Shown piece after piece: positions 1-45,139 of a DNA stretch of 45,139 nt. The notes below the pieces were generated by a model. That model did not search any database. It saw nothing but the letters and a program-made list of their open reading frames with translations, and was not told where the DNA came from. The DNA comes from Pseudomonadota bacterium (GTDB lineage: Bacteria; Pseudomonadota; Alphaproteobacteria; Acetobacterales; Acetobacteraceae). The stretch covers positions 1 through 45,139 of the forward strand of contig JAJXWD010000021.1 of the NCBI GenBank assembly GCA_021781835.1, given 5' to 3'. Both the position numbers and the translations under genes were made by a program. Position 1 is the first letter of the stretch, and every line of letters begins with the position of its first letter.

Positions 1-1415
1 ATATTGGCGAGGTTCGGGTGGAGGGCCGGCTCCTCGGCGGGGCGGCTGGCCAGGAGGGCGTTGAGCTCATCCTCACGCGCTTCCAGCGCGATCATCTCCT
101 CCTTGACCGTGCGCGCCGGGACGCCATCGGCCAGCGCCCGCACCAGAACTTTTTGCCGTGCCTTCAGCTTGCCAAGCTCGGCTTGCGCGGACGTGTAATG
201 CGCGTTGCGCTGCGCCAGGATGGTGTTGCGCTCGGCGATATAGCCGGCCAGGAATTCCTGATAGACATCAGGGTTCATTAGCCGGGTCTTGAGGCCGGAG
301 AGCACGATATCGTCCAGCCGGTCCACGCGGATATTCCGCCGGTTGTGGCAGGTGCCTTTGTTGCGCGCCGAGGCGCAGCCGAACAGATGCGCGCTGATTT
401 TGACATAGCCACCGCCACAGACGCCGCAGCGGATCAGGCCGGTAAGCAGATGTTTGGGCCGCTGGTTGGACCAGAAACCGGCCCTGGGCGCGGGATCGTC
501 GGCCGTGGCAGCTGTACCACGGTTGGGGGTGAAGCATTTGCGGGCTTCCGCCTGGCGGGCTTTGACCGCCTGCCAGAGCGCGTCATCGACAATCCGCAGC
601 TCAGGCACCTCTTTGGTAATGATTTGTTCGGGCGGATTGGGCCGCGAGACGCGTTTGCCAGTGGCGGGGTCCTTGACGTAGTGTAGGCGATTCCACACAA
701 GGCGGCCGATATACAATTCGTTGTTCAACACCCCCGTGCCGCGTTCGGCGTTGCCGTTGATGGTCGACTGCCCCCAAGCGGCGCCGCCAGGGGCGGGAAT
801 TCCTTCATGGTTGAGCTCGATGGCGATGTGGCGGGGGGATTTGCCGACCGCGTATTCCTGGAAAATGCGTCTGACGATGTCGGCTTCGGCAGGGATAATC
901 TCGCGCTCACCCGTGGTCACGGAACCATCAGCGGTGAAGCCCCGCCGGACGGCGTAGCCGTAAGAGTTGCCGCCCCCCGATTTGCCGGCCTCTACGCGCC
1001 CCCTGAGCCCGCGATGCGTCTTGGCGGCGAGGTCCTTGAGGTAAAGCGCGTTGAGCGTTGATTTGAAGCCGATATGAAGTTCACCGATCTCGCCATCGGC
1101 AAGGGTGAACAGCTTGATGCCGGCGAAAGTCAGCTGTTTGAACATGCGTGCCGTGTCTTCCTGGTCGCGTGACAGCCGGTCCAGCCCCTCAGTCAGGACA
1201 AGATCAAACCGCCTCCGCCCGGCATCACCGAGCAAATCCTGCACTCCAGGGCGAAGCATCGAGGCCCCGGAAATCGCGCGGTCGGAATAGCTGTCCACCA
1301 CCACCCAGCCCTGGCGCGCCGCATACTCCCGGCACAGTCGCAGCTGGTCCTCGATCGAGGTGTCACGCTGCAGATCGGAACTATAGCGGGCATACAGGGC
1401 GACACGGCTGGTCAT
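1..1415 (-). CDS. Large serine recombinase (C-terminus cut by window edge)
   Basis: Site-specific DNA recombinase, probably the integrase/excisionase of this element. Reading leftward from ATG 1415-1413 gives an uninterrupted frame of about 471 codons to the window edge. The N-terminal resolvase domain starts MTSRVALYARYSSD, with the catalytic serine expected at about residue 12. A typical arginine-rich active-site stretch LTEGLDRLSRD follows near residue 75. The central Recombinase domain contains a GKSGGGNSYGY linker and the INGNAERGTGVLNNELYIGRL region written here only in outline. A zinc-ribbon follows (IRCGVCGGGY, then Cys at FGCAS and GTCHN), and a Gln/Glu/Ala-rich coiled coil leads to the edge. 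A TGAGG element 9-13 bases upstream serves as ribosome binding site and overlaps the stop codon of the preceding small gene, so the two are probably translationally coupled. Confidence 0.93.
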   Translation of the reverse strand, partial: MTSRVALYARYSSDLQRDTSIEDQLRLCREYAARQGWVVVDSYSDRAISGASMLRPGVQDLLGDAGRRRFDLVLTEGLDRLSRDQEDTARMFKQLTFAGIKLFTLADGEIGELHIGFKSTLNALYLKDLAAKTHRGLRGRVEAGKSGGGNSYGYAVRRGFTADGSVTTGEREIIPAEADIVRRIFQEYAVGKSPRHIAIELNHEGIPAPGGAAWGQSTINGNAERGTGVLNNELYIGRLVWNRLHYVKDPATGKRVSRPNPPEQIITKEVPELRIVDDALWQAVKARQAEARKCFTPNRGTAATADDPAPRAGFWSNQRPKHLLTGLIRCGVCGGGYVKISAHLFGCASARNKGTCHNRRNIRVDRLDDIVLSGLKTRLMNPDVYQEFLAGYIAERNTILAQRNAHYTSAQAELGKLKARQKVLVRALADGVPARTVKEEMIALEAREDELNALLASRPAEEPALHPNLAN

Positions 1416-1423
1416 CGGCGGCC

Positions 1424-1750
1424 TCAAGATTTGCGGGGTCGCATCTTGCCATCCGAGGGGAGGGCATTGTCAAGCCGATATGAAGCCGATTGGGCCAGGG
1501 AGGCGTCGCCTTCGCCTGGTGGGCCTGATTGTTCCGTGTTGCTGATGGTGATGGCGGTGCTGTCCGGCATTGGTTGGCTCGCGGAACGGAGCAAAAGCTC
1601 ATGCGCCAACTGACGTCCAAGTAGCTTAGCTAACGCCTTGGCAGCGTCAAGTATCGGATCGGCACAAGGCGCCGCGATGCCAAGTGGAGCCACCTGGACA
1701 TCGTGTTGTTGTCGCCTCGATATAGGTCGAGATGAGCCTGCCTTGCGCAT
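1424..1750 (-). CDS. Small hypothetical protein upstream of the recombinase
   Basis: A 108-residue protein ending 8 bases before the recombinase start. I cannot assign a function. The middle part (DPILDAAKALAKLLGRQLAHELL) is a predicted amphipathic helix, and the flanks are polar and low-complexity. Small genes with an 'ALA..LGRQ.A' helix immediately upstream of large serine recombinases are familiar from alphaproteobacterial elements (from memory, not searched), which suggests a recombination accessory or directionality role. The ATG at 1750 lacks a strong Shine-Dalgarno sequence, so the start is uncertain. Confidence 0.6.
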   Translation of the reverse strand: MRKAGSSRPISRRQQHDVQVAPLGIAAPCADPILDAAKALAKLLGRQLAHELLLRSASQPMPDSTAITISNTEQSGPPGEGDASLAQSASYRLDNALPSDGKMRPRKS

Positions 1751-1970
1751 AATGACAGCTTAGAGAGGCCGTCTGACAACCACCTAGAAAAATCGTGTTT
1801 TCAAAGGTTGGGAAATATTCTGAATACATAAAAAATGTAAAAAATCACAAAAGAGCATTCGGAAGGCGGCGGATACAAACCGCAACAAAAATTAATGTTG
1901 AAAAAAGTAGGTGCTATGCGGCTCGCCTAAGTATCGTCTGGCTATGAATAATTGTGCAAAACGATCGTTA

Positions 1971-2033
1971 GCCAGCCATATCACCGTATCCGCGCAAGCG
2001 CGGGGTGATAGCTGGCCAGGGGGCTCCGCCCCC
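1971..2033. other. Long imperfect hairpin plus second hairpin: candidate oriT / regulatory region
   Basis: The 1751-2073 gap holds no convincing gene; its left part (about 1790-1910) is AT-rich and probably holds divergent promoters. At 1971-2016 three nested inverted repeats stack: GCCAGC (1971-1976) with GCTGGC (2011-2016), TATCACC (1979-1985) with GGTGATA (2004-2010), and CCGCG (1990-1994) with CGCGG (1999-2003) around a CAAG loop. Together that is 18 base pairs with two small one-sided bulges. Three bases later comes GGGGGC-tcc-GCCCCC (2019-2033). It lies directly upstream of mobC and the relaxase, where origins of transfer of mobilisable elements normally sit. The nick site is not identified. 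Confidence 0.5.
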
Positions 2034-2073
2034 GTGGACCCCCGTTGGCCTGCCGGCGCCATGGAGGCCGAAT

Positions 2074-2463
2074 ATGCCTCGCCGTGGTTCTGAAATGCGC
2101 CAGCTTACCGGGCAGGTGCTGGTGCGCCTGACGGCCGAGCAGCAGGCCGCGGTAGCGACCTATGCCGTGGCGGAACAAGTGACGATGGCAACATGGATAC
2201 GGCGCCTCGTTGCAGATGCAATCGGCGTTGAGCCTGGGCCGGTGACATGGAGGGCTATACCGCCTCAGGGGGTCCTCGAAATCGCACATCTGCGCGAGGT
2301 CGTCGCGGAGTTGGGCGGTGCGCTGGTGCAGGCTGCCGTGGCGGCCCGCAAAGATGGCCGTGCAGCCGAGCACGAAGAGATCGAGATGCTCATTCCACGC
2401 ATCAAATCTTCAGCCCTTGAGCTCGACAGGCTCAAGGAGAAATTATGGCCACGGGCGCGGTAA
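2074..2463 (+). CDS. mobC: MobC-like relaxosome accessory protein
   Basis: A 129-residue protein, probably binding oriT DNA and helping the relaxase. The N-terminal third (TGQVLVRLTAEQQAAVATYA, then ATWIRRLVADAIG) has the ribbon-helix-helix layout of mobilisation accessory proteins. The C-terminal half is helical and charged (REVVAELGGALVQAAVAARK), like MobC proteins. ATG 2074 is chosen because a perfect GGAGG sits six bases upstream; earlier in-frame starts lack this. Its end overlaps the relaxase start by 19 bases, the usual coupling of mobC and mobA. The family call is by eye. Confidence 0.75.
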   Translation: MPRRGSEMRQLTGQVLVRLTAEQQAAVATYAVAEQVTMATWIRRLVADAIGVEPGPVTWRAIPPQGVLEIAHLREVVAELGGALVQAAVAARKDGRAAEHEEIEMLIPRIKSSALELDRLKEKLWPRAR

Positions 2464-3995
2464 TCTCCGGAGCAACACGTGGCCGCGGCGGCCCAGCGCT
2501 AGGTCGGCATCTGGCCGATCGCCGCCGTGTTCGGCAAAACGAGGACGTGCGGCTCGGCGCCACAAGGGGCATCGTCTCAGAGGGTATTGAAGCGGCCATT
2601 GCCGAACTAACACGGATCGCTTCACACGCGCGGTCGAAAGAGCCGCTCTATCATGTGCATTTAGACCCTGAGTTGTCGTGGACTGAGCAACAGCATGAAC
2701 GCTATTGGCAGCTCTTTGAAGAGGAGTTTGGCTTTCAGAACCAACCCTTCGCTGAAGTCGTCCATTTCAAACATGGCCGCGCGCATGATCACCGGGTCTA
2801 TTCCCGCGTTCGCCGGAATGGAACGATCATCCCGCTGAAGTTCGACTATGCGCGTCGTGAAAAGCTTAGCCGCATCGTCGAGGTTGAATTCGGTGGCCGC
2901 CATATTGCTGGCCGGCATAATCGGGCTGTTGCCGCGGCCCTCCAAAAGGAAGGCCGGCTTGATGTCCTCCAGTCCATTGAGGCCGCAGGGCTGACAACAA
3001 GCGCCCGCCCGGTCGCCGACATGACGCCCGATGAGAGGCATCAATTTGAGCGCACAGGTATCGACCCGCGTGTGATTGCTGCCGTGGCGCTTGCCGCTTG
3101 GCTGGATACCGTATCGGGGGAGGATTTTGTCGCGATGCTGGCGCGGCAGGGGTTGCGGCTGGCCAGGGGAAGAACAACCCCTGTGCTTGTTGATATCGCT
3201 GGGGGTGTACACAGCCTGCCGCGTGCCATCGGCAAAGCCAGCGCTGCCCGTGGGCGCCGTGTCCTTGCGGCTGAAGTCAAGCAACGGATCAGCCAACTCA
3301 AATTGCCCTCTTATAGCCGAGGAGAAGACCATGGAAGATCAATCGCCGAAGAAAATCATCTCGCGTTGGACACCCCTCATTATGCGGCAAATGATTCAGG
3401 GATGGTTCAACCAGGTCGATCGGGAGACGATGCGGGAGAACGTGGTGCGGCATATCGACGACCGAGGGCTGAGTCTCGTTCAAGCCGCCACCCTGCACAC
3501 CTTAGACAACACAGAAGAAGTCAAAAAGCAGCTGGGCGACCTGCTGACCCCGCGGCCCGGCGAGAAGACCAACCTGGAACGCATCCTGTCCCTGCTCGAA
3601 GCAATGGCGAAATCACAGGTCGAGAGCCAAAAGTTGTTAAAAGAAGTTTGCGAAAAACTGTCCGTGCTCGAAGCGCAGAGTTTCGTGCTGAATGCTACCT
3701 CGGCGAGCTCTGCTTCAACGCAAAACTCGACAGGCTAGAAGCGCTGGCAGACCTTGTTGACCCGAGCCGGCCGTTATCGCGGAGGTTTGAGGATCAGCGT
3801 GTGGAAGCAATGCTGGGCGAGGAGGAATTCCAGCCTGTACTGACACAGCTTGAGCGCTTGGCAGCTCTGGTCCTAGCGGTCATCGCGTGGCTCATCCGGC
3901 TTTTGATCGGCGGTTCAGTCGTACCAGAGGCGGCGCAGGACACGTCTGCCCCGTTGGCGGATGAGGCTCCTTCTTATTTGGGACCGGCGCCGTGA
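2445..3995 (+). CDS. MobA/Relaxase-family mobilisation nuclease (C-terminal half doubtful)
   Basis: DNA relaxase that would nick oriT and lead transfer. The first ~290 residues look like a genuine Relaxase-family domain. They show an early GGPALGRHL stretch, the typical YHVHLDPE strand, and motif III KHGRAHDHRVYSRV at about residues 109-122 with the H-x-D-x-H metal-binding histidines. ATG 2445 has AAGGAG upstream. The frame stays open to 3995, but residues ~293-415 (3325-3690) are Arg/Pro-rich with poor third-position GC, while another frame there encodes a well-behaved 135-residue protein. After about 3700 this frame again looks protein-like: a charged helix, then one hydrophobic segment LAALVLAVIAWLIRLLIGG. 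Either the relaxase proper ends near 3320 and a frameshift has fused frames, or a separate short gene begins at about GTG 3801. Confidence 0.8.
   Translation: MATGAVISGATRGRGGPALGRHLADRRRVRQNEDVRLGATRGIVSEGIEAAIAELTRIASHARSKEPLYHVHLDPELSWTEQQHERYWQLFEEEFGFQNQPFAEVVHFKHGRAHDHRVYSRVRRNGTIIPLKFDYARREKLSRIVEVEFGGRHIAGRHNRAVAAALQKEGRLDVLQSIEAAGLTTSARPVADMTPDERHQFERTGIDPRVIAAVALAAWLDTVSGEDFVAMLARQGLRLARGRTTPVLVDIAGGVHSLPRAIGKASAARGRRVLAAEVKQRISQLKLPSYSRGEDHGRSIAEENHLALDTPHYAANDSGMVQPGRSGDDAGERGAAYRRPRAESRSSRHPAHLRQHRRSQKAAGRPADPAARREDQPGTHPVPARSNGEITGREPKVVKRSLRKTVRARSAEFRAECYLGELCFNAKLDRLEALADLVDPSRPLSRRFEDQRVEAMLGEEEFQPVLTQLERLAALVLAVIAWLIRLLIGGSVVPEAAQDTSAPLADEAPSYLGPAP
3331..3738 (+). CDS. Hypothetical coiled-coil protein overlapping the relaxase frame
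   Basis: A 135-residue protein starting MEDQSPKKIISRW in a different frame from the relaxase. An AGGAG sequence lies just upstream of ATG 3331. Codon use here is much more natural (C/G-ended Leu, Val, Ile, Thr codons) than in the overlapping relaxase frame, so this is the frame likely to be translated. The N-terminal part is Trp/Met-rich and helical. Residues ~70-115 (EKTNLERILSLLEAMAKSQVESQ onward) form a probable coiled coil, and the tail is Ser/Thr/Asn-rich. No family recognised. Its position after the relaxase domain suggests a mobilisation or element-maintenance role, but that is only context. Confidence 0.65.
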   Translation: MEDQSPKKIISRWTPLIMRQMIQGWFNQVDRETMRENVVRHIDDRGLSLVQAATLHTLDNTEEVKKQLGDLLTPRPGEKTNLERILSLLEAMAKSQVESQKLLKEVCEKLSVLEAQSFVLNATSASSASTQNSTG

Positions 3996-4020
3996 CGTTC
4001 ATCTCTTGAACTCGGGCGCG

Positions 4021-7000
4021 TCACACCAACTCGGCGGATAACACTTCTGCCTGCTCCAGGACGTTCTGGACCGCGGCATCTTGGAGGTCGGGTGGGTAGC
4101 CGTACTTGCGCAGGATGCGCTTCACCCGCCGCCTGATGTCGGCCCTGGCTGATACCCGGTGCGCCCAATCCACGGTGATGTTCTTCCGGATGTCCTCGAC
4201 CAGCTCATGGGCGATAACCCGCAGGGCCGGCTCACCCATGAGGTCACGGGCGCTCTGGTTGTCGGCCAGGGCGTCGTAGAATGCGATCTCGTCGGGGTTG
4301 AGGCCGCTTTCCTCGCCACGCTCCCGGGCCTCGCGGATTTCCTGGGCCAGCCTGATCAGTTCTTCCAGCACCTGCACCGTCGTGACAGCATTGCCGTGGT
4401 AGCGGGCAATTGCAGCGTCGAGCCGCTCCGAAAACATTCTGGCCTGGATGACGTTACGCCTGCCTTGGGAGTGGACTTCGCCATTGAGCAGCTTGCGCAG
4501 CGCCTCAATGGCGAAGTTTTTCTGGTCCATCTCGCGGACCTCTGCCAGGAATTCGTCCGACAGCACCGATATGTCTGGGCGGTCCAGGCCGATTGCTGCC
4601 ATGATGTCCACAATTTCGGTAGAGACGACTGCCCGGCTGACGATCTGCTGGATTGCCAATTCACGCTCTGCGGCGCTGCGCCCCGTGCTGGCGGTGGATT
4701 TGATCAGAGCAGCCCGCACGGCCTGGAAAAACGCCACTTCGTCGCGGATTTCCCGGGCTTCTTCGCTGGCGGCCGCCATGGCATAGAGCTTGGACAGATT
4801 CAGCACCGCGTCGGCATAATGGCGATGGGCGCGCTTTTTGTCCTCCTCCCTGGTCTTTTCGGCTGCCAACTCCTGCTGCAACGTCAAAATCCAATCCATA
4901 GCCCCGGCCATGATGGTGAGGCGCTGTTGCGGCGTCGCAGTCTCGGCCATGGCGGGCCGATAATCAAAGCCGTCGGCTGTATCGGGGCGGAACATGTCGC
5001 GCACGATCTCGTAGCGCTCCACCATCGCGTCGACCGCGGCGTTTTCATCGATGCCGGTTTTTGCCCGATCCGCGCCGGAATACTGGCCAAGTGCGGTCTT
5101 CAGGTTTTGGGCAATGCCGATGTAGTCCACCACCAACCCAGCCGGTTTGTCGCGGAACACGCGGTTCACGCGGGCAATCGCCTGCATCAATCCGTGGCCT
5201 TTCATCGGCTTGTCGACATACATCGTGTGCATGGCGGGCGCATCGAACCCGGTCAGCCACATGTCGCGCACAATGACCAGTTTCAGCGGGTCTCCCGGCT
5301 TTTTGGCACGCTTGGCCAGTAGTTCGCGCCGGGCTTTGGGGCGTTTGCCGATGTGTGGCTGCCACGCCGCCGGGTCAGAGGCTGCGCCGGTCATCACCAC
5401 TTTTATTGCCCCGGCATCATCATCATCGCTATGCCAGTCTGGGCGACGCTTCACGATTTCATCGTAGAGCGCCACGCAGATGCGCCGGCTCATGCAGACC
5501 ACCATCGCCTTGCCATCCAGCGCGGCGAAGCGGGCCTCCGCGTGGTTGATGAGGTCGGCGGCGATCAAGGCCAGGCGCTTTTCCGAACCGACGACGGCCT
5601 CCACACTGCCATATTTGCGGCCCAGGCGCTCTTCCTCGCCCTCCACCATGTCTTCGGTCAGCTCGGCGATTTCGGCGTCGATCCGGGGCTTCTCGTCCTC
5701 TGGCAGCTCGATCCGTGCCAAGCGGCTCTCATAATAAATCGGCACGGTCGCGCCGTCGGCCACGGCGCGGCTGATGTCGTATACGTCAATATAGTCGCCA
5801 AAAATCTGCGGCGTGTTGACGTCGCCGGTTTCAATTGGCGTGCCGGTGAACCCGATGAACGAGGCGTTCGGCAGGGCGTCGCGCAGATATTTGGCGAAGC
5901 CGTAGGAGACCTCGCCCCCCTTGGCGTTGATTTTGCCCTTGAAGCCGTATTGGCTGCGGTGCGCCTCATCGGCCATCACCACCACATTGCGCCGGTCAGT
6001 CAGCAGCGGAAAGTCGCGCTCGTCATCCTCGGGCGTGAATTTCTGGATGGTGGTAAAGATCACGCCACCCGAGGGGCGGGTGAGCAGGCGGCGCAATTCA
6101 TCGCGGCTCTCGGCCCGTTGCGGGGTCTGGCGCAGCAGATCCTTGCACTGGCCAAAGGTGTTGAAAAGCTGCTCGTCCAAATCATTGCGGTCGGTCAGCA
6201 CCACGATGGTGGGGTTATTCATGGCCGGGTGCAGGATCACCTGGCGGGCATAAAACGCCATAAGCAGGCTCTTGCCCGAACCTTGCGTGTGCCACACCAC
6301 GCCGATGCGCTTATCACCATCGCTACGGGTGGCGGCCACGGTATGGTCAATAGCCCGGCGCACGGCATGGAATTGGTGATAACCCGCGATCACTTTCGCC
6401 AGACCGCTGCCGGTGTCACTGAACACGGTGAAATCCTGGAGCAGCGCCAGCAAATGCCGCTGGTCCAGCGCGCCTTTGAGCAGGATTTCCAACTCGGCCA
6501 TGCCTTTGGCCACGCCGTCTCCGGTAATGGTGCGCCAGGGCATGAAGCGCTCGCGGTCAGCCGTGAGTGAGCCAATACGCGCACCCAACCCATCGGAGAT
6601 GACCAGCGCGACATTGGTACGGAACAGCGCGGAAATCTGCGCCTTGTAGGTCTGCAATTGGTTAAAGGCGCCATCGAGCGTGGCGTTTTCATCGCCGGCG
6701 TTTTTCAGCTCGATGACCACGATGGGCAGACCGTTGAGAAACAGCACGATGTCGGGCCGGCGGTTGGCTTTTTGCTCAATGACCGTGAACTGGTTCACGG
6801 CCAGCCAGTCATTTGCGGCAGGGTTGGTGAAATCGACAAGCCGCACGATGTCGCCTTTGATGGCGCCGTCAGGCCCGGCGAATTCAACCGGCACGCCTTC
6901 GGCCAGATAGCGGTGCAGGCGGCGGTTTTCTTCTGTCAGGCCGGGATATTCGGCAAGCTGCACGCGGCGTATGGCTTCCGCCTGTGCGTCCTCTGGGATG

Positions 7001-7179
7001 GTGGGGTTGAGCCGTGCCACGGCATCGTTCAGCCGAGCGGGGAGGATGACCTCATCATAACTGGTGCGCTCAGGGCGGGTACTATCTGGCGCGATATCTG
7101 GCCCGTGCAGAACGGCGTAGCCCAGCTCCGAAACCCAGGCCAAGGCGGCGTCTTCGACATGGCTTTCGGTGAGGCGCAT
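4021..7179 (-). CDS. hsdR: Type I restriction enzyme, R subunit (HsdR)
   Basis: Motor and nuclease subunit of a type I restriction-modification complex; it translocates and cuts unmodified DNA. The protein is 1052 residues, a full-length size. Visible parts are: the N-terminal PD-(D/E)xK nuclease with D143 in RPDIVLF and E157/K159 in VIELK; helicase motif I TQGSGKS at 298-304; motif [11 protein letters not shown] starting at 404; motif III-like FTGTP near 444; and an [20 protein letters not shown] motif VI region. A long helical C-terminus presumably docks on HsdM/HsdS. The start is 5 bases after the stop of the AbiJ-like gene, the last step of a tightly packed five-gene operon. It is convergent with the relaxase, leaving only 25 bases between them. 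Confidence 0.97.
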
Positions 7180-7184
7180 CTCGT

Positions 7185-8012
7185 CTATCTCTCCCCGGCC
7201 AGATTTGCCAATGCCGCCTTTAGCACCTGGAAGCAGACTTTGGCCGTATGCTCATCCGGGGTAAAGCCGGACACCATTTGTTGATACGGGTGAATGTAAT
7301 TGCGGAAATCTTTCAGGCCGTGACTGAATTTCTTTATGTCTGGCTTCAGGAGATCGATTTCACATGCCGTATCTATAAACTGCGACAACGTCCACTCGTG
7401 TAGCGGCCGAACCTTCCCCATGTCGTTCTTGGGACTGGTGGGAGAGCGGTTGAACTTCTCAGGATTCTTCTGGGCGGCTCCCAGAAGAACGGCTTCTAAA
7501 ACGCTGCCACACAGAAAGATGACAGATAAATGAGCGCCAACGCTCAGCGCCTTACGGGCCTCTTCAAGCCGGCCTTCGATGATAACTGCAACTTGCTGCT
7601 CGACAGGGAGCTTGTGCAGATTCGGAATTTTGAACTCACGGTCCAAGAAATTATCTGCCGTATGAACCACTGGCTCCTTGTTTCCCCCTTTTAGGCGGTC
7701 AACAATTTTCCTGGCCTTTTCAAGAATGACAGTATCTTTCTTCTTATTATTGATGTCACAATCTGCTTCATAAGCATCCAATAACTCAGCTAAAATTGTA
7801 CTCACTAATGGATCAGGCTCTTGCTCCCAGAAAGACCTGAGCTTCTGAGCTTTCGACGTACCGAAAGTCTGATATTTCGTACCGTGAATGTCTATTTTGT
7901 GGCCATTAAAGAGTCTGCCAAAAGCGGCGTCACGAAAGTTGCCTACATAACCATTACCCATGCCAAGAATGGCTTCAAGGTATTGCTTGTCTGATGTAGT
8001 AAGACTGCTCAC
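7185..8012 (-). CDS. AbiJ-N-terminal-like / HEPN-like protein embedded in the R-M operon
   Basis: A 275-residue protein between hsdS and hsdR. Residues ~20-80 ([34 protein letters not shown]) match the pattern of N-terminal domains found in AbiJ-type abortive-infection proteins: a 'FF..F..DI....Y...GTSKA.RLR.FW' signature recalled from that family. The C-terminal half is all-helical, with [17 protein letters not shown] at 162-178 and a DFRNYIHPY motif (R237, H241) reminiscent of HEPN RNases. The Arg-His spacing is three residues rather than the usual four to six, so catalytic activity is uncertain. It overlaps hsdS by four bases (ATGA) and ends five bases before hsdR, so it is co-translated with the restriction system. 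A nested back-up abortive effector is the likeliest reading. Confidence 0.8.
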
Positions 8013-9307
8013 GCCACTTGCTCCAGAGTTTTTTCAGCATCTTGTACCCGGATTTCGCCGGACATGAGTTTGGGCAACAAGAGGTCACGGGTGGAGGCTA
8101 GCGCTCGGGACTCATCTACGTTGGCCTTGATCTTTGCAAATAATGGCTTTGTGGCTTCTTCGAAGCATTTCAGGAGAGCGCCTGTCGGCAACGGCGAAGT
8201 TATGGCTTCGAATGTGCTGCGGGTAATTGTCGAGAAAACCGATCCATGCGCCATGGCTTGTAAGCGGGCCACCATGTTCTGAGCAGTCAGAAAGACGAAT
8301 ATGCCGCCGACAGCGCCCTTTGAACACAAGGCGTAACATGACTGATTGAAAGTCATGTCCCGTGCTGCAATAGCCAGGTTACCAACCGTTCCACGCGCCG
8401 ATATGATTGTTGTTCCCGCAGGCACCAGACATGCTGAACTCTCAGCAAGACCAAGGCTCGTGATTGTCTTTTCGGTATCAAAGACGAACAAGCTTCCGCC
8501 GGGCGGCGTATCGACAACAGAAAACCAGGGAATACCCCCGCCCCAGTACGCTTCAACCGAGGTTTTTGGCGTACCACCGCCGATAATCTCGAAGAAGCTG
8601 GAGAGCGGTACATCTGCCCACCCCTCCGGCTTGCCCTCAGCATCCAGGCGGTCGGGAAAGAGGGACCAGATTTCCGGGGCGAGGTAGGGCGCGCGGCCTT
8701 CCATCTTGGCGCGGGTGGGGCCGAAATCGACGAACCAGTCCTTGAAAATCGCCCGCGCCATCGCCTCCAGCGTCTCGTTCATCTGGCGGTTGAGGTCGAT
8801 CTTGTCGTCCAAAGCACCCAGGGTCGAAGCGATAGAACGCTGTTCCTGCAAACTCAAAGCGGGGATTTTGAAGCGCCCGATTTCCGACAAATTCACGTTG
8901 GGTTGTGCAGATTGCGCCACACCAGCCAGGACATTCTCTACGAAAATTCTGTCTCTCAATACATATGACACAAATCTTGGATCAGCCTTGCTGGCATCTA
9001 TCCTAATTATGGCAACTGCTTGATTTGTATTGGCGGGCAACATTCCCTGAGTCGCCAATCCACACTTTCCCAAGTTGGCGCCGGCTATCGAATATAAGAT
9101 ATCATTTTCTTGAATTTGAGAGCGCCTTAGCTTTTTGTGCGTCTCCTCAGAGATGTGAGCAAAGCAAGATGTATCAATCTCGCCGGAATATGAAAGGCTT
9201 TCAGATTTAACGTAATTTATGCCCTCAAGGGTAAATCCTCCATCTCGAGTGGTCGGCGTTGTACCCTTTGTTATTAGAGTGCTGATCTCCGAGAGTAAGC
9301 GTCTCAT
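8009..9307 (-). CDS. hsdS: Type I restriction-modification specificity subunit (HsdS)
   Basis: DNA sequence-recognition subunit of 432 residues. Two target-recognition domains are visible. The first starts with ISTLITKGTTPTT and ends with IPALSLQEQRSIASTLGALDDKIDLNRQMNETLE, the classic conserved central helix. The second starts at FFEIIGGGTPKT and is closed by a second helix, KIKANVDESRALASTRDLLLPKLMSGEI. It overlaps the upstream fic stop by four bases (ATGA) and the downstream AbiJ-like start likewise. Base composition is more AT-rich than hsdM and hsdR, as is usual for frequently exchanged specificity genes. The target sequence cannot be predicted. Confidence 0.95.
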   Translation of the reverse strand: MRRLLSEISTLITKGTTPTTRDGGFTLEGINYVKSESLSYSGEIDTSCFAHISEETHKKLRRSQIQENDILYSIAGANLGKCGLATQGMLPANTNQAVAIIRIDASKADPRFVSYVLRDRIFVENVLAGVAQSAQPNVNLSEIGRFKIPALSLQEQRSIASTLGALDDKIDLNRQMNETLEAMARAIFKDWFVDFGPTRAKMEGRAPYLAPEIWSLFPDRLDAEGKPEGWADVPLSSFFEIIGGGTPKTSVEAYWGGGIPWFSVVDTPPGGSLFVFDTEKTITSLGLAESSACLVPAGTTIISARGTVGNLAIAARDMTFNQSCYALCSKGAVGGIFVFLTAQNMVARLQAMAHGSVFSTITRSTFEAITSPLPTGALLKCFEEATKPLFAKIKANVDESRALASTRDLLLPKLMSGEIRVQDAEKTLEQVA

Positions 9308-10407
9308 TTCTGCTCCGCTCCTGGCATATTTAGGAACAACCGCACGAGCGCCGCGTTGATATAATAATTGTTCCGCCCGGCTTGGTGTTTATCGACAAAC
9401 CCGGCCTCAGCCAGGGCATCAAGATATCTTGCCGCCGTCTGGCGGGATTTCAGGTTCAAATCCTTCTGCACATATTCAATGCGCGTGTAAGGATGGCGGA
9501 ACAAATTATTCAGCAAATCCTGGCTATAGAGTTTTGGCAGTGCCGCGCGCATCCGGTGTTTCACGCTGGCCATCTGGCTGCGTATGCCTTCCACCAGCGC
9601 TAGGGTGGTTTGCGCCGTCCGGGCCACGGCTTCGAGCATATAAAGCACCCATGCTTCCCACTCGCCCGTGTCGCGCACGGTTTGCAGCAAGCGGTAATAG
9701 TCAGACTTGGTGCGCGTGATGTGGCCTGAGAGGTACAAAATGGGAATATCCAACAGCCCCGTGCGGGTGAGGTAGAGGACATTGAGGATACGGCCGATGC
9801 GGCCGTTGCCATCCGGGAAGGGGTGGATGCTCTCAAACTGGTGATGGATGAGCGCCATTTTTATCAGCGGGTCGAGGGGGGAGGCGGTGTCGTCGTTCAC
9901 AAACCGCTCCAGCGCCGACATGTGCGCCAATATCTCCTGCGCATCCTGCGGGGGCACGAAAACGATATCGCCGCTGGCCTCGTTTTTGAGGGCGGTGCCC
10001 GGCGTGGCGCGAAAAGCATCATCACGGCGCTTGAGCAGGCGGAACATGTCGATCAGCGTGCCGTTGAGGATCAGTCCGTCCGTCTCCCGCAGGCGGGCAT
10101 AACCCAGGCGCAGCGCGTCGCGGTACAGGGCAACTTCCTTGGCCGCCGGCGATTGCGGGCCTTCGGGGAAGAGGTCGGCCTGGAACAATTCGTCCTGGGT
10201 GGTGACGATGTTTTCCACCTCGGAGGAGGCTTTGGCTTCCTGCAGGGCCAGCGTGTCGATGAGGATGCCCTGGTTGGGGATTGTGGCCGCGCGGCCTTTG
10301 AGCTCCGCCAGCGTGCGGTTGGCGGTGGCAAGTGCCTTCAACACCGGGATGGTTTCAAGGTCCACCGCCGGGGGGAGCGTGGGGATCGCGTAGGTTGGTT
10401 TTAACAT
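9304..10407 (-). CDS. Fic-family AMP-transferase with N-terminal inhibitory motif
   Basis: A 367-residue Fic protein that would transfer AMP (or another nucleotide moiety) from NTP to a protein target. The complete active-site motif HPFPDGNGRIGR is at residues 195-206, with catalytic His195. An N-terminal inhibitory helix SSEVENI at 61-67 fits the [S/T]xxxE[G/N] class II pattern, so the enzyme is probably autoinhibited. A winged-helix-like C-terminus (YVQKDLNLKSRQTAARYLDAL) suggests DNA binding or autoregulation. It sits between hsdM and hsdS, sharing an ATGA overlap with hsdS. Fic genes inside hsd operons are known from several bacteria, but their role there is not settled. Confidence 0.95.
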   Translation of the reverse strand: MLKPTYAIPTLPPAVDLETIPVLKALATANRTLAELKGRAATIPNQGILIDTLALQEAKASSEVENIVTTQDELFQADLFPEGPQSPAAKEVALYRDALRLGYARLRETDGLILNGTLIDMFRLLKRRDDAFRATPGTALKNEASGDIVFVPPQDAQEILAHMSALERFVNDDTASPLDPLIKMALIHHQFESIHPFPDGNGRIGRILNVLYLTRTGLLDIPILYLSGHITRTKSDYYRLLQTVRDTGEWEAWVLYMLEAVARTAQTTLALVEGIRSQMASVKHRMRAALPKLYSQDLLNNLFRHPYTRIEYVQKDLNLKSRQTAARYLDALAEAGFVDKHQAGRNNYYINAALVRLFLNMPGAEQK

Positions 10408-10414
10408 GAGGACT

Positions 10415-10490
10415 CGGACATGTTAAAAAAATCGCGTTTTATGAACATGTCGCGCGGACATGTCCACGAAAAGCGGGTTTTGCGAACATG
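10415..10490. repeat. Imperfect tandem repeat with ACATGT palindromes between hsdM and fic
   Basis: Two ~36-bp copies (10415-10449 and 10455-10490) share the frame CGGACATGT...CGxGTTTT..GAACATG. Copy two contains the perfect 10-bp palindrome GGACATGTCC at 10456-10465, and further ACATG half-sites occur at 10418, 10445 and 10486. The repeat fills nearly the whole 86-base gap between hsdM and fic. It could be an operator for the winged-helix tail of the Fic protein or an internal promoter region; no factor is known. Confidence 0.7.
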
Positions 10491-10493
10491 AGG

Positions 10494-12095
10494 TCATGCG
10501 GTGACCGCCTTTAACCGCGCCCGGATGGCGGCGGTAAGCTCATCAGCCTTGGCGAATTGCGCCTCCAGGGTGGCGTTAAGGGCCGCGAAGCGCTCGGTGA
10601 ACGGCACATCGTCCTCTTCTGCCTCCGCCGCTCCCACATAGCGGCCCGGGGTGAGCACATAGCCATGCCCCTCGATCTCCGCCCGGCTGGCGGCTTTGCA
10701 GAAGCCGGGGATGTCGGCGTATTCGCCCGCATCAGCCTCGCCGCGCCAAGCGTGATAGGTGCGCGAGATTTGCTCGATGTCGGCGTCTGAGAACTCCTTG
10801 CGCGTGCGGTCTACCATCGCGCCCAGCTTGCGTGCGTCGATGAACAGGATTTCGCCCCGGCGGTCGCGGAAGCGGCCGTTTTTCTTGTTGCGGCTCAAAA
10901 ACCAGAGGCAGGCGGGGATTTGGGTGGAATAGAAAAGCTGGCCGGGCAGGGCGATCATGCAATCGACCACGTCCGCCTCCACCATGGCGCGGCGGATGAT
11001 GTCTTCGCCGTTCTGGCCAGAGGACATGGAACCGTTGGCCAGCACCACGCCGGCCGTGCCATTGGGGGCGAGGTGATGGATGATGTGCTGCAGCCAGGCG
11101 TAGTTGGCGTTGCCCACCGGTGGGGCGCCGTATTGCCAGCGGGCGTCCTCGCGCAGGCGCTCGCCGCCCCAGACCGAGATGTTGAAGGGCGGGTTGGCGA
11201 GGATGAAGTCGAATTTCTTGTCGCGCCATTCGTCCTTGTGGAAGCTGCCCTCGTTGTTCCAGGCAATGCCGCTGGCGTCGATTCCGCGTACGGCGAGGTT
11301 CATCTTGGCCAGGCGCCAGGTGGTGTAGTTGCTCTCCTGGCCGTAGAGGGCGAGCTGGCCGATGCGGCCGCCATGCGCTTCCAGGAACCGCTCGGCCTGC
11401 ACGAACATACCACCCGAGCCGCAGCACGGGTCGTACACCCGGCCCTCGACGCCCCGTGCCGGATCGGGGAAGGGCTCCAGCATTTCCACCAGCACGCGCA
11501 CGACGGAGCGAGGGGTGTAGAACTCGCCGCCGCGCTTACCCTCGGAGCCGGCAAAGCCGCCCAGGAAATATTCATAAACCCGCCCCAGCAGGTCGCGCGC
11601 CTTGGCGCCCTCGACCCCCAGGGCGATGCCGGAGATGAGGTTGATGAGCTCGCCCAGCATCACCTTATCCAGCGCCGGGCGGTTATAGTCTTTGGGCAGC
11701 ACGCCTTTCAGCGTGGGGTTTTCGGCCTCGATGGCCGCCATAGCTTCATCAATAAGCTTGCCTATGGTGGGCTGCGGCGCGTTGGCCTCCAGATGCGACC
11801 AGCGGGCTTGCTTGGGGACCCAGAAGATGTTCTCGCCGATGTACTCGTCGCGGTCCTCGGCGCCGGCTGGGTCTTCGCACAGCAGGGTCTCGTGCCGGGC
11901 CTCGAAGGCCAGGGAGATATGGCGGAGAAAGATGAGGCCGAGGACGACGTGCTTGTAGTCGGAGGGCTCCAGATTCTTGCGCAGCTTATCGGCGGCGGCG
12001 AAGAGGTCGCGCTCAAGGGCCTGCTGACCTTCCGGGGCGGTGTTTGGCGCCGGTTTAATGGTTTCGTCCGATTTGCGCGGCCGCCCTCGTGCCAT
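10494..12095 (-). CDS. hsdM: Type I restriction-modification methyltransferase subunit (HsdM)
   Basis: N6-adenine methyltransferase subunit of 533 residues, required with HsdS for modification and with HsdR for restriction. An N-terminal helical HsdM_N domain ([26 protein letters not shown], described in outline) is followed by SAM-binding motif [11 protein letters not shown] at 222-231 and catalytic motif IV ANPPFN at 300-305. ATG 12095 is preferred to the in-frame TTG nine bases earlier, because GGAG lies at a workable distance only from the ATG. It is the first gene of the hsdM-fic-hsdS-abiJ-like-hsdR operon. About 95 bases separate it from the FtsH-like gene upstream on the same strand, so it may have its own promoter. 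Confidence 0.96.
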
Positions 12096-12189
12096 GGTGT
12101 CCAAGTCTCCGGTTGCACTGACTTATATGTGTTGGTTACCTTATCGATCGGTGATTGCAAGACTGGTAAGGCGGATAGAGGCGTTCAGG

Positions 12190-14193
12190 CTATGATGGTG
12201 CCAGCCCGCCTTTGATGATCTCCCCCACCTCCTCAGGGGTAAGAATCATCCGGTCCACCAATGCAGCCGCGAGTTTTTCCACCACGGGTTGATGCGCCAC
12301 AATGGTCGCCTTGGCGGCCTCGTACGCCTGGTCAAGGCGGTGGCGAACCGCCGCTTCGGTGCCGGGCCGGAGGGCCAGTTGCGTGTGGAGTTGCTCGGCG
12401 TTGTCCACATCACTCCAGATCAGCCCCGTGGAGCCGAGGCAATAGGACGCCTCCGCCATGGCGGCGAGCCGCGTTGCCTTGGCGAGGTCGCTATGCGCCG
12501 GGCCGCCGGCCCCGGCCGAGGGGGCACCGCAAATGATCTCCTCGGCGGCGCGGCCGGCGAGCGCGAGCATCAGCATATTGTCCACTTCCTTTGGCGTAAT
12601 TACACGTCTTGATGTGGCGCTGAGGGCTGTCTGCCCGCCATTGCCAATCATCAACGAGGGCGGCACGGCTGGATTTTGCAGCGTTGCGATCAGCGCGTGT
12701 CCGGCTTCATGCGCGGCGATGCGATGCAAATCCGCACGGTCATGCTCGGCCGCGTCGCCGACAATCTCGTGCATGACATCGTCAAATGTGATGTCCCGCC
12801 GCCTCTCGCGAGCGGTCCGCCGTGCCCTGCGCACCCAGGCCGCTACATCCGCCCCCGTATGCCCGATGGCCAATCCGGCCAGCCGCACGAGGTCGGCCTT
12901 GGGCAGCGCGTCATCGACGTAAACTGCGAAAATGCGCTCCAGGGCGGCAGTATCAGGAAGTCCAATTTGGATTTCCCGGTCCAAACGGCCAGATCGTTTT
13001 AAAGCCGGATCAATATTGCCTGGGTAATTCGTCGCACCAACGACGATCACCCCTTCGCGGGCCGCGGCGCCGTCCAATTCCTCCAGCAACATGTTGATAA
13101 TGCTGCGCCACCAATCGCCATGCTTGGAATCGCTTTCGCGGCTGCCAATGGTGTCGAGTTCGTCGAGGAAGATGATCGCGGGCGCGGCCTTGCGCGCTTC
13201 CAGGAAAACCGCCCTGGCGGCGCGCGTGACATCGCCAAGATGGCCCGAGCCCGTGCCCTGCCAGGCTGAATATGAGGTGGCAAAAAATGTCACGCCACAA
13301 TAGTCAGCGATTGTACGAGCGGCCAAGGTCTTGCCGACACCAGGCGGACCCCACATCAGAGCCCCGCGATCCATATCGGACCAGGCTAACCGTCCGGCCT
13401 TGTAGTCACAAATGTCAGCCGCCAGCGATTTTGCCCATTTGATCACCTCCGGCATGCCGTGCAGGTCATCCAGCCTGAGTTTTGCGCCTTGATTCGGCCG
13501 CCGCGCCGCAACGACCAACTTTGCCAGGCGGTGGACGAAATCATTCGCTGACTGTCCGCGCCTTACGGCCAGTTTCAACATATCGGGCTTGACGTCCGCC
13601 CAATTGATGTCCCGTCCAGCCTCGACCTGGTTGTCGCCGGTCGCCTCAACCAGCACGCGCTCCAGCCAGTCAGCGGTGGGATGTCTCAGTGCCAGGATAT
13701 GGTCAGCGGAATCCCGAATTGGTTTTGGGACCGCCAGATCGATATCGGCCGTGACAATGATAATTGTGCATCCCTCAGCGATTTCAATCGCAATTTCGTT
13801 CACGAGGGAATCCTGGGATTTTTCTTTTGAGCCCAGGCACTCAAATACACGATAGGGGCATTCATCAGTTCGCGCGCTCAGGCCCCGGAATTTCGGCAAC
13901 GGCTCCAGCCGACCAAACAGGGCGAACGGCGCGGCCTCCATGACGGGGCGTAGCCAATCCGCGCTCGGCGCCTCGACAATGATGACATCGCCATTTTCGA
14001 TTTTCGGGCCTGGCTGACCAGCTTGGAGCGCCGCATGGAACAGGGCGTCCGCAGCGACCAATGGAAGGTCGCGGGCAGGTTTGGCTGCGGGTGTTTCCGG
14101 TTCAGCCGCATCGCCGACTTGGTTGACCGGTTCGTTGTCGGGGGGATCATCTGAACTCCCGCCCGAAGTCGCGGGGCCTGGGATCTTAGCCAT
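12190..14193 (-). CDS. Soluble FtsH-like AAA+ ATPase / M41 zinc protease
   Basis: A 667-residue ATP-dependent protease. The AAA+ module has Walker A GPPGVGKT at 282-289, Walker B AIIFLDELD near 339-347, and arginine-finger segment KRSGRLDRE near 399-407. The M41 peptidase has HEAGH at 496-500 and a likely third zinc ligand Asp in GGPAHSDLAKAT near 569. Unlike housekeeping FtsH there is no N-terminal transmembrane pair. Instead, ~240 residues of a soluble domain of unknown family (ADWLRPVMEAAPFALFGRL, then EGCTIIIVTADIDLAVP) precede the ATPase, so it should act in the cytosol. ATG 14193 is supported by AAGGA upstream. It lies upstream of the R-M operon on the same strand. A role in defence, or in regulating the toxic neighbours by proteolysis, is inferred from context only. 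Confidence 0.88.
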   Translation of the reverse strand: MAKIPGPATSGGSSDDPPDNEPVNQVGDAAEPETPAAKPARDLPLVAADALFHAALQAGQPGPKIENGDVIIVEAPSADWLRPVMEAAPFALFGRLEPLPKFRGLSARTDECPYRVFECLGSKEKSQDSLVNEIAIEIAEGCTIIIVTADIDLAVPKPIRDSADHILALRHPTADWLERVLVEATGDNQVEAGRDINWADVKPDMLKLAVRRGQSANDFVHRLAKLVVAARRPNQGAKLRLDDLHGMPEVIKWAKSLAADICDYKAGRLAWSDMDRGALMWGPPGVGKTLAARTIADYCGVTFFATSYSAWQGTGSGHLGDVTRAARAVFLEARKAAPAIIFLDELDTIGSRESDSKHGDWWRSIINMLLEELDGAAAREGVIVVGATNYPGNIDPALKRSGRLDREIQIGLPDTAALERIFAVYVDDALPKADLVRLAGLAIGHTGADVAAWVRRARRTARERRRDITFDDVMHEIVGDAAEHDRADLHRIAAHEAGHALIATLQNPAVPPSLMIGNGGQTALSATSRRVITPKEVDNMLMLALAGRAAEEIICGAPSAGAGGPAHSDLAKATRLAAMAEASYCLGSTGLIWSDVDNAEQLHTQLALRPGTEAAVRHRLDQAYEAAKATIVAHQPVVEKLAAALVDRMILTPEEVGEIIKGGLAPS

Positions 14194-14255
14194 CGAAATG
14201 TTCCTTATATTAAATGTGGGACTGAGTTGTGCCCTTCTCGGAGCGTGCATTATCA

Positions 14256-14276
14256 GTATAATATACTATAAGTATA
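14256..14276. promoter_or_regulatory. Overlapping palindromes in the FtsH-like / RHH divergent promoter region
   Basis: GTATA-A-TATAC (14256-14266) overlaps TATACT-ATA-AGTATA (14262-14276), both perfect inverted repeats. Next to them is a run of TACAAA-type repeats (14276-14296). The site lies between the divergent FtsH-like gene (start 14193) and the ribbon-helix-helix gene (start 14389), where such a regulator would bind to control both. This is inferred from position and symmetry. Confidence 0.6.
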
Positions 14277-14388
14277 CAAATACAAAAGTACAAATATTAT
14301 TTAGTGGTATTCTGGAATCGTGGTCTTTTGCTAATCAGGCACCGTGAAATGGAGGCTGAGTGGCGTAACGGATGCGGACACAGATATA

Positions 14389-14640
14389 ATGACGACCGAA
14401 AAGCCAGTGGATTCAGTAGCTTCTACCACGGAGCAGCCATCTCGTGCCGGCAAGCGCTCTGTCGGCGGGCATTTTGAGCCTAAGGTCGCCCAGGCAATAC
14501 GAGTCCTGGCCGCACAAAAGGACACCACGGTTCAGGTGATACTCGCGCAAGCTCTGAATGATTTTTTCCAGAAAAACGGCCTAGAGCGTCTGGCCGATGA
14601 ACAACCGCTGCCCCGGGGTGCCGCAGCCCGGAAAAAATGA
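14389..14640 (+). CDS. Ribbon-helix-helix antitoxin-like regulator
   Basis: An 83-residue protein starting MTTEKPVDSVAS. An acidic/polar N-terminal tail is followed by GGHFEPKVAQAIRVLAAQKDTT (described, residues ~38-58) and VQVILAQALNDFFQKNG. This is the strand-helix-helix pattern of ParG/antitoxin-like RHH domains, with the GGHF strand start. Such proteins often partner ParA in plasmids; no ParA is seen here. I chose ATG 14389 for length typical of the family; an upstream in-frame ATG at 14344 would add 15 residues. It is divergent from the FtsH-like gene and shares the palindromic intergenic region with it, so it may repress both. Confidence 0.78.
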   Translation: MTTEKPVDSVASTTEQPSRAGKRSVGGHFEPKVAQAIRVLAAQKDTTVQVILAQALNDFFQKNGLERLADEQPLPRGAAARKK

Positions 14641-14665
14641 AACGCTTACCGCCGGCAGCCCGATG

Positions 14666-14884
14666 TCATGATGGCTTAGTGGTTTCGCCGGTCTCGCCTC
14701 TTTCTTTATCGGCTTTTGCCGCGAAGGCTTCCATGCCGAGTTTCATGAGCAGGCGGATGGCCTCCGACCTCGATGGAATCCGGGCGGAATAGCGGAAATT
14801 GTCCAGCTCTTCCAACTCGTTTGGCTCAAACAACATGTTGAGGCGGAAGGACTTTTTTTCCCTGCCTGATACGGGGCGGCTCAT
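14666..14884 (-). CDS. Small ribbon-helix-helix regulator
   Basis: A 72-residue protein beginning MSRPVSGREKKSFRLNMLF. The pattern SFRLNMLFEPNELEELDNF followed by RIPSRSEAIRLLMKLGMEAF is a clear MetJ/Arc/CopG-type RHH fold (strand, then two helices), with a charged C-terminal tail. ATG 14884-14882 is chosen because the longer open frame upstream reads through the palindromic promoter region and lacks protein-like composition. It is convergent with the other RHH gene, 25 bases away. A possible minus-strand promoter (TTGCGC, 17-base spacer, TATATT) lies upstream. It probably binds the palindrome at 14959-14975 and controls itself and the divergent small gene. Confidence 0.8.
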   Translation of the reverse strand: MSRPVSGREKKSFRLNMLFEPNELEELDNFRYSARIPSRSEAIRLLMKLGMEAFAAKADKERGETGETTKPS

Positions 14885-14907
14885 CCGAACGCAGTCCACA
14901 GATTTAT

Positions 14908-14975
14908 ATACATACAGAATATATAATATGCTTGACAGGCCAGCGCAAGTTTCATTACATACATACAGTATGTAT
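14908..14975. promoter_or_regulatory. Operator region: 17-bp palindrome plus repeated half-site
   Basis: ATACATAC-A-GTATGTAT at 14959-14975 is a perfect palindrome. Its left arm plus centre recurs as ATACATACAG at 14908-14917. The two copies are 51 bases apart and flank a TTGACA (14932-14937) that could be the -35 box of the rightward small gene. The region separates the RHH gene (minus) from the 58-codon gene (plus), a layout typical of an autoregulated antitoxin-like operator. Confidence 0.68.
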
Positions 14976-14995
14976 TTAATTAGCAGGAGCCCAAC

Positions 14996-15172
14996 ATGTA
15001 CCCGTCCAGACGCCGCCGGGGTAGCAGCGCGAAACATCCGGCTCGCAAGAGCAATTACCGTCGTACAACACAGAAGGATTGGGGGCAGTCCGTGGACAAG
15101 GCGCTCGAGGTCTTTGTCTGTTTTGGCCATATCGTGGCCGCAGTAACTCTGATCGTAGAACACCTGCTCTAA
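14996..15172 (+). CDS. 58-residue basic single-pass membrane protein (very short gene)
   Basis: A short open frame with strong start signals: AGGAG at 14985-14989 with six bases to ATG 14996, and a TTGACA box upstream. The product starts MYPSRRRRGSSAKHPARK (strongly basic) and ends with a hydrophobic stretch VFVCFGHIVAAVTLIVEHLL suited to one membrane span. The divergent neighbour is an RHH regulator whose likely operator overlaps this promoter. A small basic membrane peptide under an RHH repressor resembles a toxin-antitoxin or small membrane-effector arrangement, but no family is recognised. It could also be a chance frame. Confidence 0.5.
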   Translation: MYPSRRRRGSSAKHPARKSNYRRTTQKDWGQSVDKALEVFVCFGHIVAAVTLIVEHLL

Positions 15173-15447
15173 CCTGCGGGTCTTTATGCGGAAGCCAAGT
15201 CTAATTCTAAGTGGAGGAAATAGGGGGGGTACGCGGCAGGTTAGCTGAAAACAATCTAGCAGCCGCCACGGCTTCAATTTCTGCGGGAAAATGTGGAATT
15301 CGGCATTTGTCTACCCCGGCAGAATCGACTGGTACGCCGTGGCATGGGCACCCTGCCGAAAGATACTCCCGCTCATCGCCTTGTCCATTGTCTTGACCTC
15401 GTTCAATATCGACATGCGTTGGTAATGAGTAAGCAAAGGACACCAGA
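15173..15447. other. Gene-free spacer before the GmrSD-SIR2-HerA operon
   Basis: About 275 bases. Short open frames on both strands have neither start signals nor protein-like composition. I see no tRNA, clear terminator or insertion-sequence end. A promoter for the defence operon is expected here but I cannot place it with confidence. Confidence 0.5.
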
Positions 15448-15483
15448 ATGTTGTTTGATCGGACCATCCGGACCCCCCGCTAA
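15448..15483 (+). CDS. Possible 11-residue leader peptide coupled to the DUF262 gene
   Basis: ATG 15448 has AAAGGA seven bases upstream and encodes MLFDRTIRTPR before TAA at 15481-15483. That stop overlaps the DUF262 start in a TAATG arrangement. The DUF262 gene itself has no ribosome binding site of its own, so re-initiation after this mini-ORF is the likely way it is translated. Alternatively, the true DUF262 N-terminus begins here and a frameshift separates them. Confidence 0.4.
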   Translation: MLFDRTIRTPR

Positions 15484-17273
15484 TGCAGGCGAATAACCGC
15501 AACTTGCCCGAGTGGTTTTCCCGAATTGAGAGCGGTCAGCTCCGCCTTCCGCGCTTCCAACGGTTTGAGGCGTGGGGGGCGAGCGAGGTCGCCAACCTGC
15601 TTGAGGCGATGGTTCGCGAACTCCCGGCAGGTGCCGCGCTTATCCTTGAGGTGGGCGACCAAGAGAAGTTTATTAGCCGGATCATGTCCGGGGCGCCTAC
15701 ACCCCGGGAAAGGGTGACCGAGCACCTCCTAGATGGCCAGCAGAGGCTGACCGCGTTGTGGAAATCGCTCAATGATCTGTACGACGACCGTACTTACCTC
15801 GTCCGCTTTGAAGCTGACCCCGAGACCGGTAATCCCGTGCCTTGTGTTGATGGCCAAGCCCGATGGAGAAAGGAAAAGGACGACCGCCTGTTCCCCTTGT
15901 GGTGCAATGATCCTACCGAACTGAACCAGCGTGGGTACTTTCCCATACGCTTGGTCCGGCCCAATGCGTCGTTTAAGGAGATCCTTGACTGGTGCGGAGC
16001 GGCTGCAGCGGGTGATTCATCCGTTAAAGATGCGCTCCTCGGCAAGGTGACTGAAATGAAAGAGAAGGTTACCGCCTACAACGTTCCTTATCTTTCCCTG
16101 CCGGCGACCACCCGGAAAGAAGTAGCCCTTGATGTGTTCATCAAGCTAAATACTTCTTCCGTTCGGCTTACGGCCTTCGACATCGTGGTTGCTGAAGTCG
16201 AAGAGGCGACAGGGCAGTCACTGCATGATTTGATCAACAAGCTACACCAGCAAGCACCTGGCATCGACCGCTATGTGACCCCTGGGGAGTTACTTCTCCA
16301 GGTCGCCGCCCTCCGCGAAGACAAGCCTCCGACCCAAGCAAGCTTCCAGAGACTCGACCTGACGAAGCTAGTGGACGAGTGGAATGCTATCGCCAAAGGC
16401 ATTTCCTGGATGGTCTCTCTGTTGGAGGACGAGAAGGTTTTCGACGCGGCACGGCTGCCGACAGTCGCCATTCTCCCGGTACTCGGAGCGTTGCATGCGT
16501 ATATGCCGGAAGCGCTTGACGCCAGGGGAAATGCCAAGGCTCTTGTGAAGTCATATCTGTGGCGCTCCTTTTTCACGAGGCGCTACGAAAACACGGCGTC
16601 TACTCGTGCATTCCAGGACTTCCGTGGTCTGAGGGATACCCTTCGAGGGCTGAAGGCGGAATCCGCCCCTATCTTCAATGAGGTCGACTGGCCACTGCCG
16701 ACCGCGGACGAACTCTTCCGCGCGCGGTGGCCGAAGACTAAGGATATCCTTGGTCGTGCAATCCTAGCAGCTGCCCTGAAGGCTGGTGGGCGTGATTTCG
16801 CCGACGACGAGGCCGCTACAAAAGATCATTTGGCAAATCGTGAGTACCATCATCTTTTCCCCGCTTCGTTGTTGGCCGGGTCAGGTGGTCTCCCTGAAGG
16901 CGCCAGCTACAAGGCGCTTAACTGCGCGTTGGTGACGTGGCGGACTAACCGGAACATTTCGGCCAAGGAGCCTGTGGCGTACCTACGGGAACGGACAGAA
17001 GGGGCCAATCTGGGCAAGGAGACTGTCAAATCGAGGCTGAGGTCCCATCTCATTCCATTTGAAACCCTCAATGCAGGGGGGTGGGAAAACATCTCGGACG
17101 CTGTCGTCAAGGCGGAGCGAATCAGGTCGGATTTTGATGCCTTTCTGCGTAACAGGGCCTCTAGGCTACTGCCGGTTATCAAGACCCTCTGCAATGGTAA
17201 GGATGACGTCCTCGTGGCCTGGGACAACAGTCTCAATGCGTGCGCCGATGTGCTCGAACAGGTAGACAGCTGA
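15483..17273 (+). CDS. GmrSD-type DUF262/DUF1524-like restriction protein
   Basis: A 596-residue single-chain GmrSD-family protein. The N-terminal DUF262 (ParB/Srx-like) domain has the signature LPRFQRFEAW at 22-31 and DGQQRLTAL at 84-92. This is the nucleotide-binding site that in GmrSD uses NTP to license cleavage of modified DNA. The C-terminal part carries an HNH-like region, REYHHLFPASLL near 451-462, followed by NCALVTWRTNRNISAKEP, as in DUF1524 nucleases. It is the first gene of an operon with SIR2 and HerA; about 195 bases without a clear gene lie between it and the SIR2 gene. Whether it is a separate type IV enzyme or a third component of the SIR2-HerA system is open. Confidence 0.88.
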   Translation: MQANNRNLPEWFSRIESGQLRLPRFQRFEAWGASEVANLLEAMVRELPAGAALILEVGDQEKFISRIMSGAPTPRERVTEHLLDGQQRLTALWKSLNDLYDDRTYLVRFEADPETGNPVPCVDGQARWRKEKDDRLFPLWCNDPTELNQRGYFPIRLVRPNASFKEILDWCGAAAAGDSSVKDALLGKVTEMKEKVTAYNVPYLSLPATTRKEVALDVFIKLNTSSVRLTAFDIVVAEVEEATGQSLHDLINKLHQQAPGIDRYVTPGELLLQVAALREDKPPTQASFQRLDLTKLVDEWNAIAKGISWMVSLLEDEKVFDAARLPTVAILPVLGALHAYMPEALDARGNAKALVKSYLWRSFFTRRYENTASTRAFQDFRGLRDTLRGLKAESAPIFNEVDWPLPTADELFRARWPKTKDILGRAILAAALKAGGRDFADDEAATKDHLANREYHHLFPASLLAGSGGLPEGASYKALNCALVTWRTNRNISAKEPVAYLRERTEGANLGKETVKSRLRSHLIPFETLNAGGWENISDAVVKAERIRSDFDAFLRNRASRLLPVIKTLCNGKDDVLVAWDNSLNACADVLEQVDS

Positions 17274-17467
17274 AACAGATGTCGGTCGAACCGTTCGGAT
17301 TGAAGTTGTTGGCATCGTCAAAAGTGGAGTCGAGAAACCAGTCTAATTGAAACTAGGAAGTGCCCATTCTGTGTGTCACTGGGAGCCTATTTTCTCTCTT
17401 CGGAGCTCGCTGCTCAGCCAAAAAAACTTCATTCATCCAGACATTTTTAGCTATGAGGCACCTCCAT

Positions 17468-18775
17468 ATGACCGACGTTTCTGCCGCTCCACCGCCACCC
17501 AAGTTCAGTTTCCTTAGGGATGGGACGGAAATTCCTTCGGAATTGGACTGGGACCGCGGCCCAGAAACAATCCGGAAGGCGATTGGGGAGGCGCTGAACG
17601 CTCGCCATGTGGCATTCCTGTTGGGGGCAGGTTGCTCGTCTCTAAAGCTGGCTGATGCAGAGCTTGGCATCGCTACCATGCAGCCACTTGCCAAAGAATT
17701 CTGCGCGGCCAGTGTAGCTCCAGCCGCAGCTGCCGCGTCGGGACCGCCGCCTTGGGCGCTGAGCGCCGAGGAAAGTTCGTATCTGGCGGAAATGGGGATT
17801 AGCCTTGTTGACCCTGAGTACCAGCGAAACCTCGAACGCCTGATGGAGGCACTGCACAGCTTAAGGTTCGTTCTACGCCGCAGTTTGAAGCCGCTCCATC
17901 AGGATCATGCCACACTCGTCGAGGCGGTGATCGAGAAGGTGAAGACCTTTCTCTGGGAGCGATGTACTAATGGCGCCTTTGCTCAAGGCGACGCTCATGT
18001 GCTTGACTTATATGAGCAATTTTACCGCAAGCTGGTTCTTCGGGACCGCTCATTACCGCGTCCTTGGGTATTCACGACCAACTACGACTTGTTCAATGAG
18101 CGCGCTATGGACCGACTTGGGCTACCGTATGCCAACGGATTTTCAGGCGTAGTGGAGCGGCGGTTCAATCCCGCCATGTTCCGCTATGCCCTTGCCGAGC
18201 AACTCGATCTTAGTCATCGCAAATGGTCCGCCGTTGATGGGTTCGTCTATCTATGCAAGCTGCATGGGTCGATCAGCTGGACTGAAGACGACCACGGCCT
18301 ATTTCCGATCCGTGAACAGTGGCCATCGCATGGGGCTACCAAGGTAATGATTTATCCGACCCCGGCGAAGCAGAACTCAAGTCTCGGGTCGCCATATGCC
18401 GATCTCTTCCGAGAGTTCCAATTCCGTATTGTGCGTGAGCAAAGCGTCTTGATCACCGCGGGCTATGCGTTCGGCGACGAGCACCTGAACCACCTTATTT
18501 ATCAAGCCCTGACGATCCCGACGTTCCGACTTATTATCTTCGCAGACCCCATGAGCGGTGGAGAAATCGCCAAACTGAGAGCATTGCGCGACCCTCGTAT
18601 CTGGATCATCGGTGGTGATGGTCCTACCGATGGGTTACAGGCGCATTACTTCGACCAGATCGTCTCGCACTTCATGCCGCAGCGGGCACCGGAACGGATC
18701 GAAGCGGCCGTTAGGAAGGTCTTGGAATCCATGGGAACGGTGGCCGTGGCACCTGCTGGCGAAGAGGAAGCCTGA
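17468..18775 (+). CDS. SIR2-domain NAD-consuming defence protein
   Basis: A 435-residue protein with a SIR2-like domain, expected to hydrolyse NAD+ when phage infection is sensed. Visible motifs are FLLGAGCS at 51-58 (NAD phosphate-binding loop), FTTNYD at 202-207, and KLHGSISW at 264-271 with His266 as the probable catalytic base. A C-terminal segment ITAGYAFGDEHLN is typical of SIR2_2-type defence proteins. ATG 17468 is chosen because GAGG lies nine bases upstream. The stop is followed two bases later by the GTG start of the HerA gene, so the two are translated together. SIR2-HerA pairs form large NADase/nuclease-ATPase complexes in published defence systems. Confidence 0.92.
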   Translation: MTDVSAAPPPPKFSFLRDGTEIPSELDWDRGPETIRKAIGEALNARHVAFLLGAGCSSLKLADAELGIATMQPLAKEFCAASVAPAAAAASGPPPWALSAEESSYLAEMGISLVDPEYQRNLERLMEALHSLRFVLRRSLKPLHQDHATLVEAVIEKVKTFLWERCTNGAFAQGDAHVLDLYEQFYRKLVLRDRSLPRPWVFTTNYDLFNERAMDRLGLPYANGFSGVVERRFNPAMFRYALAEQLDLSHRKWSAVDGFVYLCKLHGSISWTEDDHGLFPIREQWPSHGATKVMIYPTPAKQNSSLGSPYADLFREFQFRIVREQSVLITAGYAFGDEHLNHLIYQALTIPTFRLIIFADPMSGGEIAKLRALRDPRIWIIGGDGPTDGLQAHYFDQIVSHFMPQRAPERIEAAVRKVLESMGTVAVAPAGEEEA

Positions 18776-18777
18776 TT

Positions 18778-20784
18778 GTGACTCGAGATGACCTCAAGCG
18801 CTCAATCGGCAAAGTGACTTCGGTTGCCGCCGATAGGTTCATTGTGGAGATGAACGCCGGAACCGACAACTTCACAGTCGTAGGATTTGACGACGTGCAT
18901 TACGTCGCACGCCTAGGCTCATTCCTGATCGTGCCGGCACAGGGGGAATATGTTGTGGTGGAGGTAGTGGGATTACGAGAACGCGATTCTGGTAGCTCTC
19001 AAAAATCCGGTGGCGAACTCGACAGGGCAGCGTCAGCAAAGTTTCTTGATGTCGTCCCGGTTGGCATGTTGCCGCTCACTGGGGGCAAGTTTCGCTTCGG
19101 CGTTTCGGTATTTCCCTCATTATACGCCGACGTTCTCTATGCTCTTGACGCAGAACTTGACCGAATTTTCGAGACTGAACGGTCGGAGGAGCCAAGCAAT
19201 GGGCCGAATGGCGGGCCTCCCAACCCTGCAGATGCAACCCGCAGTCGCGTCCTGAGCATTGGACGCTCCGTGGTATTTGATGGCTATGGCGTTAAGGTGC
19301 GGCTCGACGATTTCTTTGGCGGACATTCGGCGGTACTGGGTAATACCGGGAGCGGAAAATCTTGTACCGTGGCATCTGTCCTTCAAGCTTTGTTTGAGAA
19401 GCCAAAGGAGCATCACGCCCGTGGATCAACCTTTGTGGTGTTCGATGTGAATGGCGAGTATTACCGCGCTCTTTCGGGTATCGGTGAAATTCAAGGTTTG
19501 GGCGTTGAGCGCCTAGTTCTCGATGGAACTTCCGATGAAGGCATGTTTCGCCTACCGCATTGGTTTTTGGACCTCAGTGAGTGGGAGCTCCTACTGCAGG
19601 CGAGCGAACGTACGCAAGTACCAATTTTGAGAATGGCGCTCGGTTTGGCTACCCTATTTTCTGGCAGCGGCGTCGAGTTAAGAGGAATTAAAAACCATAT
19701 CCTCGCTAAATGCATTACCCAGATTATGCGGGATGACTCTAGCAGCCCATCAAAGCACGATCGTATCATCGGGATACTACAGCGCTTCAACAGCGGCGAA
19801 ATCAACGTGGACTCCATTCAGCCGTTCATTCATATTAATTACGGTCAGATGGCGGACGCAGAGGGGTTAGATACCTTCCTTGTGGGCAAAAATGGTTTCG
19901 TGATCGATGACTTGAAGATGCCGGTCTATGAAAATATGCCGTTCAACTTCGATGCTCTTAGCGATGCAGTGGACCTCGCAATTCTCTATGAAGAGGCTCA
20001 CGGGAACCGGCAAATTCGTGATTATTGTTCACAAATGGTTACTCGCCTCAAGTCACTCGAGGAACGCCGGGAATACGAGTTTTTGCGCCACAATCTGCAA
20101 GATAGATCTTCATCGGACGAAAGCGAGTTATCATTCTTAACGCGTCTGCTGGGATTGCAGGCTCAGGGGGGCGGATACATAAAATCCAAGCAGATCGTCA
20201 TTATCGATATGAATTCTGTCGAGGATGAGGTGGTTGAACTGGTAAGTTCGGTAGTGGCAAGGATGATCTTCCGCCAACTCCGCCGCGCCGAGCCACGCAA
20301 CCGTTTCCCAGTGCACCTACTGCTAGAGGAGGCACACCGCTATGTGGGTTCTTCACCCTCCCGCTATGCGGTCGATGCCAGTAAAATTTTCGAGCGTATC
20401 GCTAAGGAGGGTCGTAAGTACGGCATGTTCTTGCTTGTTGCATCGCAACGCCCCAGTGAGCTATCTAAAACCGTGCTGTCACAGTGTTCGAACTTCGTGG
20501 TTCATCGCATTCAGAATCCTGACGACCTATCCCAGATTAGGCAAATGACGCCATTCATATCCGATGCGGTTCTCAAGCGTTTGCCATCCTTACCAAAGCA
20601 GCACGCCTTAGTGTTTGGCACTTCGGTAAACTTGCCCACGACATTCAAGGTCCGTGAGGCTTCGCCCTTGCCGGCAAGTGATGATACCCGGATTGTCGAC
20701 TTGTGGTTCCATGAGGAAGGGCGCCGAGCGGGCTTGGTCCTGAAGCTCGCCGGCCACGACACCGATTTACAGGACCTCATCTGA
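18778..20784 (+). CDS. HerA/FtsK-like ATPase (DUF87) of a SIR2-HerA system
   Basis: A 668-residue HerA-type ATPase. The N-terminal beta-rich HAS-barrel-like region (~1-110) is followed by Walker A GNTGSGKSC at 188-196 and the Walker B glutamate in VHLLLEEAHRYVG near 514-526. The sensor/arginine region SQRPSELSKTVLSQCSNFVVHRIQNPDD is typical of HerA (outlined, near 560-585). It should assemble as a hexameric DNA translocase that partners the SIR2 protein encoded two bases upstream. GTG 18778 has GAGGAAG upstream, inside the SIR2 coding end. GC content is clearly lower than in the catabolic genes after 21 kb. Confidence 0.93.
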   Translation: MTRDDLKRSIGKVTSVAADRFIVEMNAGTDNFTVVGFDDVHYVARLGSFLIVPAQGEYVVVEVVGLRERDSGSSQKSGGELDRAASAKFLDVVPVGMLPLTGGKFRFGVSVFPSLYADVLYALDAELDRIFETERSEEPSNGPNGGPPNPADATRSRVLSIGRSVVFDGYGVKVRLDDFFGGHSAVLGNTGSGKSCTVASVLQALFEKPKEHHARGSTFVVFDVNGEYYRALSGIGEIQGLGVERLVLDGTSDEGMFRLPHWFLDLSEWELLLQASERTQVPILRMALGLATLFSGSGVELRGIKNHILAKCITQIMRDDSSSPSKHDRIIGILQRFNSGEINVDSIQPFIHINYGQMADAEGLDTFLVGKNGFVIDDLKMPVYENMPFNFDALSDAVDLAILYEEAHGNRQIRDYCSQMVTRLKSLEERREYEFLRHNLQDRSSSDESELSFLTRLLGLQAQGGGYIKSKQIVIIDMNSVEDEVVELVSSVVARMIFRQLRRAEPRNRFPVHLLLEEAHRYVGSSPSRYAVDASKIFERIAKEGRKYGMFLLVASQRPSELSKTVLSQCSNFVVHRIQNPDDLSQIRQMTPFISDAVLKRLPSLPKQHALVFGTSVNLPTTFKVREASPLPASDDTRIVDLWFHEEGRRAGLVLKLAGHDTDLQDLI

Positions 20785-20850
20785 CACTGTCCAGCTGCGC
20801 TCTTTAGGACAAACGGCCCCCAATGGGAGTCGGCCCCCTAGCCGGAAAGC

Positions 20851-20947
20851 AGCAAATCAAGTTGGTATCGTGCCCCCGCAACCAAGTTTGAGCCCGCCAT
20901 TCACCCGGATAATAGCAAATCAAGTTTGTCTCGTGGTCCCGCAACCA
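20851..20947. repeat. 34-bp imperfect direct repeat at the island's right flank
   Basis: AGCAAATCAAGTT...CGCAACCA occurs at 20851-20884 and again at 20914-20947, 30 of 34 bases identical. A 13-bp palindrome ATATAC-C-GTATAT follows at 20949-20961. The copies lie between herA and the first chromosomal-looking gene, so they are candidates for attachment-site remnants or a small duplicated target. Both end in CGCAACCA, but no tRNA can be folded around them. Confidence 0.6.
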
Positions 20948-20972
20948 GATATACCGTATATTCCAATACACT

Positions 20973-21003
20973 AAAGCCACCTCCGGGTGGCTTTTGGCGT
21001 TTT
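20973..21003 (+). terminator. Rho-independent terminator
   Basis: AAAGCCACC-tccg-GGTGGCTTT forms a perfect 9-bp stem at 20973-20994, followed by a T-rich tail (TGGCGTTTT). It lies between herA (ends 20784) and the convergent GntR gene (ends 21012), and probably stops transcription from both sides. Confidence 0.8.
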
Positions 21004-21011
21004 AAGCCCCC

Positions 21012-21683
21012 TCATCCCCGCCACATGCTTTTTTCCTGTGTCACCGCATGTTCGCGGAGCAGGAACTCGGCGCGTTCGGTGTCGCGGCGCGTGATCGCCT
21101 CGACGATCGCGTGGTGCTGGCGGTGGGCGTAGGAGAGGTAATCATAGGCGGCGTCGAGGTCGTCGCGGTTGAACGCGATGGTGCCCGGCGAGACGAAGGG
21201 GACGACGTTGCAGCGCGCCACCAGCTCGGCGAGCAGGGGGTTTTCGGCGCCTTCGACCAGCAGGTCGTGAAACCTCTTGTTCATGGCGCCATAAGCGGCT
21301 TCGTCGGCTTCGACGATGTGGCGCTTGGCGAAGATGCGGTCGCCCTCGGCGAGGCAGGCGGCGAGGCGGGCGAGCAGCGCGGGCGAGGCGCCGCGTGCCG
21401 CGAGATCCTTGGCGGCCAGCCCCTCGAGCGAGGCGCGCAGGCGGATGGCGGCGGCGCAGTCCTGGGGGGTGAAGCTGCGCACCGCAAAGCCCCGCGCCCC
21501 GGCGGAGACCAGCAGCCCCTCTTTGGCCAGCATGGGCAGGGATTGGCGGATCGGCATGCGCGAGAGGCCCAGACGCTCGGCCAGCGCCGCCTCGGGGATG
21601 CGTTCGCCGGGGGCCAGCTCGCCGCGCAGAATCATGTCGCGGAGCTGCTGGAGGACGTTGAGAGGCTGTTTTGACGATGACAT
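21012..21683 (-). CDS. GntR-family (FadR/FCD subfamily) repressor
   Basis: A 223-residue transcription regulator. The N-terminal winged helix (LRDMILRGELAPGERI, then EAALAERLGLSRMPIRQSL, residues ~13-50) is standard GntR. The C-terminal all-helical FCD ligand-binding domain (MNKRFHDLLVEGA, then YLSYAHRQHHAIVEAI) provides the His/Asp metal-ligand set usual for organic-acid effectors. It is transcribed divergently from the VanB-type/VanA-type genes, which it most likely represses. A TTTGGG-AG-CCCAAA palindrome lies in the shared 220-base promoter region. The effector is probably the aromatic acid that those genes process; vanillate repressors (VanR) include GntR members of this type. Confidence 0.9.
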   Translation of the reverse strand: MSSSKQPLNVLQQLRDMILRGELAPGERIPEAALAERLGLSRMPIRQSLPMLAKEGLLVSAGARGFAVRSFTPQDCAAAIRLRASLEGLAAKDLAARGASPALLARLAACLAEGDRIFAKRHIVEADEAAYGAMNKRFHDLLVEGAENPLLAELVARCNVVPFVSPGTIAFNRDDLDAAYDYLSYAHRQHHAIVEAITRRDTERAEFLLREHAVTQEKSMWRG

Positions 21684-21756
21684 GGCGGCCCGCTGGGGTT
21701 GGGGCGGCCATGATCGCAGCTTGAGGCAGGTGGTGCAACGGCCTGGCGCGCATGGG

Positions 21757-21770
21757 TTTGGGAGCCCAAA
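21757..21770. promoter_or_regulatory. Palindrome in the GntR / demethylase divergent promoter
   Basis: TTTGGG-AG-CCCAAA is a perfect inverted repeat in the gap between the GntR start (21683) and the reductase start (21905). It is a candidate GntR operator from position only. The rest of the gap shows an AT-rich stretch (21775-21830) consistent with promoters but no box I can place. Confidence 0.45.
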
Positions 21771-21904
21771 ATGGTCATAAATTCCTGATATATGGCTGAT
21801 TAAAGATTTTTCTTGCTATTTGGGATCCTGAATGGCAAATCTCGGCACAAGACGCAGCGGCGGTGGCGCCTTGTCTGCGATAAATTCGGGAGTGGAGAAA
21901 ATCC

Positions 21905-22885
21905 TTGGTCAACCAAAGGCTGACCGTGGCCGTGTCTGGCATCCGCCAGCTCACGCCGCGCATTTGTGAATATATGCTGACCTCTCTGGATGGCGCGAAG
22001 CTGCCTGAGCATGAGGCGGGGGCGCATATCGAGCTGTATTTACGCCCTGAGCCGGGCGGCCAGATCGTGCGGCATTATTCGCTGATCGGCGGCACGGGGC
22101 GCGGGGACGATGCGCCCAATACCTACCGCATCGCCGTGCAGCGCGAGCGCGGGCGGGGCTCGAATTTCATTCATGACCATCTGGACGTGGGCAGCCGGCT
22201 GGCCATTTCGCCGCCGCGCCAGGCCTTTGCCCTCGACCGCACCGATCCGCACAGCCTGCTGATCGCGGGCGGGATCGGGATTACGCCCATTTACGCCATG
22301 CTGCGCAGCCTGGCGCGCCGCAAACGCTCTTTCAGTTTTTTCTATTCCGGCCGCGCGGCCGAGGAGCTGGCCTACCGGGATGAGGTGCTGAGCCTGGCCG
22401 GTGAGCGGGGGCAGGTGCATGTGAGCGGCATTGTGGAGCCGCGCCACCCGGATTTGCGCGCGCTGCTGGCGGCCCAGCCGGAGGGCACGCGGGCTTATGT
22501 GTGCGGGCCGCGCCCGATGGTCGAGGCCACCCGCGCGGCCGCCGCGGCGCTGGGCTGGGCGCCTGGGCGCGTGCGCAGCGAATTGTTCGGCGCGGGCTCG
22601 AACGTGCCGGCGCGCGATTTTACCGTCGAGCTGCGCCGCAGCGGCCGGGAGGTGAAAGTTGGCGCCGATTGCACCATTCTCGAGGCGCTCGATGAAGCCG
22701 GGATCCCGACCCTCTCCGATTGCCGCCGGGGCGAATGCGGCCTCTGCCCGCTGCCCGTGCTCGGCCATGATGGCGCGCTCGACCATCGCGACCGGTATTT
22801 GTCACCCGCGAGCCGCGAGGCGGGCAAGGCGCTGTGCATCTGCGTCTCGCGGCTCAATGGCGCGCGTCTCGTGCTCGATGCCTGA
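21905..22885 (+). CDS. VanB-type ferredoxin reductase of a Rieske demethylase
   Basis: A 326-residue class IA oxygenase reductase that passes electrons from NAD(P)H via flavin and a [2Fe-2S] centre to the adjacent Rieske oxygenase. It has flavin-binding RHYSLIG at ~58-64 and nucleotide-binding GGIGITPIYAML near 121-132. A C-terminal plant-type ferredoxin domain carries DCRRGECGLCPLPVLG and a final ICVS cysteine (four Cys). Length and order (FMN/NAD domain then ferredoxin) match VanB and related phthalate-dioxygenase-type reductases. The start is TTG 21905, with GGAG about eight bases upstream. The oxygenase gene follows 23 bases after the stop, so the two form one transcription unit. Confidence 0.9.
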   Translation: MVNQRLTVAVSGIRQLTPRICEYMLTSLDGAKLPEHEAGAHIELYLRPEPGGQIVRHYSLIGGTGRGDDAPNTYRIAVQRERGRGSNFIHDHLDVGSRLAISPPRQAFALDRTDPHSLLIAGGIGITPIYAMLRSLARRKRSFSFFYSGRAAEELAYRDEVLSLAGERGQVHVSGIVEPRHPDLRALLAAQPEGTRAYVCGPRPMVEATRAAAAALGWAPGRVRSELFGAGSNVPARDFTVELRRSGREVKVGADCTILEALDEAGIPTLSDCRRGECGLCPLPVLGHDGALDHRDRYLSPASREAGKALCICVSRLNGARLVLDA

Positions 22886-22908
22886 TCTCTCCCGTCAAGG
22901 AACCCGCC

Positions 22909-23985
22909 ATGAACAACATCGCCCCCGTCCCGCCCGCGCAGGGCTTCGCCGACGCCACCACGCCGCTGGTCAAAAATTGCTGGTATATCGCCGGGCTTGC
23001 CTCGGAGATCACGCGCGCGCCGCGGGCGCGGCGGATTTTGGGGGTGGATGTCGCGCTCTACCGCACCCTGGCCGGCGCGCCCGTGGCGGTGCGTAACCGC
23101 TGCCCGCATCGCTCATTCCCGCTCGCCAAGGGGCGGCTCGAGGGCGATGAGCTGGTTTGCCTCTATCACGGCATGCGCTTCGCGCCGTCCGGCCAGTGCA
23201 CCAAGATGCCCGCCCTGCCGCTGGCCCCCGCGAGCGCCGCCGTGCGCAGCTTTCCCGTGGCCGAGCGCGGGCCGCTGGTGTGGATCTGGCCGGGCAACCC
23301 GGATCACGCGGATGAGGATCTGATCCCCGACACGTCCTGGCTGAGCGATCCGCTCTGGGCGAGCGTGACCGGGCAGTTTCACATGCGCGCCGATTATGTC
23401 TCGATGCATGAAAACCTGCTCGACCAGACGCATTTTCCGTTTTTGCATCCGGGCACGGTGGGCACGCCGGATTTCGTGCGCTCGACCCTCGATGTGCGCG
23501 AGGAAAACGGCATGGTCATCATCGACCGCTCGCTGCCCAACTCGCCCCCGCCCGGCATTTATGCCATGCCGATGGACATGGCGGGCCAGCCGGTCAATCG
23601 CTTCTCCGAGGCGCGCTTTGCCTCGCCCGCCATGCATGTGGCGTTCGCGCGCCTCACCGATATCGACCGCCCGGGCGAGACGAAGCGCGAATGGCGTTTC
23701 AACATCACCCATCTGATCACGCCCGAGACGAATAACAGCCTCCATTATTGGTGGTTCTGCTCACGCAACACGCGTCTCGAAGACAAGGCGGTGGACCGCT
23801 TCATGTATGAGGGCTCGAACCAGGCCTACACCGAGGATGTCGAGGCGCTGCAATGGATCACCGAGACCATCTTGCAAGATGAGACACCGCAGCTCGACCT
23901 GAATTTTGCCCCCGACAAGCCCGGCCTCCTGATGCGCAGGCGCCTGCGTTACCTCGCCGATCTGGAGGCCGGGCTTTTGGGCTGA
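22909..23985 (+). CDS. VanA-type Rieske oxygenase (aromatic O-demethylase)
   Basis: A 358-residue terminal oxygenase. The Rieske [2Fe-2S] site is CPH (C65, H67) plus CLYH (C84, H87). The mononuclear iron site shows the D-x2-H-x4-H pattern in DQTHFPFLH near 165-173. Size and sequence style match vanillate/methoxybenzoate O-demethylase oxygenases, which release formaldehyde from aryl methyl ethers. ATG 22909 has AAGGA upstream. The reductase partner lies upstream and an aromatic-acid:H+ symporter downstream. The exact substrate cannot be read from sequence; other members of this oxygenase group act on toluene-sulfonate, dicamba or similar. Confidence 0.88.
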   Translation: MNNIAPVPPAQGFADATTPLVKNCWYIAGLASEITRAPRARRILGVDVALYRTLAGAPVAVRNRCPHRSFPLAKGRLEGDELVCLYHGMRFAPSGQCTKMPALPLAPASAAVRSFPVAERGPLVWIWPGNPDHADEDLIPDTSWLSDPLWASVTGQFHMRADYVSMHENLLDQTHFPFLHPGTVGTPDFVRSTLDVREENGMVIIDRSLPNSPPPGIYAMPMDMAGQPVNRFSEARFASPAMHVAFARLTDIDRPGETKREWRFNITHLITPETNNSLHYWWFCSRNTRLEDKAVDRFMYEGSNQAYTEDVEALQWITETILQDETPQLDLNFAPDKPGLLMRRRLRYLADLEAGLLG

Positions 23986-23999
23986 ACAGCACGAAACGG

Positions 24000-24024
24000 C
24001 GCGGGGCCGAAACGATGCCCCGCG
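24000..24024 (+). terminator. Intercistronic hairpin without U-tract
   Basis: CGCGGGGC (24000-24007) pairs perfectly with GCCCCGCG (24017-24024) around a 9-base loop. No T-run follows directly, so this may be a partial terminator or mRNA-stabilising hairpin between the oxygenase and the transporter gene. Confidence 0.5.
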
Positions 24025-24060
24025 TGCCTGAATAAAAAATTAATAACTGGGGAAAATCTG

Positions 24061-25416
24061 ATGACCAAGAGTTCCAACGATGTGTTGGCGCCCAATGGCG
24101 CGCTGATGCCTGACGATATGACCGGGTTCCAGATCGGCGTCATTGCGCTGTGCGTCTGCCTCGCCGGGCTTGATGGGTTCGATGTGCTGGCGATCGCCTA
24201 TACCGCGCCCGCCATCGCCCATGGCTGGGCGCTCAAACCCTTCATGCTGGGCGAATTATTCAGCGCCGGGTTAGCGGGCATGGGGGTGGGCGCGCTGCTC
24301 ATCGCGCCGCTGGGTGACCGGCTGGGGCGCCGGCCGGTCGTGCTGCTGAGCCTGGTGCTGTTGTGTGTGTTCATGTTCGCCTCGGGCTTTACCGGCACCC
24401 TGGCGCAGCTCGTGCTCATGCGGTTTTGCACCGGCCTCGGCATTGGCGGCATGTTGGCCAATATCAACGTCATCGCCAGCGAATATGCCTCGGCGCCCCG
24501 GCGCGAATTATGCGTGGCGCTGATGTCGGTCGGCTACCCCATCGGCGCGACGCTGGGCGGCATGGCGGCGGTCTTGATCATTCATGCCGATCGCTGGCCC
24601 GGCGTGTTCCTGTTTGGCGGGCTGGTGGCGCTGGTGCTGCTGCCGGTGGTCTATTTCAGCCTGCCGGAATCGCTGGCCTATCTGGCCGCGCGCCAGCCGG
24701 TTCATGCGCTGGCCCGGATCAACCGGCTGCGCGTCAGGCTGGGTCAGGACGAGTTGCCCGCCCTGCCGCGCCTGATCGCGGCGCACGAGGCAGAGCCGCG
24801 CGACATCCTCGCGATCTTCCGCCCCGGCGCGCTGGGCACCACCACCGTCGCGGCGTTTCTTTATTTCTCGGTCATGGCGACGGCCTATTTCCTGCTGAGC
24901 TGGACCCCCAAGCTGCTCACAGATCTGGGCCTGAGTGTGCAAGGCGGCATCTCGGGCGCGCTGATGATCAATATTGGCGGCACGATCGGCTGTATTCTCT
25001 ATGGCTTTTATGCGGGCAGGCTCGGTGTGCGCCGGCTGGCGGTGGCGTTCATGCTGGGGCTTTGCGCCATGACGCTGAGTTTCGGCGTGCTGCCCGCCCA
25101 GAGCGCGCTGCTGATGCTGGCGGCCCTCGGGCTGGGGTTTTGCCTGCATACCTCCATCACCGTGCTCTATGTGGTGGTGCCAACCGTGTTCCCCGCCGCC
25201 ATCCGCGCCACGGGCACGGGCTTTGCCATGAGCATGGGCCGGCTGGGGGCGGTGTTTGGGCCGCTGCTCGCGGGCTGGTTCATGTCGGGCGGCTATGGGC
25301 GCCCGGTCTATTGCGCGGCGCTTGCCCTGCCGATGCTGGCCGCAATCATCTGCCTCTACGGTTTGCCGAGCCTGGGGCGGCCCGCGCCCGTTACCGCCAC
25401 CGAACCGGCAGAGTGA
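24061..25416 (+). CDS. MFS aromatic acid:H+ symporter (AAHS family)
   Basis: A 451-residue inner-membrane transporter with about twelve hydrophobic segments. AAHS hallmarks are visible: LDGFDVLAIAYTAPAI in TM1, where DGFD is the family signature also found in PcaK/VanK, and the loop 2-3 motif GDRLGRRPV. It probably imports the aromatic acid demethylated by the preceding oxygenase. GGGGA precedes ATG 24061 by seven bases. The gene ends four bases before the convergent FUSC gene. Confidence 0.9.
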   Translation: MTKSSNDVLAPNGALMPDDMTGFQIGVIALCVCLAGLDGFDVLAIAYTAPAIAHGWALKPFMLGELFSAGLAGMGVGALLIAPLGDRLGRRPVVLLSLVLLCVFMFASGFTGTLAQLVLMRFCTGLGIGGMLANINVIASEYASAPRRELCVALMSVGYPIGATLGGMAAVLIIHADRWPGVFLFGGLVALVLLPVVYFSLPESLAYLAARQPVHALARINRLRVRLGQDELPALPRLIAAHEAEPRDILAIFRPGALGTTTVAAFLYFSVMATAYFLLSWTPKLLTDLGLSVQGGISGALMINIGGTIGCILYGFYAGRLGVRRLAVAFMLGLCAMTLSFGVLPAQSALLMLAALGLGFCLHTSITVLYVVVPTVFPAAIRATGTGFAMSMGRLGAVFGPLLAGWFMSGGYGRPVYCAALALPMLAAIICLYGLPSLGRPAPVTATEPAE

Positions 25417-25420
25417 GCGT

Positions 25421-27283
25421 TTAACCGGTTGTGCTGCCGTCCTCCATGGGGGCGGCAGCTTGCGTCAGGGCTTGCCGCAGGGAGGCGAGCTCGGCGCTGA
25501 GAAAGCCGGGCAGATCGGGCGTCATCGGCTCGGCGCCGCCGCGCAATGCCTCGGAAATCTTACCCAAGCTGGTGTCGAGTTGCGCCAATTCGGCTTGGGA
25601 GGGGAGCGATGAAAAGCGATCTTGCGGCGCGGCTTCCCATTCCCAGCATTTTGCCAAGATCTGGTAGCCCATGCGTTGCAGGGCAATTGAGACAGGCCAG
25701 AGTTGGCGCGCATGGTCGCGGCGGGCGGGCAGGCCGCCGAGCTCGGTGTCAAAGCGGGTGGCGAGGGAGAACAGGCTGAGCTGGAGGTCGCGCCTGGTTT
25801 GCAGGGCGCCGGGGCTGGTGGGGGGCTGGGTTGCCACCCAGGCGAGCACGGCGCGGATGCCGGCCAGGGTGCGCGCCAGCTCATCGGTGAGCGAGCGTTT
25901 GGCCGGGCGGCGGGCGGTGAGGGTATAGACCCCCAGCCCCGTCAGGCAGCCGACGAGGGTTTCCTCGCCGCGCAGCCAGAGCAGATGGGCCGGATGGGGG
26001 GCAAGGCCGCCGCCCGTGCCGACCATGAGCGCGATGGCGGTGATGAAAATGGCGGCCAGCGCGTAATTGCGGGGCACCAGCATGTCGATGGTGAATTGCA
26101 GCGCCATGAGCACCAGAACCAGGCCGAGCCCCGTGGGGTGGATGGCCAAGATGGCGGCGGTCAGGCCAAGCCCGAGCAGGGTGCCGAGCGCGCGCTCGAT
26201 GCCGAGCTGGAGGGCGCGGGTCCAGGCGGCGCCCTCGTGCAGCACCAGAACCGCGGCGGCCATGGCCCAATAGACGCGCTCCAACCCCAGCACGGCGCCA
26301 AGGCCACCGGCCGCCGCCACCGCCAAGCCGACACGCAGCGCGGCATGAAGCGCGGGCGAGGAGCGCTGGGCATTGGCGCGAAGGGCCTGGCCGAGCGCGA
26401 GATGGCCCAGCGGCAGCGTCGGCAAATGCGGCCGTGTTTCGGCCGGGGCGGGGCGCAGGGCGGCCGCGCCCAGCGCCCGGGCGCGGGCGGCGGTTTCGGG
26501 GTGCGGCGCCCCGGCGCCCACGCAGCCGGCAAACAGCAGATGCAGCGCGCGGTTGGTGGCCCTGAGGCTGGCGAGGGCGGGGTCTGGGGCGTGATCGGGC
26601 TGCATGGAGACCAGCACCGTCCAGCTCAGATGCAGCGCCTGCGCGGCCTGGTGGCAGCGCTGGTCGCGGGTGGCGGGCGTGGCCTCGGCCAGCAGGGCCA
26701 CGGCCTTTGCCGCCGCCGCCACGGTTTCGGCCTCGGGGGCGCGAAACCAGAAAAGGGCGGCTGACATTTGCAGCAGCCAGGCAACGGCGCCGCCCGCCAG
26801 CACCAGCCAGGCGATGGCGCCCAAGGAGAGCGTGCCGGTGGGAATGGCCGTGCCGATGGCGCAGGCGAGCGCGAACATATAGGCGCCGGGCGGCCCGATT
26901 TTGAGCGCATGGCACAGAAAGGTGGCGGCCATGGCCAGCACGGCCATGACGGGAATGGTCAGGGCGGCGTGATGCTGGGTCCAGACGCCGGTGACCGCGA
27001 ACAGGGCAAAGGCGAGGGCGACGGCCGCCAGCACCATGGCTTTGTAGCGATAAGGCCGGCCGAGCGCATAAACGGCGGTGAAGGCGCCGATGGTGGTGAT
27101 GAGCCCGGCCTTGAGATCGCCCGCCGCCCAGCAGATGAGCACCGGAATCCCCACGCTCAGGGCCGAATGCAGCGCCACCCGCCCGCGCGGCGGCGAGGGG
27201 CGCAGCCGGAACAGGCCGGCCAGCGAGAGCGGGCGGCTTGGCGGGGGCGGCGCGGCAGGGGGCGGCGTGTGTGGTGAGGGCAT
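25421..27283 (-). CDS. FUSC-family inner-membrane protein (AaeB/YccS-like exporter)
   Basis: A 620-residue protein with two sets of closely spaced hydrophobic helices: ~45-190, and ~345-470 beginning RVGLAVAAAGGLGAVLGLERVYWAMAAAVLVL (outlined). They are separated by a soluble helical stretch, with a C-terminal cytosolic tail. This is the layout of fusaric-acid-resistance / AaeB-type aromatic acid efflux proteins. ATG 27283 gives the usual short Pro-rich N-terminus; an in-frame GTG at 27352 would extend it by 23 residues. It is transcribed toward the AAHS transporter and divergently from the GMC operon. A role in relieving aromatic-acid or aglycone overload fits both neighbours, but is inference. 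Confidence 0.85.
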   Translation of the reverse strand: MPSPHTPPPAAPPPPSRPLSLAGLFRLRPSPPRGRVALHSALSVGIPVLICWAAGDLKAGLITTIGAFTAVYALGRPYRYKAMVLAAVALAFALFAVTGVWTQHHAALTIPVMAVLAMAATFLCHALKIGPPGAYMFALACAIGTAIPTGTLSLGAIAWLVLAGGAVAWLLQMSAALFWFRAPEAETVAAAAKAVALLAEATPATRDQRCHQAAQALHLSWTVLVSMQPDHAPDPALASLRATNRALHLLFAGCVGAGAPHPETAARARALGAAALRPAPAETRPHLPTLPLGHLALGQALRANAQRSSPALHAALRVGLAVAAAGGLGAVLGLERVYWAMAAAVLVLHEGAAWTRALQLGIERALGTLLGLGLTAAILAIHPTGLGLVLVLMALQFTIDMLVPRNYALAAIFITAIALMVGTGGGLAPHPAHLLWLRGEETLVGCLTGLGVYTLTARRPAKRSLTDELARTLAGIRAVLAWVATQPPTSPGALQTRRDLQLSLFSLATRFDTELGGLPARRDHARQLWPVSIALQRMGYQILAKCWEWEAAPQDRFSSLPSQAELAQLDTSLGKISEALRGGAEPMTPDLPGFLSAELASLRQALTQAAAPMEDGSTTG

Positions 27284-27475
27284 GGGCGATCCGTGCCGGG
27301 CTTTATCAACATTGGCGGGCTTGGCCAACCAAAAGCCGGGGGCGGCGCGCACATTCGCGCCTCAGGGCGCGGTATTGTTCATAAGTTGAATGAATTTATA
27401 AAAATTTACGGATGGATGTTTTTTATTATTGAATATTTGAAGCGTGATTGATAAAAAGCCTGAGTAAAATAATTC

Positions 27476-27496
27476 ATCATTCAAATATTGAATGAT
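27476..27496. promoter_or_regulatory. 21-bp palindromic operator upstream of the GMC operon
   Basis: ATCATTCAA-ATA-TTGAATGAT is a perfect palindrome with 9-base arms, 29 bases before the GMC start. Related half-sites lie nearby: TTGAATGA at 27386-27393 and TTGAATATTTGAA at 27429-27441. The 27284-27524 gap is otherwise AT-rich with no gene. The likely ligand is one of the two ROK repressors downstream; their own operators share TTCAA-like arms only loosely. Confidence 0.65.
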
Positions 27497-27524
27497 CTAG
27501 GGCGGAACTCTTGGTGCGAATCGC

Positions 27525-29192
27525 ATGAATACAGAACCTTACGATGTGGTGGTGGTTGGCTCGGGCGCGGCGGGCAGCTTCGCGGCGAAGGAGCTGACGG
27601 AGCGGGGGCTGCGGGTGCTGGTGCTCGAGGCCGGCCGGAACGTGACCGGCGAGGATTTCAAGCTTGACCCCAAGGCGCCCAAGGAAAAGGGCATTCAGCT
27701 TTGGGCGCGCATCCGCGCGGCGCTCGAAGGCCAGCCGATCCAGTCGAAAGTGGCGTTTTACGGCCGCCAGCTGAAGCATTTTTTTGTCCAGGACAGCGAG
27801 CACCCCTACACCACGCCGCGCGGCAAGCCGTTTTTGTGGATTCGCGGCAAGCAGCTTGGCGGGCGGCTGCACACCTATGGCCGGATGCTGCTGCGGTGGA
27901 CGGATTATGATTTCAAGGCCGCCAGCCGCGACGGTTATGGCGAGGACTGGCCGATCGGCTATGCCGACATCGCCCCTTATTACGACCGGGTCGAGGAATT
28001 TTTGGGGGTGTATGGCGAGGCGCGCGAGATTCCCAACCTCCCCGCCGGGCATTATGCTGGTGACGCCCGGCTGACCCGGGCGGAGGCGGCCTTCAAGGCC
28101 AAGATCGAGCAAAAATGGCCCGAGCGTGCCGTGACCACTTGGCGTTACGTGCCGCCCAATGCCCGGCGCATTCCCCATGCCCTGCTCGCCGCCCAGGCGA
28201 CCGGGCGCCTGACCGTGCGGACCGACGCGGTTGTGCGCCGCGTGCTCACCGACCCGCGGAGCGGCAAGGCCACGGGGGTGGAATATGCCGACCGGCTGAG
28301 CAAGAAGACCGAGGTGGCGACGGGCAAGGTGGTGATGCTGTGCGCCTCCCCGATCGAGACGGTGCGGCTGATGCTCAACTCCACCAGCCCCCGCCACCCG
28401 CGGGGCATAGGCAACAGCTCGGGCACGCTCGGGCATTATTTCATGGACCAGGTGCCGAGCCTGATCATCGGTTCGGTGCCGGGGGTAGAGGGCGCGGAAG
28501 TGGCCGACCCGCTGCCCGCCGACCCGTTTTACGGCAATAGCGGCGGGGTCTATATTCCGCGCTTCGAAAATCTCGGCCAGGCGGCGGGGCGGGGCTTTCG
28601 CCGCGGCTTCGGGTTTCAGGGCACCATCGGCCGGCTGTTTGTGCGCGCCGGGCGGCCGGCGCAGTTCGGCATCATGGGGTTTGGCGAAATGCTGCCTCAT
28701 TTTGAGAACCAGATCAGCCTCGAGCCGCGCCGGAAGGATCGCTGGGGCGTACCGCTGCCCCGCATTGCCTGTGCCATTACCCCCAACGAAGCCGAGCTGC
28801 TGCGTGGCCAGGTGGCCGCCATCAAGGATATGGTCGAGGCCGCGGGGCTGGAGATCGAGTTTTACGGCTCGCAGCTTGGGCTGGTGGAGCAGGGGCGTGG
28901 CGCGTTTCCCGATGCCGACTGGTTCAGCCGGCTGTTGTTCCGCCTCAATTTCACCAAGGGCATGGCGATGGGCGCGGCGATCCATGAAAGCGGCGGCGCG
29001 CGCATGGGCAAGGATCCGGCCATTTCGGTGCTCAACGCCCATAATCAATGCTGGGATGTGCCCAATCTCTTCGTCACCGATGCCAGCAGCTTCGCCACGG
29101 GCGGGTGCTGCGGCACGACCCTGACGGTCATGGCCCTGACCGTGCGGGCTTGTGAATATGTGGCCGGGCAGCTGGCGGCGGGGCGGCTTTGA
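27525..29192 (+). CDS. GMC-family flavoprotein, probable glycoside C3-oxidase/dehydrogenase
   Basis: A 555-residue FAD enzyme of the glucose-methanol-choline family, with no signal peptide (cytosolic). The Rossmann FAD motif is VVVVGSGAAGSFAAKEL at 8-24, followed by VLVLEAG. The C-terminal catalytic region has IHESGGARMG (likely catalytic His) and DASSFATGGCCGTTLTVMAL. Where most relatives read NPTLT this protein has GTTLT at 530-534, preceded by two cysteines. FAD-dependent C-glycoside 3-oxidases (CarA-type) and pyranose-oxidase-like enzymes belong to this superfamily, and the next genes encode C-glycoside deglycosidase subunits. I therefore infer oxidation of the sugar 3-hydroxyl of a glycoside. 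Other alcohols are possible substrates. Confidence 0.85.
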   Translation: MNTEPYDVVVVGSGAAGSFAAKELTERGLRVLVLEAGRNVTGEDFKLDPKAPKEKGIQLWARIRAALEGQPIQSKVAFYGRQLKHFFVQDSEHPYTTPRGKPFLWIRGKQLGGRLHTYGRMLLRWTDYDFKAASRDGYGEDWPIGYADIAPYYDRVEEFLGVYGEAREIPNLPAGHYAGDARLTRAEAAFKAKIEQKWPERAVTTWRYVPPNARRIPHALLAAQATGRLTVRTDAVVRRVLTDPRSGKATGVEYADRLSKKTEVATGKVVMLCASPIETVRLMLNSTSPRHPRGIGNSSGTLGHYFMDQVPSLIIGSVPGVEGAEVADPLPADPFYGNSGGVYIPRFENLGQAAGRGFRRGFGFQGTIGRLFVRAGRPAQFGIMGFGEMLPHFENQISLEPRRKDRWGVPLPRIACAITPNEAELLRGQVAAIKDMVEAAGLEIEFYGSQLGLVEQGRGAFPDADWFSRLLFRLNFTKGMAMGAAIHESGGARMGKDPAISVLNAHNQCWDVPNLFVTDASSFATGGCCGTTLTVMALTVRACEYVAGQLAAGRL

Positions 29193-29263
29193 GGGCCTCC
29201 CGCCCGGGGTGAAACGGCGTTTGAGTTCTGGTGGTAAAAAAACAAAATTCAGGAGACGTACAA

Positions 29264-30535
29264 ATGGAAATATCTGCCGTGATGCAAGCAGGCGAGGGCG
29301 CGGCGGCGCGCCGGCCAAGGGCCATTCATATCAGGCTGAGCGCGCTGATTTTGCTGGAGTTCGTGGTGTTTGGCGCGTGGTTCGCCACGCTCGGGCTGGT
29401 GCTGGCGACCCACGGGCTGGCGCCCTTCATCGGCAATGCCTATTTCATCAGCGCGGTCGGCGCCATCGTCTCGCCCATGCTGATCGGCGCCGTGGCGGAC
29501 CGCTTCATGTCCGCCCAGAAAGTCTTCGCGCTTTTGCACTTTATCGGCGCGGGCATCTTGTTTTCCATTCCGCATTTCATCGCGCTCGGCAATGGCGATG
29601 TCGTGGTCGCGATGATCTTCGCCTATATGATGTTTTTCATGCCGACCCTCGGGCTGGTCATCTCGATCCCGCTTTATCACATGCAGGACCGGACGCATTT
29701 TTTCCCCTATGTCCGGGTGTTTTCGCCGTTCGGCTGGTTCGTGGGGGCGATCGTCGTCGGCGCGCTGGGGTTTTCGGCCTCCACCAACACCTTTCTGTTC
29801 GCCGGCGCCATCAGCCTGGTGCTCGCCGCCTACGCCCTGACAATCCCCAACACGCCGCCCGCCCTGGCCAATGCCCGGTTTGATTTTGGCGACATCATCG
29901 GGGCGAAGGCGTTTGTCTTGTTCAGGCAGCGCAATTTCCTGGTGCTGATGGTCTGCACCTTTCTCACCGCCATATCGCTGGGCGTCTATAACGCCTTCGC
30001 CTCGCCCTATCTGGGGGCGCTGGGCATCAAGAATGTCTCGGGCGTGCTGGCGATCGGGCAATTTTCCGAGGTTGTTTTCGTGCTGACGATCCCCTTCGTG
30101 CTGGCGCGCATTGGCATGAAATGGGCCATTTTGGCCGGCATGGCGATGTGGGGGATCCGGTTTGGCTTGTTCATGCTGGCGCCCGGCCATGTGGCGCTGG
30201 CGGTGGTCGCGGTCGGGCTGCATGGCATCTGCAATGATTTCTTCCTGATCGTCGCCGCCATGTATATCGACCGCGTGACGCCGCCGGCCTTGAAGGCCCA
30301 GGCGCAGGGGTTTCTGGTGCTCATGCTGTCTGGGGTTGGCGGGGCCGTGGGCGCCAAGGTGGGCGGCTATATTTTCGTCAACCAGATCATCCCCAACATG
30401 GCGAAAGGCCCGGCCGTCTGGGCGCCTTTGTGGATGGTGCCCGTGGTGGTTGCGATCTTTGTCTCGATCATGTGGGTGATCTTTTTCAAATATGATCGCC
30501 GTCAGGAAGCCGCGGACATGCGCAGGGCGGCGTGA
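29264..30535 (+). CDS. MFS transporter, nucleoside:H+ symporter (NupG-like) family
   Basis: A 423-residue inner-membrane protein with about twelve transmembrane segments. The start (IHIRLSALILLEFVVFGAWFATLG, outlined) and the loop YHMQDRTHFFPYVRVFSPFGWFVG are characteristic of the NHS/Nuc_H_symport family, where W, G and R in 'R..G..GW' are conserved. Members in sugar-catabolic clusters often carry glycosides rather than nucleosides. ATG 29264 has AGGAG eight bases upstream; translating from 29231 would add residues with no start signal. Placed between the GMC oxidase and the CGD genes, it probably imports the glycoside substrate. Confidence 0.88.
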   Translation: MEISAVMQAGEGAAARRPRAIHIRLSALILLEFVVFGAWFATLGLVLATHGLAPFIGNAYFISAVGAIVSPMLIGAVADRFMSAQKVFALLHFIGAGILFSIPHFIALGNGDVVVAMIFAYMMFFMPTLGLVISIPLYHMQDRTHFFPYVRVFSPFGWFVGAIVVGALGFSASTNTFLFAGAISLVLAAYALTIPNTPPALANARFDFGDIIGAKAFVLFRQRNFLVLMVCTFLTAISLGVYNAFASPYLGALGIKNVSGVLAIGQFSEVVFVLTIPFVLARIGMKWAILAGMAMWGIRFGLFMLAPGHVALAVVAVGLHGICNDFFLIVAAMYIDRVTPPALKAQAQGFLVLMLSGVGGAVGAKVGGYIFVNQIIPNMAKGPAVWAPLWMVPVVVAIFVSIMWVIFFKYDRRQEAADMRRAA

Positions 30536-30541
30536 GGCTGG

Positions 30542-30566
30542 CGGCCCCGCCCACAAGGCGGGGCCG
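30542..30566 (+). terminator. Strong hairpin between MFS and CGD-beta genes
   Basis: CGGCCCCGCC (30542-30551) pairs perfectly with GGCGGGGCCG (30557-30566). Only a weak T/A tail follows (TTCGAAAATT). It may partly terminate or set unequal mRNA levels between the GMC/MFS genes and the CGD genes. A TATAAT sequence at 30583-30588 could give a fresh promoter. Confidence 0.55.
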
Positions 30567-30603
30567 TTCGAAAATTGCGGCGTATAATTCAGGAATGAAG
30601 ACG

Positions 30604-31071
30604 ATGTTTGATAATTACCTCATTCGACATGACAGCCTGAAAAACGATGTCGAGGGCGGCATCGTGGCGGGGTTTTCGCTGGCGGTCCGCCATGCCAATT
30701 ACCGGGGGGTCTTCCTGTCGCTCCATGCGGGCTATTTTCTGGAAGTCGATGGGGTCGAGTATCCGGTTTCGGCGCAGAGTTTCGAGATCAACGGCCAGCC
30801 GCCCCGCTCCTTCGAGGAGACGAAAACAGCAGTCTGGGAGCATTGGGACTATGATGACGAGGCCATTCTCCACATCGCCGCCCCTGGCGGGTTGAAGGCT
30901 GGTCTGCATATCATAAGGTTTCAGCAATGCGTTTTGGCGGCCTATGGCTACCTGCCGACCGACGAGGCCTGGGTGGCCACGCCGCCAAAGCCGGGCAGTG
31001 GGGCTGGGTCCGACAAGACCCCCCATATCGTGACTTATGAGCTTTCCCTGAACGACGCTGCCGGAGCCTAA
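30604..31071 (+). CDS. C-glycoside deglycosidase beta subunit (DUF6379-like)
   Basis: A 155-residue all-beta protein. The start MFDNYLIRHDSLKN, followed by GFSLAVRHANYRGVFLS, EVDGVEYP, FEINGQPP, and later APGGLKAGLHIIRF, follows the pattern I know for beta subunits of C-glycoside deglycosidases (the small partner of DgpB/DfgA-type TIM-barrel enzymes). The gene is followed after five bases by the alpha-subunit gene, the standard order. AGGA lies nine bases before ATG 30604; the in-frame ATG at 30595 sits too close to that site. The subunit is thought to complete the active-site entrance of the alpha subunit. The call is by eye and should be confirmed by structure-based search. Confidence 0.8.
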   Translation: MFDNYLIRHDSLKNDVEGGIVAGFSLAVRHANYRGVFLSLHAGYFLEVDGVEYPVSAQSFEINGQPPRSFEETKTAVWEHWDYDDEAILHIAAPGGLKAGLHIIRFQQCVLAAYGYLPTDEAWVATPPKPGSGAGSDKTPHIVTYELSLNDAAGA

Positions 31072-31076
31072 GACCC

Positions 31077-32195
31077 ATGAAACTCGGCGTATCCCTTTAC
31101 AGCTATCAGCAGGCGCAGTTCTTTAAAGAATTGTCTCTTGAAGACCAGATCCGGGAGGTTAGTGAAAACCTGCCGGGCGCGGATGGCATCGAGATCATCG
31201 ATGAAATGTCGCTCCATTACCCAGATCCAGGCCTCGCCTTCATCGAACGCTGGTTTGGCTGGATGGCGCGCTACAAAACCGTGCCGGTGACGATGGATGT
31301 TGGCATGGATGTGCTGCAATTCCGCGACCATGTCATGAGCCACGCGGAATGCGCCGAACGGCTGAAGCGCGATATCAGGCTGGCCAAGAGCCTGGGGTTT
31401 CAAAATGTCCGGGTCTTGTCCACATGCCCGTTCGAGGTGATGCTGGCGGCCTTGCCCGAGGCCGAGCGGCTGGGGCTGAAGCTTGGCAAGGAAGTGCACC
31501 AGCCCATGGCGCTGGAGGGGCGCCAGGTTTCCGAAATCATCGAGTACGCACAAAAAACCGGGCATGATCTGCTTGGCATCGTGCCCGATTTCGGCATTTT
31601 CGGCACGCGACCCTCGGAGGTTTTGCTGGCATGGTATGTCCGGCGCGGGGCGCGCGAGGCGGCGGGCGATGCCGCGGTCGAGCTGGCGCATTTGCTGCGA
31701 ACCGGCCGCGCGCCGCTGGATTTCGAGGCGGTCTCTCGCCAGACGGCGGGAAATTTGCGTGTCGCGTTCAAGAGCTTTGTTGGTACGGGGCTCTGTGAGC
31801 CAGAGCTCAAGCCGGCATTTGAGGCACTGAAGCGGTTCGCCGACCAGCGCGTGCCAATGGCGAGCGCGCTCGATTATGTGGTGGTGTCCGAGGCGATATT
31901 GCTGTCCAACACCTCGCCCGACACGTTGCGCCAGCTTTGCCCCCATGTCGTGAGTGTACATGCCAAATTCAATTATATGTCCGAATGTCCAGGGTGGCCT
32001 GGGGAGTTTCAGGATATCGCCATCGATTATGAGGCGGGCATCAAGGCGCTCCGCGATGGCGGCTATGCGGGCTATCTCAACTCGGAATATGAAGGCCAGA
32101 GATATTTCCAGGACCGGACGCGCGCCGAGATGCAAAGCGAGATCGAGCAGGTGCGCCGGCACCAGGGCATGCTGCGGAGGCTGATTGCGCCATGA
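31077..32195 (+). CDS. C-glycoside deglycosidase alpha subunit (TIM-barrel, AP_endonuc_2 fold)
   Basis: A 372-residue sugar-phosphate-isomerase-like protein starting MKLGVSLYSYQQAQFF, a start I associate with CGD alpha subunits. Candidate metal and catalytic residues are E139/H141 in KEVHQPM, D171 in VPDFGIF, H295 in VHAKFNYM and E337 in NSEYEG. These sit in the usual strand-end positions of the xylose-isomerase-like TIM barrel. Known CGDs take a 3-keto C-glycoside, deprotonate C2 and expel the aglycone by beta-elimination; some also act on O-glycosides. The beta subunit precedes it by five bases, and the lactonase start overlaps its stop (ATGA), so it is central in a coupled operon. Confidence 0.82.
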   Translation: MKLGVSLYSYQQAQFFKELSLEDQIREVSENLPGADGIEIIDEMSLHYPDPGLAFIERWFGWMARYKTVPVTMDVGMDVLQFRDHVMSHAECAERLKRDIRLAKSLGFQNVRVLSTCPFEVMLAALPEAERLGLKLGKEVHQPMALEGRQVSEIIEYAQKTGHDLLGIVPDFGIFGTRPSEVLLAWYVRRGAREAAGDAAVELAHLLRTGRAPLDFEAVSRQTAGNLRVAFKSFVGTGLCEPELKPAFEALKRFADQRVPMASALDYVVVSEAILLSNTSPDTLRQLCPHVVSVHAKFNYMSECPGWPGEFQDIAIDYEAGIKALRDGGYAGYLNSEYEGQRYFQDRTRAEMQSEIEQVRRHQGMLRRLIAP

Positions 32196-33391
32196 ACAAG
32201 AGCTTGATTGCCTATGTGGGGTCTTACGGCGCGGCGCCGGGGGCTTTGGGCGGCGGCATTTACGCGCTGCGCGTGGCGCACCAGGGGCGGGATCTCGTGC
32301 AAATCTTTCATGAGCCCGAGCCGAAAGATGCCGGCTATCTGGTATATGCCGCGCAAAGCCGGATGCTTTATGCGGTTGATGAGCGCAAGACCGATGGGCG
32401 CGGCCCCGTGAATCCGCCGGCAAGCGTGCAGGCGTTTCGGGTCATGGCGGATGGCGCCTTGGTGTGGCGCAACACCGTGCGGGCATTTGGCCCGAGGCCT
32501 TGCCATCTCAGTCACGATGGGACGCAAAATATGGTGTTCTCCGCCAATCACGGAGATTTTCAGCATGTTGAGCGGGTCGTCAAAAAGCCTGATGGCGGCT
32601 TTGATGTTGAGTATGTGTACGATGATTCGACCCTGACCATGTACCGGGTTGAGGCGGATGGCGCTCTGGGCGAGGTCGCGGATATTCATGTTTTTGAAGG
32701 GCATGGCAAAGACCCCAACGGGTCGCCGCAAAATGGCGGCCATGCGCAGGCGAGCCCCCATGTGCATTGCGCGGTCATGGCGCCCGATGGGCGGTTTGTC
32801 ATCGCGTGCGACAAGGGAACCGACAAAATCCATGTCTTTCGCCTGGAAGAGAGGCTCGAGATCGCTCATACCCACCAGATGCCCGCGGAGACGGCGCCAA
32901 GACATGCGGCATTTTGCCCCCAAACCGGGCGTTTGTTCGTGAGCTGCGAATTATCCTCGGAGATCGCATCGTTTGACTTCGATCCGGACACGGGAACCTT
33001 GACCCCGCTGGACCGGCAATCGAGCGTCGATCGGGCTTATGAGGGCGTGAATGAGCCCGCCGAGATCAGGATCCATCCCAATGGCCGCTTTGCCTATGTG
33101 AATAACCGCGGCGAGGATTCGCTGGCGTGGTTCGAGATCGGCGGGGATGGCAAGCTCGCGCGCCTTGGGCATGTCTTGCTCGCCAAATCGGTCCATCCAG
33201 GTCTGGCGGCGCGGAGTTTCGCCTTCAGCCCGTCGGGAGATTTCATGCTCCTGGCCGATCGTCCGGCGCATAGGGTGCGCTCTTACGCGGTGGATGGACA
33301 GAGCGGCGCGGTCAGCCAGATGGCGGAGTTTTCGGTGCCAGACCCGGCATTCATCTGTTTCGCGGAACTGAGCCGCGAGGGAGATTATTGA
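32192..33391 (+). CDS. Lactonase-family seven-bladed beta-propeller protein
   Basis: A 399-residue protein of the 6-phosphogluconolactonase-like (YbhE/carboxy-muconate cyclase) family. Repeating blade patterns are visible: GGIYALRV, ASVQAFRVMADGAL, LTMYRVEADGAL, KIHVFRLE, IASFDFDPDTGTLTPL, DSLAWFEIGGDGKL and HRVRSYAVDGQSGAV. The conserved surface PHVHCAVMAPDGRFV carries the putative active-site His and Arg/Asp. A cytosolic DevB-type Pgl is encoded at 42086, so this one probably acts on another lactone or cyclic intermediate of the glycoside route. It overlaps both neighbours (ATGA with CGD alpha, TGATG with the Gfo/Idh gene). Confidence 0.88.
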   Translation: MNKSLIAYVGSYGAAPGALGGGIYALRVAHQGRDLVQIFHEPEPKDAGYLVYAAQSRMLYAVDERKTDGRGPVNPPASVQAFRVMADGALVWRNTVRAFGPRPCHLSHDGTQNMVFSANHGDFQHVERVVKKPDGGFDVEYVYDDSTLTMYRVEADGALGEVADIHVFEGHGKDPNGSPQNGGHAQASPHVHCAVMAPDGRFVIACDKGTDKIHVFRLEERLEIAHTHQMPAETAPRHAAFCPQTGRLFVSCELSSEIASFDFDPDTGTLTPLDRQSSVDRAYEGVNEPAEIRIHPNGRFAYVNNRGEDSLAWFEIGGDGKLARLGHVLLAKSVHPGLAARSFAFSPSGDFMLLADRPAHRVRSYAVDGQSGAVSQMAEFSVPDPAFICFAELSREGDY

Positions 33392-34539
33392 TGCGTGAGC
33401 AAATGAATATTTCCCGGCCCAGCGAGCGGTTGCAAGTTGTCATCATCGGCAGCGGCATGATCGGGGATGTGCATCGCCGCGCGGCCATTTTGGCTGGGGG
33501 AGAGGTGGCGGGCGTCATGGCCTCGACGCCCGAGCGCTCCGATCTGGCGGCGGCGCGGTGGCGGACGCGGGCCGTTGCCAACCTGGCAGATCTGGCGAGG
33601 TTTGCCCCGGACATCGTGCATGTGTGCAGCCCCAACGCGCTGCATCTTGAGCATGTCAAGGCGGCTCTTGCCTGCGGAGCACATGTGATTTGTGAAAAGC
33701 CCCTGGCGATCGACGCCGCCTCCGCGCGCGATGTATGCGAAGCGGCGGCGGCGCGCGGCAAAATCGCCACGGTGCCGTTCGTCTACAGATTCCACCCGCT
33801 GATCCGCGAAATCAGAGCGCGCGTCCAGCAGGGGGAGTTTGGCAAATGGCACTTGCTGCACGGCAGTTATTTGCAGGACTGGCTGCTCTCCCCCCACGCG
33901 ACGAGCTGGCGGGTGAATTCAAAAATCGGCGGTGCGTCGCGGGCTTTCGCTGATATCGGCTCGCATTGGTGCGATCTGGTGGAGTTTGTCAGCGGCGAGA
34001 AAATCGCCGCGGTGATGGCGAGCATGACCACCACGATCCCGGAAAGGCCAGCCAATTCGGCGGCGACCTTTGGCGCCGAGCGGCCAACGGGCGAGACGAT
34101 GAAAGTGGATACCGAGGACGCCGCCGTGGTGACCTTCAAGACCGCGTCTGGTGTTCTGGGCGTGGTAACCATTTCGCAAATCTCGGCGGGGCGGAAAAAC
34201 CGGCTATGGTTCGAGCTTGACGGCGCCGAGAAATCGGTGGTGTTCGACCAGGAAAATCCAGAGACGATCTGGATCGGCTCGGAAGGTCCGGCCATGGTGG
34301 TGAACAGGGATCCCGCGCGCGGCGCCGAAGATCAGCGCCGCCTGTCGGTTTTGCCGCCCGGGCATCCGCAGGGCTATGCCCAATGTTTCGATAATTTTGT
34401 GAACGACACCTATGCGGCCGTTAAGGGCGAGCTTCATGACGGCCTGCCCTCGTTCGCGGATGGTTTGCGCTCGGCTCATATTGTCGAGGCGGTCATTCAA
34501 TCGGCGCGCGCGCGGCAGTGGGTGGATGTGAAAAGCTGA
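33391..34539 (+). CDS. Gfo/Idh/MocA-family NAD(P)-dependent sugar dehydrogenase
   Basis: A 382-residue oxidoreductase. The Rossmann motif IIGSGMIGDVH is at 18-28, EKPLA at 102-106 carries the catalytic Lys103, and D188-x3-H192 in DIGSHWCD supplies the second conserved pair. ATG 33391 overlaps the lactonase stop (TGATG). In 3-keto-sugar routes such enzymes interconvert glucose and 3-keto-glucose. Here the most economical role is reduction of released 3-keto-glucose to glucose, since the GMC enzyme can perform the first oxidation. It could instead be a second C3-oxidising enzyme. Confidence 0.9.
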   Translation: MREQMNISRPSERLQVVIIGSGMIGDVHRRAAILAGGEVAGVMASTPERSDLAAARWRTRAVANLADLARFAPDIVHVCSPNALHLEHVKAALACGAHVICEKPLAIDAASARDVCEAAAARGKIATVPFVYRFHPLIREIRARVQQGEFGKWHLLHGSYLQDWLLSPHATSWRVNSKIGGASRAFADIGSHWCDLVEFVSGEKIAAVMASMTTTIPERPANSAATFGAERPTGETMKVDTEDAAVVTFKTASGVLGVVTISQISAGRKNRLWFELDGAEKSVVFDQENPETIWIGSEGPAMVVNRDPARGAEDQRRLSVLPPGHPQGYAQCFDNFVNDTYAAVKGELHDGLPSFADGLRSAHIVEAVIQSARARQWVDVKS

Positions 34540-34575
34540 GTTGGCTTTTTTGAACAGGTAAACGAGGTTCAGATC

Positions 34576-35604
34576 ATGAGTTTGACAGCGCCGCCCGTGA
34601 CCTTGTTCACGGGCCAATGGGTGGACTTGCCCCTTGAGGAGGTCGCGGCGCTTGCCGCGGGGTGGGGGTATGATGGGCTGGAACTGGCCTGTTCGGGCGA
34701 GCATCTCGATGTCTGGCGCGCGGCCGAGGATGCAAATTATCTCGCCAGTCGCAAGGACATTCTCGATCGCCACGGTCTGAAACTGTTCGCGATTTCCAAC
34801 CATCTGGCCGGCCAGGCGGTTTGCGACGACCCGATCGATTTTCGCCACCAGGCGATTTTGCGCCCGCGGACCTGGGGAGATGGCGAGGCCGAGGCGGTGC
34901 GGCGCCGGGCGGCGGAGGAAATGGCGCTGACCGCCAGGGTGGCGAGGCAATTGGGGGTGGATATCGTGGTCGGTTTCACCGGCTCGAAAATCTGGCCTTA
35001 CGTCGCGATGTTTCCGCCTGTGCCTGGCCATGTCATCGATGAAGGCTATGAGGATTTCGCCCGCAGATGGCGGCCGATTTTGAATGTTTTCAGAAATGAA
35101 GGGGTAAGATTCGCCCACGAGGTTCACCCCGGAGAGATCGCCTATGATTACTGGAGCAGCGTGCGCGCGCTCGAAGCCCTGGACCACGACCCGGCCTTTG
35201 GCTTCAACTGGGACCCGTCTCATATGATGTGGCAAAACATCGATCCGGTTTCGTTCATCCATGATTTCCGTCAGCGCATTTATCATGTGGATTGCAAGGA
35301 CACGCGTCTGAAGCCGAAAAACGGCCGCTATGGGGTTTTGGGGTCGCATTTGCCGTGGGGAGATGCGCGCCGGGGCTGGGATTTCGTGTCGGTCGGGCAT
35401 GGCGATGTGCCATGGGAAGATGCGTTTCGGGCGCTGCGCTCCGCCGGATATGCCGGGCCGATTTCGATTGAGTGGGAAGATGCCGGCATGGACAGGCACC
35501 ATGGCGCGGCCGATGCGCTGCGCTACGTGAAATCATTATTGTGGAAGCTGCCGGCGCGCGGTTTCGATGCGGCGTTCGCGGAAAACGCCGCCACCGATCT
35601 GTGA
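34576..35604 (+). CDS. Sugar-phosphate isomerase/epimerase-like TIM barrel (possible 3-keto-glucal hydratase)
   Basis: A 342-residue AP_endonuc_2-fold protein. Likely metal ligands are E182/H184 in HEVHPGEIAYD, D213 in NWDPSHMMW, H237 in YHVDCKDT and E299/E301 in IEWED. It is only distantly similar by eye to the CGD alpha subunit. C-glycoside deglycosidases release a 3-keto-2-hydroxyglucal-type sugar that must be hydrated to 3-keto-glucose, and TIM-barrel hydratases of this fold do this in related 3-keto-glycoside pathways. I propose that role here. An isomerase of the IolE or hydroxypyruvate type is the alternative. GAGG precedes ATG 34576 at a normal distance. Confidence 0.82.
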   Translation: MSLTAPPVTLFTGQWVDLPLEEVAALAAGWGYDGLELACSGEHLDVWRAAEDANYLASRKDILDRHGLKLFAISNHLAGQAVCDDPIDFRHQAILRPRTWGDGEAEAVRRRAAEEMALTARVARQLGVDIVVGFTGSKIWPYVAMFPPVPGHVIDEGYEDFARRWRPILNVFRNEGVRFAHEVHPGEIAYDYWSSVRALEALDHDPAFGFNWDPSHMMWQNIDPVSFIHDFRQRIYHVDCKDTRLKPKNGRYGVLGSHLPWGDARRGWDFVSVGHGDVPWEDAFRALRSAGYAGPISIEWEDAGMDRHHGAADALRYVKSLLWKLPARGFDAAFAENAATDL

Positions 35605-35729
35605 CCAGGCCATGGAGCGCGGGAAGGATGTTAAATCATGTAGATATGAAACGATTTTCGCAATGATGCGGGTGGAGCACGGCGTGAGAATCCGCCCGTC
35701 GTAAAGAGGTGGAATTATGGGAGACAGAA

Positions 35730-37169
35730 ATGTTTAAGAAAATAAATGGTTCGGCCGCCATGATGCGGTCAATGTTGATGGCATCGGTGGCGATGGGGGC
35801 ATGGCATGGGGCGGCGTTCGCGGCCACTGCGTCGCAGGCGCCCCTGAAGCTGACGCTGACCTCGGATCAGAGCGCGAGCGTGCCCAAGGCCGCCCCCGCG
35901 GCGCCGCCGGTCGATGCGCTGTCGCCGACGATGTTTGGCTGGCGCCCGTGGCTGAACGCCCACGGGATCGACATGATGCTCGACGAAACCGATGAATTCG
36001 CCACGACGATTTCGAGCTATCGCAACCCCACGACCAACACCGGCCAATATTCCTGGTGGACCAACATAGACTGGGACAAGCTCGCGGGCATTCCGGGGTT
36101 TTCAACCCACACCATCATCGTTGGGCGTTATGGCAATGATTCCAGCCACAAGATCGGCGACGCGGTGAGTTCGAGCCAGGAGATTTACGGCTCGGGCGGC
36201 AATGTCTTCGCGCATCTCGTCGAGGCCTATGGCGAGGAATCCCTGTTTGACAACCGTGTCGATCTCGTGCTCGGCATCGAGCCGATGCTGTGGGATTTCG
36301 CCGGCGCCTATCTTCAGTGCAGCAACTTCATGAACGACGCGCTGTGCGGCAACCCGACCATCGGCTATGAAAACGGCCCCTATTCGGTGTTCCCCGATTG
36401 GAGCTACGCGGCGCGCATCCAGATCAGCCCGACCCCGACCACCTACATCAAGACCGGGCTGTTCTACACGCAGCAAAACATCTACCAGATCAATCACGGT
36501 TTCCGCAGCGGCTTCATGTTCGATGCCGCCCAGGTCAAGCGCCCGACCATTCCCGTGGAGCTGGGCTGGACGCCGGCTTTTGGCGCCGAGGCGCTGCCCG
36601 GCCATTACAAGGCGGGCGTCATTTTCGATGAAAACGTCCACCCGGATGATTATTACGACATCAACGGCAATGCCTGGGCGCAAACGGGCCTGCCCCCGCG
36701 TGAGGTGAAAAGCGCGCCGTCTGAATATATCATGGTCGATCAGATGTTCGTGCGCAACGGCCCCGGCCCGTTCAGCGGCTTGATCGGTTTTGCCAGCTAT
36801 TGGCACGATGCCGCCAACTGGTTCACGGTCGGGCTGGTTGACCATGGCTTCTGGTCGGCCCGGCCGGATGACGGCGCGGCGATCGGGTTTGTGTATGCCA
36901 TCATGCCGCCCGGCGTGCGCAAGACCGAGCAATTGCAGCAAAAGCTCGGCCTGCCGATCACGGGCGATGCCTATGGCCTGCCCTTCAACGGCAATGCCGT
37001 GACGGGGGTGCAAAGCACCTGGCCGATGCTGGAGCTGCAATACCAGATCCATGTCACGCGCGGCGTCACCGTCTCGCCGGATTTCCAGTATTATTTCCGG
37101 CCCAACGCCCAGTCCAATCTGCCGCCGGCGGCCTTTGTCGGCTTCAGAACCCACATCACCCTGTTTTAA
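35730..37169 (+). CDS. oprB: OprB-type carbohydrate-selective porin
   Basis: A 479-residue outer-membrane porin. The signal peptide is MFKKINGSAAMMRSMLMASVAMGAWHGAAFA in outline (1-31), with likely cleavage after AFA. The mature part shows many alternating aromatic/polar strands and OprB family stretches such as YSWWTNIDWDKLAG, GNVFAHLVEAYGEESLFDNRVDL and a C-terminal Phe (HITLF), the usual outer-membrane insertion signal. ATG 35730 follows GGGAGA at good spacing; a GTG 21 bases earlier would spoil the signal peptide. As last gene before a terminator, it probably admits the glycoside or sugar to the periplasm. Confidence 0.9.
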   Translation: MFKKINGSAAMMRSMLMASVAMGAWHGAAFAATASQAPLKLTLTSDQSASVPKAAPAAPPVDALSPTMFGWRPWLNAHGIDMMLDETDEFATTISSYRNPTTNTGQYSWWTNIDWDKLAGIPGFSTHTIIVGRYGNDSSHKIGDAVSSSQEIYGSGGNVFAHLVEAYGEESLFDNRVDLVLGIEPMLWDFAGAYLQCSNFMNDALCGNPTIGYENGPYSVFPDWSYAARIQISPTPTTYIKTGLFYTQQNIYQINHGFRSGFMFDAAQVKRPTIPVELGWTPAFGAEALPGHYKAGVIFDENVHPDDYYDINGNAWAQTGLPPREVKSAPSEYIMVDQMFVRNGPGPFSGLIGFASYWHDAANWFTVGLVDHGFWSARPDDGAAIGFVYAIMPPGVRKTEQLQQKLGLPITGDAYGLPFNGNAVTGVQSTWPMLELQYQIHVTRGVTVSPDFQYYFRPNAQSNLPPAAFVGFRTHITLF

Positions 37170-37177
37170 CCCAGGCG

Positions 37178-37206
37178 GGCCCGCCAGAGCATGGCGGGCC
37201 TTTTTT
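37178..37206 (+). terminator. Rho-independent terminator after the porin gene
   Basis: GGCCCGCCA-gagca-TGGCGGGCC is a perfect 9-bp stem directly followed by six Ts. It ends the GMC-to-porin transcription unit nine bases after the porin stop and insulates the ROK repressor gene. Confidence 0.92.
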
Positions 37207-37225
37207 GAGGCGCGCGGCTTGATTG

Positions 37226-37252
37226 TTCAAAAGATGAATATTATCTTTTAAA
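37226..37252. promoter_or_regulatory. Inverted repeat abutting the first ROK gene (autoregulatory operator)
   Basis: TTCAAAAGAT (37226-37235) and ATCTTTTAAA (37243-37252) are inverted with one mismatch around a 7-base spacer. The repeat ends one base before the ATG at 37254, so the ROK gene may be leaderless or have a very short leader. A repressor bound here would block its own start. Confidence 0.65.
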
Positions 37253-37253
37253 C

Positions 37254-38486
37254 ATGCCGTCAAAAACGCCAAAATCCGAACAAAAACCCGAAAAACGCCA
37301 AGCCGGGCGCGGTGCGCGCGCGGCCAACACGCATTTGATCGTCGAGGCGCTGCGCACGCTGGGGCCGCTGTCTCAGGCGATGATCGCCCGCCAGACGGGG
37401 CTATCCCCGGCCTCGGTCAACAACATCATCCATGCGCTCCGGCATGATCATGTGGTGTCGGTCGAGGCGATCAATGGCCGCGAGGCCCTGGTGCGGCTGG
37501 CCACGACCAAGGGCGCCGTGGCGTCTGTCACGGTCGGGCCGGAGGTGATGTCTGGGGCGCTGGTGTCGTTTGACCGCGAACGGCGGTTTGACGCGCTGTT
37601 GCGCCCGCCCGCCGGGCAGGCCGGCACATCGCCTGATATGGTGGTGGAGCTGCTGGAGGATTTGGCGCGCCAGGCGGGCATCGGCCTCGCCGATCTCACC
37701 GGGGTTGCCATCGCCATGCAGGCGCCCATCGAGCGGGGCAGCGGGGCGGTCACCTCCTGGGCGGCGAGCCGGCTGCCTTTATGGCGAGACATGGCGCTGC
37801 AACGCCATTTCGCGGCGGCGCTGGGCGTGCCGGTGATTGTCGATAACGACGCCAATCTGGCGGCGCTGGCGGAGTGGAGCTGGGGCGCCGGGCGCGGCTC
37901 GGAGGATTTTTTATATGTGATCTGTTCGGAGCAGATCGGCGGCGGGCTGATCATTGATGGCAAGATCTATCGTGGCGGCACCGGCATCGCCGGTGAGATC
38001 GGCCATATGGTGCTCACGGAGACGGGGCCGCTCTGTTTTTGCGGCAGCCGCGGCTGCTTGTCGGCCTATGCCTCCGAGCGGGCGATCTTGTCCAAGCTTC
38101 AGGTCTCGGAGAGCGCCAAGACCAGCTTGAAGGATGTCATCGCGAGCGCCCGCAATGGCGATGCCGCCTGCCAGCTGGTGTTGCACGAGGCCGGGCGGTC
38201 TCTGGGGCAGGCGCTGGCCAACGCCGCGCGGCTCATCGCGCCCAGCGTGATCTCGATCGGCGGCGAGCTGGGGGCGGCGGGGGCGTTTGTGTATGATGGC
38301 CTGCGCTCGGCGTTTGACGCGCCGAACATGAAGGCGATCACCGCCTCGATCCGGGTTTGCGTGGGTGAGCTGCCGGGCGACGCCACCTTGCTGGGCGGCG
38401 TCGCGGCGGTTTTGGCCTCGCTCGACAAGGGGCTGAGCGCCTTGCCGGGCTGGATGGAGCCGGCGCGCGCGCTCAGCGATAGATGA
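37254..38486 (+). CDS. ROK-family transcriptional repressor (NagC/XylR type)
   Basis: A 410-residue regulator. A basic tail is followed by a MarR-like winged helix (HLIVEALRTLGPLSQAMIARQTGLSPASVNNII, outlined, ~24-58), then a ROK sugar-binding domain. The domain shows VDNDANLAALAE, GEIGHMVL and the zinc motif CFCGSRGCL. It is read away from the glycoside operon and ends overlapping the opposite-strand kinase gene by 14 bases. The sugar-binding domain fits sensing glucose or a keto-sugar produced by the upstream operon. There is no typical ribosome binding site; an operator-like repeat occupies that place. Confidence 0.9.
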   Translation: MPSKTPKSEQKPEKRQAGRGARAANTHLIVEALRTLGPLSQAMIARQTGLSPASVNNIIHALRHDHVVSVEAINGREALVRLATTKGAVASVTVGPEVMSGALVSFDRERRFDALLRPPAGQAGTSPDMVVELLEDLARQAGIGLADLTGVAIAMQAPIERGSGAVTSWAASRLPLWRDMALQRHFAAALGVPVIVDNDANLAALAEWSWGAGRGSEDFLYVICSEQIGGGLIIDGKIYRGGTGIAGEIGHMVLTETGPLCFCGSRGCLSAYASERAILSKLQVSESAKTSLKDVIASARNGDAACQLVLHEAGRSLGQALANAARLIAPSVISIGGELGAAGAFVYDGLRSAFDAPNMKAITASIRVCVGELPGDATLLGGVAAVLASLDKGLSALPGWMEPARALSDR

Positions 38487-39189
38487 TGTCCATCTCCGGG
38501 CGCCACAGCTTGATGCCGCCTTGCAGGCCGGCGGCGTTGAGGGCGAGCGAGACGGTGCCGGGCAGTTCCTCGGCCGTGAAATGGCGGGCATTGCCGCCGC
38601 CCAGATAAAGATGGTCGAAATTGACCAGCGCGGCGCAACGGCCGATGGTGGTCAGCACATTTTGTTTCCAGGCCGCCATGCCGGCCTGGCGATAGGTGGC
38701 ATCGCCGACGAAATCGTCATAGCTCGGCGCCTCGCCCGCCGGGTGGCGGCCAAGCTCGATTTGCGGGGCGGGCACGCCGTCGCGGAACAGGGCAAAGCCC
38801 ATGCCGGTGCCAAGCGTCAGGGCCACCTCGATGCCGGCGCCCCGAATGACGCCAAGCCCGTGCATCGTGGCGTCGTTCGCCAGGCGGGCGGGGCGGCCGA
38901 AGCGGGCGGCGGCGAGGGCGGCGAGGTCGGTGCCATGCCAGACATCGGAGCCGAGATTGGGGGCGGTGAGGATGATGCCGCCCCGGATGGCGCCGGGGAA
39001 GCCGATCGAGAGCCGGTCAAACCCGCCGAGCGGGGCAACGAGCGTGGCGATGGCCTCCAGCACGGTTGCCGGCGGCGCGCCGGCGGGCGTGGGGCAGCGC
39101 ACGGGTTCGTGCGTCATCTCGCCTTGGGGGGTGAGCAGGGCGGCCTTGAGATAAGTCCCCCCGATATCGAGAGCGAGCGTGGTGGGCAT
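38473..39189 (-). CDS. ROK-family sugar kinase, polyphosphate-glucokinase-like
   Basis: A 238-residue cytosolic kinase that probably makes glucose-6-phosphate. The phosphate-binding start TLALDIGGTYLKAAL, catalytic Asp in ANDATMHGLG, and LTLGTGMGFALF loop are clear. The zinc-binding CxCGxxGC motif of ROK repressors is absent, and IELGRHPAGEAPSYDD replaces it as in PpgK-type enzymes, which may use polyphosphate or ATP. ATG 39189 has GGAGA six bases upstream; longer readings begin in low-complexity Pro/Ser sequence. It is divergent from the second ROK repressor, with a palindromic operator between them, and would link glucose release to the zwf operon. Confidence 0.87.
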   Translation of the reverse strand: MPTTLALDIGGTYLKAALLTPQGEMTHEPVRCPTPAGAPPATVLEAIATLVAPLGGFDRLSIGFPGAIRGGIILTAPNLGSDVWHGTDLAALAAARFGRPARLANDATMHGLGVIRGAGIEVALTLGTGMGFALFRDGVPAPQIELGRHPAGEAPSYDDFVGDATYRQAGMAAWKQNVLTTIGRCAALVNFDHLYLGGGNARHFTAEELPGTVSLALNAAGLQGGIKLWRPEMDIIYR

Positions 39190-39278
39190 GATGGTCTCCG
39201 AAGGGGCGGCTTGGTTTGGTTGTGATGTCCGCGGCTTTGCCGGACGGGTTTTGGACGGTGACGTGGGCGTTGGCACAA

Positions 39279-39301
39279 TATTTTTTAGTGTCTAAATAAT
39301 A
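39279..39301. promoter_or_regulatory. Nested inverted repeats between kinase and second ROK gene
   Basis: TATTTTTTAG-tgt-CTAAATAATA (39279-39301) is a 9-of-10 inverted repeat. It is embedded in a wider pair, GGACGGT (39253-39259) and ACCGTCC (39301-39307). It sits in the divergent promoter region of the kinase and ROK repressor, a natural operator for that repressor. Confidence 0.65.
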
Positions 39302-39368
39302 CCGTCCGGCGGCGCGGGCTGTCAATCGTCAATTGCGTGCCCAGCGGTGATCGGCTACGGATCACGGC

Positions 39369-40538
39369 GTGATTTCAAAGAAAAAGCTTAATTCCGCGGC
39401 CATCCGCCGGGCCAATACGGCGCGGGTTTTTCATGCCATACGCCAGCAGCCCGGGCTGTCGCCACGGGGGCTGGGGCAGCTTACCGGCATAGATGGCGCG
39501 ACGCTTTCCATCATTCTCGGCCAGCTTGAGCAAGACGGGCTGCTGATCCGCGACACCGCGGCCGCGACCGGCCATTCCGGGCGGCCGAAATCCCTGCTGT
39601 CGATCGACGCCAAGGCCCGGCTGATGGCGGGGGTGGCGCTGGAGGTGGATGAGATCCAGATTTTGATCGCCGGTTTAACGGGGGCGCGGCTGGCGGTGCT
39701 GTCCGTGCCCGGCTGCCCGACGCCCGAGGGCGCGGCCGGGGCGATCAAAGCGGGGATTTTGGCCTTGCTCAAGCAGCTTGGGCTGGCGCGCAAAAGCCTG
39801 GCGTGCATTGGGGTTGGCGTGCCGGGGCTGGTGGGGGCGGATGGCCGGCTCGTGCTCGCCCCCGCTTTGGCCTGGCGCGACGTTGATTTCGCCGGCCTGT
39901 TGTCGGCCGCGCTGGGCGTGCCGGCCTATCTCGAAAACGACACAAACGTCGCCGCCGCCGCCGAGCATCTGTTTGGCGGCAGCCAGAACGTGGCCAATTT
40001 TGTCTATATTTCCGGTAATTCGGGGTTGGGCGGCGGGTTATATCTCGGGGGCGGCATCTATCGCGGCCCGCGCGGGCTGGCCGGCGAGCTTGGGCACATG
40101 AAGCTGGTGCCCAATGGCCGCCTGTGCGCGTGCGGGGGGCATGGCTGTCTGCAAACCTATGTTTCCGGCCACGCGATTTTGCAGCGCGTGGCCGAATCGG
40201 GCAGCCCGGCGGCGGATATGTCGGTGGTCCGGGCGCGGGCACTCGCGGGCGATGACAAGCTCCGCGCCATTCTCGCCGAAGCCGGCGAGGCGCTGGGGCT
40301 CGGGCTGGCCAGCCTCGCCAATCTTCTGGCGCCCGAGCGCATTGTGCTGGGCGGCAGCCTGGCCGGCCTCGCGGCGTTTTTGCTGCCCTCCTGCCGGCAG
40401 GTTTTCAACGCCAATGCCATGCCCGGAATCGCGGGGGATGTCGCGATCACGGTCTCGGAACTCGATGCCTTCGCCATCCCCATGGGGGGCGTGGCCCTGG
40501 CCTTGCAACGGCTTTTTGACGATCCAGGCTTTTTTTAA
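39369..40538 (+). CDS. Second ROK-family transcriptional repressor
   Basis: A 389-residue regulator. The winged helix is ARVFHAIRQQPGLSPRGLGQLTGIDGATLSIIL in outline (~18-50). It is followed by the ROK domain with ENDTNVAAAAE, the SGNSGLGGGLYLGG loop, GELGHMKL and zinc motif CACGGHGCL. The start is GTG 39369, with GGATC upstream. It directly precedes zwf-pgl-edd-eda (84-base gap) and is divergent from the kinase gene, so it probably regulates glucose phosphorylation and the Entner-Doudoroff genes. It is only moderately similar by eye to the ROK repressor at 37254, so they are unlikely to be a recent duplication. Confidence 0.9.
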   Translation: MISKKKLNSAAIRRANTARVFHAIRQQPGLSPRGLGQLTGIDGATLSIILGQLEQDGLLIRDTAAATGHSGRPKSLLSIDAKARLMAGVALEVDEIQILIAGLTGARLAVLSVPGCPTPEGAAGAIKAGILALLKQLGLARKSLACIGVGVPGLVGADGRLVLAPALAWRDVDFAGLLSAALGVPAYLENDTNVAAAAEHLFGGSQNVANFVYISGNSGLGGGLYLGGGIYRGPRGLAGELGHMKLVPNGRLCACGGHGCLQTYVSGHAILQRVAESGSPAADMSVVRARALAGDDKLRAILAEAGEALGLGLASLANLLAPERIVLGGSLAGLAAFLLPSCRQVFNANAMPGIAGDVAITVSELDAFAIPMGGVALALQRLFDDPGFF

Positions 40539-40622
40539 AGGCCACCGCAAAAACCGCTTTACCGGGACGGCGATTTCCCCTATTTTTTCGACCATTAAAA
40601 TAATCAGGCAGGATCGTTGTTC

Positions 40623-42089
40623 ATGACCAGTCGGGTGATTCCGGTATCGCCGTTCGTGTTGGTTGTTTTTGGCGCCACGGGCGATCTGGCCCGTCGGAAG
40701 CTTTTGCCGGCGATGTTCCACCGCGACGCGGCGGGGCAGTTGCCCGAGGCGGCGACGATCATCGGGGCGGCCCGCGCGCATCTCGATGATGCGGGCTTCA
40801 TCGCCCAGGCGCGCGCCGCGCTCATTGAGCATGTGCCGGCGGGTGAGCGCGACGAGGCGGTGCTCGCCCGTTTCCTGGCCCGGCTTCGCTATGTGGCGGT
40901 GGATGCCACGGGCGAGGCGGGCTGGGGCGAGCTGGCGGCGCTGGTCGCGCAGGCGGCGGAGCGTGTGAGCGTGTTTTACCTCGCCACCGGCCCGGCCTTG
41001 TTCGGCCCCATTTGCGAGCGTCTGGCGCGGTTTGGGCTCAATGGCCCGCTGGCGCGCGTGGTGGTGGAGAAGCCGGTCGGCAAGGATGGCGCCTCGGCGC
41101 GCGCGGTGAACGAGGCCATCGGCGCGGCCTTTCCGGAGGAGCGCGTCTATCGCATCGATCATTATCTCGGCAAGGAGACGGTGCAGAACCTGATGGCGCT
41201 GCGCTTCGCCAACGGTCTGTTCGAGCCGCTCTGGAACGCCGCCCATATCGACCATGTGCAGATCACGGTGGCCGAATCCATAGGCTGCGAGGGCAGGGCT
41301 GGCTATTACGACACCGCCGGCGCGCTGCGCGACATGGTGCAAAACCACATGCTCCAGCTGCTCTGCCTGGTGGCCATGGAGCCGCCCGCCCGGCTCGATG
41401 CCGACGAGGTGCGCGATGAGAAGCTGAAAATCCTGCGCGCGCTCAAGCCCGTGGGCGCCCAGGAATGGGTGCGCGGCCAGTACCGCGCCGGGGCCTCGGC
41501 GGGCGGGCCGGTCAAGGGCTATCTCGAGGAGCTGGGCTCCGAGGAGAGCGCCACCGAAACCTTCGTGGCGCTCAAGGCGGGTGTGGAGACTTGGCGCTGG
41601 GCGGGGGTGCCGTTTTATTTGCGCACCGGCAAGCGCCTGGCCGAGCGCGTGTCCGAGATCGTGGTGTCCTTCCGCCCCATTCCGCACTCGGCCTTCGCGC
41701 CTTCGGCTGGGCCGATCGCGGCCAACCGCCTGGTCATTCGCCTGCAACCCGATGAAGGCGTCAAGCTGTTCATCATGATCAAGGATCCCGGCCCCGGCGG
41801 CATGCGCCTGCGCGAGGTGCCGCTGGATATGAGCTTCTCGGCCGCCTTCAACGCCCGCAACCCCGATGCCTATGAGCGCCTGGTGCTCGATGTGGTGCGC
41901 GGCAACCAAACCCTGTTCATGCGCCGCGACGAGGTGGAAGCGGCCTGGGCCTGGATCGACCCGATTTTGGATGCCTGGAGTGCCCAGGCCGAACCTCCCA
42001 AACCCTACACCGCCGGCACCTGGGGCCCGAGCGCGGCGATCGCCCTGATCGAGCGCGACGGCCGCACGTGGGTTGATGGCGCGCCATGA
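40623..42089 (+). CDS. zwf: Glucose-6-phosphate 1-dehydrogenase
   Basis: A 488-residue enzyme oxidising glucose-6-phosphate to 6-phosphogluconolactone. The coenzyme motif FGATGDLARRKL is at 16-27, and the active-site signature RIDHYLGKE is at 177-185. The VVEKPVGKDGASA loop is also intact. ATG 40623 is chosen over the in-frame TTG six bases upstream because family N-termini are short here. Its stop overlaps the pgl start (ATGA). The operon zwf-pgl-edd-eda contains every step from glucose-6-phosphate to pyruvate plus glyceraldehyde-3-phosphate. Confidence 0.97.
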   Translation: MTSRVIPVSPFVLVVFGATGDLARRKLLPAMFHRDAAGQLPEAATIIGAARAHLDDAGFIAQARAALIEHVPAGERDEAVLARFLARLRYVAVDATGEAGWGELAALVAQAAERVSVFYLATGPALFGPICERLARFGLNGPLARVVVEKPVGKDGASARAVNEAIGAAFPEERVYRIDHYLGKETVQNLMALRFANGLFEPLWNAAHIDHVQITVAESIGCEGRAGYYDTAGALRDMVQNHMLQLLCLVAMEPPARLDADEVRDEKLKILRALKPVGAQEWVRGQYRAGASAGGPVKGYLEELGSEESATETFVALKAGVETWRWAGVPFYLRTGKRLAERVSEIVVSFRPIPHSAFAPSAGPIAANRLVIRLQPDEGVKLFIMIKDPGPGGMRLREVPLDMSFSAAFNARNPDAYERLVLDVVRGNQTLFMRRDEVEAAWAWIDPILDAWSAQAEPPKPYTAGTWGPSAAIALIERDGRTWVDGAP

Positions 42090-42712
42090 GGCGCTTCGAA
42101 ACCCCCCAGGATCTGGCCGAGTGTTTGGCGACCGAAGTGGCGGGTCATCTGCGCGCCGCCATAGCCGCCACCGGGCGGGCCGGGCTCGCGGTCTCGGGCG
42201 GCACCACGCCGGTCAGGTTCTTGCAAGCCCTGGCCTGCCAAACTCTAGACTGGCCGCGCGTCACCCTCACCCTGGCCGATGAGCGCTGCGTGCCCGAAGC
42301 CTCGCCCCGCTCCAACACCGCGCTGGTCAAAACCCATTTGCTGCAAGGCGCCGCCGCCCAGGCCCGCTTCGTGCCGGTCGGCGATCCCACGGCCCTGCCG
42401 CTCACCGTCGCGGTGCTCGGCATGGGCGAAGATGGCCACACCGCCTCGTTTTTTCCCGGCGGCGACCATCTGGCCCAGGCGCTCGACCCCGCCTGCCCGC
42501 ATGCCGCCCTGCCCATGGCCGCGCCCGGCGTGCCCGAGCCGCGCGTGACCCTGACCTTGCCAAGTTTCGCCGCCGCCCGATATTTGTTTGTGCACATCGA
42601 GGGCGAGGCCAAGCGCCGCGTGCTCGCCCAGGCCCAAACCCCCGGCCCGGCGCCAGACATGCCCGTGCGCGCCATTCTGGCCCTCGACCCCGAGATTTTC
42701 TGGAGCCCCTGA
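42086..42712 (+). CDS. pgl: 6-phosphogluconolactonase (DevB/Pgl type)
   Basis: A 208-residue NagB-fold lactonase hydrolysing 6-phosphogluconolactone. [26 protein letters not shown] and [16 protein letters not shown] are the three conserved regions of the DevB family. It is slightly short for the family (usually 220-250). It overlaps zwf by four bases and is followed by edd after two bases. It is a different fold from the beta-propeller lactonase at 32192, so the two are not simple duplicates. Confidence 0.95.
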
Positions 42713-42714
42713 TC

Positions 42715-44523
<1,809 letters not shown>

Positions 44524-44525
44524 CA

Positions 44526-45139
44526 ATGTTTCAAGACGGGCTTGAAGAAATCCTCACCCTCGCACCCGTGGTGCCGGTGGTGATCGTCGAAGACGTGCAT
44601 GACGCCGTGCCGCTCGCCCGCGCGCTGGTGGCGGGCGGGCTTTGTGCCATCGAGGTGACGTTGCGCACCAGCGCCGGGCTCGAAGCCATCCGCCGCATCG
44701 CCGCCGAGGTCGCGGGCGCGGTGGCGGGCGTTGGCACCGTGCTCACCCCCGCCCAGGCCGAGGCCGCCGCCAAGGCGGGCGCCAAATTCGCCGTCTCCCC
44801 AGGCGCCACGCCCAAACTTCTGGACGCGCTGGAACAGAGCGGCATGGCGCCGCTGCCCGGCATCGCCACCGCCTCCGAGGCCATGCGCCTGATCGAGCGC
44901 GGCTACACCCACGCCAAATTCTTCCCCGCCGAACAATCCGGCGGCGCCCCCTTCCTCAAGGCCATCGCCTCGCCGCTGCCCCAGCTCAAATTCTGCCCCA
45001 CCGGCGGCATCAACCCCCAAAACGCCCAATCCTACCTAACCCTCCCCAACGTCCTCTGCGTCGGCGGTTCCTGGATGCTCAAACCAGAACTCATCGCCAC
45101 CAAAAACTGGCCCGCCATCGAAAACCTGGCCCGCCAGGC
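44526..45139 (+). CDS. eda: KDPG aldolase (3' end cut by window edge)
   Basis: About 204 codons from ATG 44526 to the window edge with no stop, so the gene is nearly complete (family length ~205-215). It cleaves 2-keto-3-deoxy-6-phosphogluconate into pyruvate and glyceraldehyde-3-phosphate. Active-site residues are E43 and R47 in IEVTLRT, and Schiff-base Lys131 in [14 protein letters not shown] is the phosphate loop. It is the last gene of the Entner-Doudoroff operon seen here. Confidence 0.95.

Follow-up and report, generated by a model that had tools for sequence, protein, structure and literature searches.

The cleavage of C-glycosides by bacteria has been described in the cited literature for flavonoids, mangiferin and the dye carminic acid, and several known systems come close to the locus presented here. 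In soil actinobacteria, the CarABC and PsG3Ox-CGD systems combine a GMC flavoprotein with the alpha and beta subunits of a C-glycoside deglycosidase, or CGD (Mori 2021; Taborda 2023). The Agrobacterium O-glycoside operon GlycDH-OGE-HYD-Gfo proceeds through oxidation, elimination, hydration and reduction to glucose (Bitter 2023), a four-step logic that is also followed by the levoglucosan operon of Bacillus smithii (Kuritani 2020, cited in Bitter 2023). CGD homologues in Proteobacteria have already been reported (Mori 2021), so finding a CGD in an alphaproteobacterium is not by itself novel. The gut clusters DgpABC and DfgAB likewise encode CGD alpha and beta, DgpA being an oxidase of the Gfo/Idh type. 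We know of no lactonase or gallate genes in these gut clusters. On the aromatic side, Sphingobium SYK-6 possesses a syringate/gallate pathway with DesA, LigM and DesB, which serves lignin monomers and not glycosides. No catabolic cluster for bergenin appeared among the papers listed in searches of the open-licence PMC literature.

The window analysed here is a stretch of 45,139 nucleotides from a bacterium assigned to the Acetobacteraceae in its GTDB lineage, in whose assembly no 16S gene was found, and it resembles each of these systems in part (Table 1). Like CarABC and PsG3Ox-CGD, it joins a GMC protein to a CGD pair with the Mn-ligand and base residues kept, but it adds genes for a lactonase and an O-demethylase. 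The four steps of the Agrobacterium and B. smithii operons would be the same, whereas the eliminase is a CGD alpha/beta pair and aromatic genes are added along with the lactonase. CGD homologues are held in common with the gut clusters, although a GMC protein stands in the window where DgpABC uses a Gfo/Idh oxidase. Homologues of the O-demethylases and gallate dioxygenase of the SYK-6 type pathway are found beside several related cassettes. Judging from sequence, we give an even chance to the view that the locus is a catabolic island that was acquired horizontally, lies immediately upstream of the glucose/Entner-Doudoroff (ED) operon native to the host, and serves to break down a glucosylated and O-methylated plant aromatic of the gallate type, with bergenin as the likeliest substrate. 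Bergenin carries a lactone and is a C-glycoside of 4-O-methylgallate (PMC11743450).

The original prediction placed a candidate complete C-glycoside supercluster in a single 17.6-kb block, and ORF and Pfam checks find every gene that it listed as an open frame at the given position. The block is not uniform, as the ROK kinase lies on the opposite strand and zwf-eda have a separate history. Four of the cassette gene junctions overlap or almost abut (-4, +5, -4 and -4 bases). The range given in the original prediction omits the probable other half of the island, namely the GntR-VanB-VanA-aromatic transporter genes at 21.0-25.4 kb; VanAB and the transporter, overlooked at that stage, are common to other cassettes and point to the substrate. 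Homologues of the GntR/FCD regulator adjoin the cassette in Sphingobium (locus L001, 51%) and on plasmid pSA2 of Novosphingobium resinovorum (L099, 54%); strains that carry the cassette include Sphingobium lactosutens DS20 and N. resinovorum SA1. The membership of the FUSC gene is uncertain. It separates the van genes from the cassette, which counts against a single island; at E 1e-20 its homologue was found only in its own genome among 61 genomes, and none was seen beside other cassettes in the fetched flanks.

Table 1. Genes of the proposed island and of the adjoining glucose/ED block.
Product	Position	Strand	Basis
GntR/FCD regulator	21012..21683	-	Pfam GntR+FCD
VanB-like reductase, two-component O-demethylase	21905..22885	+	Pfam NAD_binding_1, Fer2
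VanA-like Rieske oxygenase	22834..23985 (true start probably further in)	+	Pfam VanA_C 5e-36, Rieske
MFS transporter, aromatic acid/H+ symport type	24061..25416	+	TIGR00895 308 bits, below cut-off 418
FUSC-type (aromatic acid efflux-like) membrane protein	25421..27352	-	Pfam FUSC_2
GMC flavoprotein, proposed glucoside 3-dehydrogenase/oxidase	27525..29192	+	Pfam GMC_oxred_C/N
MFS importer, nucleoside:H+ symporter family, proposed glycoside uptake	29231..30535	+	Pfam Nuc_H_symport 1.6e-80
CGDb, C-glycoside deglycosidase beta subunit	ORF 30532-31071, homology from ~30604	+	Pfam CGDB 8.9e-31
CGDa, proposed Mn-dependent 3-keto-glycoside beta-eliminase	31077..32195	+	solved CGD alpha chains
7-bladed beta-propeller lactonase, proposed substrate-lactone opener	32192..33391	+	Pfam Lactonase 6.7e-69
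Gfo/Idh/MocA oxidoreductase, proposed 3-keto-glucose reductase	33388..34539	+	Pfam; PDB 4h3v 7.2e-47
TIM2, AP_endonuc_2 TIM barrel, proposed 2-hydroxy-3-keto-glucal hydratase	34576..35604	+	PDB 2zds, 8ro4
OprB carbohydrate porin	35709..37169	+	Pfam OprB 5.2e-67
ROK repressor (ROK1) of cassette	37254..38486	+	Pfam ROK
Short ROK kinase, proposed glucokinase, older block	38473..39276	-	Pfam ROK 3.5e-14
ROK regulator of older glucose/ED block	39369..40538	+	Pfam ROK
zwf	40617-42089	+	Pfam
pgl	42086-42712	+	Pfam
edd	42715-44523	+	Pfam
eda	44520-45137 (frame without stop before window end)	+	Pfam

The two subunits at the centre of the cassette, encoded side by side, had been predicted to be CGD proteins on the understanding that profile searches would place them there, and profile and structure-family searches do place both (30604-31071 and 31077-32195) in CGD families. 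In phmmer searches, the nearest solved CGD alpha chains to CGDa, a TIM barrel, are 8qvc (7.9e-47) and PuCGD 7bvr (2.1e-22), and CGDb matches DfgB 7bvs_B at 3e-9 and the Pfam CGDB model above its cut-off. AgCGD2 has the metal ligands E147, D179, H269, K271 and E305, the base H149 and, in addition, E307 (Mori 2021). By motif, these are matched in CGDa by E139, D171, H295, K297 and E337, by H141 and by E339, with all seven kept; the residue-by-residue alignment behind this match is with PuCGD and 8qvc. The seven residues are invariant in 38/38 full-length rows (truncated L034 and L039 left out), and 6 of 39 loci with stops were excluded from the CGDb alignment. The pair is proposed to cleave a 3-keto glycoside. 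Homologues of the GMC protein, 56-66% identical, occur in 11 cassettes. Its profile is nearest FAD glucose/fructose dehydrogenases (128-147 bits) rather than pyranose or C-glycoside oxidases (72 bits for 7qf8, presumably PsG3Ox, and 57 for pyranose oxidase 8qve), so that the POx/CGOx branch of CarA and PsG3Ox is not its closest one, a difference from those systems. Its structure model has a mean pLDDT of 67.5.

The lactonase model (pLDDT 89) is matched by Foldseek to 6-phosphogluconolactonase-like propellers, PpgL and muconate lactonizing enzyme 1jof, so that the propeller family is confirmed but not the substrate. Identity to the nine best solved matches is only 19-25%, and the substrate is therefore not predictable from sequence; the protein also falls below the NCBIfam 6-phosphogluconolactonase cut-offs (75 bits against 370 for PRK11028, 104 against 500 for NF050136). 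Bergenin, being a lactone C-glucoside, would account for the presence of a lactonase in the cassette. For the next enzyme in the proposed route, the original prediction of a possible 2-hydroxy-3-keto-glucal hydratase gains support from homology of TIM2 to 8ro4, deposited under that function, at 9.5e-37 over 20-338, the whole barrel. The best PDB match, at 491 bits and far above 8ro4, is 2zds, for which no function is named, and TIM2 is proposed as the hydratase. The homologues in L003, L011 and L100 are distant only (30-32%), a point against the island reading as a whole.

Because CGD-type enzymes also cleave O-glucosides in their 3-keto form (Bitter 2023), the substrate may be either a C- or an O-glucoside. 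The island could then serve methoxylated acids of the lignin type (vanillic, syringic, 3-O-methylgallic) in O-glucosylated form through the same C3 oxidation and elimination, with the lactonase acting on a sugar lactone, a reading that we regard as unlikely though deserving of weight. Such acids are demethylated by the VanA/LigM/DesA families, and the GCV_T protein of L005 is near the LigM and DesA models (545 against a cut-off of 580, and 559 against 800). However, each of the three GCV_T proteins that were tested scores beneath the cut-offs for known specificities, the cassette VanA proteins form a clade separate from the other tested homologues, and the window retains a CGD beta subunit and all residues tied to C-C cleavage. 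The lactonase, moreover, adjoins CGDa in each of the 12 untruncated loci (L001-L012) whose CGDa reaches 58% identity or more.

Sphingomonads, Caballeronia and actinobacteria share the gene set ROK-GMC-MFS-CGDb-CGDa-lactonase-Gfo/Idh-TIM with the window, and Pantoea has part of it in a cassette that likewise ends in a carbohydrate porin. CGDb-CGDa-lactonase is present in L001-L012, L099 and L100, and all eight cassette genes are at least 48% identical in L001, L004, L005, L006, L007, L009, L010, L012 and L099. Homologues of the cassette ROK, 48-54% identical, were found in L001, L003-L007, L009, L010, L012, L034, L099 and L100. With the window included there are 15 lactonase-bearing cassettes, 14 of them assessable; the co-occurrence count excludes L002, a 4.6-kb contig, and L034, whose contig ends inside CGDa with the lactonase not visible. 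An O-demethylase is encoded in the fetched flanks of 12/14, either as VanAB (window, L001, L006/L081, L099, L100) or as a DesA/LigM-like protein (L004, L005, L007, L008, L009, L010, L012). A gallate dioxygenase is encoded in 5/14 (L001, L003, L004, L005, L099), and one or the other in 13/14. Both plasmid cassettes (L099, L100), added after the hypothesis was set, fit it. The exception, Vibrio L011, has neither and counts against the bergenin reading; no O-demethylase was found within the flanks of L003. These figures bear on the idea of a general pathway for flavone or xanthone C-glucosides, as in CarABC or DgpABC, beside which the VanAB and gallate genes would lie by coincidence. The solved CGDs among the matches do act on flavonoid or anthraquinone C-glycosides, but coincidence sits poorly with such counts and with O-demethylases of two unrelated types, the five VanA proteins being one clade. 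The O-demethylase and gallate dioxygenase queries find no match in 27 CGDa loci that lack a nearby lactonase (L101 among them), though most of these appear from their names to be anaerobes and some lie on short contigs. We consider this general pathway improbable.

To return to bergenin, the window VanAB has the VanA_C and Rieske domains together with a VanB-like reductase partner, and VanB homologues 43-50% identical lie beside L001, L006/L081, L099 and L100. The five cassette VanA proteins form one clade with support 100/99, the other homologues compared being at most 38% identical, in a tree of cassette VanA proteins and uncharacterised homologues for which L082 gave no row that passed the filter. 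VanAB would be an O-demethylase of a cassette-linked clade. The recorded activities of VanA, LigM and DesA are on meta-methoxyl groups, and the para-methoxyl of bergenin is accordingly counted against it. The gallate dioxygenase fusions of L001, L003 and L005 score 731, 688 and 685 bits against a curated cut-off of 412, that of L001 being closest to the gallate dioxygenase 3wku, and pSA2 additionally bears ligK and 4-oxalomesaconate tautomerase. No fused gallate dioxygenase was found in the present genome, whose best match is a 45% identical LigB on another contig (C55), part of a protocatechuate 4,5-dioxygenase-type LigAB. None was found in the fetched flanks of the actinobacterial cassettes L007-L010 and L012 or of Caballeronia L006, the Caballeronia gene being located on a different contig. 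Of five L007 neighbours scanned with Pfam, one is a glyoxalase-domain protein.

Acquisition of the cassette is suggested by the distribution of CGDa, found in 0/36 same-genus genomes and, at E 1e-60, in 0/386 other genomes of the class sample. G+C content is 59-63% from CGDb to TIM2, 66-68% for GMC and ROK1 and 68-71% for zwf-eda; since other stretches of the genome lie at 61-66%, base composition is weak evidence of transfer and no proof. No insertion ends are apparent at 20.7-41 kb among 20 of the 24 direct repeat families listed or 15 inverted pairs, and the window holds no tRNA. The ED genes have another history. Among 25 same-genus edd places, 19 were fetched, and 17 of these carry zwf-(pgl)-edd-eda without the cassette, 16 with all four genes and one lacking pgl. 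ROK kinase-ROK-zwf is found in three relatives without CGDa, one of them with edd-eda, and homologues of the older-block ROK regulator adjoin zwf in L043, L061, L062 and L065. The ROK kinase scores 78 bits against the polyphosphate glucokinase model, below the cut-off of 250. The original prediction saw the cassette as wired into the ED pathway, which can be read as a purpose-built supercluster whose C-glycoside and ED genes evolved as one regulated unit. Physical adjacency favours this, and the glk gene within the Pantoea p174224 cassette offers a parallel for linking glucose phosphorylation, but the same ED genes occur in relatives without CGDa and no zwf, edd or eda match lies within the fetched flanks of the named cassettes. 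Such a unit is highly improbable, ED genes as cassette members were rejected, and a built-in routing to pyruvate is not supported: the zwf-pgl-edd-eda operon predates the cassette, an older operon beside a newcomer.

From these genes we infer each reaction, which of the first two comes earlier, and what the substrate is, as follows. The glucoside would enter through OprB and the Nuc_H-type MFS importer, its internal lactone would be opened by the beta-propeller lactonase, and C3 of the glucose would be oxidised by the GMC flavoprotein. CGD alpha/beta would then eliminate the aromatic ring from C1 to leave 2-hydroxy-3-keto-glucal, which TIM2 would hydrate to 3-keto-glucose and Gfo/Idh would reduce to glucose, for conversion to pyruvate by the ROK kinase and zwf-pgl-edd-eda. 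This oxidation-elimination-hydration-reduction scheme, already proposed in the original prediction, is supported, and has been described for other operons (Bitter 2023). The aglycone, 4-O-methylgallate if the substrate is bergenin, would be demethylated by the island VanAB, and an extradiol dioxygenase whose gene lies elsewhere would open its ring. A complete, horizontally mobile bergenin island would comprise lactone opening, C-C cleavage, glucose release and 4-O-methylgallate demethylation, and would include a new subfamily of lactonases and a new clade of O-demethylases; it would range from Actinomycetota to Alpha-, Beta- and Gammaproteobacteria, both in chromosomes and on plasmids, and in this species lie next to a native glucose operon. 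This reading falls a little short of an even chance and is put forward tentatively. If it is true, a plant C-glucoside lactone would have an aerobic route of degradation whose sugar and aromatic halves lie in one mobile block, and the substrate so named would be commercially available and directly testable. Candidate enzymes would include an aryl C-glucoside lactone lactonase, a GMC glucoside 3-dehydrogenase and O-demethylases that may be specific for 4-O-methylgallate. A module of this kind would then reside on plasmids and, in this bacterium, beside central sugar metabolism.

All of the genes named in the original prediction were found in the window, and both C-glycoside deglycosidase (CGD) subunits could be recognized by homology. 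CGD beta scores 106.5 bits against a Pfam CGDB cut-off of 27.6. CGD alpha has a weak Pfam match (AP_endonuc_2, 27.2 bits, under the cut-off of 31.1) and matches solved CGD alpha chains, with 8qvc at the top (7.9e-47). The residues described for AgCGD2 (metal ligands E147, D179, H269, K271 and E305, base H149 and helper E307; Mori 2021) have motif-based counterparts at E139, D171, H295, K297, E337, H141 and E339. In PuCGD, H143 and E301 are the residues aligned with H141 and E339, and all seven positions are invariant in the 38 full-length rows of the CGD alpha alignment. The second TIM barrel (TIM2) matches 2zds, of unknown function, at 491 bits, and 8ro4, deposited as 2-hydroxy-3-keto-glucal hydratase, at 130 bits. 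The GMC flavoprotein is not closest to the pyranose/C-glycoside oxidase branch, and the 38-base gap before the MFS gene leaves no room for a small-subunit gene. Its His487 is kept in 12/12 aligned cassettes, as is Gly530, which takes the place of an Asn in the glucose dehydrogenase alignment.

Searching genome contigs for CGD alpha gave 39 loci. In twelve of these (L001-L012) a lactonase at least 47% identical adjoins CGD, and eight (L001, L004-L007, L009, L010 and L012) hold the whole cassette (ROK, GMC, MFS, CGD beta, CGD alpha, lactonase, Gfo/Idh and TIM2) at 48% identity or more. TIM2 is only distant in L003 and L011 (30-31%), L011 has no GMC match, L008 has no MFS or ROK match within its 14 kb, and the L002 contig is short. 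Among the hosts are Sphingobium, Novosphingobium, Stakelama, Caballeronia, Amycolatopsis, Sinomonas and Vibrio. With the window and two plasmids, there are 15 lactonase-bearing cassettes, 14 of them assessable.

Aromatic genes accompany most of these cassettes. In the window, a GntR-VanB-VanA-aromatic acid type MFS group lies beyond the block originally proposed, separated from the cassette by a FUSC gene. In Sphingobium (L001), TIM2 is followed by LysR-VanB-VanA-LigBA fusion-MFS, with GntR upstream, and in Caballeronia (L006) VanB sits at the locus edge with VanA just past it. L004 and L005 carry LysR-LigBA-MTHFR-like-GCV_T, L004 also a formyl-THF deformylase. GCV_T homologues 46-50% identical to that of L005 occur up to 9 kb from CGD alpha in the flanks of L007-L010 and L012; the GCV_T proteins of L005, L009 and L010 fall under both the DesA and LigM cut-offs. 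The LigBA fusions of L001, L003 and L005 are gallate dioxygenases by NCBIfam equivalog (731, 688 and 685 bits; cut-off 412); that of L001 is closest to gallate dioxygenase 3wku, and that of L004 is 80% identical to L005's. Within the flanks compared, an O-demethylase (VanAB or DesA/LigM-like) is present in 12 of the 14 assessable cassettes (all but L003 and L011), gallate dioxygenase in 5, and one or the other in 13. LigBA, GCV_T and L001 VanA queries found no match in the 26 CGD alpha loci without a close lactonase (L016 and L020 have one at 28-30%), a contrast confounded by most hosts there looking, by name, like anaerobes. In a 22-row VanA tree, five cassette VanA proteins, 56-66% identical to the window's, form a single branch (support 100/99); eight further homologues in S. 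lactosutens reach at most 38%. Elsewhere in the window's own genome, contig C8 has two more Gfo/Idh and TIM barrel pairs (25-33% identical to the window's), accompanied by homologues of the MTHFR-like protein and of formyl-THF deformylase; these may be additional glycoside loci equipped for one-carbon demethylation.

Oxidation, elimination, hydration and reduction form the known scheme of such operons, as described by Bitter 2023, to which the lactonase is surplus. Bergenin, described as a lactone-closed C-glycoside of 4-O-methylgallic acid (PMC11743450), would require a lactonase, CGD, an O-demethylase and gallate dioxygenase, which is the set observed. Its oxidation is feasible, since the gut enzyme D3dgpA is reported to yield oxo-bergenin and derivatives (PMC11239390); a Dorea strain cleaving puerarin is reported not to metabolize it (PMC10772555). 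A fused gallate dioxygenase was not found in the window's genome; protocatechuate 4,5-dioxygenase subunits are encoded on contig C55. Enzymes of this type are able to cleave gallate. VanA, LigM and DesA are known to act on meta-methoxyl groups; removal of a para-methyl group would thus be a specificity new to them. Read from gene company, our hypothesis is a methylated gallate glucoside substrate.

A plasmid search, run after this idea had formed, returned three CGD alpha records, two with a lactonase. The conjugative 961-kb pSA2 of N. resinovorum has the order ligK, 4-oxalomesaconate tautomerase, GH3, TonB, MFS, GntR, ROK, TonB, GMC, MFS, CGD beta, CGD alpha, lactonase, Gfo/Idh, TIM, LysR, VanB, VanA, gallate dioxygenase, MFS. 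Its gallate dioxygenase is 85% identical to that of L001, a near relative, so pSA2 is not fully independent. The Pantoea piersonii p174224 cassette is an independent case: VanA, VanB, MFS, DUF554, Gfo/Idh, TIM, glk, GMC, ROK, MFS, CGD beta, CGD alpha, lactonase, porin, its Gfo/Idh and TIM being just 37% and 32% identical to the window's. The glk gene inside it ties glycoside cleavage to glucose phosphorylation, an effect similar to the window's. The Niallia record lacks lactonase, VanAB and gallate dioxygenase by annotation and BLAST, and the LigBA, GCV_T and L001 VanA queries are likewise unmatched there.

Features of the window and of contig C8
Feature	Position	Remarks
Mobile/defence-rich stretch	1-20784	left of cassette; serine recombinase, MobA-type relaxase; type I restriction-modification with Fic gene inside, GmrSD-like gene; FtsH-like ATPase, SIR2-domain gene adjoining HerA-type helicase
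58-base direct repeat, two copies	20827-20947	copies 76% alike, their starts 63 bases apart; lies between defence genes and GntR gene
GntR-VanB-VanA-MFS	21.0-25.4 kb	
FUSC-type membrane protein	25421-27352	72% G+C; convergent with aromatic transporter; no match at E 1e-20 among 60 other genomes searched
GMC	27525-29192	
Cassette ROK repressor	37254-38486	
ROK kinase	38473-39276 (-)	
ROK regulator	39369-40538	
Gfo/Idh-TIM pairs (L067)	C8, 26000-43076	

CGD alpha is absent from 36/36 same-genus genomes and 24/24 others searched, and at E 1e-60 it occurs in 1 of 387 genomes of a class-wide sample, the window's own. Close EDD relatives (E 1e-150) occur at 25 places in 24 of the 36 same-genus genomes. 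Of these places 19, from 18 genomes, were compared: zwf, edd and eda occur together at 17, with pgl in between at 16 of them, and two show edd-eda alone. Three relatives (G009, G011 and G022) have sugar ABC transporter-ROK kinase-ROK regulator-zwf oriented as in the window. G009, with OprB interposed, alone has edd-eda after zwf and is the one full parallel to the window's order; G011 and G022 continue with pyruvate kinase, G024 has ROK-zwf-pgl, and G017 lacks zwf and has OprB with the transporter, kinase and ROK. Pyruvate kinase is joined to zwf or edd-eda genes in three relatives, and pgl was not found in the G009 cluster. Because relatives have the Entner-Doudoroff block and lack CGD alpha, the cassette looks like a newcomer, at a site where three relatives have a sugar transporter. 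The window's genome has another copy of the sugar ABC and ROK regulator genes, on contig C52, so the cassette need not have displaced anything. G+C (59-63% from CGD beta to TIM2, 66-68% for GMC and the cassette ROK, 68-71% from zwf to eda, 61-66% in other stretches compared from the same genome) adds little. The Entner-Doudoroff half is the older one. The proposed wiring of C-glycoside catabolism into this pathway is mostly an older operon beside which the cassette landed. Of greater interest in the locus is a putative mobile pathway whose two halves would together degrade a methylated gallate glucoside.
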